From: Candidatus Ornithospirochaeta stercoripullorum
Lineage (GTDB): Bacteria; Spirochaetota; Spirochaetia; Sphaerochaetales; Sphaerochaetaceae
Length of the DNA stretch: 52,532 nucleotides
Direction: 5' to 3'
NCBI GenBank assembly: GCA_017694595.1
Contig: JADIMT010000093.1
Coordinates: 1-52,532, forward strand
The position numbers and the translations under genes are program-made. The notes beneath the pieces are model-generated. The model searched no databases. It was not told the DNA's origin and saw only the letters and a program-made list of their open reading frames with translations. Shown here piece after piece: positions 1 through 52,532 of this stretch. Numbering within the stretch: the first letter of the stretch is position 1; the number at the start of each line of letters is the position of its first letter.

Positions 1-87
1 ATCCAGAAGAAACTGGGATATATGTCCCCTGTTGAGTTCAGGAATCTCAGGCTGAAAGAACTTGAAGAGGCGAACCTTATAATATAG
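1..87 (+). pseudogene. C-terminal end of an IS3-family transposase (partial at window edge)
   Basis: The first 29 codons, open from the window edge and ending in TAG, encode a tail containing LGYMSPVEFR. The motif LGY-x-SPVE(Y/F)R marks the C-terminal end of IS3-family OrfB integrases (IS150-like). The rest of the gene lies outside the window, so it is unknown whether the element is intact. An IS-type terminal sequence follows 20 bases downstream, which supports the assignment. No target-site duplication can be tested because the other end is missing. Confidence 0.8.
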
Positions 88-106
88 CTTAAAAGAAGGT
101 CTAATG

Positions 107-131
107 TGTCTACCTTTCGGGGGTCAGTTCA
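107..131 (+). repeat. Probable right terminal inverted repeat of the IS3-family element
   Basis: After the transposase stop there is TGTCTACCTTTCGGGGGTCA followed by GTTCA. IS150/IS3-group right ends typically read TGTC-x-AACTTTTTGGGG-x-CAG-x-x-CA, so the sequence and its CA end at 131 fit. The element would end here, about 200 bases before the first chromosomal gene. The matching left end is outside the window. Confidence 0.6.
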
Positions 132-327
132 CCCCGGGTAGATTGTCAAGTTTTTTCATTCTTTTTCTGTCTTTTTCTCAAATTTATATCGTAATCCCAA
201 CATACATTCCTGAAAGAATTAAGAAATCAAAAAATATGCAAACCAGTCCATTCAAATGCATAAGTATTCAGATTTTAGTTGACTAAAATTGCAAGTTTAT
301 ACATCATGGACTTCACGGATAAATAAT

Positions 328-1185
328 ATGGACAGCAAGGAAATAGAAGAGAGAGTAAAAACTGAAGCAATCCGCCAACATACTATCTCAGTTGACCCGA
401 ACGCTCCAGCAAAAGGCTCTACAACAATTAACATGACAGATGGCGTGCTCATCCCTAAAAAAGGCGAGAAGCATGTCTTCACATCGTGGAGGCTCACCTT
501 CTTCGGTGCGATAATCCTATCAGCGGTGCTGATTATCTTCTTTCCAGATCCCTACCGCCAGATCTTCATCACATGTCTTCGAGGAGCTCCTGTAACATTT
601 GAGGTAACGATCTTCTCCATCATCGGCGCTGTAATCATCGGTACATTCACAGGTCTGGGCTCTGTTTCCAAGAGACGATGGATCAACATGATCTGTGGTG
701 TATATGTAGAACTGATCAGAGGAATCCCTCTGCTTGTCCAGCTCATCTTCATCTACTATGCTGTAGGATCGTTCTTCCATGTTGAAGGCATGATGGCTGC
801 TATCTTTGCACTCTCTGTCTGCTTCGGTGCATACATGGGAGAGATAGTAAGAGCTGGCATCCAAGCAATCCCCAAGGGGCAGATGGAAGCTGCTATTGCG
901 CTGGGCATGTCGCGTTCACAGGCTTTCAGATATATCATCCTTCCGCAGACTATCAAGGTGATTCTTCCAGCTATTGGCAATGAGTTCATCTCAATGCTCA
1001 AAGACTCTTCACTTGTTTCAGTACTTGCGCTGGAAGACATACTCCGCTGTGGCAGAATGTATATCTCTCGCACATTCCTCTCTCTGGAGACAATGCTCGT
1101 CGTAGCACTGATTTATCTTATCATCACATTGGTACTTTCACGTCTTGTAGGACTGCTGGAAGAAAGGCTGCACAAGAATGGCTAA
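328..1185 (+). CDS. Polar amino-acid ABC transporter permease
   Basis: This is an inner-membrane permease of the His/Glu/Gln/Arg/opine (HisM/GlnP) family, 285 residues from the ATG at 328. A cytoplasmic leader of about 50 residues is followed by five or so hydrophobic segments. The coupling loop that contacts the ATPase is visible as [20 protein letters not shown], the typical EAA motif. A longer reading from a TTG at 289 is possible but has no better ribosome binding site; the AUG start has only a weak ACGGA upstream. It overlaps the ATPase gene downstream by 8 bases, so the two are translationally coupled. No binding-protein gene is next to it; an IS element lies immediately upstream. Substrate cannot be told from the sequence. 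Confidence 0.9.
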
Positions 1186-1918
1186 GATTGAAATACAGAA
1201 TCTATCAAAAGACTTCAATACACCTAATGGCGTTCTCCATGCTGTAAAGAATGCTTCACTTACAGTCAATGATGGAGAAGTCGTCGTTATTATCGGGCCA
1301 TCTGGAAGTGGCAAATCAACGATGCTCAGATGTGTCAATGGACTGGAGAAACCTACATCGGGACATATCATGATTGATGGTACCGATACAACATCCCCCA
1401 ATACGGATATCAGGAAGATAAGAGAAGATGTCGGCATGGTATTCCAGTCATTCAACCTATTCCCGCATCTCACCGTCCTCGATAACATCACGCTTGCACC
1501 GATCAAGGTGAGAAAGATGGACAAGAAGAGCGCTGAAGAACTCGCAATGCAGCTTCTCAAGAGAGTTGGATTGGAAGAGAAAGCCAAGGTCCATCCACCA
1601 CAGCTCTCAGGAGGACAGCAGCAAAGAGTCGCTATTGCTAGAGCGCTGGCAATGAATCCGAAAGCCATGCTGTTCGATGAACCTACATCAGCTCTTGATC
1701 CTGAGATGATCAAGGAAGTTCTTGATGTAATGCTCTCTCTGGCGAAAGATGGCATGACAATGCTCTTAGTGACACACGAAATGGGCTTTGCTCGCGCTGC
1801 CGCCGATAAAGTTGTCTTTATGGATAAAGGAGAGATCATTGAAACAGGTACACCTGAAAAGATGTTCACGCATCCAGAAAGCGAAAGAACACAGGATTTC
1901 CTGAATCATATCCTTTAA
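1178..1918 (+). CDS. Polar amino-acid ABC transporter ATP-binding protein (GlnQ-like)
   Basis: This 246-residue ATPase powers the permease encoded just upstream. It has Walker [10 protein letters not shown] near residue 40, the Q-loop in [14 protein letters not shown], the signature LSGGQQQR near residue 147, and Walker [14 protein letters not shown] followed by the switch histidine in LVTHEMGFA. Length and motif spacing are normal for the GlnQ/HisP family. The start overlaps the permease gene by 8 bases. A hairpin terminator follows the stop by 5 bases, so this is a two-gene operon with its binding protein encoded elsewhere or lost. Confidence 0.93.
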
Positions 1919-1923
1919 GAACA

Positions 1924-1955
1924 GAGCCTGCCGATTTAAGACAGGCTCAATTTTT
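1924..1955 (+). terminator. Rho-independent terminator of the amino-acid ABC operon
   Basis: A perfect 7-bp stem, GAGCCTG (1924-1930) and CAGGCTC (1942-1948), is followed by AATTTTTC. It sits directly after the ATPase stop codon and before the convergent TetR-type gene. Confidence 0.85.
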
Positions 1956-1956
1956 C

Positions 1957-2499
1957 TTATCTCCGATAGCCTAAAAGACATTTCGTGACAATGTCCAACA
2001 GTTCTTCAGCTATCTCACTAGCTTCACGTTCCATGCCAGTGCCAAGCCACTGGAAGAAAAGCACGATACATCCACCCGTTATGAAAGCTGAGACTTGGTG
2101 CATCTCTGATTTGGACGTGAACACATAATCGCTTGAATTAAGAAACACATCCATCATCTTCCCGAACTTGTTCTGCAAGAACAGCATCGTCTCTGCATGA
2201 TGGGATGAATGGTACAATGCCAGAACAAGAGCTTTATTATTTTTTGTGTAATTGATGACATTTCTAATTATGTCTGACCAATCACCTGTGGCTTCGTCCA
2301 TGATTTTCGCAACTTCTGTATCAAATATCCACGATACAAGATCCTGAAGGCTCTTGAAATGATAGTAGAATGTATGTCGATCATATCCCGCTGTAGCTGC
2401 AATGTCTTTGACAGTTATGCGACGTGTCGGAGATTGTGACTGTAACTTTCTGTAAGCTTCTGCAAATGCTAGTTTAGTATAGTCCTCTTCCCTTTCCAT
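1957..2499 (-). CDS. TetR-family transcriptional regulator (DhaS-like C-terminal type)
   Basis: A 180-residue DNA-binding regulator. The N-terminal helix-turn-helix is clear: ITVKDIAATAGYDRHTFYYHF at about residues 27-47. The C-terminal half resembles the TetR_C_8 group, which includes DhaS and many orphan regulators; the ligand is unknown. I start it at the ATG at 2499 because this gives the usual short arm before the helix-turn-helix; an upstream ATG at 2550 lies inside a hairpin. There is no Shine-Dalgarno, but GATTAT ends exactly six bases before the ATG. It lies downstream of feoB on the same strand, with a hairpin between, and converges with the amino-acid ABC operon. Whether it controls feoB is not shown. 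Confidence 0.82.
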   Translation of the reverse strand: MEREEDYTKLAFAEAYRKLQSQSPTRRITVKDIAATAGYDRHTFYYHFKSLQDLVSWIFDTEVAKIMDEATGDWSDIIRNVINYTKNNKALVLALYHSSHHAETMLFLQNKFGKMMDVFLNSSDYVFTSKSEMHQVSAFITGGCIVLFFQWLGTGMEREASEIAEELLDIVTKCLLGYRR

Positions 2500-2550
2500 A
2501 TATTGATAATCCAGAATAAAAACGGAAAAAGCAAGAGGAGATAATTCCAT

Positions 2551-2577
2551 CTCCCGCTTTTTTTAAACAAGCGGGAG
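2551..2577 (-). other. Hairpin between feoB and the TetR gene
   Basis: A perfect 9-bp inverted repeat, CTCCCGCTT and AAGCGGGAG, with a 9-base loop follows the feoB stop by 14 bases. It is placed like a terminator for feoB, but neither strand has a T-run directly after the stem. It may act as a mRNA 3'-end stabiliser or weak terminator. Confidence 0.5.
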
Positions 2578-2591
2578 AATGTGGTTTCCCA

Positions 2592-4952
2592 TCAAACCAT
2601 GCCGAAAAGCATTCCAATCACATGCACAGCAAAGGAAGCTAGCCAAGCAACAGCGCATTGCAATATGACAACACCCAGTGCCCAACGTCTGCCAAGTTCC
2701 CTCCGTACTGTAGCGATTGCTGCTACGCAAGGAGTATAAAGCAATGTGAAGATCAAGAAGCCAAACGCAGTGAATGGCGTAAAGAGAGTGGAAAGGATGG
2801 AAGCTCCTCCGCCAAGAAGCACAGTAAGCGTGCTGACAACACTCTCTTTTGCACTGAAACCTGTGATGAGAGCTGTGCTGATTCTCCAGTCATCGAAGCC
2901 GAGAGGCTTGAATATCGGGGAAATAATGGAACCGATAGCCGCAAGCATACTTTCTGATGAATCAGAGACAGGATTGAGACGTATGTCGAAGCTTTGAAGG
3001 AACCAGATGATAATAGTCGCGAGGAAGATTATAGTGAACGCTCTGGTGACAAAATCCTTTGTCTTCTCCCATATAAGCTGGATAACCGTCTTTGCACTTG
3101 GCATTCTGTAATTAGGAAGCTCCAGAACAAATGGGACAGGGTTTCCTTTGAAACCAGTATGTTTGAGAATCAGTGAAAGCACGATGCCCATGACAATTCC
3201 TATCAGATACAGGAGAATCATCACAAGTGCCCCGTAATCTGGGAAGAATGCATATGTGAACATCGCATAAATAGGCAGCTTCGCAGAACAAGACATGAAA
3301 GGTACAAGCAGAATCGTCATCTTCCTATCACGCTCGGAGGAAAGCGTCCTTGTAGCCATGATTGCTGGTACAGAACAACCAAAACCAATCAACATTGGAA
3401 CAAAGCTTCTGCCAGATAGTCCAATCTTCCTAAGCAACTTATCCATGACAAACGAGACTCTCGCCATATAACCGCTATCCTCCAAGATGGATAGGAAGAA
3501 GAAAAGCACAACTATAATCGGAAGGAAGGAAAGAACGCTGCCGACACCAGTGAATACTCCATCGATAATCAAGGAGTGCACTACGCTATTCATTCCATAA
3601 GCTGTAAGGGCGCTATCAACCAAAGCTGTCAGCTTATCAATACCAAATGAAAGCAAATCAGACAGGAACGATCCAACAGGACCAAATGTCAGGTAGAAAA
3701 CGACTGCCATGATCAGGATGAAGGCAGGAATTGCTGTATACTTTCCTGTCAGGAATTTATCAGCTTTGAGAGAGCGCAAACGTTCCTTCGACTCATGTGG
3801 CTTTACAACGCTTTCAGCACAGACGCTCTCGATGAACCTGAATCTCGCATCAGCGAGAGCTGCGTCGCGATCCGTGCCGCTCTCAATCTCCAGCTGTTTG
3901 AGGATATGCTCGAGAGTCTCTTTCTCGTTCTCATCAAGAGAAAGTGACTTCATAATCGGCTCATCACCTTCCACAAGCTTTGAAGCTGCGAATCTGACAG
4001 GAATGCCAGCTCTCTCAGCATGATCCTGAATCAAGTGCATTATCGCATGAAGACATCGATGAATTGCGACATCCTTTGCTTCCCCTTCTGCTGGACAGAA
4101 ATCCTTCAAGCCGGGTGCTTCCTTGAAGCGTGCGACATGCTCTGCATGCTTGATCAGCTCCTCGACACCCTCATTCTTGGCAGCAGAAATAGGAACGACA
4201 GCGACACCCAAGCTCTCTTCCAGCTGGTTGACATCGATAGTACCGCCATTCTCGCGCACTTCATCCATCATGTTCAATGCAACGACAATTGGAAGCCCCA
4301 ACTCTATCAACTGCATAGTCAGATAGAGATTACGCTCTATATTAGTCGCGTCAACAATATTTATGATTCCATCAGGCTTGCCTTTGAGAATGAAATCCCT
4401 GCTTACTATCTCCTCGTTCGTATATGGGGACAGGGAGTAAATACCTGGTAAATCGACAACAGTGGCATCCTCATGTCCTCTTATTTTACCCGACTTGCTA
4501 TCAACAGTCACACCAGGGAAATTTCCGACATGCTGGTTAGATCCTGTCAGCTGATTAAAAAGCGTAGTCTTGCCACAGTTCTGGTTGCCAGCCAGCGCGA
4601 AGACAATCGGAGTGCTTTCAGGAATCAAAGGACGATCTGTAGGCTTATGTTCACAAAACTCGCCTACATGCGGGTGCTGTATCATCCTATGAGGCTCATA
4701 GGCTGTCTTGCCAACTCTGGGAGCTGCTGCTTTCTCACACTCAATCTTTGCCGCATCTTCTTTTCGCAGCGTAAGCTCATAGCCACGTATGAATATCTCC
4801 AAAGGATCTCCAAGCGGAGCTTTCTTAATAAGTGTGACAATAGTATCCGGCGTAAGTCCCATATCCAGAAAATGACGACGGAGAGCCGCGTCACCTGAAA
4901 CAGTAAGAATCTTTGCGCTCTCACCGATTGGAAGTCTATCAAGTGTCATCAT
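2592..4952 (-). CDS. feoB: Ferrous iron transporter, FeoA-FeoB fusion
   Basis: This 786-residue inner-membrane protein imports Fe(II). Residues 1-75 form a FeoA (SH3-like) domain (LDRLPIGESAKIL... HFLDMGLTP), here fused to the front of FeoB rather than being a separate gene. The G domain follows: G1 GNQNCGKTT at 122-130, G3 DLPG at 167-170, G4 NMMD at 227-230. From about residue 405 there is the polytopic membrane region with the two 'gate' repeats, including FVPMLIGFGCSVPAIMATRT. G1 has Gln and Cys where GNPNSGKT is usual. No FeoC gene follows. A TATAAT box (4970-4975) lies about 17 bases upstream of the start and a GAGAG ribosome binding site just before it. The gene stands alone, probably monocistronic. 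Confidence 0.95.
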   Translation of the reverse strand: MMTLDRLPIGESAKILTVSGDAALRRHFLDMGLTPDTIVTLIKKAPLGDPLEIFIRGYELTLRKEDAAKIECEKAAAPRVGKTAYEPHRMIQHPHVGEFCEHKPTDRPLIPESTPIVFALAGNQNCGKTTLFNQLTGSNQHVGNFPGVTVDSKSGKIRGHEDATVVDLPGIYSLSPYTNEEIVSRDFILKGKPDGIINIVDATNIERNLYLTMQLIELGLPIVVALNMMDEVRENGGTIDVNQLEESLGVAVVPISAAKNEGVEELIKHAEHVARFKEAPGLKDFCPAEGEAKDVAIHRCLHAIMHLIQDHAERAGIPVRFAASKLVEGDEPIMKSLSLDENEKETLEHILKQLEIESGTDRDAALADARFRFIESVCAESVVKPHESKERLRSLKADKFLTGKYTAIPAFILIMAVVFYLTFGPVGSFLSDLLSFGIDKLTALVDSALTAYGMNSVVHSLIIDGVFTGVGSVLSFLPIIVVLFFFLSILEDSGYMARVSFVMDKLLRKIGLSGRSFVPMLIGFGCSVPAIMATRTLSSERDRKMTILLVPFMSCSAKLPIYAMFTYAFFPDYGALVMILLYLIGIVMGIVLSLILKHTGFKGNPVPFVLELPNYRMPSAKTVIQLIWEKTKDFVTRAFTIIFLATIIIWFLQSFDIRLNPVSDSSESMLAAIGSIISPIFKPLGFDDWRISTALITGFSAKESVVSTLTVLLGGGASILSTLFTPFTAFGFLIFTLLYTPCVAAIATVRRELGRRWALGVVILQCAVAWLASFAVHVIGMLFGMV

Positions 4953-4969
4953 GTTAATCTCTCACACGG

Positions 4970-4975
4970 ATTATA
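4970..4975 (-). promoter_or_regulatory. Probable -10 box of feoB
   Basis: The minus strand reads TATAAT, 17 bases before the feoB start codon. No convincing -35 hexamer is visible at 17 bp. The gap upstream also holds the terminator of the BMP operon. Confidence 0.4.
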
Positions 4976-5014
4976 CTCAGAGAGCGGATGCTGTTCCATA
5001 GATTGCAAAGGGAA

Positions 5015-5044
5015 AGAAAAAGCCCTTCCATTTACGGGAAGGGC
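5015..5044 (-). terminator. Terminator of the BMP-family ABC operon
   Basis: On the minus strand GCCCTTCC and GGAAGGGC form an 8-bp stem (5022-5029 with 5037-5044) followed by TTTTTCTTTCC. It lies 18 bases after the binding-protein stop codon and separates that operon from feoB. Confidence 0.88.
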
Positions 5045-5062
5045 GGATAAATCAGAAGATAA

Positions 5063-6283
5063 TCAATAAGCAGCGTTCAGCCATTCAATTCCATCAATCT
5101 GCACTGTGAAGTATGGAGCAGACTGGAATACTGATTCATGGAATGCGCCATCGTATACAGCTTCCTCACTATCTGCAGTGAAGTCACCATCTGTATCAAG
5201 AGCGAATGCATGTGTAAGAGGCTCACCACCGACTGTGAATGTGCTTGTATCGAATACCTGCAGAGAACCATCAGCAAGAGCTGCTTCAATTTCTGCAATC
5301 TTCTCTGCTGTTCCAGGAGCAGCAATAGCTTCATTGAGCGGTGTCATGACAACAGCGCCCTCAGCCATACCCTTGCACCAGTCCTGAGGAATCTCTTCAC
5401 CATTTACATATGCCTTGATAGCTTCATAGAAGTAAATAGCCCAATCGATTCTTGTGGAAATGAGGGAAGCATTTGGAGCGATGCCTGTCATATCATTGTT
5501 ATAACCCGTATGGTATACACCACGCTGCTGAGCTGCAGTTGCAGGTGTTGTATTATCGGAATGCTGAGAAATCATCACACAGCCCTGATCTGCAAGAGCG
5601 AGTGCAGCATCGGACTCAGCTGTAGCATCTGACCAAGAACCTACGAAGGAGACTTTCATTGTCACGGACGGGCAAACTGACTTAGCACCGAGATAGTATG
5701 ATGTGAAACCAGAGATAACTTCTGCAAATGAGTAAGCACCTACGTATCCAATAATAGCTTCTTCAGGAGCAATCTCGCCATTGTCAATCATTTCCTGGAG
5801 CTTCATACCAGCAACAATACCAGCGATGTATCTGCCTTCATAGATATTAGCGAAAGCATTGTGTGTATTCTCTCTGCCATCGAATGCCGATGCACAGTTT
5901 GTGCAGCTGATGAACTCGATATCTGGATATTCGTCAACAACTTCCAGCATGAATGGCTCGAAGCCATAGCTGTTATTGATGATGATCTGGCAACCTTCCT
6001 CAGCTGCTTCGATATTAGCATCTGTACAAGTTGCATCTTCACCGATGTTATACTTTGTGACCCAGTCTACTGTGATGCCTTCAGCTGCAAGCATCTCTGT
6101 AGCTTCATCACGACCTCTGATGAAGTTGTAAGTATAACCCTGGTCGTTCTCATCTCCGATACACAGAAGAGCGACTTTAACTGTATTTGGGTCGGACGGA
6201 GTTGCTTCCTCTCCAGCACCGGATGCAAAGACAAATCCGGTCAGAAGCATAAGAACCATAAGAACTGAGAATAATTTTTTCAT
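5063..6283 (-). CDS. BMP-family periplasmic substrate-binding protein (nucleoside-type importer)
   Basis: A 406-residue exported binding protein of the Bmp/Med (PnrA-like) family, which bind nucleosides in Treponema and others. The N-terminus is MKKLFSVLMVLMLLTGFVFA followed by SGAGEE: a signal peptide with a lipobox-like region in which the expected cysteine is serine. The body has family landmarks such as NEYGFEP-like 'NNSYGFEPFML', 'GIVAGM' and 'IIGYVGAYSFAEVISGFTSY'. It is the last gene of a four-gene minus-strand operon (ATPase, two permeases, binding protein), set off by a 176-base gap and a strong ribosome binding site AAAGGAGAGC, which suggests extra expression. Exact ligand (purine nucleoside, riboflavin or other) is not determined. 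Confidence 0.9.
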   Translation of the reverse strand: MKKLFSVLMVLMLLTGFVFASGAGEEATPSDPNTVKVALLCIGDENDQGYTYNFIRGRDEATEMLAAEGITVDWVTKYNIGEDATCTDANIEAAEEGCQIIINNSYGFEPFMLEVVDEYPDIEFISCTNCASAFDGRENTHNAFANIYEGRYIAGIVAGMKLQEMIDNGEIAPEEAIIGYVGAYSFAEVISGFTSYYLGAKSVCPSVTMKVSFVGSWSDATAESDAALALADQGCVMISQHSDNTTPATAAQQRGVYHTGYNNDMTGIAPNASLISTRIDWAIYFYEAIKAYVNGEEIPQDWCKGMAEGAVVMTPLNEAIAAPGTAEKIAEIEAALADGSLQVFDTSTFTVGGEPLTHAFALDTDGDFTADSEEAVYDGAFHESVFQSAPYFTVQIDGIEWLNAAY

Positions 6284-6459
6284 AAGCTCTCCTTTTCTTG
6301 TTCTCTATGAATCAGGGAACCTTAATCTGATTTTAACAGAAGATTTATAATAAGCAATCTGCAAAACCCTCTGTTGTATAAAAAAATCCAAACAAAAACC
6401 GACTATTTACACAAAATCAGATAGAAGATTCCTCTCATGACACAACTAGTGAAGTACTC

Positions 6460-7443
6460 TTATCGTTCCTCCCTGAAGTAGTTGTTCCCCAGCGAAGCAG
6501 GAGGCTGCCGATCCCTGCTGTTTCTCATGCTGGTCAGCACAAGCACAATCACAGTTACGATGTATGGCAGAATCTTGTAGAGCTCCGTAGGAATGAACGG
6601 TATGGCAACGCGGAGATACATGATCATCATCGCACCAAACAGCACGGACCCCCAGATAGCATTCAACGGTCGCCACATACAGAAGATGACAAGCGCGACT
6701 GCCAGCCAGCCTACACCTGAAAGACCTTCATGGTTCCAGACACAGCCTGCGGTAGTCATGATGTAGACCATACCTCCAATTGCAGAGATACCACCGCCCA
6801 CAATCGTTGCGAGATACTTGTATTTAACTATATTGATGCCTGCCGCATCGGATGTGGATGGAGACTCGCCTACAGCTGTCAGATACATACCCCACTTCGT
6901 TTTCTTCAGGAAGAGATACATCAGCACAGCGACAACAATCGCAAGATAGAAGAAGACTGTGTGAGAGAAAAGAATGTTACCTATAACAGGAATATTCACA
7001 ATGAAGCGAGGAAAGATTGCCGCAGAGAAAGCTTCCTTGAGATTATTGCTCAATGCGACATATCCACCTTCGCTCACTCTCATGAATTCACCTACGAACT
7101 GACCGATACCCGTACCGAAGATGGAGAGCGCAAGGCCTGTAACATTCTGATTGGCTCTCAGCGTGATTGTCAGAAAACTGTAGATAGCGGAAGCCGCCAT
7201 GCCCGCTGCAAAAGCTGCAAGAATTGCAATTATGATAGCCAGTGGTCCACTTGCGGCAACACCAGCGGCTTTCTCATAGTAAAAAGCTCCAGCGAGTCCA
7301 AAAGCACCTCCCATGTACATGATACCTTCTACACCAAGGTTGAGGTTTCCGGATTTCTCCGTAAGGATCTCTCCGAGCGTTCCATACATCAAAACAGTTC
7401 CGAATGTAACAGCAGCTACGATTAATGTAATGATTGTTGTCAT
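6460..7443 (-). CDS. BMP-type ABC transporter permease (second subunit, NupQ/YufQ-like)
   Basis: A 327-residue polytopic membrane protein of the branched-chain amino acid/ribose permease superfamily (BPD_transp_2), in the branch that works with BMP-type binding proteins. The N-terminal segment LGEILTEKSGNLNLGVEG is a hallmark of this subunit, as are several long hydrophobic helices. It overlaps the preceding permease by one base (ATGA), so the two form a heteromeric pore. Homologous systems import guanosine and other nucleosides in Bacillus/Lactococcus and riboflavin (Rfu) in Treponema. Confidence 0.92.
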   Translation of the reverse strand: MTTIITLIVAAVTFGTVLMYGTLGEILTEKSGNLNLGVEGIMYMGGAFGLAGAFYYEKAAGVAASGPLAIIIAILAAFAAGMAASAIYSFLTITLRANQNVTGLALSIFGTGIGQFVGEFMRVSEGGYVALSNNLKEAFSAAIFPRFIVNIPVIGNILFSHTVFFYLAIVVAVLMYLFLKKTKWGMYLTAVGESPSTSDAAGINIVKYKYLATIVGGGISAIGGMVYIMTTAGCVWNHEGLSGVGWLAVALVIFCMWRPLNAIWGSVLFGAMMIMYLRVAIPFIPTELYKILPYIVTVIVLVLTSMRNSRDRQPPASLGNNYFREER

Positions 7444-8534
7444 CAGCTCCTCTCCTTCTTGTTGTTCCCCTTGCGGCGGAAGATCAGCTTGTAGTTGATG
7501 AAGAACTCACAGCTGAGCATGCAGAAGAGCAGAATACCTGTGATGATATCAGCAATAGAAGCTGGTACCGACATCCTCGTCTGCAATGTGTTGGAGCCTT
7601 TTTCAAGCACTGCAAGAATCATTGAGATGACTATCATCGCAAACGAATTGAGCTGTGAAAGCCAAGCAACTGTGATTGACGTGAAGCCCACACCATCGGC
7701 GACCCCGCTATAGAGCGTGAAGTTCGCTCCGGAGACGATGATGAAACCAACGATACCGCTGATAGCTCCCGAAATGAACATCGTACGCATGATAATCCAG
7801 CCTACATTCATACCGGCGTAGCGTGCTGTATTTACGCTGTCGCCGACAACCGCAATCTCATAACCCTGCTTTGTCTTGTTCATATAGATATACATCAAAA
7901 CAACAAGGACAAGCGCTATAATCCAACCGCAGTTGACACCAAAGACAGTCGGGAGACGTGCGTTATCATTGAACATAGGAATGAGCTGAGAGCCTTTCCT
8001 TCCTTCCCATGGACCACCTTGCAACCAAGCAACAATACCGATCGCTATGTAGTTCATCATCAGCGTGAAAAGCGTTTCATTAGTATTGAACTTAGCTTTG
8101 AAGAATGCAGGAATCAAAGCCCAGAGGCCACCTGCTATCGCTGCAGTGAATGCCATTATAATAAGTAGCGGGACATGCGGAATCTTGTTATACCAAAATA
8201 GCGCGAAATATGTCGCAGCCACAGCACCCATCGTAATCTGGCCTTCAGCTCCAATGTTCCAGAACTTCATCTTGAAACAAGGCGCTATTGCCAATGCACA
8301 GCCAAGAAGAGGAATTGCTGTCCTGATTGTCTGCTTCAGATAAACAGGTCTCGAAAGCGAACCCTGGATTATAACACCATAGGCAGATACAGGATTATTA
8401 CCTGTAAGAATCATAGGCAGACAGCCGAGAATAAGAGCAATGAGAATGGAACCAACACGAATCATCCACATGCTGCTTCTTTTCATCTCCGTACGCTTGG
8501 CAAGTCTAATCAAAGGAGTTCTCTCTGTTGCCAT
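7443..8534 (-). CDS. BMP-type ABC transporter permease (first subunit, NupP/YufP-like)
   Basis: A 363-residue membrane permease with a cytoplasmic N-terminus rich in Arg/Lys, then about eight to ten hydrophobic segments. Family landmarks include the region FKMKFWNIGAEGQITMGAVA, which corresponds to the 'N(I/L)GAEGQ' motif of this subunit. It starts immediately before the ATPase stop and shares one base with the next permease, so the operon is tightly coupled. It partners the permease downstream. Confidence 0.92.
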   Translation of the reverse strand: MATERTPLIRLAKRTEMKRSSMWMIRVGSILIALILGCLPMILTGNNPVSAYGVIIQGSLSRPVYLKQTIRTAIPLLGCALAIAPCFKMKFWNIGAEGQITMGAVAATYFALFWYNKIPHVPLLIIMAFTAAIAGGLWALIPAFFKAKFNTNETLFTLMMNYIAIGIVAWLQGGPWEGRKGSQLIPMFNDNARLPTVFGVNCGWIIALVLVVLMYIYMNKTKQGYEIAVVGDSVNTARYAGMNVGWIIMRTMFISGAISGIVGFIIVSGANFTLYSGVADGVGFTSITVAWLSQLNSFAMIVISMILAVLEKGSNTLQTRMSVPASIADIITGILLFCMLSCEFFINYKLIFRRKGNNKKERS

Positions 8535-10064
8535 TTACTTATCCTCCCTTGTATTGAACTGTGTCATCATCAGGCCGATCTCTTCCTTTGTCGTGTTTCT
8601 TGCGTCCACGACACCTGCCACCTGGCCGCCGCAGAGGACGAGGATTCTGTCAGCCAGCTCCAGAAGGACATCAAGGTCCTCACCCACATAGAGCACCGCC
8701 ACACCTTTCATCTTCTCCTCTGTAAGGAGGTTGTAGATAGTGTATGATGTGTTGATATCAAGACCACGGACAGCATATGCAGTCATCAAGACTTCTGGCT
8801 CACTCGCTATCTCGCGTCCTACAAGCACTTTCTGGACATTGCCTCCAGAGAGGCGTCTGACAGGGAAGTTCAGATTTGGAGTGACAACCTCCAACTCCTC
8901 AAGAACCTTCTCCGCCAGTTCTGAAGGTTCTTTCTTTCTCACAAGCACGCCTTTGCCATTCTTCCAGGATCTTAGAAGCATATTGCCTGTCATTCCCATC
9001 GATCCGACAAGCCCCATGCCAAGCCTGTCTTCAGGAACGAATGCCATGCCGATGCCTGTCTCCCTGATTTTCTTAGGTGAAAGGCCAGAAATCTCAGTTT
9101 CAGTGCCATCATCCGCAATCAGTCTTATGCTGCCTTCTTTGATAGGAGCAAGACCTGCAATGGCTTCCAAAAGCTCTTTCTGGCCGGATCCGGAGATGCC
9201 TGCAACACCAAGAATCTCACCTGTATTGGCTTCGAAGGAGACTTTATCGAGCTTCTTCACGCCCTCCTCATCGATGCATGTAAGATTCTCAATCACAAGC
9301 TTTTTCTTCGGATTATCATACTTGGGCCTATCGATATTAAGCGTGACAGCATGCCCAACCATCATATCAGTCAAAGCCTGCGGAGATGTTTCAGAAGTAT
9401 TGACAGTCCCTATGTATTTGCCTTTGCGCAAGACTGCGACCTTGTCGGAAACTTCCATGACTTCGTTGAGCTTATGAGTGATGATTACAATAGCTTTACC
9501 ATCTCTCTTCATGTTCTCCAGCACGGCGAAAAGCTTCTTCGTCTCCTGGGGAGTAAGAACTGCAGTAGGTTCATCAAGGATGAGAATATCTGCACCGCGA
9601 TACAGCACTTTGACAATCTCAACGGTCTGCTTCTGGGAGACGGACATGTCATAAATCTTCTCTTCAGGATTAATCTCGAAGCCATAGCGCTTACAGATTG
9701 ACCGCACCTTCTCATTTGCAGCTTTCAAATCCATTCTGCCTTCATCAAGACCAAGAATGACATTCTGAGCGGCTGTGAAAACTTCAATCAGCTTGTAATG
9801 CTGATGAATCATGCCAATGCCATAGCTATAAGCTTCACGAGGAGAATGGATATAGATTTCCCTGCCATCTTTAAGTATCGTCCCTTCATCAGGCTGGTAG
9901 ATACCGGAAAGCATGTTCATGAGTGTAGTCTTGCCACTTCCATTCTCACCAAGAAGCGCAAGAATCTCACCACGGTTTATTGAGAGGTCAATACTATCGT
10001 TGGCAACAACCTGCCCAAAGCGCTTGGTGATGCCTTTCATTTCTATTGCACATCTGTTTTCCAA
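8535..10064 (-). CDS. BMP-type ABC transporter ATP-binding protein, two nucleotide-binding domains
   Basis: A 509-residue tandem ATPase of the RbsA/YufO type that energises the nucleoside-type importer. Domain 1 has Walker A GENGSGKTT at 39-47 and Walker B LILDEPTAVLTP; its signature is degenerate (MSVSQKQTVEI). Domain 2 has a modified P-loop (GISGSGQKE), a good signature RRLSGGNVQK and a degenerate Walker B (MTAYAVRGLD), normal for this family. I keep the TTG start at 10064 because AAGAGGTAAGG lies at ribosome-binding distance; an ATG at 10040 is the alternative. It is the first gene of the four-gene operon ending with the BMP protein. Confidence 0.9.
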   Translation of the reverse strand: MENRCAIEMKGITKRFGQVVANDSIDLSINRGEILALLGENGSGKTTLMNMLSGIYQPDEGTILKDGREIYIHSPREAYSYGIGMIHQHYKLIEVFTAAQNVILGLDEGRMDLKAANEKVRSICKRYGFEINPEEKIYDMSVSQKQTVEIVKVLYRGADILILDEPTAVLTPQETKKLFAVLENMKRDGKAIVIITHKLNEVMEVSDKVAVLRKGKYIGTVNTSETSPQALTDMMVGHAVTLNIDRPKYDNPKKKLVIENLTCIDEEGVKKLDKVSFEANTGEILGVAGISGSGQKELLEAIAGLAPIKEGSIRLIADDGTETEISGLSPKKIRETGIGMAFVPEDRLGMGLVGSMGMTGNMLLRSWKNGKGVLVRKKEPSELAEKVLEELEVVTPNLNFPVRRLSGGNVQKVLVGREIASEPEVLMTAYAVRGLDINTSYTIYNLLTEEKMKGVAVLYVGEDLDVLLELADRILVLCGGQVAGVVDARNTTKEEIGLMMTQFNTREDK

Positions 10065-10166
10065 AGCCTTACCTCTTGGTTTTATCTTAACACAGTCTTA
10101 GATATGAAAAAGAACAAAACGCAACAACATGCGACAAACATCAAAAAATGTGATGGAAAAAGCATA

Positions 10167-11261
10167 TCAATCCCAAGGAAAACCGCTGAAAACTGGCTTT
10201 CCAGTATATTTGTGTGCGCTCTCCTCCCCTTTGATTACCTTCAGGACTTCACTGGCCATCTCCTCCTGCTCTACCTCTCCAGGATAGACAGAGACAGGAG
10301 CTATCCACTCCGTCCTTTCCTTGATTGCGGAGACAATATCATCGAAACGAACAAGCCCACCTGTAAGGATAATCTGATCGACATTGCCACGCAGCACAAC
10401 AGCCATTGAGCCTATCGACTTGCAGATCTGGTAAATCATCGCATTCCAGACAAGAGTCGCATGAGCATCGCCGGCATATACCATCTCATGGACTTTATCC
10501 GCATTGGATGTGCCGAAATGGCTGACGAAACCTCCTGAGCGAGAGCACATCGCCTCCAGCTCCGCAGGTGTATGACTCTCGAGATATCTGGCAACCTCCA
10601 TAAGCGGTATGCTGCCAAGCCTTGTAGGAGTGAAAGGACCATCTCCACCCGCACCTTCAGTACCGTCAATCATACGTCCATTGCTGTGCGCTGATACAGT
10701 GATACCCCCGTCAATATGGCAGACAACGAGTGAGCACTCTTCATATCTCCGGCCAATTGATTCAGCATAACGGCGGGCAACACCTTTCTGATTCAGCACA
10801 TGTGACTGCGCTCGCCTGTAGACACCTTTAAGCCCTGTGACACGAGCAAGATCAGAGAACTCATCGACATTAGTAGGATTGACTGTATACATAGGCTTTG
10901 AGTATTCAGACCCCCACTCATAAGCCATCATGACTCCAAGTTTCGCAGGATGATCGCTGCCGCCTTTATCATCCCTCGTGTCTTCATACAGCTTTCTGTC
11001 TATCGCCATTACTCCAGCACACTGTGAATACGCACAGCCACCGCGTCCGATGAACACATCGATACTCTCTATCGCTATATCATGATTTCGCAGCAAATCC
11101 AGAACGACCTGCTTACGCATCTGCATTTGATCATTCGTCGTAGTATAGGAAAGCAGCAAAGGTGCATCATGGAAGACGCTCTTCGTGAAAACCTCTGCAT
11201 CATCATCAAACACACTGACTTTAGTTGACGTCGATCCTGGATTAATTACTAAGAGTCTCAT
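10167..11261 (-). CDS. buk: Butyrate kinase (acetokinase family)
   Basis: A 364-residue enzyme that interconverts butyryl phosphate plus ADP and butyrate plus ATP. The N-terminus RLLVINPGSTSTKVSVFDD is the phosphate-binding start of the ASKHA acetate/butyrate kinase family, and later segments (VCHIDGGITVSAHSNGRM, GDGPFTPTR, LTGGL) are butyrate-kinase like. The long upstream reading to 11504 overlaps gtrA and has no family similarity, so I use the ATG at 11261. No phosphotransbutyrylase gene is adjacent, so a branched-chain acyl kinase role is also possible. The start has no Shine-Dalgarno; TGGTATTAT, an extended -10, ends six bases before ATG. Confidence 0.88.
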   Translation of the reverse strand: MRLLVINPGSTSTKVSVFDDDAEVFTKSVFHDAPLLLSYTTTNDQMQMRKQVVLDLLRNHDIAIESIDVFIGRGGCAYSQCAGVMAIDRKLYEDTRDDKGGSDHPAKLGVMMAYEWGSEYSKPMYTVNPTNVDEFSDLARVTGLKGVYRRAQSHVLNQKGVARRYAESIGRRYEECSLVVCHIDGGITVSAHSNGRMIDGTEGAGGDGPFTPTRLGSIPLMEVARYLESHTPAELEAMCSRSGGFVSHFGTSNADKVHEMVYAGDAHATLVWNAMIYQICKSIGSMAVVLRGNVDQIILTGGLVRFDDIVSAIKERTEWIAPVSVYPGEVEQEEMASEVLKVIKGEESAHKYTGKPVFSGFPWD

Positions 11262-11267
11262 ACAGCC

Positions 11268-11291
11268 ATAATACCATCTTTCAGCTATAAT
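11268..11291. promoter_or_regulatory. Back-to-back -10 boxes of buk and the GtrA-like gene
   Basis: Only 36 bases separate the two divergent start codons. The minus strand has TATTAT (11268-11273), preceded by TGG as in extended -10 promoters, ending six bases before the buk ATG. The plus strand has TATAAT (11286-11291) ending six bases before the GTG of the GtrA-like gene. Neither gene has a ribosome binding site, so transcripts would begin at or next to the start codons. Confidence 0.55.
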
Positions 11292-11297
11292 AGCGTC

Positions 11298-11696
11298 GTG
11301 AAACTTCATAAAGACTTCTTCATCTATTGTATATTCGGAGCCTTGGCTACGCTGGTGAACATGCTCAGTTATGAACTTCTGTATGCCAAACTTGGGATTG
11401 CAAATACGCTCAGTGTCATGCTCTCCTGGTTCCTTGCTGTCACATTTGCTTTTTTCACAAATAAATTCATCGTTTTCAGAGTGAAAGGAAAGAAGGAGAA
11501 GCACAGCATCCTCTCACAGCTCTTGTCATTCTATCTTTTGCGGGCAGGGAGCGGATTGCTGGATGTTATCATCATGTTCATCGCTGTAGATGTGATGGAC
11601 TGGAACCATACACTCTGGAAATTCATCTCTAATCTTGTCATGGGGCTTTGCAACTACATAGCTGGCAAACTCTTCATATTTTCCAAAGCCGAGTAA
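11298..11696 (+). CDS. GtrA-family membrane protein
   Basis: A 132-residue, four-helix integral membrane protein of the GtrA family, implicated in moving lipid-linked sugars (flippase-like) for cell-surface glycan modification. Hydrophobic segments at about 8-30, 36-56, 77-98 and 106-128 match the fold, with the family landmarks ATLVNMLSYELL and NFF-like 'AFFTNKFIVF' before the cytoplasmic basic loop. The GTG at 11298 is needed to include helix 1. There is no ribosome binding site; TATAAT ends six bases upstream. No glycosyltransferase partner is adjacent. Confidence 0.85.
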   Translation: MKLHKDFFIYCIFGALATLVNMLSYELLYAKLGIANTLSVMLSWFLAVTFAFFTNKFIVFRVKGKKEKHSILSQLLSFYLLRAGSGLLDVIIMFIAVDVMDWNHTLWKFISNLVMGLCNYIAGKLFIFSKAE

Positions 11697-11701
11697 ATAT
11701 A

Positions 11702-11747
11702 ATGTTATTATTATAACATATTGTTATATTATAGACATAACTGTTAC
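11702..11747 (+). promoter_or_regulatory. Array of alternating GTTAT/ATAAC half-sites upstream of dapB
   Basis: Within 46 bases there are GTTAT (11704), ATAAC (11713), GTTAT (11723), ATAAC (11737) and GTTAC (11743). They make perfect nested palindromes: ATGTTAT-TATT-ATAACAT (11702-11719) and ATAACA-TAT-TGTTAT (11713-11727). The array lies 30 bases before the dapB start, where the promoter of the lysine operon must be, so it is a candidate operator. The region is too short for a lysine riboswitch. Confidence 0.45.
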
Positions 11748-11777
11748 AATCTGCTATCTTCCAGCTAAGGAGCACAC

Positions 11778-12524
11778 ATGAAAGTCGCTATATCAGGCTA
11801 TGGAAGAATGGGAAAGCTTATCTACAGCATGCTCAAAGCAGAAGGAAAGCATCATGTCAGCGCTGTAATTGATCCATTCTGCACCTCGGGAGAAGTAACA
11901 CACCGCAGTGTATCAGAAATCACGGATAGCGCTGCCGATGTCATAATAGACTTCTCAGCACCATCAGCAATGGAGGAGAACATCAGAAGATACATAGAGC
12001 TGGGGATTCCTGCAGTAATCGGTACAACTGGTTTCAGCTTTACTCCGCCGTCATCGCTTAAAGCGGGCATAATCATTTCTGGGAATTTCTCAATAGGAGT
12101 CTCTCTTTTCATTGCGTTGGTCAAGAAAGCTGGAGAACTGCTCAACAGCGTACCAGACTACGATGCGGCTATTACAGAGACTCACCACAGGAACAAAGCA
12201 GATTCCCCGTCGGGAACAGCTCTGATGGCAGCTAATGCGCTGATGAGCGTTCTGGAACGCAAGACAGAGCTTGTCATAGGCAACACTGAAGGGAAAATCA
12301 AAGCAAACCAGCTGCAGATTTCTTCGCTGAGAGTCGGTTCGGTACCTGGGGAGCATTCACTCATCCTCGACAGCGATGCTGACACGATTGCTATCACACA
12401 CACAGCGAGAAACAGAAACGGATTCGCATCAGGGGCTATTAAAGCAGCTGAGTGGATAACAGCACAAAAACCAGGCTTATACACAATGGATGATTTCATC
12501 GCAGATTTAGGAGGTTTTGCATGA
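11778..12524 (+). CDS. dapB: 4-hydroxy-tetrahydrodipicolinate reductase
   Basis: A 248-residue cytoplasmic enzyme that reduces hydroxy-tetrahydrodipicolinate with NAD(P)H in lysine/peptidoglycan-precursor synthesis. The nucleotide-binding motif GYGRMG is at residues 7-12, and the catalytic/substrate segment ETHHRNKADSPSGTA holds His136-His137 and Lys140. Length is normal. AAGGAG lies eight bases before the ATG. It is the first gene of a four-gene operon whose members overlap by one to four bases. Confidence 0.95.
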   Translation: MKVAISGYGRMGKLIYSMLKAEGKHHVSAVIDPFCTSGEVTHRSVSEITDSAADVIIDFSAPSAMEENIRRYIELGIPAVIGTTGFSFTPPSSLKAGIIISGNFSIGVSLFIALVKKAGELLNSVPDYDAAITETHHRNKADSPSGTALMAANALMSVLERKTELVIGNTEGKIKANQLQISSLRVGSVPGEHSLILDSDADTIAITHTARNRNGFASGAIKAAEWITAQKPGLYTMDDFIADLGGFA

Positions 12525-13426
12525 CGGATTTCAAAGGCGTCTATACAGCATTGATCACACCATTCACGGATCTAGGAACGGTCGATTACAAAAGCCTTGA
12601 AAACATAGTCAATCACCAGATAGAAGAAGGCATTGACGGACTTGTACCTTGTGGAACAACAGGAGAGAGCCCTACTCTTTCCCATGAGGAACATGATAGG
12701 GTAATAGCACAGACTGTGAAATATGCAGCAGGCAGAGTACCTGTAATCGCTGGCACAGGCTCAAATAGCACTACAGAAGCTATCAGGCTCTCTCAGCATG
12801 CAGAAGATTCCGGAGTGGATGCAGTTCTCCTTGTGAACCCATATTACAACAAGCCTACGCAGAAAGGATTATTCCTGCATTTCAAAGCGATAGCGAATTC
12901 TGTAAAGATTCCATGCATTCTTTACAATATAAAAGGCAGGACAGGTGTGAATCTGGAAACAGAGACACTTGTACGCCTGACAGAGGAATGCCAAAACATC
13001 GTAGCTGTAAAGGAAGCTTCCGGTTCTCTTGAACAGATGAAAGCCGTCATTGAGGCAACCAATGAGAATTTCAGGGTACTTTCCGGCGATGACAACCTTG
13101 CGCTTGAACTTATAAAGCTTGGAGGCGATGGCGTCATCTCTGTGGCCTCCAATCTCTTTCCTCAGAAGATGGCAACTATGGTTCATGCGGCACTGGAACA
13201 TAGAGAAGAGGAAGCAGAGCGCCTTGCATCCTGGTTCGCACCGTTCTTCAAAGCCTGTTTTCTGGAGACAAACCCAATCCCTATCAAAACGGCGATGGCA
13301 CGCTATGGCTGGTGTCGTGAATCATTCCGCTTGCCAATGTGCGCTCTTGAATCTTCCCGGCACAGGGAGGAGCTTTTTGCAATTACAGACAGAATGATGG
13401 AAGAGACAGCGGGAGGTAACAACTGA
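12521..13426 (+). CDS. dapA: 4-hydroxy-tetrahydrodipicolinate synthase
   Basis: A 301-residue TIM-barrel enzyme that condenses pyruvate with aspartate semialdehyde. Visible active-site residues are the Thr pair in CGTTGES (44-50), the tyrosines of NPYYNKPT (near 108), Tyr135 and Arg140 in YNIKGRTG, and the Schiff-base lysine Lys164 in VAVKEASG. The segment YNIKGRTG has Lys where Pro is usual (YNVPxRTG). The start overlaps the dapB stop by four bases (ATGA). Confidence 0.95.
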   Translation: MTDFKGVYTALITPFTDLGTVDYKSLENIVNHQIEEGIDGLVPCGTTGESPTLSHEEHDRVIAQTVKYAAGRVPVIAGTGSNSTTEAIRLSQHAEDSGVDAVLLVNPYYNKPTQKGLFLHFKAIANSVKIPCILYNIKGRTGVNLETETLVRLTEECQNIVAVKEASGSLEQMKAVIEATNENFRVLSGDDNLALELIKLGGDGVISVASNLFPQKMATMVHAALEHREEEAERLASWFAPFFKACFLETNPIPIKTAMARYGWCRESFRLPMCALESSRHREELFAITDRMMEETAGGNN

Positions 13427-14634
13427 TGGTCAAAGCAAACGAAGCATTCATGCATCTCAAAGCGGGATATCTCTTTCCTGAAGTTGCGAGAAGAATAGAA
13501 GCATGGCAACAAAGGCATCCTGGAGAAGAAGTCCTCAGGCTGAGCATCGGAAACACAACTGAAGCTTTACCTCCCTCGATTGCAAAAGCGATGCATGAGA
13601 AAATCAATCTCCTCTCTTCCAGGGAGACATACACAGGATATGGCGATGAACAGGGAGACAAGGAACTGAGAAGAGCACTGAGATTGCACTATGAAAAAGA
13701 ATATAACGTAGCGCTCCCTGATAACGCGTTCTTCGTGTCGGATGGAGCGAAAAGCGATGCAGCTAATATACAGTCCATCTTCTCACCATCATGCATACCG
13801 GCGGTACAGGATCCATCCTATCCTGTCTATGTCGACTCATCCGTCGCTGGTGGACACACAGGAGAGTACAAAGATGGTGGTTATCAAGGGATAGTCTACA
13901 TGCCTTGCGATGCCTCAAACGGCTTTGCCTCTCTTCCGCCAGATGCACATGCAGACCTTATCTACCTCTGTTTTCCCAACAATCCGACAGGAGCTGTCGC
14001 GACGAGAGAACAGCTGAAAGCCTTTGTCGACTATGCTCATAGAGAGAAAGCTATAATCATCTTCGACAGCGCTTACTCCGATTACATCCAAACAGAGGGC
14101 ATACCCCACTCCATCTACGAGATAGAAGGAGCTGGAGACTGCGCGATAGAAATCGGTTCATTTTCAAAGAATGCCGGCTTTACTGGTGTAAGACTCGGAT
14201 GGACAGTCGTACCTGAAAAGCTATATGGAGATGACACGTTCCATAGACTTTGGAACAGAAGGCAGTGCACATTCTTCAATGGCGCATCTAACATCGCACA
14301 GAGCGGAGGCATCGCAGCGCTCTCCGATGAAGGCAGGAAAGAATGCCTGGAGCTTGTTGGATACTACAAGAAGAATGCTGAAATCATACGAAAGGGATTG
14401 GCATCAATCGGGCTTGAATGCTATGGCGGCATCGATAGTCCTTATATCTGGACGAGATGTCCTGACAACATGTCCAGCTGGGACTTCTTTGACTTGCTCC
14501 TCGATAAAGCGCACACCGCAGTCACACCGGGTTCAGGCTTCGGAAAGATGGGAGAAGGCTTTGTCAGATTCTCAGCTTATGGACACAGGGAGAATATAGA
14601 GGAAGCTATGAACTCGATAAAGGAGAATCTATGA
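13426..14634 (+). CDS. dapL: LL-diaminopimelate aminotransferase
   Basis: A 402-residue PLP enzyme that makes LL-diaminopimelate directly from tetrahydrodipicolinate and glutamate, bypassing the succinylase/acetylase branch. DapL-type landmarks are LRLSIGNTTEALP (about 37-49), SDGAKSDAANIQ (105-116), CFPNNPTGA (182-190) and the PLP lysine Lys248 in GSFSKNAGFTGVRLGW. In an operon with dapA, dapB and lysA the assignment is secure and shows the aminotransferase pathway of spirochaetes, plants and chlamydiae. Start and dapA stop share one base. Confidence 0.95.
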   Translation: MVKANEAFMHLKAGYLFPEVARRIEAWQQRHPGEEVLRLSIGNTTEALPPSIAKAMHEKINLLSSRETYTGYGDEQGDKELRRALRLHYEKEYNVALPDNAFFVSDGAKSDAANIQSIFSPSCIPAVQDPSYPVYVDSSVAGGHTGEYKDGGYQGIVYMPCDASNGFASLPPDAHADLIYLCFPNNPTGAVATREQLKAFVDYAHREKAIIIFDSAYSDYIQTEGIPHSIYEIEGAGDCAIEIGSFSKNAGFTGVRLGWTVVPEKLYGDDTFHRLWNRRQCTFFNGASNIAQSGGIAALSDEGRKECLELVGYYKKNAEIIRKGLASIGLECYGGIDSPYIWTRCPDNMSSWDFFDLLLDKAHTAVTPGSGFGKMGEGFVRFSAYGHRENIEEAMNSIKENL

Positions 14635-15887
14635 GCGAGAAGAACTTTCCGCTCTCTTCCGAAAAGCTGAGAGCTTTCGCTGAGAAACATGGCACGCCGT
14701 TCCACATCTATGATGGCATCGCGATTGAAGACAGAGCAAAGAGCATGCTTGATGCTTTCTCCTGGTCTGCTGGCTTCATCAACTACTTTGCAGTGAAAGC
14801 GCTTCCGAATATCAACATACTGCGATTGCTGTACAGGGCTGGATTCGGAGCAGATTGCTCATCGCTTGCAGAGCTGTATTTGGCAAAGGAGGCTGGAATC
14901 CCATCCGAAAAGATCATGTTCTCTTCAAACGACACATCGGATGATGAGTTCAGAGAAGCTATCAGGATGGGAGTGATCCTCAATCTCGATGATGAGTCCT
15001 ACATCGATGATGTACTACGTTTGAATGGCGAACTGCCTGAAACAATCTCCTTCAGATACAATCCGGGAAGAGATAGGACTGGAAATGCCATTATAGGCAA
15101 TCCTGTGGAAGCGAAGTATGGCGTTACGCATGCTCAGCTGGCCAATTGCTACAAGAGAGCAAAAGAACTGGGCGTGAAAAGATTCTTCTTGCACACAATG
15201 GTTGCTTCCAACGAACTCAATGAAGATTACATCGTGGAAACAGCCAGGATGCTCTTCTCCCTTGTCGATGAAATCTATCAGGAAACTGGCATCAGGATCT
15301 CACAGCTCGATCTCGGCGGAGGAATAGGAATCCCCTACCGTCCTGAAGACAATGGGATCTCTTTCTATAGCCTCTCCGAAAAGATCAGGAAACTCTACGA
15401 AGAGATGATCGACAAGAAAGGATTGGGACCTGTAAGGATTTCCTTCGAATGCGGACGCGCTATAACAGGACCTTTCGGATACCTTGTCTCGAAAGTCCAG
15501 CATGTCGAACATAAATACAGGGATTACATCGGGCTCGATGCCTGCATGGCTGATCTGATGAGGCCAGGCATGTATGGTGCTTATCATCACATAACTGTCT
15601 CAGGAAAAGAGCACGCAGAAGCCAACCATGTTTATGATGTCACTGGCTCGCTTTGCGAGAACAACGATAAATTCGCTATTCAGCGCGCTCTGCCGGAAAT
15701 CGAGAGAGGAGATCTTCTCATCATCCACGACACAGGTGCTCATGGCCATTCAATGGGTTTCAACTACAATGGCAGGCTAAGACATGCTGAATACATGATA
15801 CTTGAGGATGGCATCTACAAAATCAGGAGGGATGAAAGCTATGAAGACTACATCCGCACTATGCTGAAAGAACCTGAAAAAGCCTAA
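14631..15887 (+). CDS. lysA: Diaminopimelate decarboxylase
   Basis: A 418-residue alanine-racemase-fold PLP decarboxylase that produces L-lysine from meso-diaminopimelate, last step of the pathway. PLP lysine is Lys56 in NYFAVKALPN; LDLGGGIGIPY, FECGRAITGPFGYL and GSLCENNDKFA (with the catalytic Cys) follow, and GAHGHSMGFNYNGRLR near the end is typical of LysA. Overlaps dapL by four bases. The operon lacks dapF (epimerase), which must be elsewhere. Its TAA stop overlaps the convergent XdhC-family stop. Confidence 0.93.
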   Translation: MSEKNFPLSSEKLRAFAEKHGTPFHIYDGIAIEDRAKSMLDAFSWSAGFINYFAVKALPNINILRLLYRAGFGADCSSLAELYLAKEAGIPSEKIMFSSNDTSDDEFREAIRMGVILNLDDESYIDDVLRLNGELPETISFRYNPGRDRTGNAIIGNPVEAKYGVTHAQLANCYKRAKELGVKRFFLHTMVASNELNEDYIVETARMLFSLVDEIYQETGIRISQLDLGGGIGIPYRPEDNGISFYSLSEKIRKLYEEMIDKKGLGPVRISFECGRAITGPFGYLVSKVQHVEHKYRDYIGLDACMADLMRPGMYGAYHHITVSGKEHAEANHVYDVTGSLCENNDKFAIQRALPEIERGDLLIIHDTGAHGHSMGFNYNGRLRHAEYMILEDGIYKIRRDESYEDYIRTMLKEPEKA

Positions 15888-17377
15888 TTCCCCTGAGAGA
15901 AGAAGGAATCGACAACTTCCAGGACACTTCCGGCAATCGCCATCGCTTTGTCGGAAGGTGTTTTGTATTCAGCCTTTTCACCCCGCGGGTCGACATCAGC
16001 AATCTTGAAGCCGGCAGTGACACGTAGCCCAGAACGAAGCATGCCGCGCACCATCCCATCTATCTCGCTTTTCTGTGGAATATCATCGACAAAAGCTATT
16101 GTCTCACCCTTTTTCACGATATCGCCAAAAGTGCGCAATGAGCGGAAAACGCCAGAGGCATTGCTTCTGATCACGCGCTCTGAAGTATATCCTGCAATAT
16201 TTCCAGGGATGCCCGTGTTAGGAGCCGCACTGCCTTTTCTGATGATTCTCCCCAGGTTATGCCCCCTCTGTGTCTCGATGACAGCATCCGCGTCATCGGG
16301 AGCTGTAAAGCCTGGACCTAGAGCAATGACCAGTGGTGCCATATCAGCACAAGTACCCAGATTCTTTTTTGCAATAATCGCATCAATTACAACAGCAGGA
16401 TTCAGGACAGAGACTGCTTTTGCTTCCGGGTCCACAAGCACAGGGATGGAGCCTTCATCAAAGACATGAAATGCATCCTCTGCCCTCTCTATCAGGACAG
16501 CACGGATACCATCGACAACCTGCTCTTTCTCATAGACAGCTTCCGCGAAGCTCACATTGCGCCGTACCTGAGTCGGCTGTGATGTTTCCAGAGCTAGCAC
16601 ATCATATCCAGCTCGCTTTAGCCGTATGATTGTTCCAGTTGCAAGATCCCCCGCGCCACGCACGATTATAAGCCGCCTGAGTCTTTCACATTCCGGTTTT
16701 CCGCTCCGCTTCTTGTATTTCATCAGGATTTCAGCGGCTACAGCTACAGCCATCTCCTCCGGCGTCTCAGCCCCGATATCAAGGCCCATTGGTACAGAGA
16801 CACCTTTTGAAGGTACAACGCGTGAACGTGAAGAGAGGACTCCTACATAAAACGCTTTTGAGCAATCAAGCAATGAGAGAATCATGCTGCTATCATGTGT
16901 TGTGATGATTACAGCTGAGAATGAGTCGACAGAAAGCGAGGCAAGCACCTCTTCCCAGCTATCTTCCACATGTACTTCAGCTGCGAATGGACACTCAACA
17001 GCGCGTGTATCATAGATGTAAAGCGCAAAGCCTATCTCATAAAGCGTCTTGCTGATAGCCTTGCCCACATGACCATATCCGATCACAATCGCCCGTTTAG
17101 GGGCCTTCACTACATCAATCATCAGTTCAACTGTACCTCTGCCAGAATTCACAGCAATCTTTCTTCCCATTCCCGCTTTAATAGCTTCCAATGCCTCTGC
17201 CTTAGCTTTTTCCTCTATCAGATGTCCTCCGATTGTAGAGACAATCCTTCCACTTTCATCAACAAGCATGCGACCGCTCCTGCGTGGAGTCACACCGCTT
17301 GTACCAATGATAGTCACAATAGCGAAGGCAAGATTAAGCCGTTCCAGCTCAGAGGCTGCATAGAAGAGCGAATCCAT
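15884..17377 (-). CDS. XdhC-YqeB fusion, molybdenum-hydroxylase maturation factor (selenium-dependent type)
   Basis: A protein of about 497 residues with two modules. The first (to about residue 240) is XdhC/CoxI: an N-terminal domain with GTSGVTPRRSGRMLVDESG and a Rossmann domain with VIGYGHVGKA. The second matches the YqeB/EF2563 family of 'selenium-dependent molybdenum hydroxylase' accessory proteins (LIIVRGAGDLATGTIIRLKR, ETSQPTQVRR, ALGPGFTAPDDADAVIET). The likely role is sulfuration or insertion of molybdopterin into a xanthine-dehydrogenase-like enzyme; none is in the window. I start at the ATG at 17377, which matches the XdhC N-terminus and has TACAAT six bases upstream; ATGs at 17392 and 17449 are possible. 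Convergent with lysA, four-base overlap. Confidence 0.85.
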   Translation of the reverse strand: MDSLFYAASELERLNLAFAIVTIIGTSGVTPRRSGRMLVDESGRIVSTIGGHLIEEKAKAEALEAIKAGMGRKIAVNSGRGTVELMIDVVKAPKRAIVIGYGHVGKAISKTLYEIGFALYIYDTRAVECPFAAEVHVEDSWEEVLASLSVDSFSAVIITTHDSSMILSLLDCSKAFYVGVLSSRSRVVPSKGVSVPMGLDIGAETPEEMAVAVAAEILMKYKKRSGKPECERLRRLIIVRGAGDLATGTIIRLKRAGYDVLALETSQPTQVRRNVSFAEAVYEKEQVVDGIRAVLIERAEDAFHVFDEGSIPVLVDPEAKAVSVLNPAVVIDAIIAKKNLGTCADMAPLVIALGPGFTAPDDADAVIETQRGHNLGRIIRKGSAAPNTGIPGNIAGYTSERVIRSNASGVFRSLRTFGDIVKKGETIAFVDDIPQKSEIDGMVRGMLRSGLRVTAGFKIADVDPRGEKAEYKTPSDKAMAIAGSVLEVVDSFFSQGN

Positions 17378-17383
17378 ATCCGG

Positions 17384-17389
17384 ATTGTA
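17384..17389 (-). promoter_or_regulatory. Candidate leaderless -10 box of the XdhC-YqeB gene
   Basis: TACAAT on the minus strand ends six bases before the ATG at 17377, and no Shine-Dalgarno is present. No good -35 hexamer is visible. Confidence 0.35.
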
Positions 17390-17509
17390 CATCCTGAAGA
17401 ATGAGACAGGAAGAGTGGATTTACTTAAAACTTTCATTTTGCAATCCATGCTGCAATGACACGATTTTTTGCGGATAGAATGTTAGATTATCAGAAAGGA
17501 GGGCTGAGG

Positions 17510-18232
17510 ATGAAAGCCATACTTGCTTCATTTGGATCCAGGACACATTCCGCGGAGCTGGAAACATTGCAAACAAAGCTTTCGCTGCGATCACCTATCG
17601 AGACAGAATCTGTGCATCTTTCCCATATTACCGGCAGGACAACGCTGGAAGCCGCTATCACCGATGACTCTATCATAATGCCTCTTCTGATACAGAAAGG
17701 CTATGAATACAGGAGGATACTCAGCCTCGGCTTACCTACAGGAGAGCCCCTTCTCTCCTCTTCGGATGACATCATGCGTATCGCTGGAATTCTCAGAAAG
17801 GAACTGGAAAGGAAAGCAGGAAGGACATACATATTCGCAGCCCACGGCAACAAGGATGAGAGGATAGCTCAATACGATGAACTTAACGAAACGCTCCCTG
17901 ATGATATCAGGATAATTACGATGCAAGGTCCTTGTAGATTTCCAGCAGAAAACATAATGGCTGCTGATGAGATTATCCTCATGCCATTTCTGCTCACAAT
18001 CGGACACCATGCGCTCATAGACATGCAAGAGAAGGTTCTTCCCAAACTAAGGAGACTATGCAAGCAAGTATCTTACGTAAATAAGAGCATCCTCTCTCTT
18101 TCCACTGGCTTCTATGAAATATTTGAAGATCATTTCTGCAGATTGCTAGAAGAACTCAACCTTCTCCCATCCATCGGCAGAGAAGAAGACATGCTTCTTC
18201 AAATCAAAGACTCTCAAAGCAGTCTCTCCTGA
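17510..18232 (+). CDS. CbiK-like sirohydrochlorin cobalto/ferrochelatase
   Basis: A 240-residue cytoplasmic protein of the class II chelatase fold, closest in layout to CbiK, which inserts cobalt (or iron) into sirohydrochlorin. MKAILASFGSRT starts the first repeat; metal-ligand histidines are visible at His112 (AAHGNKDERIA) and His167 (LLTIGHHALIDM). The third CbiK ligand, a glutamate, seems to be replaced near Gln139 (ITMQGPCRFP), so activity may differ. The start at 17510 has AAAGGAGGG at ideal spacing. Its 3' end overlaps the convergent ATPase gene by 87 bases. The nearby metal-chelate importer and sirohaem protein fit tetrapyrrole metabolism. Confidence 0.78.
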   Translation: MKAILASFGSRTHSAELETLQTKLSLRSPIETESVHLSHITGRTTLEAAITDDSIIMPLLIQKGYEYRRILSLGLPTGEPLLSSSDDIMRIAGILRKELERKAGRTYIFAAHGNKDERIAQYDELNETLPDDIRIITMQGPCRFPAENIMAADEIILMPFLLTIGHHALIDMQEKVLPKLRRLCKQVSYVNKSILSLSTGFYEIFEDHFCRLLEELNLLPSIGREEDMLLQIKDSQSSLS

Positions 18233-18856
18233 AAGGAAGCTGTCTGCACTCTCAAAGCTTGCCAGCTTCCCTCCAGAAAGCGTAATCATATAATCAGCGA
18301 CACGAAGTGCTCTTGAAATATCGTGGAAAGACACTATCACAATCTTGCCTTTCCTTTTCAACTCAGGCAGAACATCCTCGAATACCCGTCTGTAGCGTAT
18401 ATCAAGATTAGCTTCAGGTTCATCGAAGGCATAGAGTTCCGTATCCCTTGAAAGCGAGAAAGCAAGAAAGACCATCTCCCGCTCTCCTCCAGAGAGTGTC
18501 GCGACACGCTCTGCAAGCAACTTCTCAAGCCCGAATGTGGAAAGAATCTCCTTTCCCCCCGGATAAATTTCAAGAAGTGAGGTGACAGTAATATCTACCA
18601 GTGGCAGGACCTGGGGCAGAAGCGAGTGGAACGTCTCTCGTTCTCTCTTCGAAGCCTCCCGAAGCTCCTTCCCGTCAAATGCAATGCTCCCTGAATATCT
18701 ATGCTCAGAAGAAGTCAAAGCCCTCAGCAATGTTGTCTTTCCGCTTCCATTCTCACCTAAAAGAGCATAGACATTGCCATTCTCCAAGTTAAGCGAGATA
18801 TTATCCAAAAGCACTTTTTTTCCTGCTTTCACGCTCAGCGAATCGATAGAGATCAT
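18146..18856 (-). CDS. ABC transporter ATP-binding protein, iron-chelate/cobalamin type
   Basis: A 236-residue ATPase of the FecE/BtuD family. Walker A GENGSGKTT is at 34-42, the signature is LSGGEREM, Walker B is LYAFDEPEANLD, and the switch histidine is in VSFHDISRA. It is translationally coupled to the permease (four-base overlap). The last 28 codons overlap the convergent CbiK-like gene. Substrate may be haem, cobalamin/cobinamide or a ferric chelate; the sequence does not decide. Confidence 0.92.
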   Translation of the reverse strand: MISIDSLSVKAGKKVLLDNISLNLENGNVYALLGENGSGKTTLLRALTSSEHRYSGSIAFDGKELREASKRERETFHSLLPQVLPLVDITVTSLLEIYPGGKEILSTFGLEKLLAERVATLSGGEREMVFLAFSLSRDTELYAFDEPEANLDIRYRRVFEDVLPELKRKGKIVIVSFHDISRALRVADYMITLSGGKLASFESADSFLSGETALRVFDLKKHVFFSADGWEKVEFF

Positions 18857-19830
18857 AGCTTTGCCCTCCGTACAACGAGGAAGATGAAGAACGGTACGCC
18901 GACAGCTGCCATGAAAATACCAGCAGGAAGCTCACCTGGCATGATCACTGTGCGGGCAAGAAGATCCGCTATAAGCACAAGGTCCATACCAGCAAGAACT
19001 GTGACAAGAGCTTTTCGACAGCTTCTTCCTGCAGTGATGTACTCAGCCAGATGGGGTGTGACAAGACCAACAAAACCCAAAAGACCTGAAAACGAGACAG
19101 CGCTGGCAGCCAAAAGCGCAGCAAACGATGATAGCATAATCCTGATAGCTCTAGGATTGTACCCCATAGAAGAGGCAATCTCATCGCCCAGCTTTATCGT
19201 ATCCATCAAATGCGCAGAGCTGAAGACTGCAACTGAACTGAACGCAATGATAATGCTTGGCACGATAAGGGATGAAGCTTGAACAGATGCAAAGCCACCC
19301 ACAGAAAATGCGCTATAGGAACTCATCACATCGGGATCAAGCGAGCTTATCGTACTGATCACAGCATTGAAAAGCGCATTGACAGCGATACCCGCAAGAA
19401 TAAGCGCTGAGGATGATGTCCTTGTACTTACGAGAGAGGCTATGGAAAAGACAAGCAGCAGAGCCAGCATTCCACCGACGAAAGCGACAAGGGGAAGGAA
19501 CATGAAGAGAGACGGAAAACATGACAGAAAGAGAAGCACAGCGCACCCCGCTCCTGAATTCATCCCAATGATATTAGGACTTGCCAGATCATTGCCAGTG
19601 GCACTCTGGAGCAGCAATCCAGATAGGGAGAAAGCAAAACCCGCAAGTGCAGCAGCTGTAGCCCGTGGCAGTCTGATTGAGAAGAAGATGATGTTATCAG
19701 AAGAACCTGATGTGAAGATATTGCCCAGCTTTATACGGCTGCTTCCTATCAATAATGAAACAAAGAAAAGGAACAGCAATACTGATACAAGCAGAGCAAT
19801 GGCTCTCGGAAACGCTCTATCATTCCTCAT
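18853..19830 (-). CDS. ABC transporter permease, FecCD/BtuC family
   Basis: A 325-residue inner-membrane permease with about ten hydrophobic segments. Family landmarks: IRLPRATAAALAGFAFSLSG (the R-L-P-R motif), IIGMNSGAGCAVLL, and GFVGLVTPHLAEYITAGRSC in the cytoplasmic coupling region. It starts within the last 11 bases of the binding-protein gene and ends overlapping the ATPase gene, so the three form one transport operon. Confidence 0.93.
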   Translation of the reverse strand: MRNDRAFPRAIALLVSVLLFLFFVSLLIGSSRIKLGNIFTSGSSDNIIFFSIRLPRATAAALAGFAFSLSGLLLQSATGNDLASPNIIGMNSGAGCAVLLFLSCFPSLFMFLPLVAFVGGMLALLLVFSIASLVSTRTSSSALILAGIAVNALFNAVISTISSLDPDVMSSYSAFSVGGFASVQASSLIVPSIIIAFSSVAVFSSAHLMDTIKLGDEIASSMGYNPRAIRIMLSSFAALLAASAVSFSGLLGFVGLVTPHLAEYITAGRSCRKALVTVLAGMDLVLIADLLARTVIMPGELPAGIFMAAVGVPFFIFLVVRRAKL

Positions 19831-20671
19831 AAATGATGCTCTCCATCATTCTATAAGCTTCTGACCACCGTCCATTTGGCTTGAAATGGAATAGCTCCTT
19901 TGGAAGGAAGTAGACTTCTCCCTCTCGCACAGCCTTGATATCACGCCAGCCAGGCTGAGAGAAAAGCTCATTGATATAGTCCATGCTAACTTCCTCATTA
20001 CCCTGAGGGACTATGAGAATCTTATCAATATCAGAAGTGAGCAATGCTTCCAGAGAGAGTGTCTCGACTTTGCCATCCATCGCATCGTATGCGTTGATAG
20101 CCCCAAGATCGCTTATTATCGAAGAGGCGAAGTGGGAACCGGTACCCTTCGCTCTTACTGCGGAGAAAGCACTTCCAGCTCTGATGAAAAGTACCGAAGG
20201 CTTCTCTTCGTGGGCTTTCGCAGCCACTATGATATCATTGATTTCCTGTTTCTGGGCCTCTCCATGCTCCTGCCATAGATCATCGCGTCCCGTGATTGAG
20301 CAAAATAGCTGGAAATAAGAGAGGAAATCATCGAAATCATCCTGCCTAACAAGAATCATCTTCTTTCCATGCTTATCCATGAAATCCTTAAGCTGCAGAT
20401 GGCTTGAAGTATCTTCAGACCCGATGATCAGATCTGGCTCGGATGCAATCAGAAGCTCACTGTTGATATTCCTGCCAGAAGCATTATCAACAAGAATCGC
20501 TTCGGGGGAAGCGAAACCACGCTCCACAGCCTCCCCCACTGTGATATCGACAACGCCACCAGCGAGATGCCAGAGATCAGCGATTGAAGAATTAAGACAA
20601 GCAACGCCATCTGCCCAAAGCGGCAGGAAAAGAAAAAGCATGAATGACGAAAAAAGAAAGAGCCTTCTCAT
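19820..20671 (-). CDS. Periplasmic binding protein of the iron-chelate/cobalamin importer
   Basis: A 283-residue binding protein of the FepB/BtuF (cluster A-II) type. A signal peptide (about 20 residues, ending LPLWADG) has no lipobox cysteine. The mature part has the family features: NINSELLIASEPDLIIGSED, a helix linker, and a C-terminal lobe with 'WRDIKAVREGEVYFLP'. First of the transporter genes and 76 bases downstream of the large redox fusion on the same strand, so they may be cotranscribed. It lacks residues that would identify the ligand. Confidence 0.88.
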   Translation of the reverse strand: MRRLFLFSSFMLFLFLPLWADGVACLNSSIADLWHLAGGVVDITVGEAVERGFASPEAILVDNASGRNINSELLIASEPDLIIGSEDTSSHLQLKDFMDKHGKKMILVRQDDFDDFLSYFQLFCSITGRDDLWQEHGEAQKQEINDIIVAAKAHEEKPSVLFIRAGSAFSAVRAKGTGSHFASSIISDLGAINAYDAMDGKVETLSLEALLTSDIDKILIVPQGNEEVSMDYINELFSQPGWRDIKAVREGEVYFLPKELFHFKPNGRWSEAYRMMESIIYEE

Positions 20672-20747
20672 ATGATTCCATTAACCGGAACCAGGATTAT
20701 TTCAAGGCCCTTTCCTTATGTTCAAGTCTGGCAAATCCTGAATTCTG

Positions 20748-23312
20748 TCAGCAGGTCGCCCCACCAACAACAGTCTTGTTCAAGATTGCTTCCTTGTCAA
20801 TGCTGGAAGAGAAGAGCTTCTCTTCTACGTACTCAAGACCAAGACGATTGACAGTATCAGCGAAACGCTCACCACTCTTGCCTTCATCTCTGAAGAGAAG
20901 AATAGCATTCTCTATTGTCTTGATCACTTCCTCTTCGCTTGTAAGCACTCTCGAGAGCCTCTTGCCAAGCTCTATCTTCTTACCCCAGCGACCACCGACG
21001 TAGATTGCATAGCCAGTAGTATAATGCGCAGTAACTCCAAATGGACATTTGTCGAGGCATCTTCCGCAATGGTTGCATTCATCTGCCTTCACAACCAGCT
21101 TCCCATCAGCTACTTGAGCAGTCTTTATCGGGCAGGAATTGACTACCTGACACACTTTGCATCCACGGCATCTGCCATAATCGAAATCGATAAGACGCTG
21201 TCCAATGATTCCTATATCATTCAAGCTTGGCTTCACGCAGTTGTTGGGACAACCGCCAACAGCAATCTTGAATTTATGGGGCAGCGATACATTATGCCAG
21301 CCTTCGTAGAAGATGTTATGAAGCTTCTCGGAAAGCTCGAATGTATCAATCAGACCATACTGGCAAGTAGTACCTTTGCAAGAGACGACTGGACGCACTT
21401 TGCTTCCCGTTCCACCAGTCTCTAGGCCATGTTCCTTCAGGAAAACAATCAAGTTTTCGATGTTATCATAGAGAACATCCTGGATTTCCAGCGTGAGACG
21501 TGTCGTCATAGTCACTTCTCCAGATCCAAATCGCTTGGCTGCTTCCGCTACCACAATCTGTTCATCCGCTGTGAGCTTTCCATTTCTGGTGATTACACGG
21601 ACATTGAAATGATCCGGCATCCTCTTATCCTGCAAACAGCCAAGTCCTTTGACCCTTTTCACTTCCTCTGGAGGAATCACAGAACCGAAATCAACTCTCA
21701 CATCATTGAATGTAATGCCACCTTCAAGGACTTTCGTATTCGTATAACCATAGTGCTTCAATCTGTTCTGAAGGAAGTAACCTCGCTTACCACGTGCACA
21801 GACAAGGAGCAGCTTTTCATCTTTATCAAGCCCCTTGACAGGACCATTGACGCTTCCAAGATTAACCCAGAAAGCACCCGGTATAGTCTTTTCAGGCATA
21901 ACATCGACAACTTTATACCCTCTCGCTCTCGTCTGAGCGTATTCAGATGGCGACATTGTCACAAACTCGCCTGAAATCTTATTCTCAAGAATATTGCAGA
22001 CTTGCACAAATGGTGAAATGGCTGTTGAGAAAGGTGGAGCATAGGAGAAATCCATCGTGTCAAAATCCTCTACTCTCATTCCCTGCGAGACAGCTACAAC
22101 AGCTATATCGTTCATTTTATCCACATTGCCGCTGCCCAGCACCTGGAAGCCTAGTATGCGATGCGTCTTACGCTCCGCAATCATCTTCATGATGAAGAAT
22201 GATGAATCTGGATAGTAATGAGCTTTGTCATCAGCAACAGCCACAACAGAGATCACATCATAGCCATTCTGCTTAGCGCTCTCCTCCGTAAGTCCTGTGC
22301 GTGCCGCATTGAGGTTGTCAAAAAGCTTTACCACACCAGTACCAATAGCCCCTGGGTACTCCGCATGCTTTCCTACAAGATTCTTTGCAAGCACACGCCC
22401 CGAGATATTAGCAGTAGAGCCCATTGCACTATACATACTCTTGCCTGTAATTCGGTTAATAACAAGCGCACAGTCACCAGCGGCATAGACATCGCTGATG
22501 TTCGTGCTCATATCTGGAGCAGTCACAATAGCTCCCTTCTCCATATTCAGTGCAGTGCCCGCAAGGAAAGCTGTAGCAGGTCTGACACCAAGAGCAAGAA
22601 CCACCAGATCAGCATTCAGAGTACTTTTATCAGTTTTGACGCCGCTGGCTTTTTCCTCTCCTTCAATAGCTTCAAGATGCGTATTTGTCATGATATGAAA
22701 GCCAGCTTCTTCCATGCGCTTTCTGGCCCATGAAGCCATCTCATCATCGAAAGCATTCGGCATGATATTGCCAGCCACATCGATGACAGTCACTGAAATG
22801 CCATCTTTTCTGAGATTCTCTGCTGTCTCAAGCCCAATGAATCCAGCGCCAACAACAACGGCGTTCTTCACATTGTTGCCTCTCCCATACGCTCTGATTC
22901 TCTCTGCGTCATCTGGAGTCCGCAGCGTGAACACGCCTTCCAAGCCAGTACCAGGAAGAGGAGGGACGATGCTCTCAGCACCTGTTGCTATAACAAGTTT
23001 GTCGTAGCAGACATTCTCTTCTTTTCCATCCTTGATATATGTAACACTCTTTTGGATAAAATCCACAGCAGTTGCTTCTGCTTCAGTGATGACACTGACA
23101 CCAGTCAGCGCAGAAAACTTCTCAGGAGTATTGACGATAAGGTCACTGCGGTTTTCTATCACTCCGCTGATGAAATATGGAAGGCCACATCCAGCATATG
23201 AGATATCTTTGCCTTTAGTGATGATGCACACTTCAGCACTTCTATCTTCCCTCTTTAGTTTTGCAGCGACTTTCGTCCCAGCTGCGACACCACCAATAAC
23301 CAGTACTTTCAT
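20748..23312 (-). CDS. CoA-disulfide reductase/rhodanese/sirohaem reductase/ferredoxin fusion
   Basis: An 854-residue cytoplasmic redox enzyme with four modules. Residues 1-445: FAD/NAD(P)H pyridine-nucleotide disulfide oxidoreductase of the CoA-disulfide reductase type (GGVAAGTKVA, single redox Cys42 in SYAGCGLPY, second nucleotide site VVVGAGFIGLE). Residues 455-545: rhodanese with active loop Cys505 (LLVCARGKRG). Residues 555-705: half sulfite/nitrite-reductase module with a sirohaem/[4Fe-4S] cysteine set, Cys645-x4-Cys650 and Cys688-x3-Cys692 (VGGCPNNC). Residues 712-760: two [4Fe-4S] ferredoxin clusters (Cys715, 718, 721, 727; 746, 749, 752, 756). Likely reduces persulfide/polysulfide or sulfite; exact substrate unknown. 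No Shine-Dalgarno; TACAAT lies seven bases upstream. Precedes the FecCD-type importer. Confidence 0.9.
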   Translation of the reverse strand: MKVLVIGGVAAGTKVAAKLKREDRSAEVCIITKGKDISYAGCGLPYFISGVIENRSDLIVNTPEKFSALTGVSVITEAEATAVDFIQKSVTYIKDGKEENVCYDKLVIATGAESIVPPLPGTGLEGVFTLRTPDDAERIRAYGRGNNVKNAVVVGAGFIGLETAENLRKDGISVTVIDVAGNIMPNAFDDEMASWARKRMEEAGFHIMTNTHLEAIEGEEKASGVKTDKSTLNADLVVLALGVRPATAFLAGTALNMEKGAIVTAPDMSTNISDVYAAGDCALVINRITGKSMYSAMGSTANISGRVLAKNLVGKHAEYPGAIGTGVVKLFDNLNAARTGLTEESAKQNGYDVISVVAVADDKAHYYPDSSFFIMKMIAERKTHRILGFQVLGSGNVDKMNDIAVVAVSQGMRVEDFDTMDFSYAPPFSTAISPFVQVCNILENKISGEFVTMSPSEYAQTRARGYKVVDVMPEKTIPGAFWVNLGSVNGPVKGLDKDEKLLLVCARGKRGYFLQNRLKHYGYTNTKVLEGGITFNDVRVDFGSVIPPEEVKRVKGLGCLQDKRMPDHFNVRVITRNGKLTADEQIVVAEAAKRFGSGEVTMTTRLTLEIQDVLYDNIENLIVFLKEHGLETGGTGSKVRPVVSCKGTTCQYGLIDTFELSEKLHNIFYEGWHNVSLPHKFKIAVGGCPNNCVKPSLNDIGIIGQRLIDFDYGRCRGCKVCQVVNSCPIKTAQVADGKLVVKADECNHCGRCLDKCPFGVTAHYTTGYAIYVGGRWGKKIELGKRLSRVLTSEEEVIKTIENAILLFRDEGKSGERFADTVNRLGLEYVEEKLFSSSIDKEAILNKTVVGGATC

Positions 23313-23319
23313 GGCTCTG

Positions 23320-23325
23320 ATTGTA
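23320..23325 (-). promoter_or_regulatory. Candidate leaderless -10 box of the redox fusion gene
   Basis: TACAAT on the minus strand ends seven bases before the ATG at 23312; TTTTCA lies 17 bp further upstream (23343-23348) as a four-of-six -35 match. No ribosome binding site is present. Confidence 0.4.
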
Positions 23326-23357
23326 TTGCAGCTGAAACGATATGAAAAGAAAGAATG

Positions 23358-23402
23358 CGCAAAAGATGAAGAAACCCCGCCTGAACGTATCAGAACGGGG
23401 TT
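23358..23402 (-). terminator. Terminator of the amino-acid binding/permease operon
   Basis: On the minus strand AACCCCG pairs with CGGGGTT (23396-23402 with 23373-23379), with an inner TCAG/CTGA pairing, followed by the T-rich TTCTTCATCTTTT. It lies 9 bases after the stop codon of the binding-protein/permease fusion and before the redox fusion gene. Confidence 0.8.
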
Positions 23403-23411
23403 GAAGGAACT

Positions 23412-24914
23412 TTATTCCTCTTCTTTTATTCCTCTGAGAATCTTCTCTTTCTTTCTCCGTTTTGGATCTATCGCATGCTCTACAAGCGTTACGACCTTAG
23501 TCATCAACGCAGAGATCACGAAGTACATGATTGCTGTGACAATCAACGGGAAGAATGCTTCATAAGTCCTGCTTCGCACAAGATCGCTTATCTTTGTCAG
23601 ATCGAGAACTGCGATATAGCCGACAACGGAAGTCTCTTTGATCAGAGTCACGACTTCATTGCGGTAAATCGGCAGGAAGTGCTGAGCTGCCTGTGGCAGG
23701 ATAATCTTGAAAAAGCTCTGGCTTTCCGAGTAGCCAAGCGCTCTTGAAGCTTCAAACTGACCGCGGCCAATGGCATTGCAACCTACGCGCAGCATGTCAA
23801 TCATAGAGCAAGCGAACATCAACGAGAAGCCAACTACAGAGACCCACGTGCCACTTAAGCGAGAAGAACCGAAAACAATGTAGTAAAGAATCATCAGCAA
23901 GAGAACTGTAGGCATTCCATGAATAAGCCAGAGGAAGAAATTAGTAACCGAATTAGCTATCTTTCCACCCTTTCTGCAGACTATATAGACCAAGAAGCCA
24001 AGCAGAGTTCCCGCAATAATAGATGTGAGCGTAATCAGGATCGTGATGCCAGCGCCCTGCACAAACAGTTCCCAACGCGATTCCCTGATGAATGTCTTGT
24101 AGAAGCTATCCTGGAGCTTGTCGAAGAAAGTTGCATTGCTCTCATCTTCGCCCTGGACTACCAGACGGATAGGAGTTGAGTAATAGACATCTGAAAGCGT
24201 TCCAGTCTCATTGCGCTCAGCTGAGACAACGATATTCATACCGATATCATACTTACCTGTCTCTACGCCTGGGGCGATGGCCTCAAAAGGCACTTCATAG
24301 AATTCAGGTGTGTAGCCATAAGCACGTGCGAAGCGACAGATGAAATCTACATCGAAACCAGATTCCTGCCCATTGCTTATGAATGAAAATGGCTCATAGC
24401 CACCCTCGATAGCTACTGAAATAACGCCATTCTCTCCAGTGAAACCACTTACATCGCAAGTATCGTTGATAGGATCGAAATCTGTAATCCAGTAGTCATA
24501 AAGCTCATCGAGAAGACCATTCTCCCTGCTTTCAGCAATGAAGGCATTGAGATCAGAGAGAAGCCTGTCCTGCTTTTCATTGTTGCCAATGATACAAGTC
24601 GCGTTGATATACCCTGCCGGTTCATCGAGCACTGCCAGATCAGGATGATTCTTCTTCTGAACTCCATAGCTGACTTCCTCAATCAGATAAGCATCAACCT
24701 TACCTGACTGCAATGCGAGAATCATATCATTTGGCATTGTATAGTACTGGAATGTCGTGTCAGGGACTCTATCGCGGATCAAATCCTCATAGAGAACTGC
24801 AGTCTGCACTCCGATATCATGGCCATTTAGATCTTCGATAGTCTCAAACTCCGCGCACCAAATTGACGAAGAGAGAGAGAGAAGCACCAGCAAAAACAGA
24901 AACACCTTTCTCAT
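23412..24914 (-). CDS. Amino-acid ABC transporter: rearranged binding protein fused to permease
   Basis: A 500-residue exported/membrane protein. A signal peptide (residues 1-20) leads into a type-3 solute-binding domain in unusual order. Residues 22-150 match the second lobe (IEDLNGHDIGVQTAVLYEDL, LQSGKVDAYLIEE, NGLLDELYDYWITD), and residues 165-265 match the first lobe (VISVAIEGGYEPFSF, GFDVDFICRFARAYG, GKYDIGMNIVVSAERNE). Residues 285-480 are a GlnP-type permease with the coupling motif EASRALGYSESQSFFKIILP. So the binding domain looks circularly permuted. Domain fusions of binding protein and permease are known in this family. The gene overlaps the ATPase gene upstream by four bases. Confidence 0.88.
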   Translation of the reverse strand: MRKVFLFLLVLLSLSSSIWCAEFETIEDLNGHDIGVQTAVLYEDLIRDRVPDTTFQYYTMPNDMILALQSGKVDAYLIEEVSYGVQKKNHPDLAVLDEPAGYINATCIIGNNEKQDRLLSDLNAFIAESRENGLLDELYDYWITDFDPINDTCDVSGFTGENGVISVAIEGGYEPFSFISNGQESGFDVDFICRFARAYGYTPEFYEVPFEAIAPGVETGKYDIGMNIVVSAERNETGTLSDVYYSTPIRLVVQGEDESNATFFDKLQDSFYKTFIRESRWELFVQGAGITILITLTSIIAGTLLGFLVYIVCRKGGKIANSVTNFFLWLIHGMPTVLLLMILYYIVFGSSRLSGTWVSVVGFSLMFACSMIDMLRVGCNAIGRGQFEASRALGYSESQSFFKIILPQAAQHFLPIYRNEVVTLIKETSVVGYIAVLDLTKISDLVRSRTYEAFFPLIVTAIMYFVISALMTKVVTLVEHAIDPKRRKKEKILRGIKEEE

Positions 24915-26032
24915 TCTTCGTCCTCCTCGTCAGCCCATCTGAAGCGCATGATGATTTCATGTTCGTAGCCAGAAGGGTCATTTGACAGATCTGTCTGCTT
25001 GACATCTGTCGTCGGCTCGGAAAGCAGATCAAGGAAGAGCTTGCTGCCGGATGAATGCACATCGAACTTCTCACCTTTATAAAGAATAAGCAAGGAAAGG
25101 ATATCGAGCTTCTCTGAGTACTCAACTTTGATGAGGATATCAGGATTCTCATTATCCACAGAAATGTTGTTGATACAGATTTCCTCTACAGCCAGAGTCA
25201 GCTTGCTCAATCTTTCAGCTTCAATGAGGAGCTTCTCACCGTAAGATAGAAGCTCATCGTTCATGGCCTCCAGACTGAAGTGCTCTGAATTCACCCTGTA
25301 AGTAAGAGAGGAAAGACGCTGGATGAATTTCTTAGTAATCTCATGCTTTGGATGCTCGAAGACCTGCTTTGGCGTACCATCCTCATAGATGTACCCATCA
25401 TACATGAAGATGATGCGGTTTGCGATCTTTCTAGCAAAATCCATCTCGTGTGTAACAATCATCATAGTGACACCAGTCTTAGCAAGCATTTTGATTACAG
25501 ACTGGACTTCACCAATCATCGACGGATCGAGCGCGGATGTAGGCTCATCGAACAAAATGATTTCAGGATCCATAGCTAGCGTACGCGCAATAGCGATTCT
25601 CTGCTGCTGGCCTCCTGAAAGCTCCTCAGGATAAGCAAAGACTTTGGAAGCAAGACCGACCTGCTGCAGCAAGTACATTGCCTTGTCATATGCTTCCTGT
25701 CGGCTTCTGCCTAGAAGCGTAATCTGCGGATTCATAATGTTCTCGATGATTGTAAGATGGCCGAATAGATTGAAGGATTGAAAAACCATGCCCATCTTCT
25801 TTCTTACTTCATTAAGATTGCAGCCTTTCTCTGTGATATCCTGGCCGTCTACGATTATACTGCCCGATGTGGGCTCCGTGAGCATGTTAATACATCTCAG
25901 AAGTGTGGATTTACCTGTTCCCGATGGTCCGATGATTGCTATCACATCACCTCTGTTTATTGTGATGTCGATATCTTTCAGCGGGATGGTGTCATCATCA
26001 AAGACCTTCCTCAGGTGCCTGATCTCTATCAT
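24911..26032 (-). CDS. Amino-acid ABC ATPase with C-terminal HATPase-like extension
   Basis: A 373-residue protein. Residues 1-240 are a normal GlnQ-type ATPase: Walker A GPSGTGKST at 35-43, Q-loop FQSFNLFGHL, signature LSGGQQQR, Walker [13 protein letters not shown], and THEMDFA. GlnQ proteins usually end near residue 245; here about 130 residues follow. The extension contains LTLAVEEICINNIS (278-291), LYKGEKFDV and a C-terminal strand pair, which resembles a degenerate anti-sigma/RsbW-type HATPase fold (inference, N-box-like AVEEICINN). Start has GAGGGA upstream. It is the first gene of the two-gene importer operon. The extension might be a regulatory domain that senses nucleotide or binds a partner. 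Confidence 0.88.
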   Translation of the reverse strand: MIEIRHLRKVFDDDTIPLKDIDITINRGDVIAIIGPSGTGKSTLLRCINMLTEPTSGSIIVDGQDITEKGCNLNEVRKKMGMVFQSFNLFGHLTIIENIMNPQITLLGRSRQEAYDKAMYLLQQVGLASKVFAYPEELSGGQQQRIAIARTLAMDPEIILFDEPTSALDPSMIGEVQSVIKMLAKTGVTMMIVTHEMDFARKIANRIIFMYDGYIYEDGTPKQVFEHPKHEITKKFIQRLSSLTYRVNSEHFSLEAMNDELLSYGEKLLIEAERLSKLTLAVEEICINNISVDNENPDILIKVEYSEKLDILSLLILYKGEKFDVHSSGSKLFLDLLSEPTTDVKQTDLSNDPSGYEHEIIMRFRWADEEDEE

Positions 26033-26478
26033 AGCGTTCCCTCATAAAGAAGCACTTGCTTCCTTGTCCCAACAATTACAGACAGACAATAAAGTACAGT
26101 CTGCACCCATTTCCATGCCTGCCTGTGTATCTTATACCCTGACACCCTATATTCTCTATACTTTTTTTCTTTTTTTGGATAATTTTTTCCGATTTCGCCA
26201 ATCCAATGTTAATTCAGGCCTTTAAACCCATCTAACAGCTTTTTTCATGGCTGTTCCATGTCATGCTTTTGTTTTGTACAAAACTCTTCAGCATTTTGAA
26301 AAAGAGTCCTAGAGAGGCTTTAAACAAACTAAGAATTTACTCAGAACGGATTTAGCAAACAAGCAGAAACTGAAGCAATCCAAGACCAAAGCTGCTTGTC
26401 GACTGCAAAAATTATCAGCCAACAACGTTGAAAAGATAATTCTAATCACCAAGCTTTATCAGATAAAATTAATAAATA
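26033..26478. other. 446-base region without a gene
   Basis: No reading frame here looks like a gene. It must hold the promoter and leader of the minus-strand amino-acid importer. On the minus strand there are short inverted repeats (AACAGC...GCTGTT at 26234-26255, and ACTCTT...AAGAGT at 26283-26307), but I recognise no riboswitch or T-box. At the far end the last codons of the response regulator form ATTCCAA-AA-TTGGAAT. Confidence 0.5.
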
Positions 26479-28065
26479 TTATATTCCAATTTTGGAATTA
26501 TCATTAACAATCTTCTTCATGTACTCAGAAGGAGAGATACCTTCCACTTTTCTAAACACCTTAGAGAAATAGTAAATATTGGCAAAACCCAAAGCCAATG
26601 CGATATCAGCGATACGTTCCGTACGGGACGAAGCCATCAGATCCTTTGCCTTCTCAACTTTCATCTTATTAATGTAATCAATTAAGCTGATTCCCATTGT
26701 ACGCTTGAATACCTTTGACATATAACTGGGAGAGACACATGCATACGATGCGACATCACCAAGCACAATCCTCTCCATGATGTGATTCATCACAAACTCT
26801 CTGGCTTTATCAGCAACAGCTGAACCAGCCCCTGTCTTGTTGCCGAAAATGGAGAGCAAGCTGTTTTCTGTGTCATCAAGGAACTCAAGGCTTTCGGAAC
26901 GCGTCATGATGAAATCTATAGAATCGAAGATATCAGCAACCATTGCCTCCTCCTTCAGCCCGATTGCCAAAAGACCGCTGGAGAGCGCTGAACGCAGTGC
27001 TGAAACCGCGAACTCGAACTGGCTGAGACTGTGGTCAGTGGTAGCTACAGCCTGCCTGATTATCGAGAAGCATGTCTTGCAGCTTACGATATCAGCACGA
27101 GCGATTGCCGCTTCAAGCTTAGGAAAGACAGCATCCACATCAAGCGAAGCAGGAGAAAGCGTGTTCCTATCTTTTCCCAGATAGAAAGCCATCATCAAAC
27201 TTTCCATCTCATCACGCGCTTTCCTCAAATTGTCACGGCCATGGTAAACATGAGTATGCAGCAACGAGGGAGTCAACCCAGTAACCATTGCAGAGGCATC
27301 ACGTATCTTGCTCTCTGCTCGCAGAGAGACAGCTTGCCATGTCGATTCATCTACAGAAGAAGCGAAATAAAGGAGCGTACCTTCCTTGCCTGAGACTGGA
27401 ATGACCGGAAATGAAACAGAGAAGAAAGAAGGGATGATCTTGCCTGCAATATCCTGCTCCCACTCGTGCAGCTTCTTATAATCCGCAGTGCTCCATTGCT
27501 TCTCAAGGCTTGGAGATGGAAAAGTGAAGACAAGGGAGAAGAAGACAAAGTCATCGAGAAGTCCTCTCTCATATAGCATAGTTCTTGTACCCTGCGTCAC
27601 TTCACGCATGATGAAGAGATTAGCTATCGCTGATGAAATGCTTGTCTCACTCCTCTCATCATCCCTATCCCTGCCTCCGCGACGCCTCAAGCATTCACGT
27701 TCTGCTTTATCCAGAGATTTCAGGAGACGCTCACCAGTCAACTCAGTTTTCAGCAGATAATCAGAGATGCCATAGCGTATTGCTTCCTTAGCAAGGCTGA
27801 ACTCCATAAGGCTGGTGAGAATTATAAAGACGATATCGGGAAACTCCTCACTGCACTTTCCAGCCAGCGCCAATCCATCCATCACCGGCATCCTGATGTC
27901 AGTAATCACGATATCTGGATGCTCTCTCTCAATGATCGCATATGCTTCAGCTCCATTGGAGGCCGTCCCGCAGATTACAGCATCTGCATCTTCCCAGTTT
28001 ATCAGATGTCTTATCCCAGACAGGATGATCGGTTCATCATCAGCTACCAGTACTTTATATCTCAT
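26479..28065 (-). CDS. AraC-type response regulator (YesN family)
   Basis: A 528-residue transcription regulator. Residues 1-120 form a receiver domain with Asp10-11, the phospho-acceptor Asp56 (IVITDIRMP) and Lys near 107. The C-terminal 100 residues are an AraC/XylS pair of helix-turn-helices (VASYACVSPSYMSKVFKRT; IADIALALGFANIYYFSKVF). The middle is a variable linker. I start at the ATG at 28065 with GGAGAGGCGTG upstream, rather than 28092. It overlaps the kinase gene by 11 bases. YesN/YesM pairs typically control divergent carbohydrate ABC operons, here the heparinase locus. Confidence 0.92.
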   Translation of the reverse strand: MRYKVLVADDEPIILSGIRHLINWEDADAVICGTASNGAEAYAIIEREHPDIVITDIRMPVMDGLALAGKCSEEFPDIVFIILTSLMEFSLAKEAIRYGISDYLLKTELTGERLLKSLDKAERECLRRRGGRDRDDERSETSISSAIANLFIMREVTQGTRTMLYERGLLDDFVFFSLVFTFPSPSLEKQWSTADYKKLHEWEQDIAGKIIPSFFSVSFPVIPVSGKEGTLLYFASSVDESTWQAVSLRAESKIRDASAMVTGLTPSLLHTHVYHGRDNLRKARDEMESLMMAFYLGKDRNTLSPASLDVDAVFPKLEAAIARADIVSCKTCFSIIRQAVATTDHSLSQFEFAVSALRSALSSGLLAIGLKEEAMVADIFDSIDFIMTRSESLEFLDDTENSLLSIFGNKTGAGSAVADKAREFVMNHIMERIVLGDVASYACVSPSYMSKVFKRTMGISLIDYINKMKVEKAKDLMASSRTERIADIALALGFANIYYFSKVFRKVEGISPSEYMKKIVNDNSKIGI

Positions 28066-29734
28066 CACGCCTCTCCGCTTTGATACAGACAATCACTTTT
28101 GTGCCGTTGCCTTTCGCCGACTCAAAGGAAAGTCCATATTCATTGCCATAAATCAGTTTGATCCTCTCATTGATATTCCTCACTCCGACACCAGTCATAT
28201 CCGTCTTGGAATGTTTTCTCTCCCGGAAGATATTCTCCATCTCCTCCTCTGTCATACCAATACCATCATCAGCGACGGAAAGCACAAGAGAAGAATCAAT
28301 AAGCTCTGCAGCGATAGTAATAATTCCAAAGCGACCTGTCGGCTCAATACCATGAAAGATTGAATTCTCAACAAGTGGCTGCAGCGTGAATTTCTGAACG
28401 CAGTAATCCATCAGACTCTCAGGTACATCATAGACAATCTCATACATGCCCATGTATCGCACTTGCTGGATATCATCATAATCGCGGAGAAGGGAAAGCT
28501 CTTCAGAGAGCGATATCTTATCACTGCTGCCTTTCGCCATATTCCTCAGCAAAGTGGAAAGCCCCCTGCTCATTCTGGCAATGCCATCATTGCGCTGGAC
28601 TTCAGCTAAATAGTGCATCGATTCAAGCGTGTTATAGAGGAAGTGTGGATTGACTTGCATTTGCAACATGTCTATTTCCATTCGCTTCTTGTCCTCAAAG
28701 AGCTTTTCATTGCTCTTCAAGAGACTTGAGATTGAGACGCTCATAGCATTCACAGCGTGTCCAATCTGCGCAAGCTCCTTGTCACCTGCTTCGATGCTTT
28801 TATCTGTATAACCGAAATCCTTCGTATCCATCAGATACTCGATATGGCTGACAAGCTTTGAGGAAGCTTTCGTCAGATAACGCGACAACAACACTGATAT
28901 CACAACAAAAAGAAGAATGCTTGCCACGATAACAAGAAAGAAGACCGCAAGACCGGATGATGAAATAAGAGACAGCGGCATGCGTTCCTGGAACTGAATC
29001 GCGCTGCAGCCGTCTATCTCTAATGGATAGACTGTCTGGGAGTATGATGAAGAGAGAAGATGTCCAGGGATACTTTGAGGATAAGCGCCATACTCTGAAA
29101 CAATGTAGATATCATCAAAAACTTCTACAAGCGGCGTGAAAAGATCAGCAGAGAACTCTGCATAGACGTAAGCATCAGCATTTCTAACTCTGCCAAAAGC
29201 TCTGATACACAGTTCTTTAGGGTTGTTGAGCGTCTGGCCAAGACCTATGCTCACAACCACACCCGGAGGAAATGAAAGAGACTGGAATTCAGGCATTGCT
29301 GTGATCATGTCCACATCCGCAAGCGTTCCGCTACGCCAGCCTGCACGTTCAAAGAACAGCTTTCCATCGGGACTGAACACTACTATCTTGTTCAAATAGC
29401 TGGATGCACTGGAAGCCGCCATATAAGCTTCGATTCTCTGCTGAGCTTCCAGGACTGCGACAGGGGCTCCCCGCTCCTCGAGAGATGCATATTCGAAAGC
29501 ATCCGCGACGCTGCTTTCACTGCAGATCCAGCTGGTAGCATCAATAATTGAGAAAATCTCATCATTAACTTCTTTCACAGCACCATCAATCTGTTCTCGC
29601 ACAACGCTCGACGCTTCATTGTAGACTTCTCTGTTCATATAAGAAAAAAGAATCAGAATGGATGGAAACCACACTGCAAGAAAACAGATAAGAACAGATG
29701 TTATTATCCTGGCTTTCAGAGTCGATCTGCCCAA
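28055..29734 (-). CDS. Sensor histidine kinase (YesM/LytS-type)
   Basis: A membrane sensor kinase of about 559 residues. A first transmembrane helix lies at about 9-31, an extracytoplasmic sensor domain of some 230 residues follows, then a second helix (FFLVIVASILLFVVISVLL) and a HAMP-like segment. The His_kinase box is MQVNPHFLYNTLESMHYL near residue 360, and the HATPase domain has QPLVENSIFHG, ADDGIGM and GVGVRNI. I choose the TTG at 29734 because AAAGGGG lies eight bases upstream; the reading can extend to another TTG at 29776. Partner of the adjacent response regulator; divergent from the sugar ABC operon it probably senses for. Confidence 0.9.
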   Translation of the reverse strand: MGRSTLKARIITSVLICFLAVWFPSILILFSYMNREVYNEASSVVREQIDGAVKEVNDEIFSIIDATSWICSESSVADAFEYASLEERGAPVAVLEAQQRIEAYMAASSASSYLNKIVVFSPDGKLFFERAGWRSGTLADVDMITAMPEFQSLSFPPGVVVSIGLGQTLNNPKELCIRAFGRVRNADAYVYAEFSADLFTPLVEVFDDIYIVSEYGAYPQSIPGHLLSSSYSQTVYPLEIDGCSAIQFQERMPLSLISSSGLAVFFLVIVASILLFVVISVLLSRYLTKASSKLVSHIEYLMDTKDFGYTDKSIEAGDKELAQIGHAVNAMSVSISSLLKSNEKLFEDKKRMEIDMLQMQVNPHFLYNTLESMHYLAEVQRNDGIARMSRGLSTLLRNMAKGSSDKISLSEELSLLRDYDDIQQVRYMGMYEIVYDVPESLMDYCVQKFTLQPLVENSIFHGIEPTGRFGIITIAAELIDSSLVLSVADDGIGMTEEEMENIFRERKHSKTDMTGVGVRNINERIKLIYGNEYGLSFESAKGNGTKVIVCIKAERRDEI

Positions 29735-29783
29735 TTCAACTACCCCTTTGCAGAATTTTAACCTAAAACAGCGCAAAAAGGCA

Positions 29784-29823
29784 AAAATATTGCAAATTAG
29801 CTATAGCGAAAAGACAATATTTT
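29784..29823. promoter_or_regulatory. Inverted repeat between kinase gene and sugar operon
   Basis: AAAATATTG (29784-29792) and CAATATTTT (29815-29823) form a perfect 9-bp inverted repeat with a 22-base spacer, in the divergent control region. Half-site spacing of about three helical turns fits a regulator dimer, for example the YesN-type protein, but the AT-rich sequence makes chance possible. Confidence 0.35.
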
Positions 29824-29917
29824 ACCTAAAAAAGCCAAATTTCCGCATTTCTAAATGAAAAAAAACGTGGTGGAATCTTTATGTTAGCCTTAAAATAGGG
29901 GCAAAAAGGAGATAAGC

Positions 29918-31186
29918 ATGAAAAAAGCATTAACTGTTCTTCTTATCGCTCTCGTCGCACTCACAGGCCTTGTAGCTGGCGGCAGCAAGGAGAGCGCATC
30001 TAATGATGGAACAACTACTCTCACATTCGCAGTATGGGATTACGCACAGAACCCGTATCTTGCGAGAACAATAGAAGCATTCGAGGCAGCAAACCCTGGA
30101 ATCAAGATTGAAGTTCAGGACACACCAGCTGCTGACTATGTCACAAAGCTCAACACACAGCTCAATGGTGGTTCTGATGTCGACCTCTTCCTTGTAAAGG
30201 AAGCTGACAAGACAAAGACATTCTACGACAGAGGACAGCTTGCTAACCTCACTCCGTATATCGAAGCAGACGGCATCGACATGTCACAGTACAATGGAAC
30301 AGATGCTAACTTCATTTTCGATGGAAACACATATGGCTTGCCTGTAAGAACTGACCAGTATGTTCTCTTCTACAACAAGGACATCTTCGATGCAGCTAGT
30401 GTTGCATATCCATCAAACGACATGACATGGGCAGATTTCGAGGCTCTCGCAGCTCAGGTCACAATGGGTGAAGGCGCAACAAAGAAGTATGGCGCTTATT
30501 TCCATAGCTGGAATGCTTGTGTACAGAACTGGGGTGTCCAGGATGGCAAGCATACAATCATGGATGGCGAGTACTCATTCTTCAAGCCATACTATGAGAT
30601 GGTTCTCAGAATGCAGGAAGCTGGTACATGTATGTCATTTGCACAGATCCAGGCATCCGGTCTTTCCTACACAGACATCTTCGCTCAGGGACAGGTTGCT
30701 ATGCTCCCAATGGGCAGCTGGCTGATCAACACAATGGTTGCACGCAACCTCTCTGGTGAGAGTGACGTCAACTGGGGCGTTGCAGTTGTTCCACACGCAG
30801 AGGATGTACCTGCAGGATACACAGTAGGCGCAACAACACCTATCTGTATCAACAATGCAAGCAAGAACAAGGATGCTGCATGGGCATTCGCTAAGTTCCT
30901 CACAGGACCAGAAGGCGCACAGATCCTGGCTGAGAATGCACAGATTCCAGCTCTCTCAGGTGAAGGATACCTTGAGACATTCGCTTCTGTTGAAGGCATG
31001 CCAGAAGGAGTTATGGAAGGTCTGTATGCTTCACACATCTCTCCTGACCGCCCTGCTATGGACCATGTCACAGAAATCGACCAGATGCTTCTTGCAGAGC
31101 ATCAGCTCATCCTCCTCGGAGAGGAAACAGTTGATGAAGGCATTGCAAACATGAATGCAAACTATGCAAGAATCATGGGCAACTGA
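29918..31186 (+). CDS. Extracellular sugar-binding protein of the heparinase-locus ABC importer
   Basis: A 422-residue family-1 solute-binding protein. The export signal MKKALTVLLIALVALTGLVA is followed by GGSKES; the lipobox position that should be Cys is Gly (GGC codon). The mature protein has the usual layout: LTFAVWDYAQNP at the start, TWADFEALA, a hinge segment QVAMLPMGSWLINTM and AWAFAKFLTGPEGAQILA. Strong AAAAAGGAG upstream. First gene of a seven-gene operon; a terminator-like hairpin after it should leave this gene more highly expressed than the permeases. It likely binds uronic-acid-containing oligosaccharides, judged from the enzymes downstream. Confidence 0.92.
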   Translation: MKKALTVLLIALVALTGLVAGGSKESASNDGTTTLTFAVWDYAQNPYLARTIEAFEAANPGIKIEVQDTPAADYVTKLNTQLNGGSDVDLFLVKEADKTKTFYDRGQLANLTPYIEADGIDMSQYNGTDANFIFDGNTYGLPVRTDQYVLFYNKDIFDAASVAYPSNDMTWADFEALAAQVTMGEGATKKYGAYFHSWNACVQNWGVQDGKHTIMDGEYSFFKPYYEMVLRMQEAGTCMSFAQIQASGLSYTDIFAQGQVAMLPMGSWLINTMVARNLSGESDVNWGVAVVPHAEDVPAGYTVGATTPICINNASKNKDAAWAFAKFLTGPEGAQILAENAQIPALSGEGYLETFASVEGMPEGVMEGLYASHISPDRPAMDHVTEIDQMLLAEHQLILLGEETVDEGIANMNANYARIMGN

Positions 31187-31205
31187 GTCTGATAAACTTC
31201 AGAAA

Positions 31206-31231
31206 GGGCTGCGCTAATGCAGCCCTTTTTA
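31206..31231 (+). terminator. Intra-operon terminator/attenuator after the binding-protein gene
   Basis: GGGCTGC (31206-31212) and GCAGCCC (31219-31225) form a 7-bp stem followed by TTTTTA. It lies between the binding-protein and first permease genes, where partial termination raises binding-protein dosage. Confidence 0.85.
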
Positions 31232-31260
31232 CCTTAAAATACTAAAAAAGGAGTAAATAT

Positions 31261-32178
31261 ATGGCAAAAGAGAAGACCATTACCGAGAGCAAGGCAGCTT
31301 CTTCTCTCAGAAGAAAGAATGCTTTGATCGGCTACACCTTCATCCTGCCCAACTTCCTTGGTTTCGCCATTTTCATCCTCATCCCAGTCGTATTCACACT
31401 TGTACTCTCCGTCATGAAATGGGATGGATTCACAGCGATGGAATTTGTCGGTCTGGATAACTTCAAGACAATCTTCACCGATTATAGATTCTCTTCAGCA
31501 TTCTGGAAGACAATCCTATACGTTGTCTTCTCTGTAGTTCTTACACTGCTGGCATCGTTGGGACTTGCTTGTGCGTTGAATAAGAAAATCAAAGGCCGCG
31601 ATGCGTTCAGAGCTGCAATCTTCTTCCCTTATGTCGCTTCAATGATTGCTATTGGAGCTGTCTGGAAGCAGCTTTTCGAGCAGACTTATGGCCCTATCAA
31701 CAACTTTCTGAGAGGAATTGGAATCGCAAATCCTCCAGGATGGTTTGCTTCTACAGACTGGGCTATCTGGGGCGTTATCATCGTCTCAATCTGGAAATTC
31801 ATGGGTTACTACATGCTCATCTATCTTGCAGGATTGCAGGATATCCCGAACCAGCTTTACGAGGCTGCCACGCTTGATGGAGCTACAGGCTCACAGAGAT
31901 TCTTCAAGATTACGCTGCCGATGCTCACGCCTAGCACATTCTTCGTGTTCATCATGCTCACTATCAACAGCTTCAAGAGCTTTGACCTAATCTTCGCGCT
32001 CACGGAAGGCGGTCCTGGAATCAGTACGACACTGCTTGCGAACTACATCTACGACCAGACATTCAAATACTGGAACTATGGTAGCTCAGCAGCCGCATCT
32101 GTCATTCTCTTTGTAATAGTTCTCGCTGTTACAGTCATACAGTTCCGCGGTGAGAAGAAGTTCACGGATTATCTCTGA
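31261..32178 (+). CDS. Sugar ABC transporter permease (MalF/UgpA-type)
   Basis: A 305-residue inner-membrane permease with six predicted helices and a basic cytoplasmic N-terminus. The coupling motif is YEAATLDGATGSQRFFKITLPML. Landmarks NFLGFAIFILIPV and LIFALTEGGPGISTTLL are typical of the MalF-like subunit of CUT1 importers. AAAAAGGAG precedes the start. It pairs with the next gene; the ATPase (MsmX/UgpC-type, usually shared) is not encoded nearby. Confidence 0.93.
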   Translation: MAKEKTITESKAASSLRRKNALIGYTFILPNFLGFAIFILIPVVFTLVLSVMKWDGFTAMEFVGLDNFKTIFTDYRFSSAFWKTILYVVFSVVLTLLASLGLACALNKKIKGRDAFRAAIFFPYVASMIAIGAVWKQLFEQTYGPINNFLRGIGIANPPGWFASTDWAIWGVIIVSIWKFMGYYMLIYLAGLQDIPNQLYEAATLDGATGSQRFFKITLPMLTPSTFFVFIMLTINSFKSFDLIFALTEGGPGISTTLLANYIYDQTFKYWNYGSSAAASVILFVIVLAVTVIQFRGEKKFTDYL

Positions 32179-32193
32179 TAGGAGGAAAGTAAG

Positions 32194-33027
32194 ATGATGA
32201 TTGAAAAAAGAAACCCAGTAAAGACTGTACTGATTTACATCATGCTTGCCGTATTGGCAATCATTACGCTTCTTCCTCTTGTCTGGATGCTCTCCGCTTC
32301 ATTCAAGCTCTCGACAGAAGTATTCACATTCCCTATCAGATGGATTCCTGAGAAATTCCACTGGGAGAATTATGTAACAATCTGGCAGAAAATACCTCTA
32401 GGACTCTTCACATTCAACTCGTTCAAGCTCTCGATAATCATCACAGTCATCCAGCTTCTGACATCATCGTTTGCAGCTTACGGGTTCTCGAAGTGCAAGT
32501 TCCCTGGACGCAACGGACTCTTCCTCGCATATATCGCGACGATTGCTATTCCATGGCAGGTCTACATGCTTCCGCAGTACATCATGATGCAGAAGATGCA
32601 CCTTATCGATACACATCTCGCCATCATCCTCCTGCAGAGCTTCACAGCTTTCGGAGTCTTCCTTCTCAGGCAGTTCTATATTTCAATACCGAATGAGCTT
32701 CTGGAAGCTGCCAGAATCGATGGCCTCTCTGAGTATGGAACATTCGCTCGCATCGTTCTGCCTCTGACAAAGCCTGCTATGGCAACGCTTACTATCATGA
32801 GCTTCGTCACAGTATGGAACGACTACATGGGACCAATGATCTACTTCAACAGCGAGAGGACAAAGACTATACAGCTGGGAATCAGAATGTTCATAGGCCA
32901 GTATTCAGCTGAATATGGCTTGATCATGGCAACCAGCGTTATGGCAATCTTGCCAGTCCTTATAGTCTTCCTAGCTTTCCAGCGCTTCTTCGTTGAAGGC
33001 ATCGCTTCTAGCGGCCTTAAAGGATGA
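32194..33027 (+). CDS. Sugar ABC transporter permease (MalG/UgpE-type)
   Basis: A 277-residue CUT1 permease, six helices, with the coupling motif LEAARIDGLSEYGTFARIVLP and the MalG-like C-terminus FFVEGIASSGLKG. AGGAGG lies upstream of paired ATGs. It ends one base before the first lyase gene, so the operon is continuous. Partner of the preceding permease. Confidence 0.93.
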   Translation: MMIEKRNPVKTVLIYIMLAVLAIITLLPLVWMLSASFKLSTEVFTFPIRWIPEKFHWENYVTIWQKIPLGLFTFNSFKLSIIITVIQLLTSSFAAYGFSKCKFPGRNGLFLAYIATIAIPWQVYMLPQYIMMQKMHLIDTHLAIILLQSFTAFGVFLLRQFYISIPNELLEAARIDGLSEYGTFARIVLPLTKPAMATLTIMSFVTVWNDYMGPMIYFNSERTKTIQLGIRMFIGQYSAEYGLIMATSVMAILPVLIVFLAFQRFFVEGIASSGLKG

Positions 33028-33028
33028 T

Positions 33029-34936
33029 ATGCATTATTTTTACCTCAGAAATCCAATTCTGAGCATCAGGCATTGCCAGACAGATGCTGTCTGGCGTGCC
33101 CATGTTACAGAATGCGCAGACAATAGCCTCAGCAATACATTCACATTCACAGAAAAATATGAGATGGAGCGATGTGAAGCTCCCGTACACTTCGAGACTA
33201 TTGACTGGAATGCAATACCATTCGGAGATGAAGAATGGTGTTACGCTCTTAACAGACATACTTTCCTCTTAAACAACGCACTCACGTTCGCGATTACACG
33301 CGATAGAAAATATTTCGATAACTGGGTGCGCCTCTTCAGAGATTTCAACAGCCATACCAAACTCGACGAAATGACAGCAAAACGATCATGGCGCTCACTT
33401 GAGTGCGGTATCAGAGTCGAGAACTACATCAGAAGCATTGAAATATTCTCAGCGATGGGAATGATGGATGAGAATCTGCTTGAAGAACTTACTGTATTCC
33501 TCAGGAAACATAGAGATTATCTTATCTCAGAACATACAGACTTCCACCGTATTTCCAACTGGGGCGTACTGCAAGACCACGGACTCTTCCTCTCTTCCCT
33601 TTTCCTTGACGATGAAGAAAGCATGAAAGAAGCTATCAGAAGGCTGGATGAGGAGATGGCACTGCAAACGCTCTCCGATGGCATGCACTGGGAGCAGAGC
33701 AGCATGTATCATGCAGAAGTGCTGCACTGTGCCATGGATACAGTGATGATAGCTGACAGGAACAGCATAGCTATTCCTCAATCGCTAAAAGAGAACACAC
33801 ATGCTCTCGCATTGGCGCTGGGAAGGTCCTTAAGACCTGATGGGAAGTGCTATCTATTTGGAGACAGTGATGAGATTGACATGAGAGACATGATGGCAAG
33901 CGCAAGCGTCATCTTCTCTGATCCAAGCCTCTCCTACTATGCTGGGACGATTGACGATACACGTTTCTATCTTTCACATGAGTTGGACACAGTACTTCCA
34001 GAGCCAAAAAAGCCAGAAGAGCCTCTTGTCTTCATGAAATCCAGCGGAAATGCTTTTCTCACGATAGGAGAAAGAAGCGCGCTGCGCTTACATTGCGGAC
34101 TCACGGGCAGTGGACATGGACATATCGATCCATTGCATTTCGATCTCTACAGCAATGGAGAGGTCATAATCACAGATACAGGCCGCTATACATATACCTC
34201 AACAAAAGAGCGATATGCACTTAAAGGAGCCTATGGTCATAACACAATCATACTCGATGGCAAAGAGCCTGTTGAGATGTTTGACAGCTGGGCATCTACG
34301 CCACCTGCAGAGCCTGTTTTCACTGACGCGCTGACAAACGGTGCATACAGTTATCTCTCTGCGATGCATCTTGGATACAGCGGTACAGCTGTACGACGTT
34401 CCATCCTCACGCTTTCCAATCGTTTCATCATCATTGCTGATGACATCATCACAGACCAGGAAAAGAGCGTCGAGATCCTCTTCCACTTGGATGAGGGCAC
34501 AAAGATAGATGGAGACGGAAAGAGAGTCCATGTTGCCAAGAATAATGCAAAAATCACAATGCTCTTCATGCATGGCAATGCTGCAGTCTCAAGCTATCCA
34601 CTATCAAAGCGTTACAACGAAATGCTGGAGTCCCCCCTTGTCACGGTGCGAGGTACTGCAATGGAAAGAAGCACATTCATCACAGTGCTAGCGCTGGGCT
34701 CTGATGACTTCGAAGCCAATCTCATTCCGCTAAAAAAACCACTGACAGGCTTCAATGTGCCAAAGTCATATGGCATGGGGCTGATCATAAGGGATGGCGA
34801 GGATGAATATTCAGTTGCATTGATGTCTGGAGAGTATCCAGAGAAGGGCTTTATCATCAAAGCAGGAAATGCGGAAGCCTTTGGCAGGGTATTTGTCAGA
34901 AAGAATAATGAAAAAACAGTCGTACTCAAGTACTGA
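33029..34936 (+). CDS. Heparinase II/III-family polysaccharide lyase (first copy)
   Basis: A 635-residue protein with the two-part heparinase II/III architecture: an N-terminal alpha-helical toroid (about 30-330, with NWGVLQDHGLFL and WEQSSMYHAEVLH) and a C-terminal beta-sandwich from about 350, with the family signature GSGHGHIDPLHFDLYSNGEV, then DTGRYTYTS and the catalytic-region Tyr/His (AYGHNTIILDG). There is no signal peptide, so it should act in the cytoplasm on imported oligosaccharides. AAAGGA lies before the ATG at 33029. Related families (PL12, 15, 17, 21) cut heparin, alginate or other uronates; the substrate is not certain. Confidence 0.85.
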   Translation: MHYFYLRNPILSIRHCQTDAVWRAHVTECADNSLSNTFTFTEKYEMERCEAPVHFETIDWNAIPFGDEEWCYALNRHTFLLNNALTFAITRDRKYFDNWVRLFRDFNSHTKLDEMTAKRSWRSLECGIRVENYIRSIEIFSAMGMMDENLLEELTVFLRKHRDYLISEHTDFHRISNWGVLQDHGLFLSSLFLDDEESMKEAIRRLDEEMALQTLSDGMHWEQSSMYHAEVLHCAMDTVMIADRNSIAIPQSLKENTHALALALGRSLRPDGKCYLFGDSDEIDMRDMMASASVIFSDPSLSYYAGTIDDTRFYLSHELDTVLPEPKKPEEPLVFMKSSGNAFLTIGERSALRLHCGLTGSGHGHIDPLHFDLYSNGEVIITDTGRYTYTSTKERYALKGAYGHNTIILDGKEPVEMFDSWASTPPAEPVFTDALTNGAYSYLSAMHLGYSGTAVRRSILTLSNRFIIIADDIITDQEKSVEILFHLDEGTKIDGDGKRVHVAKNNAKITMLFMHGNAAVSSYPLSKRYNEMLESPLVTVRGTAMERSTFITVLALGSDDFEANLIPLKKPLTGFNVPKSYGMGLIIRDGEDEYSVALMSGEYPEKGFIIKAGNAEAFGRVFVRKNNEKTVVLKY

Positions 34937-34948
34937 AAAGGAGAGAAC

Positions 34949-36112
34949 ATGAGAGCTGAAATTACAGAAAAAGAACGTGTGAGCGCTATCAAAGAGGCTA
35001 TCACAATCATCAGAAGGAATCTTCCTGAATATACTTACAAATGCCAGGATGCTAATTCAAATGGCGGTATCTACAAACCTATAGACAACATCGAATGGAC
35101 TACTGGCTTCTGGCCCGGTGAGCTCTGGCTAAGCTATCTTGAAACCGGTGATGAGATATTTGCGCACGCAGCTGGAATCCTTGTCACAAGCTTCTATGAG
35201 AGAATAAAGAAACATATCGCAGTAGATCACCATGACATGGGCTTTCTTTACACACCATCATGTGTTGCAGCATGGATGATCAAGCGAGATGCAATGGCAC
35301 GTGAAGCAGCTTTGATGGCTGCAGATAATCTTGTCTCACGCTTCCAGGAGAAAGGCAGCTTCATACAGGCTTGGGGTGCTATGGGCGCAGATGACAACTA
35401 CCGATATATCATCGACTGCATGCTCAATCTTCCATTGCTTTACTGGGCAACAGATGAAACTGGAGATGAGAAATACAGAACAATCGCATTAAGGCATACA
35501 GCAACATGTATCGCAAACTCATTCCGTCCTGATTACTCTTCGTACCATACATTCTTCATGGATAAGGAGACTGGCAAACCTCTCAGAGGAGAGACATGCC
35601 AAGGATACAAAGCTGATTCATCATGGGCACGCGGACAAGCATGGGGCGTCTATGGCTTGGCATTGGCTTACAGGCACACAGGTGAACACTCATATCTCGA
35701 TCTCTTCGAGAAAGTCTCTGCGTATTTCATGGAGAAGCTTCCTGAAGACATGATTCCTTACTGGGACCTCATCTTCCAGTCAGGTGATGAACCAAGGGAT
35801 TCATCATCCGCTTCAATAGTAGCTTGCGGCTTCCTGGATGCTGCTGACTCATACGAAAAGCTCCAGGAGTATGACAAAGCAAGGAAGTACAGAAAAGCTG
35901 CTAAAGAACTTCTGAAAGCTGTCTATGACACATGTATGGTCCATGCCGATGAAAGCGGCATCAACGGACTTGTAAAGCATGGCACATACTCTAAGAAGAG
36001 TCCTTACAATACTTGTACTGAAGCTGGTGTTGATGAATGTGTCAGCTGGGGCGACTACTACTGGCTTGAAGCGCTTGTCCGCCTTGGCGGTACCTGGAAG
36101 AGCTGGTGGTGA
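34949..36112 (+). CDS. Unsaturated glucuronyl hydrolase (GH88 family)
   Basis: A 387-residue alpha/alpha-barrel enzyme that removes the 4,5-unsaturated uronic acid left at the non-reducing end by lyases. The two aspartates needed for hydration of the vinyl ether are visible: Asp96 in DHHDMGFLY and Asp156 in YIIDCMLNLPLL, matching Asp88/Asp149 of Bacillus UGL. QGYKADSSWARGQAW is another GH88 landmark. No signal peptide. AAAGGAG precedes the start; it follows the first lyase by 12 bases and its stop overlaps the next start. Together with the lyases this gives a full cytoplasmic path from oligosaccharide to monosaccharides. Confidence 0.93.
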   Translation: MRAEITEKERVSAIKEAITIIRRNLPEYTYKCQDANSNGGIYKPIDNIEWTTGFWPGELWLSYLETGDEIFAHAAGILVTSFYERIKKHIAVDHHDMGFLYTPSCVAAWMIKRDAMAREAALMAADNLVSRFQEKGSFIQAWGAMGADDNYRYIIDCMLNLPLLYWATDETGDEKYRTIALRHTATCIANSFRPDYSSYHTFFMDKETGKPLRGETCQGYKADSSWARGQAWGVYGLALAYRHTGEHSYLDLFEKVSAYFMEKLPEDMIPYWDLIFQSGDEPRDSSSASIVACGFLDAADSYEKLQEYDKARKYRKAAKELLKAVYDTCMVHADESGINGLVKHGTYSKKSPYNTCTEAGVDECVSWGDYYWLEALVRLGGTWKSWW

Positions 36113-37878
36113 TGGCAAGCTTAATCGAAAAGACGCTGGGACGTGAAGCGATGCTGGGGAGAATTAAGTTCTCCCCAGAACCAATGCGCGCTATCAGCGG
36201 CAGCTTCAAAACTGAAGTGATTGAAGAAGGTGAAAGAGCTGAGGAAAGGACAATCCCATACCTTTCACTCTCGCTTTACAGGGAGTTCTCGGAGAAAGGA
36301 AACAGAACAGACTACGAGACGCCTTTTTTTGACAAGCGTCGAAGCCTCTCACAGCTTGTGACAGCAGAGTGCGTAGAGAATGAAAGCAGATTCATAAAAG
36401 CAATCGAAGAATATATCTGGTCAATCATCTCGGAGCCAAGTTGGACGATTCCTGCGCATAATACATACATAAGAGATACAGCAACGCTAAACACGCCACT
36501 TATCGGACGCCCGATACTCGACCTCTTTGCCTGTGAGACAGGCGAGATACTCTCATTGACGCTATCGCTATTGAATGACAAGCTCGACGAGACGCTGAAA
36601 AGCGATATAGAGCATGTTTTGAGAGAGCGTATACTGCTGCCATATACCACAGATCATTTCTGGTGGATGGGAAATGATGGTCCGCTTAACAACTGGACAC
36701 CATGGTGCACACAGAATGTGCTGCTATCATTGCTGACGCTCAGCTTGTCAGAAAAAGAGAGCAGGAAAATTCTCAAGACAGCAGTCTCCTCGTTGGATGC
36801 ATACATCAACAGCATGCCTGAAGATGGAGGATGCGATGAAGGCGCTTCGTACTATCATGCCGCAGCTGTTGCTCTCTGGGGAGCTTTGCACATTCTTGAG
36901 CTTTCCACACACATGGATTTCTCCCCTATCTTCCGTGACAGCAAGATCAAAGCGATGGCGGAGTACATCGAGTGCGTCCACGTTAAAGACGATACTTACC
37001 TGAACTACGCCGACTGCTCGCCCAAAGCAGGCACACTCACTGCGAGGGAATATCTTTTCGGCAAAGCTGTCGGAAGTGTACCCCTCATGCATCATGCAGC
37101 GCTCGACGCCAGCAAGTACTGGAAAGAAAGCGATAACAACTACAACCTCTTCTACAGATACCTAGCTATCGCACACTACGATGAGATTAAGGAAGAAGCA
37201 CGTAAACCTGTGGACGTATCACACAAGAGTTTTGCAGCATTCAGGAATACAGGCCTTGTCATATACAGGGATGATGATATCGTTTTTGCTATCAAAGGCG
37301 GCAATAATGGAGAAAGCCACAATCACAATGATGCAGGAAGCATCACACTATACAAAGATGGAAAGCCATGCCTTATAGATATCGGAGTGGAAACATATAC
37401 GAAGACTACATTCTCAAAAGACCGCTATACGCTCTTCCCGATGCGCAGCACTTACCACAATGTAGTGAACTTTCCACCTCTTGAGCAACACGATGGAGAA
37501 GCATTCAGAGCCGAAATCATCGAAATGGATGAGAATGAAACAGTCCTTGATCTCACAAATGCATATGAAAGCGGAAAAGGACTGAAGAAGTATATCCGCA
37601 GAGCATTCTTCGACAGGGAAAAACGTGAAATAAGAATCAGTGAGGATTTCTCTTCAGAACAGAAGGCTGTATTATCACTGATGACAGTCGAGATGTTCAA
37701 AGCGGATGGCAACAAGCTAGAAGCAGAACATTTCTCTATCACATTCCCAGAGGACGTGGACATCAAGAGCGAGACAATCAAAATAGAGGATGCAAGGCTT
37801 AGAAAAGCCTGGCCAGATAAGCTCTACAGGACTCTTATCACTCTTCATCATTGCACGACATGGACAATAAAGCTTTAA
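36112..37878 (+). CDS. Heparinase II/III-family polysaccharide lyase (second, divergent copy)
   Basis: A 588-residue protein with the same plan as the first lyase but little sequence identity: a helical domain with WWMGNDGPLNNWTPWCTQNV (about 185-205) and DGGCDEGASYYH (about 240-252), and a beta-domain with GGNNGESHNHNDAGSITLY followed by DIGVETYT and TYHNVVNFP. These resemble heparinase II-like PL21 or related uncharacterised families. No signal peptide. The ATG at 36112 overlaps the GH88 stop (TGATG). Two different intracellular lyases suggest two linkages or chain types in the substrate. Confidence 0.85.
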   Translation: MASLIEKTLGREAMLGRIKFSPEPMRAISGSFKTEVIEEGERAEERTIPYLSLSLYREFSEKGNRTDYETPFFDKRRSLSQLVTAECVENESRFIKAIEEYIWSIISEPSWTIPAHNTYIRDTATLNTPLIGRPILDLFACETGEILSLTLSLLNDKLDETLKSDIEHVLRERILLPYTTDHFWWMGNDGPLNNWTPWCTQNVLLSLLTLSLSEKESRKILKTAVSSLDAYINSMPEDGGCDEGASYYHAAAVALWGALHILELSTHMDFSPIFRDSKIKAMAEYIECVHVKDDTYLNYADCSPKAGTLTAREYLFGKAVGSVPLMHHAALDASKYWKESDNNYNLFYRYLAIAHYDEIKEEARKPVDVSHKSFAAFRNTGLVIYRDDDIVFAIKGGNNGESHNHNDAGSITLYKDGKPCLIDIGVETYTKTTFSKDRYTLFPMRSTYHNVVNFPPLEQHDGEAFRAEIIEMDENETVLDLTNAYESGKGLKKYIRRAFFDREKREIRISEDFSSEQKAVLSLMTVEMFKADGNKLEAEHFSITFPEDVDIKSETIKIEDARLRKAWPDKLYRTLITLHHCTTWTIKL

Positions 37879-37891
37879 AATCGGAGGCGTT

Positions 37892-38668
37892 ATGAAAATC
37901 GAAATCATCAGAGACGGAAAAGCAATCGCGGCATCAGAGCAGAAGAACGAGACATATCTTGTCTTCCAGGAAGAATATCAGGAAGGCGATACAATCGCAT
38001 TGTATCCAGAGAGCAAAGGCTTCATCACACTCCAGCTCGATGCTGTACTTGGCAGAGCGACGCTCTATGCGGATGGAACACCTTTCCTCCTCCCTGTCCC
38101 CTTCGGACAGAAGCATGACTGCTACCATGAGTCAGTCTTCAAAGGATGTAAGCACTTCCTGTGGGCACGTAATGCCTATGAGTGGGAATATGATGGCTAT
38201 CGCAATCTAGCTCTCAATCCCTACGATGCACATGAGAACAGTGCTCTCTTCCCACATGCTAAAGCTAATATCGAGACAAGGGGTGAATCCGTCTTTGCCG
38301 CAAGAAATGCGATAGATGGCATTGTCGCTTCAAATGGCCACGGCACATGGCCTTGGTCAAGCTGGGGCATCAATAGAGATCCTGAAGCAGAGCTTTCACT
38401 CGACTTCGGCAGAACAGTAGCAATCGACCGCATAATCTTCTATACACGTGCGGATTTTCCCCATGATGCCTGGTGGACTGAAGGCACATTGTCATTCTCA
38501 GATGGAAGCGAAATCAAAGCAAAGCTGGAGAAGAAAGATGGAGCACAGACTATCACATTCCCAGAAAAGAAAGTCACAGCTCTCAAACTCTCCCACCTGA
38601 TCAAAGCAGATGATCCATCACCATTCCCTGCTCTGATACAGCTCGAAGCCTATGGCAGAGAGTGCTGA
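37892..38668 (+). CDS. Discoidin-like (galactose-binding fold) protein of the heparinase locus
   Basis: A 258-residue protein with no signal peptide. The first 110 residues are beta-rich without a recognised family; from about 125 to 255 it resembles an F5/8 type C (discoidin) beta-sandwich: NAIDGIVASNGHGTWPWSSWG, LSLDFGRTVAIDRIIFYTR, GTLSFSDGSEI and LIQLEAYGRE at the end. Such domains usually bind carbohydrate outside cells, so a cytoplasmic one at the end of a lyase operon is unusual. GGAGG is upstream. Function unknown; perhaps a sugar-binding or regulatory subunit. Confidence 0.65.
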   Translation: MKIEIIRDGKAIAASEQKNETYLVFQEEYQEGDTIALYPESKGFITLQLDAVLGRATLYADGTPFLLPVPFGQKHDCYHESVFKGCKHFLWARNAYEWEYDGYRNLALNPYDAHENSALFPHAKANIETRGESVFAARNAIDGIVASNGHGTWPWSSWGINRDPEAELSLDFGRTVAIDRIIFYTRADFPHDAWWTEGTLSFSDGSEIKAKLEKKDGAQTITFPEKKVTALKLSHLIKADDPSPFPALIQLEAYGREC

Positions 38669-38684
38669 GACACAAGTTACAGAG

Positions 38685-38705
38685 GGCTGCATTTACTGTG
38701 CAGCC
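38685..38705 (+). terminator. Possible terminator of the heparinase operon
   Basis: GGCTGCA (38685-38691) and TGCAGCC (38699-38705) form a perfect 7-bp stem, 17 bases after the last gene of the operon. Only a weak T-tract (TTGCTGT) follows. The stem resembles that of the intra-operon terminator (GGGCTGC). Confidence 0.55.
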
Positions 38706-38820
38706 TTGCTGTGGACGTTCCATAATCATAGCATTTCTTTGCTTCCCGATATCCTCAGCAATACAGCAAAAAAGAGAGCTGCAAAGTGGCCACTCTCCTC
38801 GTTGGCAAAAGTCAAAGCTT

Positions 38821-39711
38821 TCAGAATTCGATGAGCTCGTATTCCCTGCTTCCTGTTCCCAGATCCGCAGAGGCTTCGATGGTATGGATGCCATTGCGGC
38901 TATTAACTCTTTCCATGAAATGCTCTTTGCCTGGATCCTCTGAATTCATCACGAGATTGATGCAGGCCTGATCTATTGCGACAGGATCAAGGGAAGAAAG
39001 TATACCTATATCCTTCATGCAAGGATCCTCTGCAACCATGCAACAGTCACAATCAACAGAGAGATTCTTCATCACATTCACGAACGCAATCTGGCCCTTG
39101 AAGTGATCGACAACACTCCATGCGGCATCTGCCATAGCCTCTGGAAACGCTACTTTGCTGGCATGTTTCTGCCAAGTCTCATAACGGTCATCTGTGATAC
39201 CGGCAGAGTGTATAAGAGCCTTTCCCGCACGGCTTGCACAGCCAATTGAAAGCTGCTTCAGAGCTCCACCATAGCCACCCATCGGATGGCCCTTGAAATG
39301 AGCAAGCACGACCATTGAATCATAGTTCATGATATTCTTTCCGAGATGGTTTTCCTTCAATACCTTGCCATTTGGAATCGGCCAGACTACATCAGGTCCT
39401 TCTGCATCCATGAGATCCACATCGAAATACTTCGTCCAGCCATGTTCCTCAAGGAGCTTCCAGTGTGATTCTGTATTATCGCGGACACCACCAGAGGCAT
39501 CACCATATGCTGTATTGCATTCAACTATAGTTCCATGAATGTAATCGACCATAGGTTTCCAGAATTCAGGATGAAGATAATTCTGGTTGCCCTTTTCCCC
39601 TGAATGAATCTTCACAGCTACTTTGCCTTTGAGTTCAATGCCAAGAAGCTTGTAAGCTTCCACCACCTTCTCCGGTGTCAGTGTTCTCGTGAAATAAACC
39701 TTCGATTTCAT
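38821..39711 (-). CDS. DUF362 domain-containing protein
   Basis: A 296-residue cytoplasmic protein of the DUF362 family, whose members often carry iron-sulfur centres; function is unknown. Family features include KVAVKIHSGEKGNQNYLHP, VLAHFKGHPMGGYGGALKQL, and a cysteine-rich segment SVDCDCCMVAEDPCMKD followed by LSSLDPVAIDQA. It lacks the C-terminal ferredoxin domain found in longer members. TAAGGAGGAG gives a strong ribosome binding site. It stands alone on the minus strand, convergent with the heparinase operon. Confidence 0.85.
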   Translation of the reverse strand: MKSKVYFTRTLTPEKVVEAYKLLGIELKGKVAVKIHSGEKGNQNYLHPEFWKPMVDYIHGTIVECNTAYGDASGGVRDNTESHWKLLEEHGWTKYFDVDLMDAEGPDVVWPIPNGKVLKENHLGKNIMNYDSMVVLAHFKGHPMGGYGGALKQLSIGCASRAGKALIHSAGITDDRYETWQKHASKVAFPEAMADAAWSVVDHFKGQIAFVNVMKNLSVDCDCCMVAEDPCMKDIGILSSLDPVAIDQACINLVMNSEDPGKEHFMERVNSRNGIHTIEASADLGTGSREYELIEF

Positions 39712-39867
39712 TTCTCCTCCTTAGATCCCAAAGCCCGATTTCTTATCTGGCTCTGATGAAACTCGATTTATAAACTCCTTACTAGTTCATCAAATTCTAG
39801 CCGAGGATACTCCAGCTCCTCTGCAGAATCGGGTAGTTGACATGCTTTATTCAAGCAATCGGAACGT

Positions 39868-40083
39868 TCAATCATAGCAGACATGATGCTTATCAAATGC
39901 CTCCAGGCTTTCCCAGTCACCAATAAACAAGACTGTTTCTAAATCATTAGAAGGAAAGAAGTACTCATATTGAAGATCACTCTCTTTCCTTCTGATTCTC
40001 CCTGCAATTCCCCTCTTCTCCATCTCTTCAGCAAATGTCCCTGCGCTACCGCCTGTATAGTAAAGATTCAAGGACATGCTCAT
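39868..40083 (-). pseudogene. Truncated antibiotic-biosynthesis/quinol monooxygenase-like gene
   Basis: A 71-residue reading frame that matches the first two-thirds of small ABM-fold monooxygenases: LNLYYTGGSAGTFAEEMEKR, LQYEYFFPSND, VLFIGDWESLEAFDKHH. Such proteins have about 95-105 residues; the last 25-30 (usually HH-x-SPMM-x-KI...) are missing because the frame stops soon after HHV. A shifted frame downstream continues for about 40 codons without clear similarity. Probably a broken gene or a natural short version. Third gene of the TetR-flavodoxin operon, 6 bases after the flavodoxin stop. Confidence 0.6.
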
Positions 40084-40089
40084 AGGCTC

Positions 40090-40539
40090 TCATATGATAT
40101 CAGCAGAAACACGTCTGGACAGAAGCGCACTACCGATTATATTCAGCTGTGGATACTTCCCTTTGATATCCTCAACAGCTGTACGGATACCACTTCCTCC
40201 GGAAGTCGCAAAAACAACGATCTCCTTTCCTTCGAAGCTGTGACTCTCTATGAACGTGTTGATGATTCTTGGAGCCACTCCCCACCAAATCGGAAATCCG
40301 ATGTACACTCTCCCATAAGATGCAAGATCTATCTTCTCTCCAGCAATCATTGGCCTGGAAGATGGATTCTGCATCTCGACTGAGCTTCTGCTCTGCCTGT
40401 TATGCCAATCCAAGTCATTATCTGTATAAGGACTTTCAGGTATAATCTCATACAAATCTGCATTTATAGCAGATCCAAGTTCCTCCGCTCTTTTCCTTGT
40501 CACCCCGCTAGCGGAGAAATACGCTACAAGTTTTCTCAT
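40090..40539 (-). CDS. Flavodoxin
   Basis: A 149-residue flavodoxin-fold protein (Flavodoxin_4 type), a cytoplasmic FMN electron carrier or quinone/flavin reductase relative. The phosphate-binding start is KLVAYFSASGVTRKRAEELG (a variant of the T/S-G-x-T loop); the isoalloxazine loops are YIGFPIWWGVAPRIINTF and FATSGGSGIRTAV. The start overlaps the TetR stop by four bases. With the adjacent monooxygenase-like gene and TetR regulator it suggests a quinone- or electrophile-stress operon. Confidence 0.88.
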   Translation of the reverse strand: MRKLVAYFSASGVTRKRAEELGSAINADLYEIIPESPYTDNDLDWHNRQSRSSVEMQNPSSRPMIAGEKIDLASYGRVYIGFPIWWGVAPRIINTFIESHSFEGKEIVVFATSGGSGIRTAVEDIKGKYPQLNIIGSALLSRRVSADII

Positions 40540-41177
40540 TTATTATGACTCCTCAATATCCCAGAAAGAAGCGAAGAGACAAAGCTTCGAGACAAGTCAT
40601 AGACACTTGTTTTATAGCTTTCCATTCCAGCTTCCTTCATTGCCTTCTTCTGCTTTTCAGTAGGATGCACATATGGATAGATACCATACATGAATGGATA
40701 GAACTGAAAGATGAAAGATTTCTTCTCCTTCTCTGTAAGCGATGGGAAGAACTCTGCCAAAGCTGCTTCAATCAGATCAAGAGAAACTTTGTATTGTCTC
40801 TTGAAAGCTATCAGACACTCCTCCCTGCTGTTCTCTTCGATATCATATAGATTCATGCAAAGAATCTTCAGCAGCAATTCTCTTGGCCGCAACGAGGCGG
40901 CAATAGCTTCTGCAAATTCACAGACCGTCATGGAATTGACAGAAAAGGACCGCTCCAATGTTTTGCACCACTTGCTGTATTCATCTTCCAGTATCGCAAG
41001 AAATATCTCCTCTTTCGTCTGGAAGTAATTATAGATGGAAGGCCTTGAAAGACTGGTTTCCACACTGATGTCTTTCAGCGTAATCTCTCTGAAAGATTTC
41101 TCTTTATAAAGCCGCTTGCAGCCATCGATTATCTCTGCAGGCCGTTTCTCAACCACATTGGCAGGTGTTCTTGGCAT
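40536..41177 (-). CDS. TetR-family transcriptional regulator of the flavodoxin operon
   Basis: A 213-residue repressor with an N-terminal helix-turn-helix (ITLKDISVETSLSRPSIYNYF, about 32-52) and an all-helical ligand-binding domain. It belongs to the group seen next to flavodoxins. AAGAAGG precedes the ATG. Upstream lie two palindromic sites embedded in a consensus promoter, so autoregulation is likely. It is the first gene of a three-gene operon. Confidence 0.9.
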   Translation of the reverse strand: MPRTPANVVEKRPAEIIDGCKRLYKEKSFREITLKDISVETSLSRPSIYNYFQTKEEIFLAILEDEYSKWCKTLERSFSVNSMTVCEFAEAIAASLRPRELLLKILCMNLYDIEENSREECLIAFKRQYKVSLDLIEAALAEFFPSLTEKEKKSFIFQFYPFMYGIYPYVHPTEKQKKAMKEAGMESYKTSVYDLSRSFVSSLLSGILRSHNK

Positions 41178-41190
41178 AATTCCTTCTTTC

Positions 41191-41234
41191 TGACGCTATG
41201 TCAATAAAATACTGTCAAACTGACATCGTGTCAA
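41191..41234 (-). promoter_or_regulatory. Promoter with two operator palindromes for the TetR-flavodoxin operon
   Basis: On the minus strand TTGACA (41229-41234) and TATTTT (41206-41211) are 17 bp apart, a good sigma-70 promoter. TGACA-TCG-TGTCA (41221-41233) overlaps the -35 box and an imperfect copy TGACG-CTA-TGTCA (41191-41203) lies downstream of the -10, centres 30 bp apart. This layout fits repression by the TetR protein. Confidence 0.75.
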
Positions 41235-41376
41235 TATTTTTTTTGTACCCCTTATCGTATCTTGCCGTAGAAAGCATCTGTCACACCATGTAGTCTTACT
41301 CAGAGCAAGAACTGTTTGAAATTGTCAAGCATTATTCCCCATCCGAGCTGGCTATCTTTTCCAGAGCGAACAATAT

Positions 41377-42186
41377 TTAGAGTATATGTTCCTTCCTGTA
41401 TTCCTTTGGCGTTACGCCTGCAATAAGCTTGAACTGATGGGAGAAGCTATACTGATCTGGATAGCTGAGCTTATCTGCGCATTCTGCACAGTTATACCCC
41501 ATGGAAAGCAACTGTTTAGCTTTCTCAACTCTGCATCTGAGCCTATATTGCTGCGGAGGAAGCCCATAATTTTCTGAAAATGCTTTACGGAAGGTGCTAT
41601 AACTCATCGAATGGTTGTTAGCAATCTCCTCAAGTGATGTCGAGAAGTCAACTTCAAGCCTTGCTTTCGCTTCCCGCAGACTTGCGGCCTTTCCTTCCAT
41701 CGTATAAGGAGAGAGCACATAAAGCATATAGCGCTCAACAACCGGAAGAAGCGAGAAGAATGTCTCATCACAGGTCTCTTTTATATGTTTCAGCACAAGC
41801 AAGAAGCTATCAAAACACTTTTCAATGTTCACAGCGCTTTGCACTGCAGGCACTTTAAGCAGATTCGGATGCAATTGCAAGTAGATTGCAAAAAGCTCAT
41901 CCGGAATGACTATATAGCATCGTCTATGAAACACTTGAGATGAAAGGGAAAGTTTGTAATCCATTCGCTTGTGGCGGAAGAGAATCGTACCTGGAATTAT
42001 TTCATATTGCACATTCCCGACCTGTATAATCCCATTCCCTGAAATGACAAGCGTGAGTACCATGCCATCATCCGTTGATGATGTACGATTAATACTCTCC
42101 CTATTGCAGCTGACACCTGCAAAAAGCCGACCATTAAGCGTTGAAGCGTATTCACTAGCGTGACAATCTATCCAGCTGTAATCCAT
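41377..42186 (-). CDS. AraC-family transcriptional regulator
   Basis: A 269-residue regulator. The N-terminal cupin-like domain (about 10-130: GNGIIQVGNVQYEIIPGTIL) senses a small molecule, probably a sugar, and the C-terminal 100 residues carry two helix-turn-helices (LEEIANNHSMSYSTFRKAF; ECADKLSYPDQYSFSHQFK followed by GVTPKEYRK). I start at the ATG at 42186; the frame extends to 42237 without similarity. No Shine-Dalgarno; TATGAT ends six bases before the start. Divergent from the FAD-oxidoreductase operon, which it likely controls. Confidence 0.88.
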   Translation of the reverse strand: MDYSWIDCHASEYASTLNGRLFAGVSCNRESINRTSSTDDGMVLTLVISGNGIIQVGNVQYEIIPGTILFRHKRMDYKLSLSSQVFHRRCYIVIPDELFAIYLQLHPNLLKVPAVQSAVNIEKCFDSFLLVLKHIKETCDETFFSLLPVVERYMLYVLSPYTMEGKAASLREAKARLEVDFSTSLEEIANNHSMSYSTFRKAFSENYGLPPQQYRLRCRVEKAKQLLSMGYNCAECADKLSYPDQYSFSHQFKLIAGVTPKEYRKEHIL

Positions 42187-42192
42187 GTAAAT

Positions 42193-42198
42193 ATCATA
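42193..42198 (-). promoter_or_regulatory. Candidate leaderless -10 box of the AraC-type gene
   Basis: TATGAT on the minus strand ends exactly six bases before the ATG at 42186, with no ribosome binding site between. Confidence 0.4.
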
Positions 42199-42229
42199 TT
42201 TGACAAATTGAAAGACGAAAAGCACATTC

Positions 42230-42250
42230 AAAACCATATCATTTGGTTTT
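42230..42250. promoter_or_regulatory. Palindrome between the AraC gene and the FAD-oxidoreductase operon
   Basis: AAAACCA-TATCATT-TGGTTTT is a perfect 7-bp inverted repeat and extends, with one mismatch, to ten. It lies 15 bases upstream of the oxidoreductase start in the 78-base divergent gap, so it may be an operator for the AraC-type or another regulator. Confidence 0.45.
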
Positions 42251-42264
42251 CAATAGATATTGAT

Positions 42265-44037
42265 ATGGGAAACAACAAGATTCTTGACAATAGTCTTCTT
42301 CTTGCAACGGCAGCCTTCCCTGAAAATGGTGGCTGGGTACGTGACAGCGAGTTCATTCTGGAAATGGGAGGTGTATACCTTCTGGCACATGGCCTGGGAA
42401 AGCCATGCGCTGATGCCTGTTCAAGCTTCATTTGCAAAGAAGCTGGGGAATACCATGTATATGCATATACGTACAACTGGGTTGCTCCCTGGCATCCTGA
42501 TATGGCACCTGGTCGCTTTGAAATCAAAATAGGGAATGAAAAGACCTGTGAACTTGGCATAAAGACGACCAGCTGGGGCTGGGAATATGGCGGGAAGCTG
42601 AGAATCAATAGCGGTGATAACCATATTTCAATTCATGATTTGACAGGGTTTGAAGGAAGAATCGCCTATATCTTCATCTCAAAAGACGAACAAGAAAACC
42701 TCCCCATTGGAAACAATGTGCTCAGATTCTACATAGACAGCTGCGTACAAAGACCAGAAAGGACAGATGAATTTGATTTCATAGCAATCGGAGGTGGCTT
42801 TGCAGGCATGTGTTCATCTATAGCAGCTGCAAGAGAAGGCCTTACGACACTACTCGTCCAGGACAGGCCGGTTGTAGGTGGCAATAACAGCTCCGAAATC
42901 CGCGTATGGCTTGGAGGTGGTACAAACTATGATCCATTTCCAGGCGTAGGAAACATCGTAGGAGAGTTTGAGCAGAAGAGAATCGGACATTATGGTGCAG
43001 AGAATAAGGCTGAACTTTATGAAGATGAAAGGAAGCTTGGCATCCTGAAAGCTGAAAAGAATCTCACGCTGCTCTTGGAACATTGTCTCATCAGCTCTGA
43101 AAAAGATGGAGATGAGATTGCAGCAGTGACGCTCCTTGATTACAGGAACGAGAAACTTGTGAAAGCAAAAGCACCGCTTTTTGCTGATACAACTGGCGAT
43201 GGCAATCTCGCAGCCATGGCTGGGGCAGATTTCGAAGTCACAACAAATGGCCATATGGGACTTTCGAACCTGTGGCATATCGAGAAAAGCGATAATCCCA
43301 AACCCTTCCCCAGATGTCCTTGGGCTATAGACCTTTCACACTCTGATTTCCCTGGCAGAGGCGACAAAGTTGATTTCTACGGGCACAAGCGGGATTTGTC
43401 GCTTGGATGCTGGTTCTGGGAAAGCGGCATGACAGAAGACCCAATAGCAAAGGCTGAATATGCAAGGGATGTCAATTTCCGTGCAATGTATGGTGCTTGG
43501 GACACACTTCGCAATGTCGATCATGATTATCAGGAATATGAGCTGACATTTGCAGCTGCAATAGCTGGAAAAAGAGAATCTCGAAGAATCCTCGGTGATA
43601 TCGTACTGACAAAAGCAGATTTCGCATATACATTCCCTGATGCCTGTGCTGCGACAACATGGAATTTCGATGTGCATTATCCACATAAAGATTACTATGC
43701 AGCCTTCCACGAAGGGGATGCGTTCATCACTATGGATTGCAGAGAATTGGTCGACTGGCCTTACTTCTTACCATACAGAATCCTATATTCAAGAAATGTC
43801 AGCAATATGTTCATGGCAGGAAGGAATGTCAGCGTCTCGCACGATGCTTCTGGTACAGCTAGGGTAATGCGCACCTGTGGCATAATGGGCGAAGTCGTAG
43901 GCTATGCTGCTGCTATATGCAAGAAATACAGCTGCAAGCCTAGAGCAATCTACACAGAGCATCTTGATGAGCTTCTTGCGAAACTCAAGAGCATAGAGAA
44001 AAAGGAAGTCGCAAAAGCCGGCGACACAGTCGTCTGA
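42265..44037 (+). CDS. FAD-dependent oxidoreductase with N-terminal beta-sandwich domain
   Basis: A 590-residue cytoplasmic protein with no signal peptide. Residues 1-165 form a beta-rich, carbohydrate-binding-like domain (GGWVRDSEFILEMGGVYLLA, EYHVYAYTYNWVAPWHP). From about 171 there is an FAD_oxidored (PF12831-like) domain with the dinucleotide motif IAIGGGFAGMCSSIAA, then GGNNSSEIRVWLGGG, LFADTTGDGNLAAMAGAD and the C-terminal FAD motif NMFMAGRNVSVSHDASGTAR. Proteins of this sort occur in polysaccharide-utilisation loci; the reaction is not established. The start lacks a ribosome binding site; the frame is open to 42160. It leads an operon with a sugar importer. Confidence 0.8.
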   Translation: MGNNKILDNSLLLATAAFPENGGWVRDSEFILEMGGVYLLAHGLGKPCADACSSFICKEAGEYHVYAYTYNWVAPWHPDMAPGRFEIKIGNEKTCELGIKTTSWGWEYGGKLRINSGDNHISIHDLTGFEGRIAYIFISKDEQENLPIGNNVLRFYIDSCVQRPERTDEFDFIAIGGGFAGMCSSIAAAREGLTTLLVQDRPVVGGNNSSEIRVWLGGGTNYDPFPGVGNIVGEFEQKRIGHYGAENKAELYEDERKLGILKAEKNLTLLLEHCLISSEKDGDEIAAVTLLDYRNEKLVKAKAPLFADTTGDGNLAAMAGADFEVTTNGHMGLSNLWHIEKSDNPKPFPRCPWAIDLSHSDFPGRGDKVDFYGHKRDLSLGCWFWESGMTEDPIAKAEYARDVNFRAMYGAWDTLRNVDHDYQEYELTFAAAIAGKRESRRILGDIVLTKADFAYTFPDACAATTWNFDVHYPHKDYYAAFHEGDAFITMDCRELVDWPYFLPYRILYSRNVSNMFMAGRNVSVSHDASGTARVMRTCGIMGEVVGYAAAICKKYSCKPRAIYTEHLDELLAKLKSIEKKEVAKAGDTVV

Positions 44038-44057
44038 ACAAAAAAAAGGAGAGAAAC

Positions 44058-45317
44058 ATGAAAAAAGCATTATCATTGCTTCTGGTTCTGCTTATGGCAT
44101 TCTCGCTTGTAGCAGCAGGAAACACTGAAGCTTCCGAGGCAGATGGTCCTGCAGCTATCGTATGGGCAGGATGGTCTGGAGAAGAAGAAGCCTCAAAGGC
44201 TATCTTCCAGGAAATGAGAGAAGGCTATGAAGCCCAGAGCGGCAATAAAGTCGATTGGGTCGGCTGGACCTGGGCAGATACAGCACAGCAGCTTCTGATC
44301 AGACTCCAGGGAGGGGAACAGCTCGATATAGCTCAGGCCGATATCGGAATCTTCAATACCATTGCACAGACTGGCACACTTGCAGATCTCAACGAAATCT
44401 TTGGAGAGGAGTATCTTACATCTACATTCCCTGAAGCAACTCTTGAAGTTGGCAAAATAGATGGCAAGCAGCTTGGTCTTCCTTGGTCAATGGCAGCTAT
44501 CACGATGGTATATAACCCAGAAATCTTAAAGGAAGCTGGCTGGGACAATCCTCCTACAACTATTGCAGAGTTCGAGGAATGCATGGCTGACATCGTTGCA
44601 CTCGATAAGGGAATCATTCCTTATGGCGTATCCACGAAAGATTCAACAGCAGCTGGAGATTTAATGCCATGGCTCTGGACATTCGGCTCATCAATCTTCA
44701 ATGAAGATGGAAGCGTAAACCTCGGGCCTGGAGCTGTAGAGACAATACAGTGGTATAAAGACATGCTTGCAAAAGGCTATATCCAGATGGATATCGGAAG
44801 AGGAGATGCAAGACAGCTTTTTGCACAGGGACAGATGGCATTCTACGATGATGCAGTCCTTGCAAAAGGTCAGGCGGTATCTGCTGGTGTAAGCCCTGAT
44901 GAAGTTGTCAATGTGTGTTCCGCAATGCCTCGCCCTGTACTCAACGAAGGCGATGAGCCTCAGAGCACGATGTGGGGACATATGCTGATGATCTTCGATG
45001 CATCGGAGCACAAAGACGTAGCGGCGGATTTCGCCAAGTATCTTGTCAGCGATGAAGTCGCTCTGAAGTATTTCGAGAACAACGGAATGCCTCCTGTGAC
45101 AATCTCCGCATCCGAGAATGAAGCAGTGCTGAATGACCAGTATCTCAAGGGATTCATGGATTCCACAGCAACAGCCAAGCTCGATGAAACCGCAAGAATG
45201 GTCAATGCGAACGAGATTAAGACAATCGTAGTTGAAGAACTTCAAGCAACACTTCTGGGCCAGACTACAGCTGAAGAGTGTGTAGAGAACCTCAGAACAC
45301 GCCTTGAAGCCCTTTGA
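44058..45317 (+). CDS. Extracellular sugar-binding protein (second importer)
   Basis: A 419-residue family-1 solute-binding protein. Signal MKKALSLLLVLLMAFSLVAA is followed by GNTEAS; the lipobox Cys is Ala (GCA). The mature part has AIVWAGWSGEEEASKAIFQE, LQGGEQLDIAQADIG, GLPWSMAAITMVYNPEIL and a cap region FAQGQMAFYDD. AAAAAAAGGAG is upstream, 20 bases after the oxidoreductase stop. It should deliver the sugar or glycoside oxidised by the upstream enzyme. Confidence 0.92.
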   Translation: MKKALSLLLVLLMAFSLVAAGNTEASEADGPAAIVWAGWSGEEEASKAIFQEMREGYEAQSGNKVDWVGWTWADTAQQLLIRLQGGEQLDIAQADIGIFNTIAQTGTLADLNEIFGEEYLTSTFPEATLEVGKIDGKQLGLPWSMAAITMVYNPEILKEAGWDNPPTTIAEFEECMADIVALDKGIIPYGVSTKDSTAAGDLMPWLWTFGSSIFNEDGSVNLGPGAVETIQWYKDMLAKGYIQMDIGRGDARQLFAQGQMAFYDDAVLAKGQAVSAGVSPDEVVNVCSAMPRPVLNEGDEPQSTMWGHMLMIFDASEHKDVAADFAKYLVSDEVALKYFENNGMPPVTISASENEAVLNDQYLKGFMDSTATAKLDETARMVNANEIKTIVVEELQATLLGQTTAEECVENLRTRLEAL

Positions 45318-45342
45318 TAGATAACAGCTGATGGAGAGGATT

Positions 45343-46233
45343 ATGGATGATAAGCATGTAAAAGGACGATTAACAGATGGTCAGGTTGGATTCCTGCTGG
45401 TTGTACCGGGTATCGCGATATTCGTTGCTGTCATACTCTACCCCTTCATCAGCGCTATCATCATGTCTTTTACAGACAGAAGCCTGCTAAGTCCTTCATA
45501 TGATGCAGTAGGCTTCGCAAACTATCTGAAAGTGTTTTCAGATCCCTACTTTCTGAAAACACTCATGACTACAATCATATTCGTAGTCTTTGCGACAATA
45601 ATACCGTTCACGCTAGGCCTGATATGGGCAATTGTGCTCAATCAGGGATTCAGAGGTTCAGAGTTCCTCAGAGGCGTAACGCTGGTTAACTGGATCATTC
45701 CAGGAACAGCAATAGGCTTTCTATGGTCCTGGATATTCAACGGGCAGTATGGAATACTCAATGGTCTTCTGACAGCTCTGGGAATCATAGATGAGAACAT
45801 CAGCTTCCTTGGCCAGACATCCACAGCGCTTTTGTGTGTTATCATCGCCAGAAGCTGGCAGATGCTGCCATGGTACATGGCTTTCCTTCTGGGAGGATTG
45901 CAATCAGTACCTATGGACAGAATTGAAGCCGCCAGAATTGATGGAGCAAATAATCTTCAGGTTTTCAGATACATCGTAATCCCTGGAATGAAGCAGATTT
46001 TCTTCCTTGTTCTCGTATTAGGTGCTATCGGCAATCTACAGCATTTCGATATTCCATGGACAATGACACAAGGCGGACCTGCAAGAGCAACGACAACGCT
46101 TTCTCTTGAAGTCTACAGAACCGCTTTCCAGAACTGGAAGCTAGGACAGGCTGCAACAGTTGGCACAATCTGGGCAATCCTTCTCGCAGCTTTCTCTTTC
46201 ATATATCTCAAGCAAGTCAAGGAGTCGGAGTAA
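45343..46233 (+). CDS. Sugar ABC transporter permease (MalF-type, second importer)
   Basis: A 296-residue six-helix CUT1 permease. Landmarks: FLLVVPGIAIFVAVILYPFI, the coupling motif IEAARIDGANNLQVFRYIVIP and TMTQGGPARATTTLSLEVY. I use the ATG at 45343, which has GGAGAGGA upstream; an ATG at 45331 has none. Pairs with the next gene; no ATPase gene nearby. Confidence 0.92.
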   Translation: MDDKHVKGRLTDGQVGFLLVVPGIAIFVAVILYPFISAIIMSFTDRSLLSPSYDAVGFANYLKVFSDPYFLKTLMTTIIFVVFATIIPFTLGLIWAIVLNQGFRGSEFLRGVTLVNWIIPGTAIGFLWSWIFNGQYGILNGLLTALGIIDENISFLGQTSTALLCVIIARSWQMLPWYMAFLLGGLQSVPMDRIEAARIDGANNLQVFRYIVIPGMKQIFFLVLVLGAIGNLQHFDIPWTMTQGGPARATTTLSLEVYRTAFQNWKLGQAATVGTIWAILLAAFSFIYLKQVKESE

Positions 46234-46235
46234 TC

Positions 46236-47066
46236 ATGTTCCAGAAAACATTAGCGTTCAGAATATTCTTTGCCATCTCAGCACTCCTTATCGGATGCTT
46301 TGTCTTCCTGCCGCTTCTGTGGCTCATAAACACAGCACTGAAACCAAGCGATGAGACATTCTCACTCTACTTCTTCTTCGGCCCTCTCACGCTTGAAAAC
46401 ATAAAAGCGATACTGACAGACAGCACAATCATGAACTATCTCAAGAACTCCCTGATAGTCTCATTTCTCTCCAGTTTCTTTGCAACGCTAGTATCTGCAT
46501 TTGCAGGTTATAGCTTCTCGAAGTTCCGTTACACTGGAAGGAAAGTCATCATGGGAGCATTCATGATGAGCCAGGCATTTCCACAAGCTATACTTCTGCT
46601 GTCAATATATCTTATGATGCAGAAACTTGGCTTGCTGGGTTCTTACTGGTCCCTGCTGATCAGTTACGTCGTCTTCACGCTTCCTGTAGGTACATGGACG
46701 CTGAAAGGCTACTTCGATGCACTCCCCGACTCGCTCATTGAAAGCGCGAAGATTGATGGAGCTGGCCATTTGAAAATCATGAGGAAGATTATCTTCCCAA
46801 TGGCCGTTCCGGGCATGATTTCAATCGCTATTTATGGCTTTGTCTGGTCGTGGAACGACTTGCTCTACTCTATGACACTCGTTACAGATCCATCAAGGCG
46901 TACACTCGCTCCAGGCCTTGTCATGACATATCTGGGAGAAGCCAGCACAAACTGGTCTGCGATGATGTCAGCATCAATTGTCGCAGCCATTCCAGTAACC
47001 ATCATCTTCATATTCTTGCAAAGATACTTCATTGCAGGATTAACAAGCGGAGCTGTAAAAGAATGA
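46236..47066 (+). CDS. Sugar ABC transporter permease (MalG-type, second importer)
   Basis: A 276-residue six-helix CUT1 permease with the coupling motif IESAKIDGAGHLKIMRKIIFP and MalG-like C-terminus YFIAGLTSGAVKE. It starts two bases after the preceding permease stop with AAGGAGTCGGAG upstream. Last gene of the oxidoreductase operon; a hairpin follows. Confidence 0.93.
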   Translation: MFQKTLAFRIFFAISALLIGCFVFLPLLWLINTALKPSDETFSLYFFFGPLTLENIKAILTDSTIMNYLKNSLIVSFLSSFFATLVSAFAGYSFSKFRYTGRKVIMGAFMMSQAFPQAILLLSIYLMMQKLGLLGSYWSLLISYVVFTLPVGTWTLKGYFDALPDSLIESAKIDGAGHLKIMRKIIFPMAVPGMISIAIYGFVWSWNDLLYSMTLVTDPSRRTLAPGLVMTYLGEASTNWSAMMSASIVAAIPVTIIFIFLQRYFIAGLTSGAVKE

Positions 47067-47101
47067 ATGGAAAATCTGGGAATTATTCCTCAAAAGCTGC
47101 A

Positions 47102-47122
47102 GAGCCTGTACAACGCAGGCTC
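47102..47122. terminator. Hairpin between convergent genes, likely bidirectional terminator
   Basis: GAGCCTG (47102-47108) and CAGGCTC (47116-47122) form a perfect 7-bp stem between the permease stop and the convergent oleate hydratase stop. T-tracts are short on both sides. The same arm sequence makes the terminator at 1924. Confidence 0.6.
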
Positions 47123-47132
47123 CGCATTAGTT

Positions 47133-48908
47133 TCAGATAGCGCCATACTTCTTCAGAAGCTTCTCGATATCCGATCCTTGTATACGTTTCAAACCTTCCT
47201 TCATCACCAGTTTCTCTTTGAGTCCCAGATCGATATCTGTAAGCTTAGAGCCGTCACGAAGCGCAACGGATGCATGGACGAGATCCCTGACATCAAACAT
47301 GCTGCCCCATACCTCAGGAACGCCTCTATCAACTTTCATCAATGTGTAAACAGCTTCCATAGCAGTCCTGATTGAGTATTCTGTCGTGAATATCGTATCA
47401 CGTTCTGTTTCCGCGAACTGCCCTATGAATGCGAAGTTCACAGCACCTGCGGGAACAACATAAGGCCTGTCTCCCAATGCACGTGGCATGAAAAATGCTG
47501 TGATATAAGGCATCATGCATGGGACAGTATTGCAGCTTTTCTCCGCAAGTTCAGGAATAGCTGCTTCTGGCACTCCAATATGATAAAGCCACTCCATAGC
47601 AATCTCTTTGCCAGTGCATTCACACATCGGCTTTTTGACAAAATCACCAGGAACAAATGGGAAAAGGCCATAAATCCAGCCTACAAGCTCATCTTTTTTC
47701 TGTTCCCTGAACTGGGGTTGCCTGTTGAAAGTCCAACTCAGCAACCAGGATGAATCCTTCGCAGTCACAATACCACCAGTGACTACTTTGCCTGAGTATG
47801 GATTACGCTTTGCGATCTTCTCAATATAAGGAACAACACTGCTGTCCTTAAGGGTCACTGTCGCACTCATCCAGGTAGTCTTCTCCGGTTCTGAACAGAA
47901 TTTCTCAGGATGGCCGAAATCATCTGACTGAGCAGCAATCCGCTTCCATAAATCCCAACCACCGCCTTTTCTGAGCTCTGGCAAATATTCAGCCTTGCCA
48001 TTCTGGCTTCCAAGCGTACTATTCTCAACACAGCCTCCGGGTGTGATGAATAGCAAATCATCATCTGAAAGCAATATATCCCGTTCTCCATCCCTGTCCT
48101 GGATGGTTATCGAAGAAGCATGCTTAATGCCATCTACGATCCTGAACTTGATATCAGTGACTTTAGTCTCCGTGACAATATCAACATGATGATTCTCCAG
48201 ATACCTTTGCAATGGCAAAATCATAGATTCATACTGATTGTATTTTGTGAATCGCAGTGCTGAGAAATCGGGAAGCCCTTCTACGTGATGAATATATCTT
48301 CTGATATAAATCTTCATCTCCAAAGCCGAATGCCAATTCTCAAAAGCGAACATAGTACGCCAGTAAAGCCAGAAATTGCTATTAAGAACTTCATCGGAAA
48401 AGACATCTTCTATAGTCTTGTCATAAAGGGCTTCATCCGGTGTGAAGAACAATTTCATTATCTCAAGCTGAGCTTTGTCCGAGAGAGCGAATTTCCTATC
48501 CGTATGCCCATCCTCTCCCCTGTTCATCGTGGCTCGCATCAATGAATAGTTTGGGTCATCTTTGTTGAGATAATAATACTCGTCAAGTACGCTCATGCCC
48601 TCGTTCTCTATAGATGGAATAGAACGATAGAGATCCCACATGCATTCGAAATGGTTATCCATCTCGCGTCCACCACGCATGACATAGCCGAGGCCTTCGT
48701 AATTCCAGCCATCACAGGCACCACCCAGAATAGGATCTTTCTCAATGATATGGACTTTGCTGCCATCTACATAAGCATCCCGAACAAGGAAAGCCGCTGC
48801 AGATAACGCCGCAAGCCCTGAGCCGATTATATATGCAGATTTCTTCTCTGCACCCTCTGGCTTTCTTGGTCTGACGAAAGCCTCATAGTTTCCACTAGAG
48901 TGATACAT
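47133..48908 (-). CDS. ohyA: Oleate hydratase (MCRA family)
   Basis: A 591-residue FAD-dependent enzyme, formerly 'myosin-cross-reactive antigen', that hydrates cis-9 double bonds of unsaturated fatty acids to 10-hydroxy acids, helping detoxify them in gut bacteria. FAD-binding IIGSGLAALSAAAF is at 27-40, HIIEKDPILGGACDGW at about 53-68 and the catalytic Glu82 lies in RGGREMDNHFECMWDLY. LRFTKYNQYESMILPL and CECTGKEI further support it. Length is typical. CAGGAGGAG lies before the ATG. It follows its TetR regulator by 89 bases on the same strand. Confidence 0.95.
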   Translation of the reverse strand: MYHSSGNYEAFVRPRKPEGAEKKSAYIIGSGLAALSAAAFLVRDAYVDGSKVHIIEKDPILGGACDGWNYEGLGYVMRGGREMDNHFECMWDLYRSIPSIENEGMSVLDEYYYLNKDDPNYSLMRATMNRGEDGHTDRKFALSDKAQLEIMKLFFTPDEALYDKTIEDVFSDEVLNSNFWLYWRTMFAFENWHSALEMKIYIRRYIHHVEGLPDFSALRFTKYNQYESMILPLQRYLENHHVDIVTETKVTDIKFRIVDGIKHASSITIQDRDGERDILLSDDDLLFITPGGCVENSTLGSQNGKAEYLPELRKGGGWDLWKRIAAQSDDFGHPEKFCSEPEKTTWMSATVTLKDSSVVPYIEKIAKRNPYSGKVVTGGIVTAKDSSWLLSWTFNRQPQFREQKKDELVGWIYGLFPFVPGDFVKKPMCECTGKEIAMEWLYHIGVPEAAIPELAEKSCNTVPCMMPYITAFFMPRALGDRPYVVPAGAVNFAFIGQFAETERDTIFTTEYSIRTAMEAVYTLMKVDRGVPEVWGSMFDVRDLVHASVALRDGSKLTDIDLGLKEKLVMKEGLKRIQGSDIEKLLKKYGAI

Positions 48909-48997
48909 AAACTCCTCCTGACATCAAACTACAGAGGAGCATGAAATTCTTGTATTTACAGGAAAGTCTCTTTGTAAGGATTCCTTGCACACACAGC

Positions 48998-49558
48998 TTA
49001 CTGTAAGGAAGAAAAACGCCCAGCAGCATTCTCAAAGCTTCCAGCCATGACACACTCAATACGTTTTATCATAAGCTCTGGTTTCTCTCTCATTCCACTG
49101 CCAATCCAATCAAGCATGACCCCGATAAAAGCATACGAATAGAAGGAGGCTATGAAAAACATCTCATCGTCCTTTAGCTTCTTCTGCACAGTAGCCTCTT
49201 TCAGCACAGAAAGAAGAAGTTCAGTCACAGGACCCGTCAGGCTTCTTTCCAACTGCTCTCTGCTCATTGAGTTGTAGACATTGAAGACAAAGACATGGTT
49301 TTTCTCTACAGCCTGGAACACAGAAAGAAAGCCATCCTGCCATGTGTCATGAGTTTTCCTCCCTGAAAGGATGATTGCAATATCCGAAGAGATTATCCAG
49401 CCAACAAGATCATAGATATCTCTGAAATGGTAATAGAATGTCATACGGCTTATGCCACACTCTGCTGCGATATCCATCACAGTCACTCGAGAGAGTGGTT
49501 TCTCCATCAACAATCTTTTAAGGGCATCTGCAATAGCTTTACGGGTAATATCACTCAC
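48998..49558 (-). CDS. TetR-family regulator upstream of oleate hydratase
   Basis: A 186-residue TetR-type protein of the TetR_C_8/DhaS-like group. The helix-turn-helix is VTVMDIAAECGISRMTFYYHF near residues 24-44. Homologues normally begin SDITRKAIA, which corresponds to the GTG at 49558, not the upstream GTG at 49576. There is no ribosome binding site; TATAAT ends six bases before this GTG and TTGTTA lies 16 bp further up. Likely controls the oleate hydratase gene, perhaps sensing fatty acids (inference from position). Confidence 0.87.
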   Translation of the reverse strand: MSDITRKAIADALKRLLMEKPLSRVTVMDIAAECGISRMTFYYHFRDIYDLVGWIISSDIAIILSGRKTHDTWQDGFLSVFQAVEKNHVFVFNVYNSMSREQLERSLTGPVTELLLSVLKEATVQKKLKDDEMFFIASFYSYAFIGVMLDWIGSGMREKPELMIKRIECVMAGSFENAAGRFSSLQ

Positions 49559-49564
49559 AACTCT

Positions 49565-49570
49565 ATTATA
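49565..49570 (-). promoter_or_regulatory. Candidate leaderless promoter -10 of the TetR/ohyA operon
   Basis: Minus strand TATAAT followed by AGAGTT and then the GTG start; TTGTTA 16 bp upstream is a four-of-six -35 match. The layout is the same as at the GtrA-like gene (TATAAT-AGCGTC-GTG). Confidence 0.5.
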
Positions 49571-49612
49571 ATGCACTTATTTTAACTAACAAAGCACAAT
49601 AGAGAAAAGCAA

Positions 49613-49846
49613 CTACCTACAGCTCCTCAGATTCATTCCAAAAGCAAAAGCCAGAAATATCCTTTTCAAAAGAGCTATCCTGGCCCCTATGCAATGAAGC
49701 ATCTTACCAAGAAATATGAGAGGTGTTTTTTCACTAGCTTCCACTAGTTTTGATTCAATCGAAACATGAACAACAAAATCCAGTTGGAATCTACTGTCGG
49801 AGTAGTGGAATTGAGTATCTGCATGTATGCAGATGTCAAAAGCCAT
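49613..49846 (-). CDS. Small hypothetical reading frame, doubtful
   Basis: A 77-residue frame whose ATG lies two bases after the stop of the gene upstream (TGA-GT-ATG). I recognise no family; the C-terminal third is hydrophobic. It could be a small coupled gene or random frame in a decaying region; nothing else supports it. Confidence 0.25.
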   Translation of the reverse strand: MAFDICIHADTQFHYSDSRFQLDFVVHVSIESKLVEASEKTPLIFLGKMLHCIGARIALLKRIFLAFAFGMNLRSCR

Positions 49847-49848
49847 AC

Positions 49849-50616
49849 TCAGAAGAATCTTACAGTTCCAATGAATTGCTCATTGCCGTTCGAATCAAGA
49901 ATTCTATAACCTTTAGAAGCGTCCATATCAGTACCAAATTCAATCCTCTTTCTGGATTTCAGCTCAATGCTATCAGAAACAGCATACAAGCGGGCGATAT
50001 CATAAGCAAAGGACTGTTCAGTATAGCTGTTTCTAAGCCTGGAAATCGGGACAAGAGTGTTATAGATACTCTTCAGCTGTACCGACATGCCTTCAACGCC
50101 ATTCTTCTGCAATGCAATATACGTATCATATCCCTTCTCTAGTTCTGCAGCGAATCTATCAGCATTGAACGCACTATCAAACTTATCAAGTTCCCCTTTC
50201 ACAAGCGATGCGAAGTATGAAGGTCTGGATGTCGGATACTTCTTCCTGTTGAGATAAACATCCTGATTATCTGCATCGAGACGCACTTTGCATGGAAAGA
50301 TCTCATAAACAGGGAACTCTCCAACGGCATTGATTCCAAGTCGCCTGAACTCAGAAAGAAGTCCTGAGGAAAACTCTCCAGAACTGTAGAACTCAGCATT
50401 ATCAAAAGAATCAATGGAAAAAGAAAGAGCCAGAGAATCCGAATAAGCCTTCTCAATAGCAGCCTTGAACGATTGCATATCTTTCTTTGCGCTCTTCACA
50501 TCGCCTTTCTCCATAGCCCTTGCTATTGATTTCTGTAGCTTTAAAATCTTTGCTGTACTATCCTTAATTTCTTTCTCAACAGAAAGATATTCACTATAAA
50601 AGCTCTCGTAATCCAT
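49849..50616 (-). CDS. Hypothetical protein, coiled-coil N-terminus
   Basis: A 255-residue protein I cannot assign. Residues 1-70 are charged and helical (YLSVEKEIKDSTAKILKLQK and on), probably a coiled coil. The C-terminal half has ordered features: LVPISRLRNSYTEQSFAYDIA, RKRIEFGTDMDASKGYRILD and a final GNEQFIGTVRFF. No signal peptide or membrane segment. I start at the ATG at 50616, with CGGAGG and CAGGGG upstream; the longer frame to 50799 runs into the divergent helicase. The divergent partner is a broken helicase, so this may be a surviving part of an accessory or defence module. Confidence 0.65.
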   Translation of the reverse strand: MDYESFYSEYLSVEKEIKDSTAKILKLQKSIARAMEKGDVKSAKKDMQSFKAAIEKAYSDSLALSFSIDSFDNAEFYSSGEFSSGLLSEFRRLGINAVGEFPVYEIFPCKVRLDADNQDVYLNRKKYPTSRPSYFASLVKGELDKFDSAFNADRFAAELEKGYDTYIALQKNGVEGMSVQLKSIYNTLVPISRLRNSYTEQSFAYDIARLYAVSDSIELKSRKRIEFGTDMDASKGYRILDSNGNEQFIGTVRFF

Positions 50617-50671
50617 ACCCCTGAAGCCTCCGGTAGTATCATAGCATGTATACTGTTTAATGATAATATTC

Positions 50672-50689
50672 CTGCATGGTTCCATGCAG
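50672..50689. repeat. Perfect palindrome between the hypothetical gene and the helicase remnant
   Basis: CTGCATGG-TT-CCATGCAG is an 8-bp perfect inverted repeat with a 2-base centre. It covers the first codons of the helicase remnant (ATG at 50684) and lies 56 bases before the divergent gene's start, so it could be an operator or part of a recombination junction. Confidence 0.4.
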
Positions 50690-51141
50690 ATGGAAAAAGA
50701 GTACGTTTCAGCATGGCTTGGCAATAACGGAAGAGGCGTTGCAGAAGTCATAACAGGAGCGGGAAAGACGAAAATGGCCATTATGGCAATTGAAGCCATC
50801 TGTCAGAAGCAGAGCAAAACTCCCAAGATTTTCATCATTATTCCCGCATTGCGCTTGCCACGCAATGGAAAGAGGCATTGAGAAAAGAAGGCTACAATAC
50901 TCATGAAATCTCTATTGCAGGTGGCAGGTACAGAAAAATAACAGACGTTCCCATCCGAATAGGTGTCATAAACACTGCAAGGTATATATTCCCACTGGAA
51001 ATACTTCGAGAAAACCAGAAAGGCAATGACGTATTTCTCATCTCAGATGAATATCATCGATATACAAGCAAAGAGAATGTGCATCTTTTTGATTTCCTAA
51101 AAAGTCCGGATTCCGATCCAACGCGTTATTCTTTACTGTAA
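50684..51141 (+). pseudogene. Frameshifted and 3'-truncated superfamily 2 helicase
   Basis: The first frame (from ATG at 50684 or 50690) carries a helicase motif I, VITGAGKTKMAIMA, then IFIIIP. At about 50843-50845 a single base is missing from a C-run; in the next frame the protein continues RIALATQWKEALRKEGYN and reaches the DExH box FLISDEYHRYTS. It then stops at 51141 after RYSLL, before the usual SATP motif and the whole second RecA domain. About 150 of an expected several hundred residues remain. Looks like the N-terminal part of a type III restriction or defence-type helicase, cut off at the toxin-antitoxin locus. Confidence 0.75.
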
Positions 51142-51169
51142 TACAAATGTATGTTATACTACAAATGTA
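51132..51169 (+). promoter_or_regulatory. Promoter and repeated operator of the toxin-antitoxin operon
   Basis: TTTACT (51132-51137) and TATACT (51155-51160) are 17 bp apart. TACAAATGTA, itself palindromic (TACA-AA-TGTA), occurs twice, 51142-51151 and 51160-51169, 18 bp apart, one in the spacer and one just after the -10. This fits cooperative autorepression by the antitoxin or toxin-antitoxin complex. Confidence 0.65.
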
Positions 51170-51191
51170 GTACATATAAGGAGTGATGGAT

Positions 51192-51431
51192 ATGAGCATA
51201 ATCAGTCTGCGGGTAAATGATGAAGAGAAAGCTGTACTTGAAGATGCTGCAAAGTTCTACAAATGCAGTATTTCAACAGTCATCAAGCGGCTAGCTTTTG
51301 AAAAACTTGAGGATGAATATGACATGAATGTGGCCGGGAAATATCTGAAGGACAAAGAAGCAGGAACACTCAAGCTTACCTGTTTCGATGATCTTCTCAA
51401 TGAATGCGGTATCGATAAGGCTACCTTATGA
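51192..51431 (+). CDS. Antitoxin of a RelE/ParE-type toxin-antitoxin pair (ribbon-helix-helix)
   Basis: A 79-residue protein. The N-terminus SIISLRVNDEEKAVLEDAAK followed by a second helix with STVIKRLAFEKLEDEYD is a ribbon-helix-helix (RelB/DUF6290-like) DNA-binding domain; the C-terminal tail should bind and neutralise the toxin. AAGGAG is eight bases before the ATG at 51192, which decides against the GTG at 51183 or ATG at 51186. It overlaps the toxin gene by four bases. Confidence 0.9.
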   Translation: MSIISLRVNDEEKAVLEDAAKFYKCSISTVIKRLAFEKLEDEYDMNVAGKYLKDKEAGTLKLTCFDDLLNECGIDKATL

Positions 51432-51694
51432 GCTACGAGATTAAGATTACACCTGGTTTCAAGAAGAGCTTCAAGAAACTGGATTTTATTACGCAGAGAA
51501 CCATATCGAAATGGATCATTAAGAATCTTGAGGAAACTGATATCCCCCATCTTCATGGAAAGGCCCTTTCCGGGAATCTCAAGGGCCTCTGGAGATACAG
51601 CATTGGCGACTACCGATTGATTGCTGATATTCAGGATAAAGAGCTTGTGATAGTCGCAATTGATATCGGACACAGGAGAGAGATTTACAGATAG
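51428..51694 (+). CDS. RelE/ParE-family toxin (mRNA interferase-like)
   Basis: An 88-residue small basic toxin. Family features: ITPGFKKSFKKLD at the start, HLHGKALSGNLKGLWRYSIG in the middle, DYRLIADI and a C-terminal VIVAIDIGHRREIYR. The basic residues and the final Arg/Tyr fit a RelE-type ribosome-dependent nuclease (YafQ/RelE group); ParE-like gyrase toxicity cannot be excluded. Start overlaps the antitoxin stop (ATGA). Confidence 0.92.
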   Translation: MSYEIKITPGFKKSFKKLDFITQRTISKWIIKNLEETDIPHLHGKALSGNLKGLWRYSIGDYRLIADIQDKELVIVAIDIGHRREIYR

Positions 51695-52131
51695 GCTCAT
51701 TCCAGCATTATTCTTCATTGAAAAATTGATTCAACGGCTTTTATAGAATGGCGAATTATTTTGAACAAAGATTATCGCACTCTGATAACAAGAGCTTCTC
51801 GAACATTATTGAACAGTAAACTGCAGTTAAGGATTCCATGTTTCTGCCATGTTCTTAAGCTGGCAAAGAATCAGGCAAAACCATACATCCTCTTCAAGAC
51901 GTCAAATACACGCATATAGAAAGAGAAAGAAGGGAATAATGCAGAAACACATCAGCAGCCTTCAAATCGATTCCAATGGCATTTAACCACATCTCAGGGA
52001 AAACAAGGGACAGACACATAAGTGCAGGAGAAAAACAAAACAAGAGCTGGTTCTGTTCTGTTAAAGCATATTCAAGATTGCGAAAATCTCATATTTAGTT
52101 AGTTCAACTTAAAAAGCCCTGTTTATGCTGA
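51695..52131. other. Non-coding stretch between toxin gene and ISL3 remnant
   Basis: About 440 bases with stops in all frames and no recognised gene, hairpin terminator with T-run or RNA. It probably contains the remains of earlier insertions; the ISL3 transposase frame opens only at 52132 after a TGA. Confidence 0.5.
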
Positions 52132-52532
52132 AATAAATCGCCACTCTACCCCCTCACTTTCGAGACATTCAACCTCACGAAAAACAGGGAGCAGAAGCTG
52201 AAGGATATCCTTGCTGCGAACGAGAACTTATCTGTATGTTATCTGCTTCTTGAGCAGTTCAATCTCACTTACTCTATCACAAGCATCACACAGCTTTATA
52301 AAGGCATGAAGACATGGATAAGCCTTGCCAGACAGAGCAACGTCTCAGAGATACTCTCATTCTGCGACACGATAGAGAATCACCTTATGGGAATCGTATA
52401 CCATGCAAAGTTCCCCATATCTTCCGGAAGGGTTGAAGGCATCAACAACATGATCAAGACCATCAGGAGAAAGGCCTATGGCTTCAGGGATACCGAATAC
52501 TTCTTCCTCAAGATAAAATTCGCTTCTCTTAG
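52132..52532 (+). pseudogene. ISL3-family transposase, 5'-truncated, running off the window
   Basis: The frame is open from 52132 to the window end without a plausible start. It encodes the C-terminal catalytic part of an ISL3 (DDE_Tnp_ISL3) transposase: NREQKLKDILAANE, a helical stretch with QLYKGMKTWISLARQ, then SGRVEGINNMIKTIRRKAYG with the last catalytic glutamate and GFRDTEYFFLKIKFAS. About 130 of some 400 residues are present. The upstream half has been lost, so the copy cannot be active. Confidence 0.85.

What the first reader, a model, noticed from the sequence alone, without database searches (positions are those of the whole stretch)
2497..49570. Seven genes with a -10 hexamer ending six or seven bases before the start codon and no Shine-Dalgarno
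Seen directly: GATTAT-N6-ATG (TetR at 2499), TATTAT-N6-ATG (buk, 11261), TATAAT-N6-GTG (GtrA-like, 11298), TACAAT-N6-ATG (XdhC-YqeB, 17377), TACAAT-N7-ATG (redox fusion, 23312), TATGAT-N6-ATG (AraC, 42186), TATAAT-N6-GTG (TetR, 49558). All lack a ribosome binding site, while many other genes here have strong AAGGAG sites. With a -10 this close, transcription would start at or next to the start codon, so these mRNAs should be leaderless. The arrangement is well known in Deinococcus and actinobacteria; widespread use in spirochaetes would be notable. Several of the seven are regulators or single redox/accessory genes.
Basis: partly seen in the sequence, partly recalled or inferred. Interest (0 to 1): 0.72.

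Follow-up and report, generated by a model that had tools for sequence, protein, structure and literature searches.

The report
Leaderless gene starts in gut spirochaetes
In these uncultured gut spirochaetes roughly one in eight genes that begin a transcription unit seems to have its promoter so close to the start codon that the message should begin at the first codon without a ribosome-binding leader; this looks real and conserved, but it is a mode of gene start already known in other bacteria, another spirochaete included.

Summary
All seven hexamers sit where stated and none of the seven starts has a Shine-Dalgarno site; TetR 2499 has GATTAT, not TAnnnT, and five starts lie inside longer ORFs. 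In a 586-kb sample (29%) a -10 motif 6-8 nt before the start marks 36 of 233 first-in-unit genes, against a mean of 6.1 at far spacings (12-17 at 14-18 nt, unexplained), and 3 of 131 operon-internal genes. Ten congeners give 24 of 169 against 5.2; a mostly clostridial set gives 3 of 242. The 60 hexamers, chosen without looking further upstream, carry a -35 at 16-18 bp or a TGn extension in 50 of 60 (controls 128 of 645). Among aligned orthologues the motif stays at 6-8 nt in buk 32 of 45, TetR 49558 16 of 17, AraC 9 of 9, but not in most XdhC-YqeB and redox copies. Best reading: sigma70 promoters whose +1 is the start codon, giving leaderless mRNAs; no RNA was seen. Novelty is modest: predicted in some spirochaetes in 2011, mapped in Leptospira in 2017. 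Freshest detail: head-to-head pairs, buk/GtrA among them, with both starts of this type.

The parts
2506..2511 (-). -10-like GATTAT, 6 nt before TetR/DhaS-like ATG 2499; TTGCTT at 2529-2534 (17-bp spacer) as -35
   Evidence: Of 11 aligned rows, nine (L251, the window's own copy, and L252-L259) show by eye TTGCYT (TTGCTC in L254) 17-18 bp before an [GC]ATxxT hexamer at 6-7 nt; L260 and L261 do not. Below the PWM threshold in 9 of 9 counted rows, so weaker
1957..2499 (-). TetR-family regulator (TetR_N + TetR_C_8), proposed leaderless
11268..11273 (-). -10 TATTAT with TGn extension, 6 nt before buk ATG 11261
   Evidence: motif at 6-8 nt in 32 of 45 distinct spirochaete rows (own copy included), other spacings 0-5; 32 of 48 when three further spirochaete loci, all SD-led, are counted
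10167..11261 (-). butyrate kinase (buk), proposed leaderless
   Evidence: NCBIfam TIGR02707 position 2 aligns to residue 84 of the long ORF, i.e. residue 3 from 11261
11286..11291 (+). -10 TATAAT, 6 nt before GtrA-like GTG 11298; forms with the buk promoter a 36-bp head-to-head region
   Evidence: 7 of 9 rows (own copy included) have a -10 at 6-8 nt
11298..11696 (+). GtrA/DPMS transmembrane protein, proposed leaderless, GTG start
17384..17389 (-). -10 TACAAT, 6 nt before XdhC-YqeB ATG 17377
   Evidence: closest relative L222 has TAGAAT-N6-ATG, where the TAG of the hexamer is an in-frame stop, so its ORF cannot start further upstream; 17 of 28 rows have an SD instead
15884..17377 (-). XdhC-YqeB fusion, proposed leaderless (least certain of the seven)
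23320..23325 (-). -10 TACAAT, 7 nt before redox-fusion ATG 23312
   Evidence: 3 of 12 rows (own copy included) have the -10 at 6-8 nt; of the other nine, 3 pass the SD threshold and 6 pass neither
20748..23312 (-). CoA-disulfide-reductase-like / rhodanese / sulfite-reductase-like fusion, proposed leaderless
   Evidence: profile starts at residue 1; Pfam domains
42193..42198 (-). -10 TATGAT, 6 nt before AraC ATG 42186, inside a TTGTCAAATATGATA block
   Evidence: 9 of 9 rows (own copy included) have a -10 at 6-8 nt
41377..42186 (-). AraC-family regulator, proposed leaderless
49565..49570 (-). -10 TATAAT, 6 nt before TetR GTG 49558; TTGTTA at 49587-49592 (16-bp spacer) as -35
   Evidence: 16 of 17 rows (own copy included; relatives of at least 50% identity)
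48998..49558 (-). TetR/DhaS-like regulator, proposed leaderless, GTG start
   Evidence: TIGR02366 position 2 aligns to residue 9 of the long ORF, i.e. residue 3 from 49558

Best explanation
The hexamers are -10 elements of ordinary sigma70 promoters placed so that transcription begins at, or 1-2 nt before, the first base of the start codon. Six bases between the -10 and the codon put +1 exactly on it. The mRNAs of these genes are therefore leaderless, and their 5'-terminal AUG or GUG is read without a Shine-Dalgarno site, presumably by 70S ribosomes or 30S with IF2 and initiator tRNA (recalled mechanism). The same genome uses SD sites at many other genes, and orthologues can move between the two states. 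About 11-14% of genes that begin a transcription unit in the two genus samples use the leaderless arrangement. Shown by sequence: geometry, excess over decoys, -35/TGn, restriction to first genes, conservation for several genes. Inferred: the TSS, and translation of the leaderless mRNA.
For: Own genome: 36 of 233 first genes against a mean of 6.1 (maximum 8) at spacings 0-3 and 20-29; inner genes 3 of 131. Ten congeners: 24 of 169 against 5.2 (maximum 10). Buk loci of 42 spirochaete contigs with buk-like genes removed: 50 of 323 against 13.8 (maximum 20). Excess is 11-14% of first genes for PWM thresholds 3-5 and 7-8% at threshold 6; 60 column-permuted motifs give a mean of 13 (maximum 45, from permutations that nearly restore the motif) against 60 of 402. 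Without selection for it, a -35 sits at 16-18 bp in 36 of 60 (control 80 of 645), at exactly 17 bp in 24 of 60 (27 of 645), TGn in 22 of 60 (58 of 645), either in 50 of 60 (128 of 645). Spacing N6 is commonest: 36 of 60. Fixed-start orthologue test, own copy included, PWM above 4: buk 32 of 45, TetR 49558 16 of 17, AraC 9 of 9, GtrA 7 of 9, against 0-5, 0-2, 0-1 and 0-2 at other spacings. A mostly clostridial set of buk loci shows no peak (3 of 242, decoy mean 8.7), though its G+C is higher (0.53 against 0.45).
Against: No RNA data. Three of the seven (GtrA, XdhC-YqeB, AraC) have no clear -35 or TGn of their own. TetR 2499 fails the -10 PWM threshold in 9 of 9 rows. XdhC-YqeB has the motif in only 3 of 18 rows and could start further upstream. 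The redox gene is of this type in only 3 of 12 rows. More distant TetR 49558 relatives (L319, L320, L322, about 43% identity) do not show the motif at 6 nt by eye and were outside the count. Related sequences are not independent. Gene calls are from a home-made codon model that misses short genes, including four of the seven. A smaller bump at windows 14-18 in the own genome (12-17 genes), outside the decoy windows, is not explained. The control for -35/TGn is dominated by coding DNA.
Confidence: 0.88

Rival explanations
1. AT-rich upstream DNA and wrongly placed start codons create TAnnnT by chance at this distance.
For: The bare pattern TANNNT-N6-ATG is no more frequent in the window than in shuffles (26 against 31.8); five of the seven starts are uncertain by ORF length alone.
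Against: The peak is at 6-8 nt with shoulders only in overlapping windows, and is absent in inner genes and in the clostridial set; -35/TGn excess; fixed-start orthologues of four genes.
Confidence: 0.03
2. The hexamers are real sequence features but the genes are mainly read from leadered transcripts that start further upstream; the A/T-rich stretch just before the codon keeps the mRNA unstructured or binds ribosomal protein S1.
For: Redox fusion and TetR 2499 have same-strand ORFs that end 99 and 92 nt upstream, so read-through is possible; an S1 reading of AT-rich upstream biases in non-SD genes has been discussed (PMC5397173, passages).
Against: An S1 or structure effect does not predict TATAAT-like order (permuted motifs), a 17-bp-spaced -35, TGn, or absence from operon-internal genes.
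Confidence: 0.07
3. The promoters drive short transcripts whose true start codon is a later in-frame codon with an SD.
For: Possible in principle where N-termini are variable, e.g. XdhC-YqeB.
Against: buk, redox and TetR 49558 N-termini match family profile starts; in the start choice an SD at any plausible candidate could win, and did not for the genes filed as TA.
Confidence: 0.02

Closest known systems
TA-led (leaderless) genes of bacteria, Zheng et al. 2011 (PMC3160421; outline and passages seen)
   Same: TANNNT about 12 nt before the start, read as a -10 with TSS at the start codon; reported in 6 of 18 spirochaete genomes, mean 3.9% (1.8-6.9) of genes
   Different: That survey used genomes available in 2011, and whether any member of this family was among them was not seen; here the excess is about 30 of 364 called genes (8%), with -35/TGn, first-gene and orthologue tests added
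Leptospira interrogans leaderless mRNAs by dRNA-seq (PMC5243855; passages seen)
   Same: A spirochaete with many leaderless mRNAs: 430-450 genes with TSS within 10 nt, 184 and 170 exactly at the start (30 and 37 C)
   Different: Experimental, and a distant spirochaete; its passages say that motifs other than sigma54 were not identified
Leaderless genes of Deinococcus and Mycobacterium (1174 and 505 mRNAs as quoted in PMC5243855; shares from PMC3160421 passages)
   Same: -10 placed to put +1 on the start codon
   Different: Higher shares there (about 20% of genes in Actinobacteria and 40% in Deinococcus-Thermus in Zheng 2011)
Bidirectional promoters of Escherichia coli (PMC12825309; start of abstract and two passages seen)
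   Same: Two divergent transcripts from one short region
   Different: There divergent TSSs lie most often 18, or 10 or 23, bp apart on pseudo-symmetrical DNA; here the inferred TSSs are about 35-112 bp apart with separate -10s, and the mRNAs would be leaderless

Membership tests
TA-led leaderless genes of bacteria | -10-like hexamer whose last base lies 6-8 nt before the start codon, above background | tested here: met
   36 of 233 own first genes against 6.1; 24 of 169 congener genes against 5.2
TA-led leaderless genes of bacteria | no Shine-Dalgarno site at the same start | tested here: met
   best SD score -3.4 to 0.8 for the seven; for the 60 this is partly by construction, since a start is filed as TA only if the -10 outscores the SD
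TA-led leaderless genes of bacteria | hexamer behaves as a promoter element (-35 or extended -10 at proper distance) | tested here: met
   as a class: 50 of 60 against 128 of 645 controls; of the seven, buk (TGn), TetR 2499, TetR 49558 and redox (-35-like) have one, GtrA, XdhC-YqeB and AraC not clearly
TA-led leaderless genes of bacteria | found at genes that begin a transcription unit, not inside operons | tested here: met
   inner genes 3 of 131, 3 of 116, 3 of 167
TA-led leaderless genes of bacteria | transcript 5' end at the start codon | not testable with these tools
TA-led leaderless genes of bacteria | leaderless mRNA is translated from its 5'-terminal codon | not testable with these tools
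   no ribosome or proteome data
Bidirectional promoters (E. coli type) | divergent TSSs about 10, 18 or 23 bp apart on shared pseudo-symmetrical elements | tested here: not met
   buk and GtrA starts (inferred TSSs) are 37 bp apart with two separate -10s

The most novel reading that the evidence does not exclude
In this genus leaderless initiation lets head-to-head genes share an intergenic region made of little more than two interlocked sigma70 promoters. Start codons can have as little as 34-50 bp between them, so that the -35 position of one gene lies on or against the -10 of the other (buk/GtrA in the window by position only, L166 12538/12587 with real -35 elements). Neither mRNA has a UTR and the two polymerases should exclude each other: a mutually exclusive switch with all control at the promoter. 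Genes pass between this state and SD-leadered start during evolution.
Probability: 0.3. Interest if true: 0.55.

Novelty: new member of a known kind. Interest (0 to 1): 0.42.

Why it matters
It extends leaderless starts, with comparative evidence, to a large lineage of mostly uncultured gut spirochaetes. Gene callers that expect an SD may misplace starts in these genomes, those of regulators included. Orthologues in which the same start codon is leaderless in one species and SD-led in another (redox fusion, TetR 49558, buk) are natural experiments on how genes move between the two modes. The compact divergent pairs make a testable model of promoter exclusion without any UTR.

Tried and rejected
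Raw pattern count in the window: not enriched, uninformative without gene starts. Functional bias: Pfam scans of the 60 TA-led and a random 60 of 165 SD-led first genes show no regulator excess among the 25 commonest families listed of 123 and 85 (TA: CarD twice; SD: arginine repressor twice, substrate-binding proteins and several core enzymes); single-member families were mostly not shown, so this is a weak test. A codon-adaptation comparison gave no clear difference (medians 0.660 and 0.665, P 0.09), and its reference set was poor: three SD-led genes of L011, of which only ribosomal protein S7 is an obvious high-expression gene. Coupling of two leaderless genes in divergent pairs: 7 of 83 pairs against 5.3 expected, P 0.28, so no coupling beyond independence. 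16S anti-SD could not be checked because the assembly gave no 16S match. Spread outside the family is weak: eight genomes of other families pooled give 15 of 203 at 6-8 nt and 18-19 in the windows starting at 4 and 5, against 4-14 in the other windows. Within the family: two g21 genomes pooled 7 of 51 (decoy 1.3), G066 6 of 58 (1.5), G048 2 of 53 (1.0). These samples are small.

Rows left out before the orthologue counts: matches from locus ranges other than those listed for each gene, identity below a cut-off (37-60% by gene), starts not alignable within 8 residues, identical 50-nt upstream repeats, and for buk the clostridial loci and four spirochaete loci, L112, L125, L129 (all SD-led) and L145 (no N-terminus). 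XdhC-YqeB loci were held for 30 of the 114 genomes with a match.
Full report
What was checked. The window is contig C72 of a 2.04-Mb, 113-contig, 83%-complete metagenome-assembled genome. The nearest loci in named genomes are titled uncultured Spirochaetales or Spirochaetaceae and, once, Candidatus Ornithospirochaeta. NCBI places that genus in Spirochaetaceae.

The seven sites. All seven hexamers and spacings are as described and none of the seven starts has an SD site. GATTAT at TetR 2499 departs from TAnnnT. Five of the seven starts lie inside longer ORFs. Profile alignments fix the starts of buk (11261), the redox fusion (23312) and TetR (49558). AraC 42186 and TetR 2499 are supported by relatives, and XdhC-YqeB 17377 by one close relative (L222), in which the TAG of the TAGAAT hexamer, 6 nt before the ATG, is an in-frame stop.

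Is it more than chance? I wrote a simple gene finder (codon-pair model, start choice by coding score plus SD or -10 score) and ran it on the window plus 40 stretches, 586 kb of the own genome. It called 405 genes, of which 233 first-in-unit and 131 operon-internal genes had a neighbour upstream and enough upstream DNA; the rest were left out. 'First' means not within 40 nt of a same-strand gene. With a generic sigma70 -10 matrix, 36 of 233 first genes had the motif 6-8 nt before the start, against a mean of 6.1 and maximum of 8 for windows at 0-3 and 20-29; windows at 9-13 gave 6-7 and those at 14-18 gave 12-17, a second bump that I cannot explain; inner genes gave 3 of 131. Ten other genomes of the genus (20 stretches, 400 kb) gave 24 of 169 against 5.2, without that second bump. 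Loci around buk on 42 spirochaete contigs (genus not checked for each), with 53 buk-like genes removed by a loose filter, gave 50 of 323 against 13.8. A mostly clostridial set from the same search, of higher G+C, gave 3 of 242 against 8.7. Thresholds of 3, 4 and 5 give an excess of 11-14% of first genes, and threshold 6 gives 7-8%. Sixty column-permuted matrices gave a mean of 13, the highest (45) being a near copy of the motif, against 60 for the true one in 402 genes. The raw string is not enriched in the window at large.

Are they promoters? The 60 starts (36 own, 24 congener) were chosen on the hexamer, its distance and the gene model only. Aligned on the hexamer, they show T 78%, T 62%, G 38% at the -35 place with the peak at a 17-bp spacer, and T 52%, G 58% as TGn before the hexamer. 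A -35 at 16-18 bp is present in 36 of 60 against 80 of 645 control sites; TGn in 22 of 60 against 58 of 645; either in 50 of 60 against 128 of 645. Controls are hexamers at the same distance before ATG/GTG codons that are not candidate gene starts, mostly in coding DNA. N6, which puts +1 on the start codon, is the commonest spacing: 36 of 60, with N7 16 and N8 8.

Are they conserved? With the start fixed by alignment, and the window's own copy counted as one row, the motif (score above 4) lies at 6-8 nt in 32 of 45 buk, 16 of 17 TetR 49558, 9 of 9 AraC, 7 of 9 GtrA, 3 of 12 redox, 3 of 18 XdhC-YqeB and 0 of 9 TetR 2499 rows. Rows dropped inside the script were 3, 0, 1, 2, 3, 11 and 2; further exclusions are listed under Tried and rejected. 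Other spacings gave 0-5, 0-2, 0-1 and 0-2 for the first four. Counting three more spirochaete buk loci, all SD-led, gives 32 of 48 with the motif, 8 SD, 8 neither. TetR 2499 rows fail the matrix because the first base of the hexamer is C or G, but nine of 11 rows (L251-L259, L251 being the window) show by eye TTGCYT (TTGCTC in one) 17-18 bp before an [CG]ATxxT hexamer at 6-7 nt. In redox relatives the -10 lies at 15-17 nt in 3 rows and at 18-20 nt in 4, and 3 of 12 pass the SD threshold. XdhC-YqeB rows mostly have an SD (17 of 28). One TetR 49558 relative (L307) and 8 of 48 buk rows are SD-led, and several clostridial buk homologues show AAGAAGG-type sites by eye. So the same start codon is used in one mode in one species and in the other mode in another.

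AraC detail, read by eye. Relatives L279-L284 carry TTGTCAAATATGATA or a variant of it upstream, and its TTGTCA is a -35 spaced 16-17 bp from TATCAT, TATAAT or (L284) GATAAT, which lies 6-7 nt before the start. In the window and L277-L278 the intervening stretch is absent and the TATGAT inside the same block is itself at 6 nt. The leaderless geometry has survived a rebuilt promoter.

Genome context. TA-led first genes are more often divergent from their neighbour than SD-led ones (42 of 60 against 60 of 165, Fisher P 9e-6) and sit in shorter divergent gaps as called (median 104 against 249). A search independent of the gene finder for head-to-head ORFs of at least 100 codons, no more than 120 bp apart and both with the motif at 6-8 nt, found 4 pairs in the own sample, 6 in the congener sample and 8 rows (7 distinct pairs) in the buk loci, but none in 400 kb of three other family genera or in the clostridial set, and 1 in other families; eight decoy windows gave 4 in total in the own sample and none in the congener and buk sets. 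That the ORFs are genes was not checked one by one, and far decoy windows have less room. buk and GtrA start 37 bp apart; two relatives keep the pair with 34 and 39 bp between the codons (L081, L090). Both-TA pairs are no commoner than independence predicts (7 of 83 against 5.3), so they look like a consequence of compact leaderless promoters and not a dedicated device.

What is known. Zheng 2011 read TANNNT about 12 nt before starts as leaderless genes and lists 6 of 18 spirochaete genomes, mean 3.9%, range 1.8-6.9 (passages). Leptospira interrogans dRNA-seq reports 430-450 genes with a TSS within 10 nt and 184 or 170 exactly at the start (passages). A 2021 paper on gene starts quotes leaderless transcription as predicted in 21.6% of bacterial species (PMC9581028, passages). 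A search of the held library for papers with both Sphaerochaeta and leaderless returned none, and one for two of Ornithospirochaeta, Sphaerochaetaceae and Shine-Dalgarno returned only a chicken-gut survey (listing only). Searches for divergent leaderless pairs showed nothing on point in the listed titles (15 of 635, 8 of 39). The finding is thus a new lineage for a known mode of gene start, with an estimated excess of about 30 of 364 called genes (8%) in this genome, near or slightly above the range of Zheng 2011; methods differ, so the comparison is rough.

Limits. No RNA or protein data. Gene calls are home-made and miss short genes, among them four of the seven. The own sample is 29% of an incomplete assembly. 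Samples of other genera and families are small. Orthologue rows are related and not independent.

Noticed in passing
window 11261-11298: Head-to-head buk and GtrA genes whose start codons have 36 bp between them, holding two opposed -10 hexamers; the same layout with diverged sequence in L081 (34 bp) and L090 (39 bp).
   Followed up: partly
L166 12538-12587: 48-bp divergent region in a congener in which each promoter's -35 (TTGCAA, TTGCCC, both 17-bp spacers, read by eye) abuts the other's -10, with both genes apparently leaderless.
   Followed up: partly
window 42192-42206 and L279-L284: AraC promoters share a TTGTCAAATATGATA-like block that supplies a -35 in some relatives and the -10 itself in the window; it may also be an operator.
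   Followed up: partly
window 20748-23312: 854-aa fusion of CoA-disulfide-reductase-like, rhodanese and sulfite-reductase-like 4Fe-4S domains. Seven genomes of the genus match end to end at 61-79% identity, while four others match only residues 1 to about 540 at 68-71%.
   Followed up: no
window 10167-11261: The closest butyrate kinases outside the spirochaetes are mostly clostridial at 65-69% identity, which suggests transfer between these groups; several of these show SD-like AAGAAGG upstream by eye.
   Followed up: no
window 2592-4952: FeoA and FeoB domains lie in one 786-aa ORF directly upstream of the TetR gene at 2499.
   Followed up: no
own sample, windows 14-18 nt before starts: A smaller bump of -10 motifs (12-17 of 233) in the own genome, not seen in the congener sample; perhaps misplaced starts.
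   Followed up: no
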